Assembly: GCA_020627945.1 (NCBI GenBank)
Contig: JAHDFW010000014.1
Span: forward strand, 1 to 39,020
DNA: 39,020 nucleotides
Direction: 5' to 3'
From: Cytophagales bacterium
GTDB taxonomy: Bacteria; Bacteroidota; Bacteroidia; Cytophagales; JAHDFW01
Shown: piece after piece, positions 1-39,020 of the stretch
Position numbering within the stretch: position 1 is the first letter of the stretch
How the letters are laid out: every line of letters starts with the position of its first letter
Program-made: the position numbers and the translations under genes
The notes under the pieces: generated by a model
Told to the model about the DNA's origin: nothing
What the model saw: only the letters and a program-made list of their open reading frames with translations
The model's database searches: none

Positions 1-2
1 AG

Positions 3-75
<73 letters not shown>

Positions 76-177
76 ATTTGAGGTGCAAACATAACACCTT
101 TTTATTTACCTGCAATGGGTGAACTAAAAATATTTTAAAATTCAACCAAATAAGTAGACTTTTCACCCGAAATCACG

Positions 178-1570
178 TTAAATATCAAATCCAAAATCCA
201 ATTCTTCATCAAACTCAGATTCTTCGAGATTCGAAAACACATTAATTTGTGAAATTGTAACCTTAGGATTTGCCAATATTTCTTCAATAATTTGGTTAAT
301 GGACGATATCATTTGATCAATACTCTCTTCCTTAAACAAACCAATTTTGTATTCTATTTCGTAAACCAACTCAGCTCCTTCAAAAACATTGAACGTTAAA
401 TCAAATTTGGCTGTCGATCTACCTCTTTTCATAAAGCCTGCTTTAAGATCCAATTGATTCTCACCGCTATTCACTTCATTTTGATTAGCATTGGTTGTCA
501 CCATGCTTAGCAGCACATCAAACAGAGGGTTTCTAGTACCTTCGCGAGCTGGCTCGTAAACCTCTACCAACTTATCGAATGGATAACTGCCATACTCTGC
601 TGCCTCCAATATTGTATTTCGGACTTTCTTCAGAACGGACAAGAAACTTTCGTCTAATCCTATGTTATCTTTGAGCAAGAAGGTATTTACAAACAATCCT
701 ATTTGGTTTTCCAAATTTTCATGATCTCTTCCTGCAATGGTACTTCCAAAAACAATCTCTTGCTGACCTGTTAATTTGGCAAAAAACACTTTGAAGATCG
801 AAGTCATGAACGCATAAGTATTTACCTGATGACGTTTACTCAACTCTTGTATTTGATTATACTGCTCCTCTGAAAAACTAAAACGCTTCACGCCTGCCTC
901 CGAACTGGCTTCACTATTCCGTTCAAAATCCATTGGTATTTTTAACCGTGCTACCTTTTCGCCTAATTTATTTCCCCAATAAGATTTGAGTTGTTGTCCA
1001 TCTTCACCTACTAACAAATTATTATGCCATGATGCATAATCTTTATAGCTAATTTCCAACGGTTTAAGATCACTGGATCTTCCTGTTTTTATAGTGCTAT
1101 AAAGTTGTATAAGTTCATTAAACATTACACGCATCGACCATCCATCAGAAATAATATGATGCATATTGATCAACAAATAATTATCTTTCTCAGATACTCG
1201 AATCAACTTAAAACGATATAAAAAGTCTTCGCTTAAATTAAATTCATGAGATTCCGACAAAGCTATTTGCTCTTGAAGAAGATCTTTATCAACCTTCCTA
1301 TCGGTTAAATCAACAACATCTAACTCAAAAGGCACGTCATCAAAGACCTGTTGCATAGGAACATGATCCTTTTCGACAAACTTGGTCCTAAATACTTCAT
1401 GCCGTTCGATTAGTTGCTTGAAAGCCATTTTAAGTATCTCAACATCGATTATCCCAATTAATTCAATTGAAACGTAGATATTATATAAACTTGAAGGTTT
1501 ACCATGCATTTTATCTAACAACCACAATCTTTTCTGGGCATAAGACACATCATAATATTCCTGTTTATCA
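178..1570 (-). other. C-terminal condensation domain of NRPS-B plus acidic tail EESEFDEELDFGFDI
   Basis: YYDVSYAQKRLWLLDK...LINMHHIISDGWSMRVMFNEL...; the ORF ends with no A, T or TE after it. Confidence 0.9.
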
Positions 1571-4500
1571 AGCCTTTTAATATTTTCAAAATTCTTTTGA
1601 TCAAGGCTTCTAATTTTAGTCGCCAGCGTTTCGATGGTGGAATTTGAGAAGATATCAGCAAGAGTAACTTTAACATTAAAGGTTTTATGAATCTTGTTGG
1701 CAAGCACATTGGCCTTAAGCGAATGCCCTCCTAGTTCAAAAAAGTCCTGATCAACACCAACCTGCTCAAGATGTAATATTTCTTTCCAAATTGAGCTTAA
1801 ATTTTCCTCCGTCAAATTTGAAGCTGCTTTAAGTTCTAACGTTAAATTCAAAGAAGGCTTTGGAAGCTGCTTACGATCTATTTTAGCATTCGCTGAAAGA
1901 GTAAACTTTTCCATTCGAACTATTACGGCAGGAACCATATAATCAGGTAGCTTTTTATTAAGTGCTTCCTTAATCTCATTTTCCGAAACTGCACCACTAT
2001 AATACCCACAAATAAATAGCTCCTGAGAATCGTCTCTAAACGCTTTAACAGCTGCTTGTTTAACGCCATCAACATTTAAAATAGCATTCTCTATTTCACC
2101 TGTTTCAATTCTGTAACCTCGAATCTTAACTTGAAAATCCAAACGGCCTATAAACTCAACATTCCCGTCCGAAAGCCATCTTGCTAAATCACCTGTACGG
2201 TACATTCTTTCTTCTTCCACAAACGGACTAGGCACAAATTTCTCTGCAGTAAGTTCTGGACGTTTATAATAACCCTGCCCTACCGAATTACCAGCAACGC
2301 ATAGTTCTCCAAAAACACCTACTGGAACAGGATTAAGGTTGGAATCAACTATATAAAACTTATTATTACGTAATGGCTTCCCAATAGGAACGTAATTCAG
2401 TTTTTCGGATAACAGTTCTTTCGATTCAAAATGCGAGTTATCTATCGTACATTCTGTAACACCATAGCTATTAATGATTCTTAGTTTATCCCCAAATCGC
2501 TCAAGAATTCGGTTATAATGCGCAGTAGGAAAAGCATCAGCTCCCGCAACTACCATTTTCAATTTAGGAAGATCTATCTCGTTTTCATAAATGTAATCCA
2601 TCAATGGGACTATAAGTCCTGGAGTAGATTCAATGAATGAAACACTATAGGATTGAGCCAATTTTATTAATTCATCTGGCTCCAACTTATGCTCGTCTGG
2701 ACAGATAACCATTTTTCCTCCAACTGCCAAAGTACGAAGCATGTCTTGTGCAAATACATCAAATGCAAAACTTGCCAATTGCAAGACCGTATTCTCTTTA
2801 TTAAAATTATACTGATCAACTAACGCTCTTCCCAACTTAACCCAACTGCCATGCTGGTTTAACACTCCCTTAGGATTACCAGTTGATCCTGACGTGTATA
2901 TTACATAGGCTAAATCCTCTGAATTAACTTTTACTGGTGGTTGTTTGTCACTACAAGATTGCCAGCCATTATCGTCGATTAAAACAACCTTAGATTCGCC
3001 GATGAGTGACTTTAAAGAATCCTCTGTGATCGATAACTTTGAATCACAATCCTCTAATAAAAAATGTACTCTATCTTGTGGATATTTTGGATCTATTGGC
3101 AAATAACCCGCACCGGTTTTTAAAACGGCCAGAGAAGCAATTAAAACTTGCTCAGATCTATTCAGTAATATTGGAACTATCTCGCCTTTCTGAACTTCAA
3201 ACTCTTCGATCAAGTAATTAGCAAACTGATTTGAACTCTCATCTAGTTGACGATACGTTAAAGCCTTTTCTTTAAAAACAACTGCTATTGCATCCGGCGT
3301 TCTCTTAGCATGAGCCTGAAATTCATCCACAAATGACCCAATATTTTCAAATTCAACAGCGTTTGAATTAAATCCATTGACAACCAGCTGCCTTTCGTCT
3401 TCGGTAAGCAGGCTCATTTTTCCGATCTCTGCACTACCATTATTTGCTAGGCACTGCTCAAGCACTAGCATATAGCCCTTATGGAATTCTAAAATACGCT
3501 CTTCGTCAAACACTCCTGTCTGATACGACCAGTTCAATTCAAGTAAACCATTAATATTTCTATTACTAGCATTAATATGAATGGTTAACGCACTACTATC
3601 AGCACCAGGATGGGCATGCCTAATTTCAAAACGCTTTTCACGTACATCTGGATGCGTAATCAAATTAAGATCAAGGAGATAGTTTGGAGATTCACCTGTT
3701 AGTTTCCGAATATCTTCTGTTAATAAATCAAACGGATATTTTGAATGATTCTTGAGAATATTCTTGATATCACCCGCCAATTTTGATTCAAGGTTCAAGA
3801 ATGATTCATCATCTTCTAGTTTCGCTTTAACTGGCACTGTACTCACGTACATTCCGCAAGTATTCCTCTTCTTTTCAGAATCTCTACCGTGATTTACACT
3901 TCCAATCACCACTTCTTTACGATCTTCAACTTTTGATAGATAGACGGCTAGTACCGCCATCATTGTTCTATGAATTGAACTTTTATTCGTTTCAATAAAT
4001 TGCAAAAGTTGACTTCTAAGAGTATCAGGAACTGAAGTAACAATTGTTTTAGCCACCAAATCATTCCCGTTTGTTGAAGAAGGAATTACTCGTTTCATTG
4101 GTTCTGGTAACGGAAATAGATATTCCCTCCAAAACTTACCATCTGAATCAAATTCGGGCGATGCTAGGTATTCTCGTTCCTCCTTCAAATATTCTAAATA
4201 CGATGGAGTTTCAGAATTAGGCACTTCACCCTTCAGAAAAGCTTCATAAGCAACATGTACCAGATGTCCGACTAGGAAAATAGTCCAACCATCTCCCACT
4301 AAATGATGTACATTAAAATAATAACCAGACCTTCCTTCTGGAAGAAGAACTGGTTTCATTAAAAACAAGGTCTGGTCTTCTCCGTACAAAGGCATACAAC
4401 TTAATTCCTTGAGCCATTTTTCATAACCTTCTGGATCTTTGCTAAAATCTGCTAGTTCAAATTTCCAATCTGTTTCCTCTTCTATATATTGATATCTTTC

Positions 4501-7500
4501 TAAAGAGTGATCCATATGAATCGTTCTCAACCTAAGGCCATCGTTTGTGTTTATTACATGACGAATAGCTTTCTCCAGAATCTCAAAGTCCACAACATAA
4601 TCGTAAATCATTATAAATGGAGTATTATTAACTCCAGAATTACTGACAATCTGCTCAATGTTAAAAATTCTCTTTTGAGCGTGGGTTAAGCCATGTAATT
4701 GCTTATCATTTTTGCCTAAAACGATATCTCCAATCGACATAGTTGGAGCAGCTACCACTTGGTCCATCATATGAACAAAGGATTCAAACATGGATTGAAT
4801 TGTCTCTTCCTTAAAAAGTCCAGATTTATATTCAACCGCTAACTCTATGTTATCTTTACTTTCATAAGCATATAGAGTTATATCCATTTTCGAAACCGCT
4901 TTGATGTGTTCGAAATCCATGACAGCTTCATCGGTTGATGAAAATTGCATATTATCCTTCTCATACATGTTCTGAACCATCAGTCCAAAATCAGTAATGG
5001 CATTTCGTCCAGGTAGGATTTCCGCCTCCAATTGTTCCATTAGTAAATCAAAAGGGTAATCCTGATATTCATAGGATTTAAGTGCTGCAGTTCTTACTTC
5101 ATTTAAGAATTTATCAAACGACTTATGCGACTCTGGATAATTACGAAGAATAATTGTTCCCAATAAAAGCCCTACGGTTCTCTCAAACTGAAAATGATTT
5201 CTTCCAGCAATTGAAGTTCCTATCGCTACTTCCTTTTCTCCTGACATTTTACTTAGAAGAATATTGAAATTAGCCATTAAGAGCATGTACAAGGTTACAT
5301 TTTGATCTCGCAGCATATCATTGACTTTCTTGGTTCTCTTTGAACCTAGTCTAAATACATATCGCTTACCATTGTAATCCCCAAATTGTGATCTTGGAAA
5401 ATCAGTTGGAATAGACAATTGCTTGATAGGTGCAGCTAAATGTTTTAGCCAAAACTCCTCATGCTTATTAAATTGTCCTGATTCAAATCGTTGATGTTGC
5501 CATTCGGAAAAGTCTCTATATTGGGCTTCAACGGCTGGCAATTCTTCGTTTTTCCAAAGTGTAAAAAACTCATCTTTGATTACATTCATGGAACTACCGT
5601 CGAACACAAGGTGACTCACATCCACGATAAGATAAAATTGGTCCGATAATGTTTCAACCATTGTCGCTCGTAACAAAGGAGCTTTCCCAAGGTCAAATGA
5701 ACGAGCATAATTACTAAAAAAGGCATTTAAATCTGCTTTTTCTAACTTCTTATGCTTAAGCTCAAATCGCACATCTTTTGGGGCAATAATTTTCTGATAT
5801 ACATCTCCTTCTTCTTCAAAGAAACTTGTGCGTAATGCTTCATGCCTTTCAATAAGAGTGCTGATAATTTGCTCCACTTTCTCCAAATCAACATCTGCCC
5901 CAAGAGGGAGCATCATTGGGATGTTCATCAACGTACTTCCTGCATATTTTTGCTGAAATAAGTAAAAGCCTCTTTGCCCTGGAGATGCTAAATACTTTTC
6001 TTTCTCGCTTGCCCTTGTATAAGTAAATTCAGAAGCTACGGCATTATGGGAAAGGTATTCTGCTGTTTTTCGAATGGTAGCATTCTTAAAAAACTCAAGA
6101 ATTGGCAATTCGATTTTGAGTTCTTTTCTAATTGCACCAATTAAATGCATTGCTTTAAGCGAATGACCTCCCAGCTCAAAAAAGTCAGAATTAACACTAA
6201 TTTCCTCTGGTGAAACCTTTAGCGTTCTGGCGAAAATATTGCGCACCTTAATTTCTAGTTCTCCTTCCGCTTCCTCGAAAATAGATTTTTCTTGAGCGAT
6301 TAATTCAGTTCCAATGCTCTCTAAAGCACGATAATTCAACTTACCGTTTAGCGTCAGAGGAACTTCAGGAATTGAAACGAATCTAGAAGGCACCATGTAG
6401 TTCGGAAGTTTCGAAGCTAGGCTGGACTTTAACTCTTCTCCATTCAAATCCTCTTTCGTTGCCACCGCATATGCTGTGAGCTCTCCTCCATTCTGATTAG
6501 AATCGAAAACCACTATCGCTTTATCCACGTTTGCTAACTCCTCAAGAACTTGTTCAATCTCACCCAGTTCAATTCTATGCCCTCTAATCTTTACTTGTGT
6601 ATCCTTACGTCCCAAATATTCCAATTCACCTGATTTAGACCAGCGCACAAGATCTCCTGTTTTGTAAACTAACGAATCAGCATCGAATGGATTTTGGACA
6701 AATTTTTCTTGGGTTAGATCGGGACGATTCAAATAACCTTGAGCTAATTGTATTCCTGAAATATGTAATTCTCCAACAGCTCCGGTCGGAAGAAGGTTTA
6801 AATCTTGATCCAATACATATAATCCTGTATTCCAAACAGGCTTCCCTATCGGAACGACCGTATCCTCTTTTGAGGTTGCAAAGTGGGTAACATCTACAGT
6901 AGCCTCCGTTGGACCGTACAGGTTGTGTAAATCTGCATTCAACAACTGATGAAAACGTACTACCGTATCCACTTTCAATGCTTCTCCACTTGAGAAAACT
7001 TGTTTAATAGATTGTACCTCTTCAACCCCAGAATTTTCTAGATGATCAATAAACACATCTAACATACTTGGAACAAAGTGTAAGGTAGTCACCTTGTGCC
7101 TTTCGATAGTATCAACCAAAAGTTTAGGATCATAAACCGCCTCTTTATCGCAAACAACCAGTTTAGCTCCAACGATCAAGGTCATAAAGAACTCCCAAAC
7201 AGACACATCAAAAGCGTAATTCGTTTTTTGCAGGATTACATCTTCGTTCGAAATATCGTATTGCTCTTTCATCCAAAGAATTCTATTCACCACCCCTTTA
7301 TGTTGAATCAAAGTGCCCTTAGGATTACCTGTTGAGCCTGAGGTATAAATTACATAGGCTAGATCTTCTGAAGACAATGACACTTTATCAAAACCTTGTA
7401 AAGGATCTATATTCTCAAGATCATTTACAACCACACTGTTTATTCCCTGAGATAGTTTTGCATCAAGGATTGAATTCGTCACACAATGTTTTATACCACT

Positions 7501-10500
7501 ATCTTGAATTACATAATCTAGTCGTTCTTGGGGAAGATCAGGGTCAATTGGAAGGTATGCTGCACCTGCTTTTTGAATTGCCAATAATGCTGAAACCATC
7601 TCGACCGAACGGTCCATTAATACTCCAACGAGATCCCCTTTTTGAACATCAATATTAATAAGGTTATTTGCAAGACCGTTCACTTTCAGGTTTAACTCAG
7701 AGTAAGTCAACTTTCTATCATGACTCTCGATGGCCACATCATTTGGTGATTCCTCAACTTGTTTCTCAAACAGTTCCACTAAAGTAGCTTGTGGTATTTC
7801 AACTTGAGTTCCTTTACCTAATTCGTTAATCTGCAGTTCACGATCTTCTTCAGTAATAACCTGTAAATCACGGATTGCAATTTCTGGACTATTGATAACC
7901 TGCTGAATAATGGCAATTAAAGAATTTAAGTAATCCATTACCGTATCTTCAGTAAATAACGACTTGGAATAATCCATCCTTAGCGTAAAGTCCGAATCAC
8001 GTTCTACAACATCCAAAGACAGATCAAACTTAGCATTACCTGTGTTATACTGATAATTACCATATTTGAGTTCCCCATTAGAAGATCGATTACCGCTATC
8101 ATTAAATTTAGCGTACATCAGCATGACATCAAACAAGGGGTTTCTAGACGGTTCTCTTTCCAAATTCAACTCATCCACTAAGGCGTCGAATGGATAATCT
8201 TGATACTTGTAATCTTGTAGCAAAACTGCTTTTAAACGCTCTAAAAACTGTTTAAAACTTGACCCATAATCAATTTGAGTTCTTATAGCCAAGGTATTTA
8301 CAAACGCTCCAACTAAAGGAAGTAAATCGGAATTGGTTCTGCCCGATATTGGAGAACCGATTATTAAATCTCTTTGTCCGCTATATTTTGAAAGGAGGAT
8401 TTTATATACTCCAACAAAAAACATGAATGGAGTCACCTGATTCTGAGTAATAAGCTCCTTTAGTTTTGCACTGGTGTCACGCTCCAACTGAATTTCACAA
8501 CGTGCTCCTTCAAATTGCTTTACTTTTGGTCTAACAAAATCTGTGGGGAGTTCCAGTACAGGAATTTGATCGGCATACTTATCCAACCAATAGGCCTGAG
8601 ATTCCACTAATTTCTCTTTGCTAAACTGACTAGCGTAATCTTTAATTTGAACTTTAAGAGGTTCTAATTCTGCTCCAGAATATATTTTAACAAAATCATT
8701 AAATAAATTCTTTACGGACTCACCATCGGATATGATATGGTGCATATCGAAGGCCAGAATAAATTTACCGTCTTCAACTTTTAATATAAGTACTCGAAAA
8801 AGTTCATCCTTTTCTAAATCAAAAGGTCTAACAAAAGTCTGTAACGATCTGTCTACTTCTTCTTTAGCTATTTCGCGATACTCAGATTGAATATTCACAT
8901 TTTCAAGTGAATGCACTTTTTGCATCAGTACATCCCCATCTAAAAAGAAGGAGGTTCTAAGGGGCTCATGTCGTTCTATTAGCTTCTCGATAGTGTAATT
9001 AAACTTATCGAGATCAAGAATACCCTCAACCTCAAAAATACCGGGCATGTTATACACGGTTGAGTTAGGAGCCATCTGACTAAGAACATAAATCCTCTGC
9101 TGAGAATAAGTAACAGGATATGAATCCAGAGCTCCTGCCTGAAGGATATTTTCGTTATCACCGCTAGCTTCAACTAAGTTCCAGTTTTCCGCCATTGCCT
9201 TAATAGATGGAAAATCAAATACATCTACTACTGATAATTTCATTCCCAAATTACGTTGCACTTCACTTACCAATTGCATCGCTTTTAACGAATGTCCTCC
9301 TATTTCGAAAAAGTTATCCGTTACACTTATCTGGTGTTCTGGCAAATAGAGAATTTTAGACCACACTTTTCGAAGTTCTACTTCTAGGGAAGTAGATGGT
9401 TCCACAATAGCAGAGCCAATATTTATCAACTCAAATGAAGGTTCTGGCAATGCTTTTCGATTTACCTTACCACTGCTCATTAAAGGAAAAACATCCAGCA
9501 ACATAAAGTATGTTGGCACCATGTAAGTCGGCAATTTACCATTTAGGTATTCTCGAATTTGATTACCTTCAATCTGGTTATCCGTAGTATAATAGTTACA
9601 TAGCACTTTTTGACCAGATGCATCTTCTTTTATCAAAGTAATAGAATCCGTAACTCCTTTTACCTCTCGTATTTCAGAATCTATTTCGCCTAATTCAATT
9701 CGGTATCCTCTTAATTTAACCTGATCGTCTTTTCTTCCAAAAAACTCTATTTCACCTGATGGGAGCCATCTGGCTAAATCACCGGTTTTATATAATCTTT
9801 CAGCAGGATTAAATGGATTAGTAATAAACCGTTCAGTAGTCAATTCTGGTCTATTTAAATAACCACGAGCCAAACCTTCACCAGCGATGCACAATTCCCC
9901 TTGAACTCCAATTGGGGCCAAATTACTAGCCTCATCAAGTATGTACATTTGCTCATTGAACAAAGGTTGACCAATGTTTAATCCGCCTGGTTTAAGTTGA
10001 GCAGTTGAGCTCCATATAGTGGCTTCTGTAGGTCCATAAACATTGAATATGTCTATATTTTCAAGTTGAATTAAGGATTCATACAATGGCTGTGACATTG
10101 CTTCTCCTCCTACCAAAAGGACATTCAACTGTTCCAGAACTTTGGTTCCTGATTGATCTAGAAGCAACTGCAATCTGGAAGGTGTAATTTGTAAAGCTGT
10201 TACACTTCCGCTTGAAATTTTATTCGCTAAAGTTTCAGGGTTATTTACTGACTGGGTAGATGCAAGTTCAACCGTCATTCCATTCAGCAGTGAGCATATT
10301 ATTTCAAGTACCGAAATATCAAAAGTAACGGTGGTAATGGCTAACATGGTATCTGTACTGGAGAGTCCAAAACGATATTCCATATTGGCATTAAAACTCG
10401 TCACATTTCGGTGTTCTAATTGAACTCCTTTTGGTTTCCCGGTAGATCCAGAAGTATAAATAACATATGCCAAAGCATCCAAACCAATCTCAACATTTGG

Positions 10501-13500
10501 GTTAGCAGTTACTTCAGTATTTAGCCCTGCTTCAATCTGAATTTCATGCCCCGAATAAATTACCTCCCTGTCAAGCTCTTTTTCCAACAACAAATAAGAG
10601 GTCTCACTATCGTGCAACATGTAGTTTATACGCTCTGTTGGATAATCTGGATCAATCGGTAAGTAAGCTGCACCTGCTTTTAATATGGCTAGGATACCTA
10701 TTACTAATCGTTCCGATCTTTCTAACATAAGTCCGACGAGGTCTCCTTTCCCAACTCCAGTAGAGGTCAAATGTGATGCAACTTTGTTAACCCGCTCATT
10801 CAATTCTTTGTAGGTGAGTTCAACTCCCTCAAAAGATAAGGCTGTTTTGTCTGAATGTTGTTCCGCACTTGATTCAAACAACTGAACTATATTCTTCGAG
10901 TTATCATATTCAAAATAAGATTGGTTAAAATCAGCGGACAGATACAATTCATCCTCGTCTGTTAATAACTTAATTTCATCTACAAGAAGATCTGGAACCG
11001 CGGTAACCTCACGAATAATTTTAGTGAAATGATCCTTAATTCCTTCAAACACCTTAGAAGTAAATAAATGAGGATCATAGGTAAACTCTACCTTAAACTC
11101 TTTAGCAGGGATTACACGGATATCAAAGTTGTATGAAGTCTGTTCAACTACGTCTACATTCTGAATTAAACCATCTTCTTTTGAGTTACCCGATTCCTCT
11201 ACTTCCTGCTCTAAAGGATAGTTTACGAAGATAATAATATGGTCAAACAGGTCCTGCTTCAATTCAGAGTTTGCCTGAATATCCACCAGAGGAGCAAAAT
11301 CATACTTTCCAGACTCTAATGCCCCTTCCTGTATAGATTTGACCAACTTATTAAAAGGTATATCACCTCCGGTTTTTACTCGAACAGGAATTGCATTAAT
11401 AAAAAGCCCGAGCATTTTCTCGATACCTTCTATTTCTGTTGGTCTACCAGAGACAATAGAACCAAAAGCAACATCATCCGAACCATTGTATTTACTCAGC
11501 AAAACTGACCATGCTGCTTGAAAAACGGTATTCAACGTAGCTTGATGCAAACTTGCAAACTCTTTAAGTTTGTTCGTTAACTCTTCATTTAAACTAAATT
11601 TGTACGTACCTCTTTTTATATCCGGGACAACTTCAGGTTTGAACATTGGAACCTGAGAAGGCGTTTGATATTCTTTGAGGTAATCTCTCCAATAGTTTAT
11701 TGCGGAAAGTTTATCCTGACGATTGTACCATTTTATGTATTCACTATATGGGTAGGTCTTCGGTAAATCTAATTCTCTTTCGTATAGTTTGGAATAATAC
11801 ATTTCGAAAAAATCAGAAATTATTATCCCCAGACACCAACCATCCATAATGATATGATGATAGCTCCAAATTAACTCGTATTCACTTTCGCTTATTTTAA
11901 CAAGATTAATTCGAAACAAAGAATCCTCGGAAAGTTCAAAACCACGCTGTTGATCTGAGGTTTTATGCTCATCTACTAAAACGTCAATAAATGCTGAGTC
12001 TTGATCTGAAATGTCATGAAGTTGTACTGGAGAAGTTCTCCCTTCCAAAATAACTTGACGAGGATTAGGAATGTTTTCATAGACAAATAAAGTTCGAAGC
12101 ACTTCATGTCTTTTATATAAGTCATCTAAACACTGCTGAATCAGGTTTACATCCAAACGCCCTTTGAGATTAAACGAAAGTTGTCGGTAATAAGGGTCTT
12201 CCGATTTATCCATTAAATAATGAAAAAGCATTCCTTCTTGCATCGCCGAAAGAGCATATACTTTTTCCAAATTTAAATCAGGAACAGTAGATTGTACGTG
12301 ACTTACAATTTTTTGATAATCAGCTAAATCAAGAGTTAAATCAGCAAAATCCGAAGGAGTCTTTTCTCTTTCTTGTTTTTCAGAACAATGCTCAATTATT
12401 TCAATCATTCCTGATTTGAAAGAATCTGCTAAAACATCAATTTGTTCTTGATCAAAATCCGTGGTTGCAAATCCAATATCAAAACTCAACTTACCACTTG
12501 CAATCATGCCTGTAATATTTAAGGCATAATTATTTTCAGAATTAGGACTTATTGAATTTCCAGTTGGCATTCCTGAAATCCCAAAAGCAGGCTCTTGCTT
12601 TTCGCCATCCTTTTTATTGGAAACTACACCGTCAAACTGCCCTAGGTAATTAAAATTAACTTCTGGTTTAAGGGTGAATTTGCAATCTTGCTTATGCTCG
12701 TCTGGAGTAAGGTATTTAATAATTTCATAACCAATTCCTTTATTTGGAATTCGTCTTAAGGCTTCTTTGGTTCTTTTTATATGGTTCCCAATTCCTTCTT
12801 GGCTATAACCTAAAACCACAGGGTACGAAGAGGTAAACCAACCTACGGTTCTGGTAACATCAACCTCATCTGAAATATTTTCACGGCCGTGTCCTTCCAA
12901 TCTAATTAACAAGTTCTCAAACCCATTCCACTTATTAAACCCAATGGACAATGCAGACATCAACAAATCATTAATCTCTGTGTTATAGGCATGATTCGTT
13001 TTTTCAAGAAGGCGTTGAGTCTCTTCTTTAGAAAGACTCACTTTCACCCGTTTAAGATCTTTAAGTTTGGATGGTTTATCTGATTTTTTCTCAAGTTTTG
13101 AGATTTCTTTTTGCTCTAAACCTTTCCAATAAGCAACTTCTTGAACAATAGTATTACTGCTGGCATATTCCTTCAGGGCATTTGCCCATTTTAGGAAGGA
13201 ACTAGTTTTATCTTGAAAAGAAATCTGCTCGCCATTGGTTAATTGCCCAAAAGCTATTTTCAAATCTTCTAAAAGGATTCTCCAAGACACCCCATCTACT
13301 ACAAGGTGATGTAATACGATTAAAACATGATCTCCTTCTTCCGTTTTAAAATATCCTATATGCAACAAAGGCCCATGCTCCAAATCAATTCCTGACTGAA
13401 TTTCAACAGCCTTTTCCCGAATTGCATCATGAACATTTTCTACATTGGTAAAATCACTTTCATGAATCGTATAAAAAGTTCCTTCTTCTGGTTTTAAAAT

Positions 13501-16254
13501 TTCCTGCTTTACCTGACCTGATTCAAAGGAATATCTTGACCGAATAACATCGTGATGCTCGGTTATTTTAGTGAAAATTTGATTTAAGTATTCACCAGAG
13601 ATTCCTGTTTTAAAATGTACCGCAACAGATTGATTGAAATGGTGCTGCTCGGTGAATTTACTATCAAAAAACCAGTTTTGAATTGGTGTAAGAGGCACAA
13701 TACCAGAAACTGCTGATTGTTCTATTTGAATATTCGATTCTCGAAGTTGAGGAGCTAATTCAGCAATGGTTGAATAGTCAAAAATATCAGCAACCTCCAT
13801 TTTCAAATTATACTTCAACAACCTAGAAGCAATTTGGACCGACTTAATAGAATCTCCTCCTAAAACAAAAAAGTTATCGTTTACTCCAATGCTAGTTCTA
13901 CCTAGAACATCCTCCCAAACCTCGGTTAGTATTTCTTCCCTTTCATTTCGTGCTCCTTCAAAATCAACTTCGCTTCCTAACGCTCCAGTATGATCTGGCA
14001 ATGATTTCTTATCAACTTTTCCATTGGATGTAACTGGAATGGAGTTAACAGGAACAAAATAGGTTGGAATCATATATTCAGGCAACAGTGGAGTAAGAAA
14101 CTCCCGTAATTCACCAACACCTAAATCATTTGAATCGCTCACAAAATAAGCTGCTAGTTCTTTACCTCCTGCACTTGAATCTATCGCTATAGTTACTGAA
14201 TCAGTAATTTGATCATGACTGTTCATTGCGACCGTTACTTCTCCTGTTTCAACACGATATCCTCGTATTTTAACCTGATCATCTGCTCGTCCTAGAAACT
14301 GTATAGTTCCTAATTCCGTCCAAACGCCTAAGTCACCCGTTCCATAGTACTGGCTACCTTCAATAAATGGGTTATCCAGAAACTTTTCCGCACTTAATTC
14401 AGGTCGATTCAAGTAACCTTTTGATAGTCCGTTTCCTGCCACAAAAATTTGACCTGAAACTCCCTTTGGAACTAAGTTACCGTAGTGATCTAAAATATAG
14501 ATTTGAGCATTTTCTATAGGCACTCCAATTACAGGATTCTTCTTAAAACCATCCCATTGCCCCTCGTTTTCTATCGTATGTGCTATAGTTCCAATCGTAG
14601 TCTCCGTTGGACCATAATGATTCACAAAGGTTGTATCAGAATTCACAGAACGATAATGCTCAACATCTTCTATTCTAAACTCCTCTCCCCCCAATAGGAT
14701 CAAACTCATAGGAGCATCCTTCAATTTATTAAGATTTGAAGCTGAAACCATCATACCAAAAAGTGATGGCGTTGTTTTCAAGAACGTAATTTGTTGCTCA
14801 GATAAATACTCGATTAAATCGTCTGGGTTCTTGCGTAATTCATTTCCTACTAAGTGAATATTTCCTCCGTTCAATAGAGCTCCCCATAAACAAGTATAGC
14901 CAAGATCAAAAGCATATGAAGAAAGTAAAACTGAGCTATCTTTTTCATTTAGATCATAAGTCTTAGTTAACCATTGAATGTAGTTAAGAAAAGACCTCTG
15001 ATTAATAATAGTTCCTTTAGGTTTACCAGTGGTACCTGAAGTATAAATCACGTATAAAGCGTCGTTTATACCTGTACTAATTTGAGGTGCTTCCGAACTA
15101 GCCTCAAGCATGTCCAACTGGATATCTATCGCAAAAATGTGACCTTGATAGTCTCCAAGTGAAAACATACTATCAGACTCTACAATGATCCCCTTAGGGT
15201 TGCTGTCTTGAAGAATAAATTCAATTCGGTCTTGTGGATTTTCTGGATCTATAGGTACAAAGGCTGCTCCTGACTTTATAATTCCCAACATCCCTATAAT
15301 TAGTTGATCGGAAGGAGGAATCATAATCCCAATCATATCGTTGGGTTGAACCTGACAGTGCTCAATAAAATAATGAGCCACATCATTGGAATACTGGTCT
15401 AGTTGCTGATAAGTAAGTTTGGTAGATCCAAATTGAGCAGCGATATGGTCAGGATATTTCGTAACCATCTTTTGAAATCGCTCAGCTACCGTCTCATTTT
15501 CTATTTCATTAATCGCTCCATTAAACTCATTTAAGATCTGATAAATTTCAGACTCGTTAGCTAACGAAAGCGTGTTTACGGACTGTGATAAATCTTTTGT
15601 AACCTGGCCAGCAATATGCGCAACGTGTTTTAAAAACGCTTCTACTTTTGTTACCTCTAGCTCTTTGAAAGACGCAGTAAATTGATCATAATTTTCACTT
15701 AATGTTATCACTAAATCAAATTGATCTATGTTTTCGGTCATTTCATTGACGCCTTCTATTAAGAATGCTACATTCAAATAGGAGCTCAACTCTACCTGCT
15801 GACGGATTTTTAGTTTTTCTGCGATACCATCATAACTATTTTCTTGATGGTCATATGCTTCTTCAACCTCCTCTAGAGTGGATTTTAACAGTTGCTTGAA
15901 CGGAACATTAAGTTCTGCAACATTTTTAAATAACAACAACCCATTAGCTGCATCGTCCTCCTCAAGTTGAAAAGAACTGGTCCCAACTAAAAAATCTTCT
16001 TCATTGGTATACCTATTCATTACGATATGAATAGCACATAGAAAATACGTGAAGATATTAAGTTCGTCTTCCTGACAAACCTGCAACAACTTCTCTATAT
16101 CTATTGAATCCTTTAAAGAAACATTTAGTGTTTGAGAAGCATTAGACTCACTAGAAGGTGAGTGCTTATGCAAAAATCCAAAATGATTTAACGGGGTTGC
16201 AAGTTTATCCAGCCAAAACTCCTCTATTCCAGCAATATCAACATTCTGATCCAT
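178..16254 (-). CDS. Non-ribosomal peptide synthetase NRPS-B (5358 aa): halfC-A(Asp)-T-E-C-A(Gly)-T-C-A(Ser)-T-C-C-A(Orn/Lys-like)-T-C
   Basis: Full-length ORF with four YTSG(S/T)TG...PKG adenylation cores, four LGG(D/H)S carrier motifs, one epimerisation-type HHLVVDGVSW, and condensation motifs HHIIMDG, HHIISDG, SHLVFDG, HHLVGDG and HHIISDG. No GxSxG thioesterase or reductase follows the last C domain. Confidence 0.97.
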   Translation of the reverse strand: MDQNVDIAGIEEFWLDKLATPLNHFGFLHKHSPSSESNASQTLNVSLKDSIDIEKLLQVCQEDELNIFTYFLCAIHIVMNRYTNEEDFLVGTSSFQLEEDDAANGLLLFKNVAELNVPFKQLLKSTLEEVEEAYDHQENSYDGIAEKLKIRQQVELSSYLNVAFLIEGVNEMTENIDQFDLVITLSENYDQFTASFKELEVTKVEAFLKHVAHIAGQVTKDLSQSVNTLSLANESEIYQILNEFNGAINEIENETVAERFQKMVTKYPDHIAAQFGSTKLTYQQLDQYSNDVAHYFIEHCQVQPNDMIGIMIPPSDQLIIGMLGIIKSGAAFVPIDPENPQDRIEFILQDSNPKGIIVESDSMFSLGDYQGHIFAIDIQLDMLEASSEAPQISTGINDALYVIYTSGTTGKPKGTIINQRSFLNYIQWLTKTYDLNEKDSSVLLSSYAFDLGYTCLWGALLNGGNIHLVGNELRKNPDDLIEYLSEQQITFLKTTPSLFGMMVSASNLNKLKDAPMSLILLGGEEFRIEDVEHYRSVNSDTTFVNHYGPTETTIGTIAHTIENEGQWDGFKKNPVIGVPIENAQIYILDHYGNLVPKGVSGQIFVAGNGLSKGYLNRPELSAEKFLDNPFIEGSQYYGTGDLGVWTELGTIQFLGRADDQVKIRGYRVETGEVTVAMNSHDQITDSVTIAIDSSAGGKELAAYFVSDSNDLGVGELREFLTPLLPEYMIPTYFVPVNSIPVTSNGKVDKKSLPDHTGALGSEVDFEGARNEREEILTEVWEDVLGRTSIGVNDNFFVLGGDSIKSVQIASRLLKYNLKMEVADIFDYSTIAELAPQLRESNIQIEQSAVSGIVPLTPIQNWFFDSKFTEQHHFNQSVAVHFKTGISGEYLNQIFTKITEHHDVIRSRYSFESGQVKQEILKPEEGTFYTIHESDFTNVENVHDAIREKAVEIQSGIDLEHGPLLHIGYFKTEEGDHVLIVLHHLVVDGVSWRILLEDLKIAFGQLTNGEQISFQDKTSSFLKWANALKEYASSNTIVQEVAYWKGLEQKEISKLEKKSDKPSKLKDLKRVKVSLSKEETQRLLEKTNHAYNTEINDLLMSALSIGFNKWNGFENLLIRLEGHGRENISDEVDVTRTVGWFTSSYPVVLGYSQEGIGNHIKRTKEALRRIPNKGIGYEIIKYLTPDEHKQDCKFTLKPEVNFNYLGQFDGVVSNKKDGEKQEPAFGISGMPTGNSISPNSENNYALNITGMIASGKLSFDIGFATTDFDQEQIDVLADSFKSGMIEIIEHCSEKQEREKTPSDFADLTLDLADYQKIVSHVQSTVPDLNLEKVYALSAMQEGMLFHYLMDKSEDPYYRQLSFNLKGRLDVNLIQQCLDDLYKRHEVLRTLFVYENIPNPRQVILEGRTSPVQLHDISDQDSAFIDVLVDEHKTSDQQRGFELSEDSLFRINLVKISESEYELIWSYHHIIMDGWCLGIIISDFFEMYYSKLYERELDLPKTYPYSEYIKWYNRQDKLSAINYWRDYLKEYQTPSQVPMFKPEVVPDIKRGTYKFSLNEELTNKLKEFASLHQATLNTVFQAAWSVLLSKYNGSDDVAFGSIVSGRPTEIEGIEKMLGLFINAIPVRVKTGGDIPFNKLVKSIQEGALESGKYDFAPLVDIQANSELKQDLFDHIIIFVNYPLEQEVEESGNSKEDGLIQNVDVVEQTSYNFDIRVIPAKEFKVEFTYDPHLFTSKVFEGIKDHFTKIIREVTAVPDLLVDEIKLLTDEDELYLSADFNQSYFEYDNSKNIVQLFESSAEQHSDKTALSFEGVELTYKELNERVNKVASHLTSTGVGKGDLVGLMLERSERLVIGILAILKAGAAYLPIDPDYPTERINYMLHDSETSYLLLEKELDREVIYSGHEIQIEAGLNTEVTANPNVEIGLDALAYVIYTSGSTGKPKGVQLEHRNVTSFNANMEYRFGLSSTDTMLAITTVTFDISVLEIICSLLNGMTVELASTQSVNNPETLANKISSGSVTALQITPSRLQLLLDQSGTKVLEQLNVLLVGGEAMSQPLYESLIQLENIDIFNVYGPTEATIWSSTAQLKPGGLNIGQPLFNEQMYILDEASNLAPIGVQGELCIAGEGLARGYLNRPELTTERFITNPFNPAERLYKTGDLARWLPSGEIEFFGRKDDQVKLRGYRIELGEIDSEIREVKGVTDSITLIKEDASGQKVLCNYYTTDNQIEGNQIREYLNGKLPTYMVPTYFMLLDVFPLMSSGKVNRKALPEPSFELINIGSAIVEPSTSLEVELRKVWSKILYLPEHQISVTDNFFEIGGHSLKAMQLVSEVQRNLGMKLSVVDVFDFPSIKAMAENWNLVEASGDNENILQAGALDSYPVTYSQQRIYVLSQMAPNSTVYNMPGIFEVEGILDLDKFNYTIEKLIERHEPLRTSFFLDGDVLMQKVHSLENVNIQSEYREIAKEEVDRSLQTFVRPFDLEKDELFRVLILKVEDGKFILAFDMHHIISDGESVKNLFNDFVKIYSGAELEPLKVQIKDYASQFSKEKLVESQAYWLDKYADQIPVLELPTDFVRPKVKQFEGARCEIQLERDTSAKLKELITQNQVTPFMFFVGVYKILLSKYSGQRDLIIGSPISGRTNSDLLPLVGAFVNTLAIRTQIDYGSSFKQFLERLKAVLLQDYKYQDYPFDALVDELNLEREPSRNPLFDVMLMYAKFNDSGNRSSNGELKYGNYQYNTGNAKFDLSLDVVERDSDFTLRMDYSKSLFTEDTVMDYLNSLIAIIQQVINSPEIAIRDLQVITEEDRELQINELGKGTQVEIPQATLVELFEKQVEESPNDVAIESHDRKLTYSELNLKVNGLANNLINIDVQKGDLVGVLMDRSVEMVSALLAIQKAGAAYLPIDPDLPQERLDYVIQDSGIKHCVTNSILDAKLSQGINSVVVNDLENIDPLQGFDKVSLSSEDLAYVIYTSGSTGNPKGTLIQHKGVVNRILWMKEQYDISNEDVILQKTNYAFDVSVWEFFMTLIVGAKLVVCDKEAVYDPKLLVDTIERHKVTTLHFVPSMLDVFIDHLENSGVEEVQSIKQVFSSGEALKVDTVVRFHQLLNADLHNLYGPTEATVDVTHFATSKEDTVVPIGKPVWNTGLYVLDQDLNLLPTGAVGELHISGIQLAQGYLNRPDLTQEKFVQNPFDADSLVYKTGDLVRWSKSGELEYLGRKDTQVKIRGHRIELGEIEQVLEELANVDKAIVVFDSNQNGGELTAYAVATKEDLNGEELKSSLASKLPNYMVPSRFVSIPEVPLTLNGKLNYRALESIGTELIAQEKSIFEEAEGELEIKVRNIFARTLKVSPEEISVNSDFFELGGHSLKAMHLIGAIRKELKIELPILEFFKNATIRKTAEYLSHNAVASEFTYTRASEKEKYLASPGQRGFYLFQQKYAGSTLMNIPMMLPLGADVDLEKVEQIISTLIERHEALRTSFFEEEGDVYQKIIAPKDVRFELKHKKLEKADLNAFFSNYARSFDLGKAPLLRATMVETLSDQFYLIVDVSHLVFDGSSMNVIKDEFFTLWKNEELPAVEAQYRDFSEWQHQRFESGQFNKHEEFWLKHLAAPIKQLSIPTDFPRSQFGDYNGKRYVFRLGSKRTKKVNDMLRDQNVTLYMLLMANFNILLSKMSGEKEVAIGTSIAGRNHFQFERTVGLLLGTIILRNYPESHKSFDKFLNEVRTAALKSYEYQDYPFDLLMEQLEAEILPGRNAITDFGLMVQNMYEKDNMQFSSTDEAVMDFEHIKAVSKMDITLYAYESKDNIELAVEYKSGLFKEETIQSMFESFVHMMDQVVAAPTMSIGDIVLGKNDKQLHGLTHAQKRIFNIEQIVSNSGVNNTPFIMIYDYVVDFEILEKAIRHVINTNDGLRLRTIHMDHSLERYQYIEEETDWKFELADFSKDPEGYEKWLKELSCMPLYGEDQTLFLMKPVLLPEGRSGYYFNVHHLVGDGWTIFLVGHLVHVAYEAFLKGEVPNSETPSYLEYLKEEREYLASPEFDSDGKFWREYLFPLPEPMKRVIPSSTNGNDLVAKTIVTSVPDTLRSQLLQFIETNKSSIHRTMMAVLAVYLSKVEDRKEVVIGSVNHGRDSEKKRNTCGMYVSTVPVKAKLEDDESFLNLESKLAGDIKNILKNHSKYPFDLLTEDIRKLTGESPNYLLDLNLITHPDVREKRFEIRHAHPGADSSALTIHINASNRNINGLLELNWSYQTGVFDEERILEFHKGYMLVLEQCLANNGSAEIGKMSLLTEDERQLVVNGFNSNAVEFENIGSFVDEFQAHAKRTPDAIAVVFKEKALTYRQLDESSNQFANYLIEEFEVQKGEIVPILLNRSEQVLIASLAVLKTGAGYLPIDPKYPQDRVHFLLEDCDSKLSITEDSLKSLIGESKVVLIDDNGWQSCSDKQPPVKVNSEDLAYVIYTSGSTGNPKGVLNQHGSWVKLGRALVDQYNFNKENTVLQLASFAFDVFAQDMLRTLAVGGKMVICPDEHKLEPDELIKLAQSYSVSFIESTPGLIVPLMDYIYENEIDLPKLKMVVAGADAFPTAHYNRILERFGDKLRIINSYGVTECTIDNSHFESKELLSEKLNYVPIGKPLRNNKFYIVDSNLNPVPVGVFGELCVAGNSVGQGYYKRPELTAEKFVPSPFVEEERMYRTGDLARWLSDGNVEFIGRLDFQVKIRGYRIETGEIENAILNVDGVKQAAVKAFRDDSQELFICGYYSGAVSENEIKEALNKKLPDYMVPAVIVRMEKFTLSANAKIDRKQLPKPSLNLTLELKAASNLTEENLSSIWKEILHLEQVGVDQDFFELGGHSLKANVLANKIHKTFNVKVTLADIFSNSTIETLATKIRSLDQKNFENIKRLDKQEYYDVSYAQKRLWLLDKMHGKPSSLYNIYVSIELIGIIDVEILKMAFKQLIERHEVFRTKFVEKDHVPMQQVFDDVPFELDVVDLTDRKVDKDLLQEQIALSESHEFNLSEDFLYRFKLIRVSEKDNYLLINMHHIISDGWSMRVMFNELIQLYSTIKTGRSSDLKPLEISYKDYASWHNNLLVGEDGQQLKSYWGNKLGEKVARLKIPMDFERNSEASSEAGVKRFSFSEEQYNQIQELSKRHQVNTYAFMTSIFKVFFAKLTGQQEIVFGSTIAGRDHENLENQIGLFVNTFLLKDNIGLDESFLSVLKKVRNTILEAAEYGSYPFDKLVEVYEPAREGTRNPLFDVLLSMVTTNANQNEVNSGENQLDLKAGFMKRGRSTAKFDLTFNVFEGAELVYEIEYKIGLFKEESIDQMISSINQIIEEILANPKVTISQINVFSNLEESEFDEELDFGFDI
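2430..2902 (-). other. NRPS-B A4 specificity core, predicted cationic residue (Orn/Lys-like)
   Basis: Extracted code D-V-Q-E-V-A-S-I-D. Acidic residues at 278 and 331 resemble Orn/Lys codes (DVGEIGSID), but positions 239 and 301 differ. Confidence 0.4.
3440..4715 (-). other. Second domain of tandem C-C in NRPS-B (HHLVGDG)
   Basis: HGLTHAQKRIFNIEQIVSNSGVNNTPFIMIYDYVVDFEILEKAIRHVINTNDGLRLRT...YYFNVHHLVGDGWT, directly before A4. Confidence 0.85.
4720..6010 (-). other. First domain of tandem C-C in NRPS-B (SHLVFDG active-site variant)
   Basis: YLASPGQRGFYLFQQKYAGS...LIVDVSHLVFDGSSMNVIKDEF; followed by a second C domain with no A or T between them. Confidence 0.8.
6880..7350 (-). other. NRPS-B A3 specificity core, predicted Ser
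   Basis: Extracted code D-V-W-H-F-S-L-V-D, identical to the Ser signature. Confidence 0.8.
9998..10462 (-). other. NRPS-B A2 specificity core, predicted Gly
   Basis: Extracted code D-I-L-Q-L-G-V-I-W, close to Gly DILQLGLIW. Confidence 0.7.
12375..13735 (-). other. Epimerisation (E) domain of NRPS-B after A1-T1
   Basis: VPLTPIQNWFF...VLIVLHHLVVDGVSWRILLEDL...TRTVGWFTSSYPVVL...NFNYLGQFD: E-domain motifs. The preceding T has LGGDSIKSVQ, typical before E. Confidence 0.9.
14573..15050 (-). other. NRPS-B A1 specificity core (A3-A5), predicted Asp
   Basis: Residues aligned by eye to GrsA positions 235-331: D-L-T-K-L-G-H-I-G, one change from the Asp signature DLTKVGHIG as I recall it. Confidence 0.7.
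15580..16254 (-). other. N-terminal truncated condensation domain (C-lobe only) of NRPS-B
   Basis: About 225 aa, FWLDKLATPLNHFG...NIFTYFLCAIHIVMNRYTNEEDFLVGTS...FKQLLKSTLEEVEEAYDHQENSYDGIAEKL, matches the second half of C domains. There is no HHxxxDG lobe before it. Confidence 0.85.
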
Positions 16255-16300
16255 TTGAATACCTTTTCCTAAGTTGGTTTGTTGTTCTCTTAAAATATAA

Positions 16301-17905
16301 CTAAGCCTCTACGGTTTTACGGTAGAATATTTCCTTTTCACCGTATAACCTCTCAGCCTCAATACCTTTGGCTTTGCATTCCTTAATTAACTTGTTTGAA
16401 TCCACGATTGGACTTGAATCGTCGGCGTATTTAACACTCATTATATAATTCAACCAAGGTTCTTGTCCCATAGCATAAACAAATACTGATTGTGGTTTAA
16501 AACGATCCACCAAATCCTGTGCTCTAGGGTAATTGCATCCAGCAAGTCTACGAGATTGGTCTTTATCGCGATCCAATGGTTCAGTAAGCAATGGGCCATA
16601 TAACCAAGTAAGTGGAGCTCCTTCACACTCCATTCCTAGAAACAACACATCTAAATCACCAATTATCTTCTGAACATGTTTGTAAAGATATGGTTCAATA
16701 TTACACGCATCAGCCATAAAACCTATACTAAATTGACCCGCATCAACTTTATATGAAAGTTTAGAGGCAATATCCAAATCGGAATGCTCTCCTATAAATG
16801 GGAAACCAGTAATAGTAACATCATCCTTCTCCAACACTTCGAGATCGCTCAACTCAATTACGTTATTAAAGCCAACGGCATTGAACATCAGTTTTAAATT
16901 CGGATCCTGCAACGAACTTGCTCCATTTCTCGGTACAACGATATTTTTAATCTTATGGCGAATCTGTAACATCGTCTCAAAGAGAATATGATCTTGATGA
17001 TTATGTGTAATTAGTACGTAATCAATTTCTTCTGGTAGTTGTGCATAGGTATACCTAGCAATATCATAGTCATACCCGTAGTAACTAAGTACCGGGTCCA
17101 CTAGAATGGAAACATCTTTAGTTTCAACCAAGATACAAGCATGGCCAAAATAGCGTGTTCGAATTCCTTCTCCTTCATATTTCTCATACGATTTTGGAGC
17201 TTCTTCCGTAAAAAACGTTCTAAACAAATCTTCTTGCTCTGGTTTTATTTCCAATGCCTGCTTGATATAGTCAAAGGTTTGAGGTTCGCGTTTCATTTTA
17301 AATAGCTCGTCCCATCCCTTATGTGCAAAAGGCAAGTTTAACTCCAGAATATGGTCTCCACCAAGTTGAGGAGTACTCAAAATAAACGGGCGTTCATCAT
17401 CGGCTACAAGGTACAGTGCCACTGACTGTAAATCTTCTCTGTAAAATTCGCTGTGGTATAAAATTGATTCAAAGAACCTATACGTAGGCTTGCTGTTTAA
17501 GTCATAAACCAACTCTACATAACCACGTAATATTTCAGGAATTTTTTCATACAATGGATCTAAGGAGTATCCTTTTGCCTCCTTTTTCAACATATCGTCT
17601 AATTCACGAATCGCATTCGAAAATTCAACTAATCTTGAAGCATCAGAAGTTGTATTATCCTTAAGTGCTTTAATTTCATCTACACGTTTTCCTCCATAAT
17701 CCATGAAAGGACCTCCTAACATCTTAGGGTTTTTACAAGCCGCTGCATGAATATGCGGAGCTTGTATATATGAATTCATAATTTTAATGTGTCGATCCAC
17801 TAAATTCATTGCTGCTGTAGCTGGTGAAATTAGATGTGACCACGCGTACCATTTGTCAAATAACGGTTCTGGTACAACGTTTGGTTTTAAATATAGTTTA
17901 GTCAT
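16301..17905 (-). CDS. Metallo-beta-lactamase-fold, CmlA-like di-iron beta-hydroxylase candidate acting on NRPS-bound aminoacyl-T
   Basis: 534 aa with a long N-terminal domain followed by an MBL core. H301-N-H303-Q-D305-H306, E373 (GFPFIGEHSDL) and D399 (GFMADA) fall at a constant -4 offset from the CmlA ligands as I recall them (H305, H307, D309, H310, E377, D403). Lies between two NRPS genes. Confidence 0.75.
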   Translation of the reverse strand: MTKLYLKPNVVPEPLFDKWYAWSHLISPATAAMNLVDRHIKIMNSYIQAPHIHAAACKNPKMLGGPFMDYGGKRVDEIKALKDNTTSDASRLVEFSNAIRELDDMLKKEAKGYSLDPLYEKIPEILRGYVELVYDLNSKPTYRFFESILYHSEFYREDLQSVALYLVADDERPFILSTPQLGGDHILELNLPFAHKGWDELFKMKREPQTFDYIKQALEIKPEQEDLFRTFFTEEAPKSYEKYEGEGIRTRYFGHACILVETKDVSILVDPVLSYYGYDYDIARYTYAQLPEEIDYVLITHNHQDHILFETMLQIRHKIKNIVVPRNGASSLQDPNLKLMFNAVGFNNVIELSDLEVLEKDDVTITGFPFIGEHSDLDIASKLSYKVDAGQFSIGFMADACNIEPYLYKHVQKIIGDLDVLFLGMECEGAPLTWLYGPLLTEPLDRDKDQSRRLAGCNYPRAQDLVDRFKPQSVFVYAMGQEPWLNYIMSVKYADDSSPIVDSNKLIKECKAKGIEAERLYGEKEIFYRKTVEA

Positions 17906-17967
17906 TCTTTCAACTTTTATGGTGGATAAGATTTCATTTATTTTCCACCTTTTAATTCACTTATTTT

Positions 17968-19365
17968 TTAATCAAAATCAAACCCTCCACGTTGTCGTTT
18001 AGATTTTCGCTTAGGTTTATTTTGTTCGGTTTTTATTACTTCACTAACAATTGCTTTCGGATCTTCCAAAACCTTATTAATAATGGTTTTAAATAAGTCC
18101 ATATGCATCTGCATTTTTTGTCCTTCAAAAAGTCCTGTGTTATACACTACAAAAAGCCCGATACTCTTGCCATAATCGCTACCATAAAACCAGAGGTCCG
18201 ATTTGGCGATATCCTGACGGTCACCGAAACGTTGCATGGTTAAATCACTTGCAATAGTTTCTTTAGAAGACTCCGTATTCACTTGTTCAACACCCCAAGT
18301 AAATCCAACATTAAAAAGTCCATTCGATAAATGTGGATTTTTAATTTTCAAGTCTGAAACTAATTTATCGTAAGGATAAATTTGATGATCTTGAGCTTCC
18401 AACACCGTGGCAATGGTATTATTCAGCAGACTCTCAAAAGAATCATTACTGTCAATCACAGTGCGAAGTGCTAATGTATTTAAATAATATCCAATCTGGT
18501 TTTCTAATTTCTCGTCAATTCTACCTGCGACTGGAGAACCTATAATCAAGTCATTCTGACTAGTCAGCTTGTAAAGCAAAATATAGAGGCTGCCCAATAC
18601 TACATTATATGGAGTTGTGCTATTTAATCTCGCTATTTCGCGAATTTTTGAGGTGATATTCTCATCCAACTGAAAACTCAGCTTACCTCCTTGCATGCCC
18701 GTATTTTTGTCTTTCAGCTTATCATATGGGAGCTTTAAGGTTTGTAATGAACCTGACATTTTCTCCTTCCAATATGCTTCATGAACTTTTTGCTCATCTT
18801 GTTCAAGAAGAGCATTATGCCAAGCAGCAAAATCCTTATAATGCAAACTTAAATCTGCTGGAATTTTACTCGTAACACCCGTATGATAATTGTAAAAGGT
18901 AATAACTTCTTTGATTAACAAGTCGAGTGACCAACCATCACTAATTATATGATGCATTGCAAAAAGGAATAAGTATTTTGAATCTTCTAGCTTTGCCAAC
19001 GTCACTCTCATCAATGGTCCTTTTTCCATATCAAATGGAGTCTGAGCATTACTTGAAGCCATCTTTTTTGCTTCTTCTTGCGGGTCGTTACTTCCTGTTA
19101 AATCAAGTTCATTTATTTCAAAACCTTTAAAATCGTTTACTTGCTGCTTAGGTTGGCCATCTACCTGAATAAATACGGTTCTTAAAATCTCATGTCGTTC
19201 TACCAACGATCCGAACGCTTTTTTGAAAGCCTCTGTGTCCAAGTCACCTGTCAATATAAATGCTGCTGGCATATTATATGCCACATTATTGGCTTCATTA
19301 AGTTGAGCTAAAAACCATAACCTTTTTTGTGCATGGGAAACATCATAGTAATCTGCCTTATCAAT
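17968..19365 (-). other. C-terminal condensation domain of NRPS-A plus basic tail KPKRKSKRQRGGFDFD
   Basis: YYDVSHAQKRLWFLAQ...FAMHHIISDGWSLDLLIKEV...; the ORF ends with no A, T or TE after it. Confidence 0.9.
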
Positions 19366-22300
19366 GGTGGTTAACTCCACAGAAACAGAATCATTTCCTT
19401 TGTTTTCTAACCGCTCCGCTAATTCCTTAACAGTTTTTGCATGAAACAAATCACTTAACTGTACGTCTAAACTAGTTTGTGAGGAAATTCTTAATACTAC
19501 TTGCATAGCCATTAAACTATGTCCTCCTAACTCATAAAAATTATCCTCTATTCCTACTTTTTCAACACCTAGAACCTCCGACCAAATCTCTGCTATTGTC
19601 GCTTGCAACTTAGTTTCTGGTTCCACAACTAATTTACTTAACGTCTCAAAAGACCCTTTTGGAAGTGCCTTTTTATCTATTTTTCCATTTGGAGTTCTTG
19701 GTATTTCACCCAATTGCATGAAGAACATTGGAATCATATACGAAGGTAATTTATTACCAAGTAAGCTCCTTATTTCACCAATTTCTACAGATGACTTTGA
19801 ACTAGTAAAATAAGCTCCCAACTGTTTATCTCTACTCCCATTCTCAGAGACGATTACAACCGCTTGATCAATATTGTTAAGGGCTTCAAGTTGATTTTGA
19901 ATTTCCTCCAATTCAATTCTAAACCCTCTTATTTTAACTTGTTGATCTATTCTTCCCAAATATTCTAAATCTCCGCTTTCAAGCCATCGAACCAAATCTC
20001 CGGTTTTGTACATGCGTTCATCTGAAATATGGTTATAAGTTACATATCGTTCAGCCGTAAGTTGATCATTATTCAAATAGCCTTGTGTTACACTTTCACC
20101 AGATAAATAAAGTTCTCCTGGAATTCCAATTCCTAACAGATTCTGATCGGAATCTAATACAAAAGCTTTCGTATTCGCAATAGGCTTACCTACAACTTGT
20201 CTAGCGTCTACATCTTTAATTAAGTAATGGGTAGAATACGTAGTATCCTCAGATGGTCCATACAAGTTACGAACCACAATATTATCAAGGTCCAGCTGTT
20301 CTTTAATTTTTAACGGAATGGGTTCACCCGCCATATTAATTCCAACTACATTGGAAAGGTCACATTGAGACTCGACCAACTGCAATACAACACTTGGTAC
20401 TGTATTCAACAATATTTTAGTTTCTGAGGATAAGTATTTTGGAATCTCCGTACCGTCTTGAAGTAATCGGATTTTTTTACCAGACACTAATCCATAAAAC
20501 AATTCATATATAGATAAATCAAAGGAATACGAGGTTGCTGCAAAAAGTGTGTCCGCCTTAAGAGAACTAAACTCATCCAACGCCCAATGCAAGAGCGAAG
20601 TAAGGTTACCATGAGTAATGGAAACACCTTTAGGTAAACCGGTGGAACCTGAAGTATAAATAACGTATGCTAATTGACTTGCCTCAATTTCTAAATTAGA
20701 AATCTCGTTTGTCGATTTATCCGCCTTTTCAATAAGTTGCTCAAGCACAATAGTTTTGACATCAACTTCTTCTAAATTTCCAGCGTAAGCTTCAGAGCAT
20801 AGAATAAACTGAGCATCACTATTACTAATCATGTATTTAATTCGATCAGCAGGATATTTCGGATCCACAGGCACATAAGCTGCACCTGCTTTTAAAATTG
20901 CTAAAAGAGCCACCACCATGTCAACCGATCGATCTACCATAATTGGTAAAATTGTCGCTTTTGTCACACCTTCATCCAACAGAACATTTGCCAAACCATT
21001 AGATTTCTCATCTAAATTTTGATAAGTGATTTGCTGATCCTCAAAATGAAGAGCAATCTTTTCAGGGTTATTTTTCACTTGTTTTTTAAATAACCCAAGA
21101 ACATTCAAGCTATGATCGTACTCTAAATAAGTATTATTAAAATCCTCTAATACCAATTTCTTTTCGTTATCAGAAAGCAATTGAACCGAAGCTAACTTCA
21201 AATCTGGATTCTGAATAATTTCACGCGCAACTTGCTTAAAATGCTCTGCAAAACGTTCTATACTTTCACTTTTAAAAAGTTTTGTGGCATAGGTAAGACT
21301 AAATGATAATTGATCAGCATTTTCCCAAGCTTCTAACGTAAGGTCAAATTTTGAAGTGGTAACATCTGTTCCAAACCGCGAAATCTCCAATCCTTTAATA
21401 GATCGAGGTTTCTTTTCTTGGTCACGTAAGTTTTGGAAAATAAACATGGTGTCAAACAGCGGATTCCTACTTAAATCTCGTACAACATCAAGTTTCTCGA
21501 CTATATCTTCAAACTGATAGGTCTGATTATCGTACACTTCAAGTGTGTTTTCCCTCACCTGATTTAAAAAGTTCGAAAACGTTAAATCTTTATTTGGGTA
21601 ATTTCGAAGTGCAATAGTATTTACGAACATTCCGATAATATGCTCCAAATCGGAATGAGATCTTCCTGCAATTGGAGATCCTACCACAATATCTTCCTGA
21701 TTAGAGTATTTTGCTAACGTAACGTTATAAATAGCTAACAATAATATATATAATGTAGAACCAGACTGTTTGACAATTTCCTTGAGCGCTAAACTTTCTG
21801 ATTCACTGAAAGAATCATAGATTTGAGCTCCATCAAAAGTTTGAACAGGTGGACGTGAATAGTCCGGATGTAAATTCAACACTGGAATTTCTCCTGAAAA
21901 TTGATCCATCCAAAAAGATTCTTGCTTTTGCATTTTGTCACTTTTGGACCATTCATTCTGCCAATTAGCGTAATCTTTATACGTTAATTTAACGGGCTCT
22001 AATTCCTTTCCTTCATAAAGATCCAGAAACTCCTGAACAAGAATTTGCATCGAAACACCATCAGAAATAATATGATGCATGTCTGTCATTAAAACAAACT
22101 CCTCTTCTCCAAGTTTAATCAGCCCCACCCTAAATAAGGAAGCGCTACTTAAGTCAAACGGTCGAATAAAATCTTTTACGATTCTACGAGCATCTTCTTT
22201 AGTAGAATCATAATTTTCTATCTCAACGTTAATTCCTTCGATAATCACCTGAACTGGTTTCCCTTCAACTATTTTAAATGAAGTTCTCAAACTGTCGTGT

Positions 22301-25300
22301 CGGTCCAACAACTGATCAAAGGCATTCTGCAATTTATTAACGTCCAATGCTCCAACCAAATTCATGACAACTGGCATATTATACGTAGTGTCAAGAGGTT
22401 GTAATTGGTTTAGAATATACATTCTACGTTGCGCGGCAGAAATCGGATAATGATCTCTTTTTTCTATCGGTTTAACGTCAAAGTGATCTCCTTGTCCTTT
22501 AGATTCTATTAATTCAGCAAGTTCTCGAATGGTAGGTGCGATAAAAATACTTCTAATCGGAATTTCAACATTCAAGTGTTTATGAACTGCACTGGCAACT
22601 CTTGTAGCTTTTAAACTATGTCCACCTATTTCGAAAAAATTATCATTTATACTAATCTGAGGTTTCGCCAAAACATCCTTCCAAATCGATTGAACAGTTA
22701 ATTCAATATTATTCCTAGGTGGTACATACTGATTATCTCCAGAACGACTTAAATCAACTTCGGGTAATGCTCTACGGTTAACTTTCCCACTTGCCGTGGT
22801 AGGAAATTGAGCAAGTACTACGAAATGAGAAGGAACCATATAATCTGGAAGCAATTCAAGCATAAATGCTCGCAAGTCCAGTGTTTCAATATCATCTTGG
22901 GATTGAACATAAGCAACTAGTTCTTGCTCATTATTAACCAAAACTTTAGTGGTTACTATCGCATTTTGAACTTTAGGATGATTTAAAAGTCTGCTTTCTA
23001 TTTCTCCCAGCTCAATTCTAAACCCTCTTACCTTAACCTGTTGGTCAATTCGACCCAAATATTCTATTTCTCCATTTGGTAAGAGTCTCCCTAAATCACC
23101 AGATCTATATAACCTAGAACTTGGGTTTAAAGGGTTTTCTACAAAACGTTGTGCAGTAAGTTCGTCTCGGTTCAGATATCCTCTACTCACTCCATATCCG
23201 CTAATACAAATTTCTCCAGGAATTCCGACAGGGAGAACATTTAAATCAGAATCCATTAAATAGGCTTCTAAAGAAGGAATTACTTTACCTATATTACTTT
23301 TACCTATTTTAATTTCTTCTTCGGTTATCTCTTTATATGTTACATGGACGGTAGTTTCTGTAATACCGTACATATTGATCAGCCTCGTATCTGGATATTT
23401 CTGATACCATCGATTCAAAGTAGCTGGTTGCAACGCCTCCCCTCCAAAGATCACGTAATTCAAGTTCAATTCAGATGCTTCATGGGCCAGCTCCTCTTCA
23501 ATCAAATTAACAAAAAGTGAAGGGATTTGATTTAATACTGTGACGTTTTCACGAATCAACAACTTTCTAAACTCAGTAGGGCTTGAGGCTATTTCTTTTG
23601 GCACAATTACAACCTTTCCACCTTTAAATAATGCTCCAAAAATTTCCCAAATTGAGAAGTCAAAACAGAATGAGTGAAACAATGTCCATGTATCATTTTC
23701 ATCAAAATGGAACTCATAACCCTGCTTACCAAATCCAGAATTAGATAATAAAGAGACTACATTACCATGTTCCACCAAAGTTCCCTTTGGTACTCCTGTA
23801 GAACCTGAGGTATAGATTACATACGCAATGCTTTCAGGAGACGAAATAGAAGTCAAATTAGTATTCGGAAGATCATTTACTCGATCCAAGTTTTCACTTA
23901 AATCCATCAACTCTACCGTTACCCCTTCAAGAGCTGGATGATCAGCCTGATTGGTAAGAATCAAATCTACATTACTATCCGTAATAAAATGATGAATTCT
24001 ATCTTTTGGATAGTTAGGATCAATTGGAACATATCCTGCACCACTTTTAAGTATTGCTAAGATTCCAACGATCATTTGTTCAGAACGATCCGTAAATAAC
24101 CCAATTAAGTCATCAGGTTGTACCGTTCTTTTACTTCTTATATAATGAGCAAATTGATTGGCTTTACTATTCAGTTCGCTATAAGTCAAACTTATATCAT
24201 CAAACTTAACGGCTATTTGATTTGGAAATGCTAGAACTTGCTGTTCAAAAATCTCATGAATCTGAACATTAGGATATGTAATTTCCTTAAGGTTTGAATG
24301 AGCAACTAAACTAAGCTGCTCAGAGTCAACTAATTTTAAGGCTTTAATGGAAGTAACTCCCGCCGTTATTTGATCCGAAACATTGAGAAGTCGATCTATC
24401 AAATCATAATCATGGAAGTACCGTTGATCAAAATCTAAAATAAGTTTAAGTCCATCAAAAGTCTCCCTAACCAATAACTGAACTTGATTTTCAGAATAAG
24501 TATTAATCGATTTCAGAGGAACATCTTCTCCCAACAGGTTCAATTTGAAGTACGTTTGATAATTGTAGTAAAACGAAATCTCTTCCTTTCCAATAATTTT
24601 ATTTTGGAGTAAAAAAGAAACATTTTGTCGTTCTCCAAGTTCTTTTTTCTGGGATTTAACGTAGTTAAAATAATCAAGCACTGAATCTGAATTATCCCAA
24701 CAACTGGCAGCAAAGCAGACTGGAATGCTATGATAGTAACAACCCATACCTTGCAATTGATCCTTTGTTCTCCCTCCTAATAATTCTCGAATAGTAAAAT
24801 CAGTTTCTGTTCGAGTATGAATCTTAATTAAAAGCGCAAATAAAGATTTAAAGTATAATGAAACTGATATTTTATTTGAACTGCAATACGACTCAATTGC
24901 AGAAATTTGGGATTCGGTCAAATACGTTTGACGAGAAATCAGATTATCTTCTTCAGAATTCAGTAAATGACCTTGATGATAAACATGCAGCGGCTCGACT
25001 TCAGCCAATTTATTTGTCCAGTATATTTCAGTTTCATGAGAATCAAAATGGTTGTTATGCCAATTTACATAGGAGGAAAACACATTATCAGTTGTGTAAT
25101 CAACCTCCCGATTCTCCATCAACGATTGATAAATTTCGGTGGCTTTCTCAAAAAACAATTTAAAGCTCCATCCATCAAAAATAACATGATGAGCACAAAG
25201 CAATGAAAAATACTGTTGATCACTATTCTTAATTAAAACATGACGTAGTAATTCCGTAGAATCAAAGTTATACGGCACCTTTGCCTCAGCCTCAATTAAT

Positions 25301-28300
25301 TTTTCAATTTCATTTATCGCAAGACCATCGACTTGAATTAATTTATGCTCAAGAGAGGTGTCCGTCTTAAAACCTTGATATATATCATTGTCCCGAACAA
25401 CAATTTTCGTTCTAAGTGAGGGGCTTAATGCTATAACTTTCTGCACGGCTTGTTGCCAAACTTCTACATTTAAATCTCGATTCAATTCTACATAAAACGC
25501 AAGGCTATGGGCAGCGTCTTCTGGATTAAGAATCGTATCTAAATAAAGATCTCTTTGTATGGTAGTCAGAGGTAGAAGTTCAGAATAATCACTCTTTGAA
25601 ACGCCCAAATGACTATACAAAGAGTCTTCTTGACCTGTGGAAAGTTTAAAATCCGACAACTCCTGATATGGTTGAGCAACTACTTCTTTAAGCAAATTTT
25701 TAAACCAATCCGCCATTAAGTTCACTTTCGACTCGTGGAATAGATCAGTGTTATAATTCATAAGGAAGGTAAGCCCTCCATTTGTTTCTTTAACGGTAAG
25801 CAATAAATCATTCCGCGCAACACCCGCCTCATGATTAATACCTTTGGATTGAACCCCTTCTAATTTTTCACTTTGCTGAAGTTGCTCTACCGTATTTAAA
25901 TTCTGCAACGCAAAGCTTGCGTTAATTAGGTTACCCGTTGTTCCTAATTCTGCAGCGCTATACTGCTCCAAAATCTTTTCGAACGGGTACATGTTATGAT
26001 CCAAAACATCCAGATAGCGATTCTTTACTTCATCTAGATATGTGGCAAATGATTTATTACCAGACGGATAATTTTTGATTCCCAACACTCTAACAAAATA
26101 CCCGACTAACTTTTCTAATTCTGGTTTATTCCTACCAGAAGTTATAGATCGAATGGTAACCTCTTCAGAACTACTAATTTTGGACAAAAACAGAGTATAA
26201 ATCGACATTAAAAGCACGTTCAACGTTACCTTCTGTGATTTTGCCAAGTCATATAAACCATTTACCAATTCATCTTCAATCCAAAAAGGTAAAGTCTTAC
26301 CAGGTTGCTCCAAAGCCATACCAGAGCGCATTTTATCGTAAGGAAGATCTAAAGAACGAATTCCTCCATCGAAATGTTTATCCCAGAATACTTTTAATTC
26401 TCCAATGGTCTTATCGCTTAATTGTTCGTTTTCCCAAGCAACAAAATCCATAAACTGGAATTCAGTAGGGCTATAATCCAATTCAGATTTACCAGAACTA
26501 TAATTATTATACAATTCAACGGCTTCACTAATCATTAGTCCCATTGACCATCCATCACTTATGATATGGTGCATTGCGTACATTAACACATTGCGTTGTT
26601 CGGGAAGTACAACCAGAGATGCTCTCAACAAAGGTGGAGTACTGAGGTCAAAAGGAGTTCTTGCATTGGCGTCCAAATGCTCTATCAATAGCTCTTCAGC
26701 ATTAGTACGACTTGATAAGTCTACTACGCTCAATTCAAACGGTACCGCTTCATTTATTTTTTGAAAAGGTTCTCCTTCCAATTCAAGGAAGCTTATTCGT
26801 AATGCCTCATGACGTTTAATTATTTCATTAAAGGCCTGTTTAAAAGCCTCAACATCCAAATCTCCGTTCAATACATTCTTACCAGAAAGTATATAAGTAG
26901 TGCTCCCACCCTGAACTTGATCAGCTAACCAAAGTTGTTTCTGAGCAAAAGAAAGTGGATAGTGTTCCTGCTTAGAAATTTTCTTAATTTGATCATAGCG
27001 GCTCGTATTTTTACCAGATAGGAGTTTTGCTAAGCCTTTAATGGTTGGGTTTCCGAATAGCTCACGTAAGTTAATCGGTAATTCTAAGTTTTTCTGCACT
27101 AAAGAGACAAAGGCTCCAGCATGTAGGGAATGTGCACCTAATTCAAAAACATTATCATTTCTTCCGATCTTAAAATCGGCCTGATTTATTTTTCCTAAAA
27201 CCTTAACCCACAACTGCTCCAATTCTTTCTCCAAACCTTCTTCTGGAGCTTCATAATTCACAGCATTCTCTTGAAGTTCCTCAGGCTCTGGTAACGCTTT
27301 ACGATCAATTTTTCCATTAGCAGTAATAGGAACCTGATCAATTCTTATAATTACACTCGGAATCATGTAATCAGGTAAATGTTCACCTATTAGCCTTTTA
27401 ATCTCATCATTGCTTATAGATTCACTTTCTACAACATATGCACATAGAAATTTCGAATGATTATTATCTCCTTTGGCAAGTACAATTGCTCTATGAACCT
27501 GAGGTATTAATTGTAATTGATTTTCAATCTCGCCAAGCTCGACTCTAAATCCCCTGATTTTAACCTGAAAATCTTTCCTTCCCAAGAATTCCATGTTCCC
27601 GTCAGGCATCAATCTACCTAAATCACCAGTTTTATACATCATTGCATCTGGTAGTCGAGAATATGGGTCTTTTACAAATTGGGCACTTGTTTTCTGTTCG
27701 TCATTGGCATAACCTCGCGCAACTCCAACTCCTCCAATATGTAATTCTCCAGCAACACCTTTAGGAACTGGGTTTCCAAAATCATCTAAAATATAGAAGA
27801 AATTATTGTCAATAGGCACTCCATACGGAATACTTATTTGATCCTCCTCCACAGTTTCGATCGGATAGTAATTTGACCATACTGTCCCTTCAGTAGCACC
27901 ACCTAAACTAATATTTTGGGCATTTGGGAAGTATTTCTTTATTCTATTTGAAAGTGTAACAGGAATCCAATCACCACTCATAAAAACTAACCTCAGGTCG
28001 GTTTGTTGGTAATCTGTTTCAGAGGTTTCAATCATATCTACCAAATAATTCATGGTAGTAGGAACTGAGTCCCAAAACGTGATTTTCTCCTTTATCATCA
28101 AAGACATTAGTCTTTCTGGATCTTCAACTTGATCTTTTTTGGCAATGACAACCGTTGCTCCGCATGCTAAGGTTCCAAAAATATCATACACCGATAAATC
28201 AAAACACATTGAAGTAATAAACAACAATCTATCACCTTGCCCTACGTCAAATTTCTTATTAACCCAGTTTATAAGATTTACCGCCGAATGATGTTCGATC

Positions 28301-31300
28301 ATTACACCTTTTGGCCTACCTGTGGAACCGGAAGTATAGATAGTGTAAGCTAAGTCTTGGCTATTCTTGATTAAATTAGGGCTTTCTGAAGAACTAATTT
28401 TAATCGATTCCGAATCGAGACGAATTCCCTGAACCTTTTCTTTCATATCACTGATCACTTGATAATCGTGATCAACAAGAATTTTAGAAGCGTTAGAATT
28501 CTCAAGAATATATTTCTGACGATCAATTGGATAGGTAGGGTCAATTGGAACATAGGCACCACCTGCTTTTAAAATACCGTACATAGCTATGATCATATCA
28601 AAGCCTCTGTCCGTAATAACACCTATATTCTCGGCATTCTCAACTCCAAGATCAATAAGATAATTTGCAACTTGGTTTGCTTTTGTTTCTAACGCCTGAT
28701 AAGTAAGGCTTTTTCCATCTTGAGTCAACGCAATAGCATTTGGAGTTATTTGAACTTGTTCTTCAAACAACTGATGCATCGACTTTTCTTTCGGATAATC
28801 TACAATCGTATTATTAAATCCATACAAAATTTTCTCTCGATCATCCTCTTCGAGAATCAAATTGGTATTAAACTCATTTTGTAGGTTTTCGACGAATTGC
28901 TGCAGTATATTTAAGTATAATTGGATTGCATATTCTACATCACCATCATGGAAGAAGGCCTTAGCATATTTAACTTGGACTCTTAATCTCCCTCCCGTTT
29001 TATCGACCTCAAAATCAAATAACGTATTCGTCATTTGATTCGCTTGAGTTCTTTCAACTTCATCTGTTAATCGAAATTCAGCAGTGGACAACTGCTCAGA
29101 AAGTTTTGCTTCGTTTCGAACATGAAAATCAGTAAAATTGAAAATACAATCAAAGATTGGGTTTTCTGCAGAAGCCTGTGAATCTACCAGTGTTGAAATT
29201 TCGACTAAATCAATTTCATGTTGCTTAACCTCGACCAAGTAATTTTGAACTTCACTAAGTAAATCCGCATATGTCTTAACCTGCGCAAAATCGACACGAA
29301 TAGGTATCGTGTTTAAGAAACATCCAAGAATTTTTTCCCCATCTTCTATTTCTGGCCGATGATGCGAAACAACTCCAGTAACTACATCCTTTTCGGACGT
29401 AATGAGATGCATCAAATATAGGTATGCACTTAAATAAAGAGCTTTAGCAGCGACTCTATTTACCTTAACAACCTCATCCAAGGATTGTATAAATTGTGCA
29501 CCTTCAAACCGAGTGGCATAAATCATCCCCAATTCCTGATTAAGTTTTTTACCAGAAATATTGAACGGAAGTTTATTCCTAGTATAGCCAGCAAGCAATT
29601 GTTTCCAATACTCCTGATTATCCAGATTCGCTTTTTTTGCTAAATTAAGTGCACAAAAGTCTTTATATGAATGTTTAAGGTCTTCTAGGCCATTAAGCTC
29701 ATTCAAAGCTGGGTTAGCACATAAATTTACTAACTCCGTACTGAACGCATTAACACTCCAACCATCAAGTATTGCATGATGAACGCTCCAAATAATTTGA
29801 TAAGTTGTATCATCCGTTTTAAATGCAGTTATGTACCATAAAATATCCCCGTCAAACGAGTATCGTTTTTGGGTATCAGCCGACATATATGCATTGATTT
29901 GCCCTTGTTGCTCAACTTTCGACAACTTACTTAAATCCTTAATCTCAACGGGCAAATCACCAAGTTGGACCACTACTTTCGTTGGTTCTGAAAGTGCATG
30001 GAGATAAAATCTCGTGCGAAGGATATCGTGTTTTCGCACCAACAATTGTAAGGCATGTTCAAAAACTTCTACATTCGGAATATCCAACGCATACACAAAC
30101 TGGTCGTAGTACACAGGCTCTTCGGGACGTAAAATAGAACTATAAATCATCCCAGCTTCTATAGAACTTAACGGATAAAGGTCGTCATATTGCTTAGGCA
30201 AGACCTCTAAATTTTGTTCAACCGATGCAATTCGTGCCTTAAATTCCTCAATCTCAGAATAACCTAACTCAAGTTGATCCTGAATCGAAAATTGTACATT
30301 ATTAGGTTCTTCAAGTGCAATTGATAATTCTCTAATTGTAGGATATTTGAACACCAAATGTGCGGATAGGTCAATTTCTGCTTGTTGCTTAACATCAATT
30401 ACAACCTTAATAACTTTGAGTGAATCTCCTCCCAAAAGGAAAAAATCATCATCGATACCAATTTTAGGGTTTTTAAGAACATCCTCCCAAACTTTAACCA
30501 ACGCTCGTTGCAATTCAGATTCTGGAGCTATGTATTTCTGACGAACCCCTAACGAGTTTTCAATTGGGTCTGGTAACGCTTTTTTATCAATCTTACCGTT
30601 GGACGTCAATGGAATTTGGTCAATTTCAACAAAATAAGATGGCACCATATGCTTTGGAACCTGTTCGTTGAGAAACGAAATTAATGCTTTAGAATCAGGT
30701 AAATCTTCACCTATAAGGTATGCAACTAATTGTGGCTCATCATCTAGTAAGGTCATTGCTAACACCACACATTCCTTAATTGCGGAATGTTTGGTAAGGT
30801 GATTTTCAACCTCCCCTAATTCAATACGAAATCCTCGAATTTTAACCTGAGCGTCATTTCTTCCAAGATATTCAAAATCTCCATTTGGTAGTTTTCTGGC
30901 AAGGTCTCCAGATTTATACCAGCGTTGAGAAGAATCATATGGGCTAACAATAAAACGTTCTCCAGTAAGTTCTTCCCTGTTTAAATATCCGCGAGCAACT
31001 CCATCTCCAGCAACATACATTTCACCTGGAATACCATCAGATAATAATCTTTTATTCTCATCCAGAACATACAATTGAAGAGTAGGTATTGCAACTCCAA
31101 TATTACTAACGTTGTTATCTATTTCCGTTTTACCAATTTCCTTATATGTAACATGTACAGTTGTTTCGGTAATACCGTACATGTTGATCAGTTTGGTAGA
31201 AGGATATTTCTTGTTCCATTCCTTCAACTTTCCTGGAGACAGCGCCTCGCCACCAAAAACAACATAGCGTAAACCTAAATCTGCATCAGTACTAATGGTG

Positions 31301-32778
31301 AGCTCCTGATGGATTAGATTATAAAAGGCACTTGGAGTCTGATTAAGTACGGTAACTCCACTAGACTCCATGAGTTCCAAAAACAGGGCAGGACTCTGAG
31401 CTTCTTCCTTTGATAAAATAACCAACTGACCGCCATACAAAAGAGCCCCATACATTTCCCAAACCGAAAAATCAAAGCAGTAAGAATGAAACAAAGTCCA
31501 TACATCACTACTTGAGAATTCAAATAATGGCTGATCTGTAAAAAATAATCGCACCACATTTCTGTGCTCAACCATTACTCCCTTAGGTTTACCCGTAGAC
31601 CCTGATGTATATATAATGTAGGCTAAATCTTGCGGATCATTAACTTGAGCAGGGTTTTCTTTAGAAAAAGTACTTAAATCGGAATTATCAGTAAAAATTA
31701 GTTCCACAGGGGAATCCACCTGATCAACTAAATCTTCTTTAGTAATTAGAAGTTGAACTTTGCTGTCACTTAGAGTATAGTCAATTCTTTCTTTTGGATA
31801 ATCTGGATCAATAGGAACATATGCTCCACCAGCCTTTATGATACCTAAAAGAGAAACGATCATATCAAACGATCGATCTTGCAAAACCCCTACTAAATCA
31901 TTTCTATCAACACCTCTATCTCTTAAAGCATGAGCCAATTGATTGGCCTTTTGATTTAACTGTTCATAGGTAAAAGGATTCCCTTCAAAAATAAGTGCTA
32001 CAGAATTCGGATATTGAGCCGCTCGCTTTTCAAATATTGAAACTATTGTATCCGATTCTGGGTAACCTACATTCAATTCTTGCTGATCAGCGTACATTTT
32101 CTGATCGTCAAATAGTAGAATATCTTCTATTTTAACATCCAAATCTTCTTTTACGCTTGCCCAAATCGCGTTGACATGATTACAAAGGTTCTCGACAAAT
32201 CCAGAACCAAACAAAGAAGGATTATATGCTATTTCTAATACTCCTGCATTACTGAATTGAAATATTAAATCACAGGAAGAAGGTATAACATCTTTCTTAT
32301 TAACCCCCTCATAAACAACTGCTACTTCCGGGAGTTTTTCATCCAAATCATTGGATAGGGTTACAAGGTCAAAGTCTTGATGTTTAGTAGAGTTGAGGAT
32401 TGTTGTTTTAGATTGCTGTAATAATTCTCGAAAAGTAAAACCCTTAGAGATATCGGAACCAATCAAGACCAGCTTAGGACTAACAATTTCCTCTTTAAGC
32501 TTGAAAGAAGATGATAACAAACATATATTTTGATGCGAAGTGTATCGATAAAATAAAGCTTGAATAGTTGCTATTGAAAACACCGACTGTGCAATCGGAG
32601 ATTTCGCAATTTCCGTGGCAATGTTTTTAAAAGAATCAAGTTCGCACTTATAAACCTTCAAAACTTGATTTTCAAGAGGGTTACTAAAGCGTAATGCAGT
32701 ATAATCGACTTTATCCCCAGTCAATACTTTGCTCCAAAACTCCTTGCTAACCTGATCTTTTATCAAATCTCCCCCCAT
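17968..32778 (-). CDS. Non-ribosomal peptide synthetase NRPS-A (4936 aa): halfC-A(Thr)-T-C-A(Cys-like?)-T-C-C-A(Thr)-T-C-A(Ala)-T-C
   Basis: Four YTSGSTG..PKG adenylation cores, carrier motifs LGGDSLKV, LGAHSLHA, IGGHSLKA and LGGHSLMA, and condensation motifs HHAILDGWS, HHIISDGWS, HHVIFDGWS, HHIISDGVS and HHIISDGWS. No TE. Confidence 0.97.
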   Translation of the reverse strand: MGGDLIKDQVSKEFWSKVLTGDKVDYTALRFSNPLENQVLKVYKCELDSFKNIATEIAKSPIAQSVFSIATIQALFYRYTSHQNICLLSSSFKLKEEIVSPKLVLIGSDISKGFTFRELLQQSKTTILNSTKHQDFDLVTLSNDLDEKLPEVAVVYEGVNKKDVIPSSCDLIFQFSNAGVLEIAYNPSLFGSGFVENLCNHVNAIWASVKEDLDVKIEDILLFDDQKMYADQQELNVGYPESDTIVSIFEKRAAQYPNSVALIFEGNPFTYEQLNQKANQLAHALRDRGVDRNDLVGVLQDRSFDMIVSLLGIIKAGGAYVPIDPDYPKERIDYTLSDSKVQLLITKEDLVDQVDSPVELIFTDNSDLSTFSKENPAQVNDPQDLAYIIYTSGSTGKPKGVMVEHRNVVRLFFTDQPLFEFSSSDVWTLFHSYCFDFSVWEMYGALLYGGQLVILSKEEAQSPALFLELMESSGVTVLNQTPSAFYNLIHQELTISTDADLGLRYVVFGGEALSPGKLKEWNKKYPSTKLINMYGITETTVHVTYKEIGKTEIDNNVSNIGVAIPTLQLYVLDENKRLLSDGIPGEMYVAGDGVARGYLNREELTGERFIVSPYDSSQRWYKSGDLARKLPNGDFEYLGRNDAQVKIRGFRIELGEVENHLTKHSAIKECVVLAMTLLDDEPQLVAYLIGEDLPDSKALISFLNEQVPKHMVPSYFVEIDQIPLTSNGKIDKKALPDPIENSLGVRQKYIAPESELQRALVKVWEDVLKNPKIGIDDDFFLLGGDSLKVIKVVIDVKQQAEIDLSAHLVFKYPTIRELSIALEEPNNVQFSIQDQLELGYSEIEEFKARIASVEQNLEVLPKQYDDLYPLSSIEAGMIYSSILRPEEPVYYDQFVYALDIPNVEVFEHALQLLVRKHDILRTRFYLHALSEPTKVVVQLGDLPVEIKDLSKLSKVEQQGQINAYMSADTQKRYSFDGDILWYITAFKTDDTTYQIIWSVHHAILDGWSVNAFSTELVNLCANPALNELNGLEDLKHSYKDFCALNLAKKANLDNQEYWKQLLAGYTRNKLPFNISGKKLNQELGMIYATRFEGAQFIQSLDEVVKVNRVAAKALYLSAYLYLMHLITSEKDVVTGVVSHHRPEIEDGEKILGCFLNTIPIRVDFAQVKTYADLLSEVQNYLVEVKQHEIDLVEISTLVDSQASAENPIFDCIFNFTDFHVRNEAKLSEQLSTAEFRLTDEVERTQANQMTNTLFDFEVDKTGGRLRVQVKYAKAFFHDGDVEYAIQLYLNILQQFVENLQNEFNTNLILEEDDREKILYGFNNTIVDYPKEKSMHQLFEEQVQITPNAIALTQDGKSLTYQALETKANQVANYLIDLGVENAENIGVITDRGFDMIIAMYGILKAGGAYVPIDPTYPIDRQKYILENSNASKILVDHDYQVISDMKEKVQGIRLDSESIKISSSESPNLIKNSQDLAYTIYTSGSTGRPKGVMIEHHSAVNLINWVNKKFDVGQGDRLLFITSMCFDLSVYDIFGTLACGATVVIAKKDQVEDPERLMSLMIKEKITFWDSVPTTMNYLVDMIETSETDYQQTDLRLVFMSGDWIPVTLSNRIKKYFPNAQNISLGGATEGTVWSNYYPIETVEEDQISIPYGVPIDNNFFYILDDFGNPVPKGVAGELHIGGVGVARGYANDEQKTSAQFVKDPYSRLPDAMMYKTGDLGRLMPDGNMEFLGRKDFQVKIRGFRVELGEIENQLQLIPQVHRAIVLAKGDNNHSKFLCAYVVESESISNDEIKRLIGEHLPDYMIPSVIIRIDQVPITANGKIDRKALPEPEELQENAVNYEAPEEGLEKELEQLWVKVLGKINQADFKIGRNDNVFELGAHSLHAGAFVSLVQKNLELPINLRELFGNPTIKGLAKLLSGKNTSRYDQIKKISKQEHYPLSFAQKQLWLADQVQGGSTTYILSGKNVLNGDLDVEAFKQAFNEIIKRHEALRISFLELEGEPFQKINEAVPFELSVVDLSSRTNAEELLIEHLDANARTPFDLSTPPLLRASLVVLPEQRNVLMYAMHHIISDGWSMGLMISEAVELYNNYSSGKSELDYSPTEFQFMDFVAWENEQLSDKTIGELKVFWDKHFDGGIRSLDLPYDKMRSGMALEQPGKTLPFWIEDELVNGLYDLAKSQKVTLNVLLMSIYTLFLSKISSSEEVTIRSITSGRNKPELEKLVGYFVRVLGIKNYPSGNKSFATYLDEVKNRYLDVLDHNMYPFEKILEQYSAAELGTTGNLINASFALQNLNTVEQLQQSEKLEGVQSKGINHEAGVARNDLLLTVKETNGGLTFLMNYNTDLFHESKVNLMADWFKNLLKEVVAQPYQELSDFKLSTGQEDSLYSHLGVSKSDYSELLPLTTIQRDLYLDTILNPEDAAHSLAFYVELNRDLNVEVWQQAVQKVIALSPSLRTKIVVRDNDIYQGFKTDTSLEHKLIQVDGLAINEIEKLIEAEAKVPYNFDSTELLRHVLIKNSDQQYFSLLCAHHVIFDGWSFKLFFEKATEIYQSLMENREVDYTTDNVFSSYVNWHNNHFDSHETEIYWTNKLAEVEPLHVYHQGHLLNSEEDNLISRQTYLTESQISAIESYCSSNKISVSLYFKSLFALLIKIHTRTETDFTIRELLGGRTKDQLQGMGCYYHSIPVCFAASCWDNSDSVLDYFNYVKSQKKELGERQNVSFLLQNKIIGKEEISFYYNYQTYFKLNLLGEDVPLKSINTYSENQVQLLVRETFDGLKLILDFDQRYFHDYDLIDRLLNVSDQITAGVTSIKALKLVDSEQLSLVAHSNLKEITYPNVQIHEIFEQQVLAFPNQIAVKFDDISLTYSELNSKANQFAHYIRSKRTVQPDDLIGLFTDRSEQMIVGILAILKSGAGYVPIDPNYPKDRIHHFITDSNVDLILTNQADHPALEGVTVELMDLSENLDRVNDLPNTNLTSISSPESIAYVIYTSGSTGVPKGTLVEHGNVVSLLSNSGFGKQGYEFHFDENDTWTLFHSFCFDFSIWEIFGALFKGGKVVIVPKEIASSPTEFRKLLIRENVTVLNQIPSLFVNLIEEELAHEASELNLNYVIFGGEALQPATLNRWYQKYPDTRLINMYGITETTVHVTYKEITEEEIKIGKSNIGKVIPSLEAYLMDSDLNVLPVGIPGEICISGYGVSRGYLNRDELTAQRFVENPLNPSSRLYRSGDLGRLLPNGEIEYLGRIDQQVKVRGFRIELGEIESRLLNHPKVQNAIVTTKVLVNNEQELVAYVQSQDDIETLDLRAFMLELLPDYMVPSHFVVLAQFPTTASGKVNRRALPEVDLSRSGDNQYVPPRNNIELTVQSIWKDVLAKPQISINDNFFEIGGHSLKATRVASAVHKHLNVEIPIRSIFIAPTIRELAELIESKGQGDHFDVKPIEKRDHYPISAAQRRMYILNQLQPLDTTYNMPVVMNLVGALDVNKLQNAFDQLLDRHDSLRTSFKIVEGKPVQVIIEGINVEIENYDSTKEDARRIVKDFIRPFDLSSASLFRVGLIKLGEEEFVLMTDMHHIISDGVSMQILVQEFLDLYEGKELEPVKLTYKDYANWQNEWSKSDKMQKQESFWMDQFSGEIPVLNLHPDYSRPPVQTFDGAQIYDSFSESESLALKEIVKQSGSTLYILLLAIYNVTLAKYSNQEDIVVGSPIAGRSHSDLEHIIGMFVNTIALRNYPNKDLTFSNFLNQVRENTLEVYDNQTYQFEDIVEKLDVVRDLSRNPLFDTMFIFQNLRDQEKKPRSIKGLEISRFGTDVTTSKFDLTLEAWENADQLSFSLTYATKLFKSESIERFAEHFKQVAREIIQNPDLKLASVQLLSDNEKKLVLEDFNNTYLEYDHSLNVLGLFKKQVKNNPEKIALHFEDQQITYQNLDEKSNGLANVLLDEGVTKATILPIMVDRSVDMVVALLAILKAGAAYVPVDPKYPADRIKYMISNSDAQFILCSEAYAGNLEEVDVKTIVLEQLIEKADKSTNEISNLEIEASQLAYVIYTSGSTGLPKGVSITHGNLTSLLHWALDEFSSLKADTLFAATSYSFDLSIYELFYGLVSGKKIRLLQDGTEIPKYLSSETKILLNTVPSVVLQLVESQCDLSNVVGINMAGEPIPLKIKEQLDLDNIVVRNLYGPSEDTTYSTHYLIKDVDARQVVGKPIANTKAFVLDSDQNLLGIGIPGELYLSGESVTQGYLNNDQLTAERYVTYNHISDERMYKTGDLVRWLESGDLEYLGRIDQQVKIRGFRIELEEIQNQLEALNNIDQAVVIVSENGSRDKQLGAYFTSSKSSVEIGEIRSLLGNKLPSYMIPMFFMQLGEIPRTPNGKIDKKALPKGSFETLSKLVVEPETKLQATIAEIWSEVLGVEKVGIEDNFYELGGHSLMAMQVVLRISSQTSLDVQLSDLFHAKTVKELAERLENKGNDSVSVELTTIDKADYYDVSHAQKRLWFLAQLNEANNVAYNMPAAFILTGDLDTEAFKKAFGSLVERHEILRTVFIQVDGQPKQQVNDFKGFEINELDLTGSNDPQEEAKKMASSNAQTPFDMEKGPLMRVTLAKLEDSKYLFLFAMHHIISDGWSLDLLIKEVITFYNYHTGVTSKIPADLSLHYKDFAAWHNALLEQDEQKVHEAYWKEKMSGSLQTLKLPYDKLKDKNTGMQGGKLSFQLDENITSKIREIARLNSTTPYNVVLGSLYILLYKLTSQNDLIIGSPVAGRIDEKLENQIGYYLNTLALRTVIDSNDSFESLLNNTIATVLEAQDHQIYPYDKLVSDLKIKNPHLSNGLFNVGFTWGVEQVNTESSKETIASDLTMQRFGDRQDIAKSDLWFYGSDYGKSIGLFVVYNTGLFEGQKMQMHMDLFKTIINKVLEDPKAIVSEVIKTEQNKPKRKSKRQRGGFDFD
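20222..20660 (-). other. NRPS-A A4 specificity core, predicted Ala
   Basis: Extracted code D-L-Y-N-N-A-L-T-Y, matching the DL(F/Y)NNALTY Ala type as I recall it. Confidence 0.65.
23333..23820 (-). other. NRPS-A A3 specificity core, predicted Thr
   Basis: Extracted code D-F-W-N-I-G-M-V-H, identical to the Thr signature. Confidence 0.85.
24350..25640 (-). other. Second domain of tandem C-C in NRPS-A (HHVIFDG, divergent C-lobe)
   Basis: LLPLTTIQRDLYLDTILNPEDAAHSLAFYVEL...LLCAHHVIFDGWSFKLFFEKA...LLGGRTKDQLQGMGCYYHSIPVCF...; follows another C domain with no A or T between them. Confidence 0.8.
25650..26985 (-). other. First domain of tandem C-C in NRPS-A (HHIISDG)
   Basis: HYPLSFAQKQLWLADQVQGGSTTYI...LMYAMHHIISDGWSMGLMISEAV. 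Confidence 0.85.
27865..28350 (-). other. NRPS-A A2 specificity core, uncertain (Cys-like)
   Basis: Extracted code D-L-Y-D-F-S-L-V-W. Resembles Cys-type DLYNLSLIW and has the GGATE variant of A5, but with D at 278 and F at 299. Confidence 0.35.
31147..31615 (-). other. NRPS-A A1 specificity core, predicted Thr
   Basis: Extracted code D-F-W-N-V-G-M-V-H, one conservative change from the Thr signature DFWNIGMVH. Confidence 0.8.
32120..32778 (-). other. N-terminal truncated condensation domain (C-lobe only) of NRPS-A
   Basis: About 220 aa, KEFWSKVLTGD...FSIATIQALFYRYTSHQNICLLSSSF...FTFRELLQQSKTTILNSTKHQDFDLVTLSNDL, is C-lobe-like with no HHxxxDG lobe. Confidence 0.8.
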
Positions 32779-32806
32779 GAATAGTATTAGTTTAGTTTAG
32801 TTATTA

Positions 32807-32837
32807 CAAATCTAGCGGGTAATTAACAGACCTCAAA
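32807..32837 (-). promoter_or_regulatory. Bacteroidetes-type promoter for the NRPS operon
   Basis: On the minus strand: TTTG (32837-32834), 19-nt spacer, TAGATTTG (32814-32807), matching TTTG-N~19-TAnnTTTG. It lies about 30 nt upstream of the NRPS-A start. Confidence 0.65.
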
Positions 32838-33006
32838 CCGATTAGGAAATTAATTCATTGTTATAAAATAAATCTATGCCTAATTACCAACTTTAAAACA
32901 CAATATTATTACTTTCAAAAGGGTCATGAACACATCTAAACTAAGACATGAAAGAAGAAAATAATTTCAAACACACGAATAACAAACATTCATCTATAAA
33001 CAAAGA

Positions 33007-33030
33007 AAGCCCAGACTTTCGTCTGGGCTT
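33007..33030 (-). terminator. Intrinsic terminator after the tRNA-Gly/tRNA-Leu unit
   Basis: Perfect 10-bp stem AAGCCCAGAC-GAAA-GTCTGGGCTT (minus strand) followed by TCTTTG, just downstream of tRNA-Leu. Confidence 0.7.
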
Positions 33031-33042
33031 CTTCTAAATAAG

Positions 33043-33126
33043 TACAAGAGGTGGGACTTGAACCCACACGACCCGAAGGTCACAAGATTTTAAGTCTTGC
33101 GTGTCTACCAATTCCACCACTCCTGC
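33043..33126 (-). tRNA. tRNA-Leu (anticodon TAA)
   Basis: Acceptor GCAGGAG/CTCTTGT with G:U pairs, anticodon loop CTTAAAA, long variable arm TGACCTTCGGGTCG, T arm GTGGGTTCAAGTCCCAC. Confidence 0.93.
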
Positions 33127-33172
33127 AACCGCTAAAATCAACCTTCAACATACAAATGGTTAATCTTAGTAG

Positions 33173-33245
33173 AGCGAAACACGGGGCTCAAACCCGCGAC
33201 CTCCACCTTGGCAAGGTGGCGCTCTATCAACTGAGCTAGTTTCGC
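33173..33245 (-). tRNA. tRNA-Gly (anticodon GCC)
   Basis: Acceptor GCGAAAC/GTTTCGC, D arm, anticodon stem-loop CCACCTTGCCAAGGTGG, T arm GCGGGTTTGAGCCCCGT. Confidence 0.95.
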
Positions 33246-33336
33246 ATATTTGCTGCACTTCTATTTTTCTCGTCTTGAAAAATTGGGATTGCAAATATAA
33301 TGATTGGTTTTATATGCGCAATATGTTTGAGTAAAA

Positions 33337-33368
33337 ATTGATTAAAAAAAATGTTATTTGTACTTTTG
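33337..33368 (+). promoter_or_regulatory. Bacteroidetes-type promoter for ahcY
   Basis: TTG ending at 33340, about 20-nt spacer, TACTTTTG (33361-33368; TAnnTTTG), 44 nt upstream of the ATG. Confidence 0.55.
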
Positions 33369-33411
33369 CACCTCATATCAATATAGATACTAATTAATAA
33401 ACAATAAAGTA

Positions 33412-34722
33412 ATGAGCAACGTAGAAACATTACCATATAAAGTAAAGGATATTAGCCTTGCTGATTGGGGACGTAAAGAAATTAAGTTAGCGGAAGCAGA
33501 AATGCCAGGTCTTATGGCACTTCGTGAGGAGTATGGACAAAGCAAACCATTAGCAGGATCGCGTATCGCTGGGTGTCTTCACATGACAATCCAGACCGCT
33601 GTTCTTATTGAAACATTGGTTGAACTTGGTGCAGATGTAACTTGGTCTTCTTGTAACATCTTCTCAACTCAAGATCATGCTGCTGCAGCTATCGCTGCCG
33701 CTGGTATTCCAGTTTATGCTTGGAAAGGAATGAACGAAGAAGAATTCGATTGGTGTATCGAACAAACTCTATTCGCATTTAAAGACGGACAACCTCTTAA
33801 CATGATTTTGGACGATGGTGGAGACCTTACTAACATGGTATTCGATCGTTTCCCTCAACTTTGTAAAGATATTAAAGGTCTTTCTGAAGAAACTACTACT
33901 GGTGTTCACCGTCTTTATGACAGAATGAAGAACAACACTTTAGTAATGCCTGCTATCAATGTTAACGATTCTGTTACTAAGTCTAAATTTGACAACAAAT
34001 ACGGTTGTAAAGAATCTTTAGTTGATGCAATCAGAAGAGCTACAGACGTAATGCTAGCTGGTAAAGTTGCTGTTGTTTGTGGATACGGTGACGTAGGTAA
34101 AGGTTCTGCAGCTTCTTTGCAAGGTGCTGGTGCAAGAGTTATCGTTACAGAAATTGACCCTATTTGTGCACTTCAAGCTGCTATGGACGGTTTTGCCGTT
34201 AAGACTCTTGAAAATGCTGTAGGTGAAGCTGATATCGTTGTTACTACTACTGGTAACAAAGACATCGTAGTTGGTCGTCACTTCGAAGCTATGAAGGACA
34301 AAACTATCGTTTGTAACATTGGTCACTTTGATAACGAAATTGATGTTGCTTGGTTAAATAACAACCATGGTGGATCAAAAATGGAAATCAAACCACAAGT
34401 TGACATGTACAACGTAAATGGAAATGATATCATTCTTCTTGCAGAAGGTCGTTTGGTAAACCTTGGATGTGCAACAGGACACCCATCGTTTGTAATGTCT
34501 AACTCATTTACCAACCAAACATTAGCTCAACTTGAACTTTGGAACAATTCTGCTAATTACAAGAACGAGGTTTACATGTTACCTAAACATTTAGATGAAA
34601 AGGTTGCAAGACTTCACTTGAGTAAAATTGGAGTAGAGTTAACAAAACTAACGGAAGATCAAGCTGATTATATTGGTGTTACAGTGGACGGACCGTTCAA
34701 ACCAGAACACTACAGATATTAA
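33412..34722 (+). CDS. ahcY: Adenosylhomocysteinase (S-adenosyl-L-homocysteine hydrolase)
   Basis: 436 aa with [45 protein letters not shown], the NAD-binding segment [17 protein letters not shown], and C-terminal [11 protein letters not shown]. Confidence 0.98.
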
Positions 34723-34743
34723 TCTAATAATAACGATTATTTT

Positions 34744-34782
34744 AAAAACCTTCTCGAATTGAATTTTCGGGAAGGTTTTTTT
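34744..34782 (+). terminator. Intrinsic terminator of ahcY
   Basis: AAAACCTTCtCGAA...TTCGgGAAGGTTTTTTT hairpin with T run just after the ahcY stop. Confidence 0.8.
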
Positions 34783-34883
34783 GTATCTAATAGTATGTAT
34801 TACTTATTATTGGCACAAGATTTGAGCTCCCAGTGTAAATAGGAATCAATTTGAAAAGACAATAATTTAGATAAATTAAATCT

Positions 34884-35639
34884 ATGAACTCAAGAAAAAA
34901 CATCAAGTTTGGAATTTTAACCCTGCTTATCGCTTTAACGGGGAGTTTCATTTCCACCAACTCTTATGGTGAAAAACATCCAATCAACCACGGACTTTGG
35001 AATCAAGTACTAAAGAAATTTGTGACAGACGATGGTCAGGTGGATTATATGGCAATTAAACAAGACCTAAACTTCAAAAAGTATTTGCATATAATGAGCG
35101 CCACTCCTCCACAGGATTCTTGGACGGAGCAGGAAAAATTAACTTACTGGATTAATGCATACAATGCTTTTACCGTAAAATTAATTATTGACAATTACCC
35201 ATTAAAAAGCATCAAAGACTTAAGTACTTCTACTAAAGAAGTATGGAAAATTAAGTTTGCTAAAATTGGCAATACAACATACAGCTTAAACGACATTGAG
35301 CATGAAATTTTAAGAAAGCAGTTCAATGAACCTAGAATTCACTTTGCGATTGTATGCGCTTCATTTTCTTGCCCTAATCTTAGAAACACATCATTTCAGG
35401 TTGACATTTTGGACCAACAGTTAGATGAGCAAGCCAAAAAATTCATCAATGATCCAACCAAAAATAAGATCAGTGCAGACAAGGCTGAAATATCTCAAAT
35501 TTTCAATTGGTTCAAGGGAGATTTTACCAAAGAGATGAAATTCAAAGATTTCATAAACAAATACAGTGACACTAAAATTTCAAGAAAGACTAAAATCAGC
35601 TACATGAAGTATGATTGGTCTTTGAATGAAAGAAAATAA
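34884..35639 (+). CDS. DUF547-family secreted protein
   Basis: N-terminal signal-like segment; VDYMAIKQD...QEKLTYWINAYNAFTVKLIIDNYPLKSI...EPRIHFAIVCASFSCPNLRNTSF are DUF547 hallmarks. Confidence 0.85.
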   Translation: MNSRKNIKFGILTLLIALTGSFISTNSYGEKHPINHGLWNQVLKKFVTDDGQVDYMAIKQDLNFKKYLHIMSATPPQDSWTEQEKLTYWINAYNAFTVKLIIDNYPLKSIKDLSTSTKEVWKIKFAKIGNTTYSLNDIEHEILRKQFNEPRIHFAIVCASFSCPNLRNTSFQVDILDQQLDEQAKKFINDPTKNKISADKAEISQIFNWFKGDFTKEMKFKDFINKYSDTKISRKTKISYMKYDWSLNERK

Positions 35640-35699
35640 AGTGGGGTTGGTCAAACGGAAAAGTCCAAGTTCAAATCTAAAAAGCAATTTCAATAATAA

Positions 35700-35828
35700 A
35701 ATTGTCAGTTCGAGTAGCGCTGAGATGCGATAGCATGATCGGTGTTGTATCTAGAACGGCTTGTAAACTATAAATCCGTTCTCGATACATTCCTGACTAC
35801 TCCGTGCCAGGAACACGAACTGACAATT
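35700..35828. repeat. Nested palindromic intergenic element (REP/MITE-like or structured RNA candidate)
   Basis: Outer inverted repeat AATTGTCAGTTCGAGT / ACACGAACTGACAATT (15/16) and inner inverted repeat GTATCTAGAACGG / CCGTTCTCGATAC (12/13), with ATGC-GATA-GCAT and TCCTG...CAGGA side hairpins. Does not extend either neighbouring ORF. Confidence 0.75.
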
Positions 35829-35895
35829 ACAATTCCTCTCTTTATTAAACCCAATAAATTGATCCAATAAAACAAGCACAGATAGGCATTAAAAT

Positions 35896-35921
35896 AAAAG
35901 GGGAGCAATTGCTCCCCTTTT
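35896..35921. terminator. Bidirectional intrinsic terminator between convergent genes
   Basis: Perfect 26-nt palindrome AAAAGGGGAGCAATTGCTCCCCTTTT. Confidence 0.85.
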
Positions 35922-35949
35922 ATTAATTCTATATCAAACTTTAAATCTT

Positions 35950-37986
35950 TTAAGCTTCTTTTAGTTTAGCCAATTCTTCTTGAAGCTGATCTATCTGAAC
36001 ATCTTTCTCCTGAATGATACGATCCATTTCTTCCTGAGTTGCGTTCATTTCTTCCATATTTTGACGCATCTCTTCTTCATTAGCACGAAGCTCCTCACCT
36101 TGCTGTTGAGCTTCTTCTAGAAGATTCTTCGTTCTTTCTGTAATTCGAACATTACCTATAGCCGCTGCAATACTTTCAGCTACTTTCTCAATAAAGTCAA
36201 TTTCATACTCCTCTAACACACGGAAAGCTGCAAATTCCATTACACCATAAATCTCTTCATTTGCGATTAGAGGAACAATTAAAATACATCTTGGCGTTGC
36301 CTGACCTAAACCAGAAGTGATATATACAAATTCCTCTGGAACATCCGTCATGAAGATGGTCTTTTGCTCATACCAACATTGCCCTACTAATCCCTGACCT
36401 TTCTCAATTTTAGTATCCAAGAATTTTTTTCTATCCCAAGCATAAATTGAGGCAATTTCGAGGTGAATATCCTTTTTATCAATATCATTAATCAAAAACA
36501 GAGCTGCCTGGTTAACTTTTAAATAATTCACCAAATACAGAATAATTTGGTCCGACAAATGCTCAAGATTATCGTTATTGGCTCTTAAAATTTCAGAGAA
36601 AGTTGCAACTCCTTGATTAACCCAATTACGCTTCTCATCCTCATCTGCTAACTTAGTAAGGTTATCACGCATATCCATTAGGGACTTTCCTAGGATATCA
36701 TTATTACTCAGCATTTCATACTCAGCTTCTAAGTTTCCATTACCTAGTTCCTGAGCAAATACTGCAGTTTGTTTTAGGCCTGCTAGCAGATTACGAACCG
36801 ACCTTACCATTTCACCTATATCATCACGCCAAACCTTCATCTTAAACTCAGGCAATTCCCCTTTACCCATACTAATTAAGTACCTACGAAGAGATTTTAT
36901 TGGTCTAGTTACAGATCTATTAAAGTAAAAATATTGTAGTACATTAAAGACTATTAATATCACAATTAAAAGCATGAGATATATCTTCCCAGATGTAACA
37001 TCATTCTCCAGTTCTTCCAGTCTTAATTGTTCCTGTTTTTCATTGCTTCGCAACAATTCACGAACATCCATATACACTTCTTCCAAACTTGAAGTAAAAT
37101 CCTGAGATGCCAATAGGATATTACCATTTCCGTCTCCAATATTTACGCCTTGTCCATATGCTTCCGAAGAAAGGTCGAAATCTAACAATTCGAGATCATC
37201 CATTTCACTTCCTCCAGAAGTTGACGCACCTTCATCAACATCTAATCCGAGATCAAGATCGCTATCCAGACTTAAGTCTATTTCTGAATTTAATGTCAAA
37301 TCCAGAGAACTGTTATTAAGATCATTAAGTTCTCCTAAATCTCCTCCAGATTCATCTAGATCAAGAGAAATATCTCCATCTCCGCTATTCAGGCTAAAAT
37401 CATCCAAACCTGCCAAAGGATCTGAAGCTTCAGTTGTTGATGGATTACCAGTTTCTGCTATAACTAAATCCTCCCCGCTAAGAGAGCCCATTTCTGTGCT
37501 ACCAGTACTCCCCTTAACTCCAAGAGCTTCGTCAATAGAAAATTCAAAACCATTACCATCTCTTAATAAATCTTCATTGCTTTCGAAAAGAGGGGTAATC
37601 ACGCTGTCTTCTCTACTAGTGGTAGACAACTCACCCAACTTATCAAGATAAGAAGTCATACTCCCCTTCAAATTGGATATTTCCCCTTTAAGATCGTTAT
37701 CTTTCGAAAGTGAATACTCCTTAAGTTTTGCCTCATACTGCTTTACCGCAGCATTATAAAACATCGCCTCCTCCTTAATCTGAGAATGATGATTTATCAG
37801 GTTCTTGTTTCCAGTGTGGATTTTATTCAAATGATACCATCCCACAAAGCCACATACCATTAGTAAAATGACACTTATGAGGATAGAAATCAAAAATTTT
37901 CTCCCAACAGTTAAAACTTGCTCTAAGTCCCTCGATTCAACATCGCTTACCGTTGAAAAATTGGAATGCTTTACGTCGCCAGCCAT
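35950..37986 (-). CDS. Membrane HAMP-GAF sensor protein with C-terminal coiled coil and no kinase domain
   Basis: Two TM segments (FLISILISVILLMVCGFVGWYHL; YLMLLIVILIVFNVLQYFYF), HAMP, GAF (NWVNQGVATFSEILR...AALFLIND...GQGLVGQCW...LIVPLIANEEIYGVMEFA), and terminal coiled coil EELRANEEEMRQNMEEMNATQEEMDRIIQEK. No H-box or HATPase. Confidence 0.8.
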   Translation of the reverse strand: MAGDVKHSNFSTVSDVESRDLEQVLTVGRKFLISILISVILLMVCGFVGWYHLNKIHTGNKNLINHHSQIKEEAMFYNAAVKQYEAKLKEYSLSKDNDLKGEISNLKGSMTSYLDKLGELSTTSREDSVITPLFESNEDLLRDGNGFEFSIDEALGVKGSTGSTEMGSLSGEDLVIAETGNPSTTEASDPLAGLDDFSLNSGDGDISLDLDESGGDLGELNDLNNSSLDLTLNSEIDLSLDSDLDLGLDVDEGASTSGGSEMDDLELLDFDLSSEAYGQGVNIGDGNGNILLASQDFTSSLEEVYMDVRELLRSNEKQEQLRLEELENDVTSGKIYLMLLIVILIVFNVLQYFYFNRSVTRPIKSLRRYLISMGKGELPEFKMKVWRDDIGEMVRSVRNLLAGLKQTAVFAQELGNGNLEAEYEMLSNNDILGKSLMDMRDNLTKLADEDEKRNWVNQGVATFSEILRANNDNLEHLSDQIILYLVNYLKVNQAALFLINDIDKKDIHLEIASIYAWDRKKFLDTKIEKGQGLVGQCWYEQKTIFMTDVPEEFVYITSGLGQATPRCILIVPLIANEEIYGVMEFAAFRVLEEYEIDFIEKVAESIAAAIGNVRITERTKNLLEEAQQQGEELRANEEEMRQNMEEMNATQEEMDRIIQEKDVQIDQLQEELAKLKEA

Positions 37987-38013
37987 AGAGCGAAGATAAT
38001 GCTTTATTTGATT

Positions 38014-38784
38014 TTATTGCAATTTATTTAGCATAGATTTACAGCTCAATTTATACCCAGGATCATCCTCTGTTTTGACAGGCAAAGAAAGTGCTTTCTT
38101 AAGTGCTGCAATCGCTTTCGGCTTATTTTTAACTTTCACGTATGCCAACGCTAAATCCTTCCAATACAAAATATAATCAGGTCTAATGCTACAAGATTTT
38201 TCAAAAAATTTAACAGCATTCTCGTTACTCATTCCTTTAGGAACACCTCCTAAAATCAAATTGGCAGCAGTTTTTTCCGCAGCACTTAGGTTTGATACTC
38301 TATAATTCAACCTGCCTAACAAGTGATAACCTCCTGCGTGTTTAGGATCTAAGGTCACACACTTCTCAGAATTAAATTTAATATCCTTTAGCATCGCAAC
38401 TCTTTGCTTTGCTCCAGAAATTTGAGCCATACGACCTGCAGCTAATGCCTTAACAAAGTACGCGTCAGCTGAGTTTTTATTTAGAGCTAATGCTTTATCG
38501 GCTGTACTCTTAGAAGTCTCAAAATATTCACGCTTCTTTGACATATCGGTAACTCTAAATCCAACTCTAGAAGATAACCAACTCACTTTATAGTTAGCTT
38601 TAAAACTCTCAGGATTCATTTTAAGAGCCTGTTTGTACTTAAATAATGCTTGGGTCTCCTTCATGTTTTTCTCCAGCAACTCGCCTTGACTCATCAATTC
38701 TGCAAAAGATTGCGATTGCACAGAAATCACAGACAAACACAATACTGCAATCATTAATGCACTAATTTTCAATTTCGCTCCCAT
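38014..38784 (-). CDS. Secreted TPR-repeat protein
   Basis: Signal-like N-terminus MGAKLKISALMIAVLCLSVISVQSQS; helical repeats such as KNMKETQALFKYKQALKMNPESFKANYKVSW and PDYILYWKDLALAYVKVKNKPKAIAALKKALSLP. Confidence 0.75.
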   Translation of the reverse strand: MGAKLKISALMIAVLCLSVISVQSQSFAELMSQGELLEKNMKETQALFKYKQALKMNPESFKANYKVSWLSSRVGFRVTDMSKKREYFETSKSTADKALALNKNSADAYFVKALAAGRMAQISGAKQRVAMLKDIKFNSEKCVTLDPKHAGGYHLLGRLNYRVSNLSAAEKTAANLILGGVPKGMSNENAVKFFEKSCSIRPDYILYWKDLALAYVKVKNKPKAIAALKKALSLPVKTEDDPGYKLSCKSMLNKLQ

Positions 38785-39020
38785 AGTTATATACTTAGTT
38801 TTATTAAAAATTCTTTTATAATTCTCCCCAACACAATAACCATACCTAAATAACTTTCATGATCTATCGTACACACAAAAATAATAAAAAAAATAAGATG
38901 GTATTTATCAAATAACATTTCAGTTCTTATCGAGCTCTAAGGTCAATTATATATTTATACAGAGATTATATTCATCTTAACCGATAAATCTGTAATTTTG
39001 CCGCATTATTGATGAGTTGA

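Follow-up and report, generated by a model that had tools for sequence, protein, structure and literature searches.

The two nonribosomal peptide synthetases (NRPSs) encoded in the window, that is, in the whole 39,020-base stretch analyzed here, which is one complete contig (C131), probably work as a single assembly line in which NRPS-B precedes NRPS-A. The two proteins would be connected by a module split between them, with a half condensation domain as the putative dock of a C-terminal tail, and the line would include hydroxylation of a carrier-bound residue and release by a terminal condensation domain. The synthetases are two long open reading frames, located on the minus strand as are all window features given with coordinates below: NRPS-B (17968-32778, 4936 aa), which is the first gene of the cluster, and NRPS-A (178-16254, 5358 aa), with a 534-aa gene between them. 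Domains were called with HMMs built from the A, T and C domains of the source genome itself, and Pfam agreed with the resulting layouts of both proteins. Using hC for a condensation (C) domain of which only the C-terminal lobe is present and C* for a full C domain with the HHIISDG motif that closes a protein, NRPS-B reads hC-A-T-C-A-T-C-C-A-T-C-A-T-C* and NRPS-A reads hC-A-T-E-C-A-T-C-A-T-C-C-A-T-C*. The terminal C* domains of NRPS-B (18016-19353) and NRPS-A (220-1560) are both of full length and have kept the catalytic motif intact (HHIISDGWS). These calls confirmed the statement of the earlier note that each NRPS opens with an A domain lacking a working C domain and closes with a full C domain lacking a partner A domain. 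The split module proposed here, C* | hC-A-T, consists of the C domain with full catalytic motif that ends NRPS-B and the A-T without a working C domain that starts NRPS-A.

The half domains were recognized by several methods, with differing clarity. In NRPS-A (hC at 15544-16248; HMM, Pfam and AlphaFold2 model), the match of the first ~240 aa to PF00668 began only at profile position 194 (51.9 bits), while the strongly diverged C-lobe of NRPS-B (32098-32763; HMM and Pfam) gave a weak match from profile position 299 on that was below the cut-off (20.4 bits). In an AlphaFold2 model of NRPS-A residues 1-832 (mean pLDDT 79), the secondary structure of the hC was well predicted ahead of the A domain, and in Foldseek the whole model aligned over about 680-880 columns to solved C-A(-T) structures. 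The hC sequences formed one clade in the C-domain tree (97/84), with long branches. A frameshift origin was rejected, as only 6 and 18 codons of open frame lie 5′ of the two NRPS starts; upstream of NRPS-A there are 46 nt and then the hydroxylase gene, and upstream of NRPS-B there are tRNA genes. Both synthetases also contain a tandem C-C pair (24316-26967 in NRPS-B, called by HMM; 3391-6000 in NRPS-A, called by HMM and tree), and each member of the NRPS-A pair is sister to the matching member of a tandem pair on C74, another NRPS contig of the same genome. The idea that the hC is a cut-down second C domain of such a pair was dismissed because the tree separates the two, though the branches are long.

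The cluster is bordered by tRNA genes on both sides. A tRNA-Met gene (2-75) lies directly behind NRPS-A at the contig end, and tRNA-Leu and tRNA-Gly genes (33042-33245) lie upstream of NRPS-B, with a gene for S-adenosylhomocysteine hydrolase beyond them. The position of tRNA genes on either flank may mark an insertion site. Pfam detected no C-terminal thioesterase or reductase in either NRPS and no thioesterase in the remaining genes of the window. A missing gene past the contig end was considered and set aside, given that the end is the tRNA-Met gene and that the assembly holds no overlapping neighbor contig, the first 55 bases of the contig end having no second occurrence in it; there may be a further gene past that end.

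We found at least six more NRPS loci in the source genome (G000; 3.87 Mb in 227 contigs, completeness 88.6%), namely C198, C152, C74, C148, C158, C17 and a locus, here J3, obtained by joining contigs C130, C125 and C204 through exact 55-base overlaps. Genes starting with hC occur on C74, on C148 and at J3 genes 1 and 3. Ends in C* with a tail of the kind described below occur on C74 and at both J3 gene 2 and J3 gene 3, and C17 has one of slightly looser form (EDGFNF). In J3, gene 2 ends in C* with the tail FGFDF and is followed after 42 bases by gene 3, which starts with hC; this is a direct parallel, within the same genome, to the junction proposed between NRPS-B and NRPS-A. Since C74, which consists of a single NRPS gene, and J3 also begin with hC and end in C*, this arrangement is characteristic of the lineage rather than a chance feature of a single locus. 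In C74, a free-standing carrier protein gene (PP-binding) is located directly 5′ of the hC-start NRPS (L026:4004-4396). J3 genes 1 and 2 (L027:1-16328, C130) are separated by a C|A split of another appearance, with neither tail nor hC, a gap of 41 bases and a slightly short C domain in gene 1, which could be a genuine split, the result of a frameshift or an artifact of assembly.

A search with the hC profile identified hC-start genes in further genomes of the order. An hC gene lies directly behind a gene ending in C* in G213, G028, G054, G004, G050 and G270, and G095 has this junction twice within one co-directional operon. Besides J3, C* | hC-A-T at adjacent co-directional genes was also seen in Fulvivirga, Chitinophaga and Pedobacter. 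At the hC junctions identified, the gene ending in C* directly precedes the hC gene, or the only genes in between code for hydroxylases or type II thioesterases. The putative trans C/A-T module is well supported; it recurs across Bacteroidota and is not peculiar to the NRPS-A/NRPS-B pair. Three genomes (G054, G004 and G050) carry a two-gene system, A-T-C* followed by hC-A(MT)-T-reductase, in which two modules share a sole C domain, carried by the upstream protein. If these systems are functional, their one C domain must act in trans on the hC-A-T protein. Such single-C relatives lend architectural support to condensation in trans by C* on hC-A-T, and the proposal of the earlier note that the terminal C domain of one protein could serve the first A-T of another gained support from these recurring junctions, including those of the single-C systems. 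A different kind of C-end was seen in L081:2-7162, L086:2675-6742 and L135/L082, where an AFLESMFNL-like tail precedes a gene whose initial A domain (codes DARH...) has no hC in front of it; these ends represent a possible second type of C|A split.

The C* proteins share a C-terminal tail made up of a variable linker and then alternating hydrophobic residues, the penultimate position being Asp, Asn, Ser or Thr (e.g., FDFDF, FNFNF, VEFDI, IEFDL, IKFNF, LEIDL and FGFDI). The tail of NRPS-B (17971-18015) ends in GGFDFD and that of NRPS-A (181-219) in DFGFDI. In its strict form the pattern was present at 10 of the 12 C | hC ends with directly adjacent genes, compared with 4 of 236 non-NRPS open reading frames and 1 of 51 other NRPS ends. 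Where the downstream NRPS gene could be tested in Bacteroidota, hC came next in all 15 tailed cases and in 4 of 17 untailed ones. The corresponding numbers were 11/11 versus 2/8 in the discovery set, which includes the NRPS-B/NRPS-A pair of the window (one-sided Fisher test, 0.001), and 4/4 versus 2/9 in held-out named genomes (0.021); because the pattern was chosen on the discovery set and several junctions and rows are orthologues, these values overstate independence, and the held-out one, which is modest, is the fair one. The tail was also found on C-ends with no hC gene downstream (NRPS-A, C74 and J3 gene 3). In the model of the C* domain of NRPS-B alone the tail was disordered, as would be expected of a docking peptide.

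The tail and the hC probably constitute a docking type not yet described, as opposed to an exotic product logic. Our literature searches found no description of such a strand-like tail and no match on terminal C domains in Bacteroidota or on initiation modules with truncated C domains. A review, in the part of its text available to us, names two NRPS docking classes and does not cover a C|A split (PMC9113145). The same text describes SLiM docking peptides, in which about the last five residues form a β-strand on an N-terminal β-hairpin domain (PMC9113145). As in the known SLiM/β-hairpin pairs (rhabdopeptide Kj12, taxlllaid and tubulysin; TubC_N), the C-termini in the window are short, conserved, hydrophobic and strand-like, behind a variable linker; however, known SLiMs sit behind carrier or E domains and pair with a β-hairpin domain, whereas the tails in the window come after a C domain and the receiving protein opens with a C-lobe remnant before the A domain. 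TubC_N had no Pfam match in NRPS-A or NRPS-B, whose N-termini run straight into the C-lobe. By analogy, the tail may work in the manner of SLiM docking without belonging to the SLiM/β-hairpin type. A broader reading is attractive but somewhat short of an even bet: C* tail and hC lobe may be an undescribed docking class that splits NRPS modules at the C|A border widely in Bacteroidota and that, in the window, C74 and J3, leaves whole lines with matching open ends, such that the last and first subunits could dock as well. NRPS engineering makes use of the C|A border as a cut site, and natural proteins that are cut there and bring their own connector would be useful engineering parts. A genuine tail-hC pair would allow many Bacteroidota clusters with an orphan-looking terminal C domain to be read correctly and would change gene-to-product predictions.

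The gene between the two synthetases (16301-17905, 534 aa) encodes a CmlA-like diiron β-hydroxylase with a CmlA_N domain and a metallo-β-lactamase fold. Its homology to CmlA is full-length (structure 4jo0, E 1.7e-122 across residues 6-522), and its family suggests a carrier-bound amino acid as the substrate. With this protein as the query, a scan of named genomes returned 80 loci. Four of them have the same gene order as the window, C*, hydroxylase and hC (L156, L184, L214 and L164, from Chitinophaga sp. GbtcB8, a Chitinophagaceae MAG, a Bacteroidetes MAG and Fulvivirga sp. M361). In Fulvivirga sp. M361, the hydroxylase is accompanied by an apparent type II thioesterase gene between the C* and hC genes, and in Chitinophaga sp. 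GbtcB8 and the Chitinophagaceae MAG the hC protein is hC-A-T-E-C-A-T, resembling the start of NRPS-A. A second CmlA-like hydroxylase gene of the source genome, on C148 (L030:10299-11891), seems broken, with four stops within the match and a 404-aa open reading frame left.

The likely direction of the hand-off, from NRPS-B to NRPS-A, is favored because junctions elsewhere follow gene order and because the hydroxylase-interrupted order recurs. The contention of the earlier note that gene order leaves the product order unfixed was, for the same reasons, not borne out as stated. The symmetry on which it rested stood in part: both terminal C domains have their nearest relatives at junctions, strongly in the case of NRPS-A, whose C* has the junction C* of J3 gene 2 as its sister (100/98), and weakly in the case of NRPS-B, whose C* groups (80/90 and 91/74) with junction C domains of L214, L184 and L156, located before a hydroxylase and an hC gene, and of G270. 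The C-domain trees do not contradict the order B to A. Given the kinship of the NRPS-A C* with a known junction C*, the reverse order, and hence a ring, has to be kept in view. If NRPS-A handed on to the hC of NRPS-B and the C* of NRPS-B released the product, one could also understand why the latter C* pairs with the final C* of C74 in one tree (98/95) and why the last C* of J3 has the same Trp-type motif. A Trp after the KFDL position is common to the terminal C domains of NRPS-B, C74, J3 gene 3 and one of G095, and a release-type C* subgroup defined by it had first suggested the order A to B; we abandoned this subgroup because the relative with the same residue in G270 directly precedes an hC gene. 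As the gene order itself is B then A and the C*-hydroxylase-hC order is found elsewhere, we regard the reverse order as improbable. We consider it similarly doubtful that the line is closed, with the C* of NRPS-A also docking on the hC of NRPS-B so that the peptide passes to the first module and the line runs more than once. The docking-type tail of NRPS-A would suit such a ring, as would the fact that three clusters of the genome (C131, C74 and J3) all begin with hC and end in C*. However, there is no thioesterase or other releasing domain such as known iterative NRPSs use, no relative outside the genome has a complete ring, and C148 likewise begins with hC yet does not end in C*.

Alternatively, the two proteins may be separate synthetases, in which the hC is a remnant of loading modules and the terminal C domains serve only to release or cap the peptide of their own protein. 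C74, with its lone NRPS gene, fits this reading, and so does C148, which starts with hC in a cluster without any C* and which ends in an E domain followed by a ~240-aa extension resembling a thioesterase; an hC start alone is consequently no proof of a trans partner. The recurrence of C* | hC at adjacent genes, the co-occurrence of tail and hC, and the dipeptide-reductase systems, which need a trans reaction, make this explanation an unlikely one. Partners could also come from other loci, with a C* from elsewhere (e.g., C17) serving the hC of NRPS-B or the C* of NRPS-A serving an hC elsewhere. The earlier note had held that NRPS genes elsewhere in the genome supplying the missing partners would speak against the pairing, and this applies in part: several of the additional loci begin with hC or end in C*, which makes a partner from elsewhere conceivable. 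No NRPS gene lies behind the C* that closes C17, and C148 has no C* in front of its hC. On the other hand, C17 and C158 are truncated by contig ends in an incomplete assembly of many contigs, and all other junctions found sit inside one cluster, which leaves exchange between loci with a low probability.

In the preferred order, B then A, NRPS-B would bring the chain as far as its fourth module, and its C* would join the peptide to the aminoacyl group loaded by the hC-A-T of NRPS-A. The hC, lacking the catalytic half, would have been kept as the structural face of the A domain and is probably the docking site of the strand-like tail of the partner, in the way that a SLiM adds a strand to a β-hairpin domain. 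The hydroxylase would work on a carrier-bound residue. The C* of NRPS-A, with neither an acceptor module nor a thioesterase in the cluster, would most likely release the peptide by cyclization, amine capture or hydrolysis; its tail hints at docking and its position at release. We take the specificity codes to indicate, as a rough guess, Thr, an unclear residue, Thr, Ala, an Asp/Asn-type residue, Gly, Ser and a basic residue. The first A domain of NRPS-B (30565-32040) has the code DFWNVGMVHK, presumably Thr-type by the published specificity code, and the first of NRPS-A (13990-15483) has DLTKLGHIGK, which we assume to be Asp/Asn-type. The second residue (DLYDFSLVWK) is perhaps Cys-like and the last (DVQEVGSIDK) presumably basic and Orn-like. 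An epimerization (E) domain follows the first T domain of NRPS-A (12361-13698), and its place behind the Asp/Asn-type module indicates a D residue. The C domain after the first Thr module of NRPS-B (28837-30183, HHAILDGWS) falls in a clade with domains of C148 and J3 that likewise follow Thr modules, and it is perhaps a dehydrating (modified-AA) C domain.

Comparison with known systems showed partial resemblances. In fungi, a terminal condensation (CT) domain at the NRPS end replaces a thioesterase for release; the C* domains of NRPS-A and NRPS-B agree with it only in position and in the absence of a thioesterase. Cryopeptin and chitinopeptin synthetases are, like the window, Bacteroidota NRPS clusters with a CmlA-like hydroxylase, and for cryopeptin modified-AA C domains and a proposed iterative use of modules are reported, although the available portions of these papers describe no C|hC split or C-terminal tail, and it is by these descriptions that we set the systems apart (PMC12181424, PMC9248904). 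The two-gene reductase systems of G054, G004 and G050 show the A-T-C-A-T-reductase order, but a cut at the C|A border divides them between two proteins, with hC added and a methyltransferase inside the A domain. That order is also that of AusA (aureusimine), a dipeptide synthetase consisting of a single A-T-C-A-T-R protein. Early interruptions of A domains were observed in L083:8140-12708, by a methyltransferase insert, and within the A domain at L027:1-6219 (minus strand).
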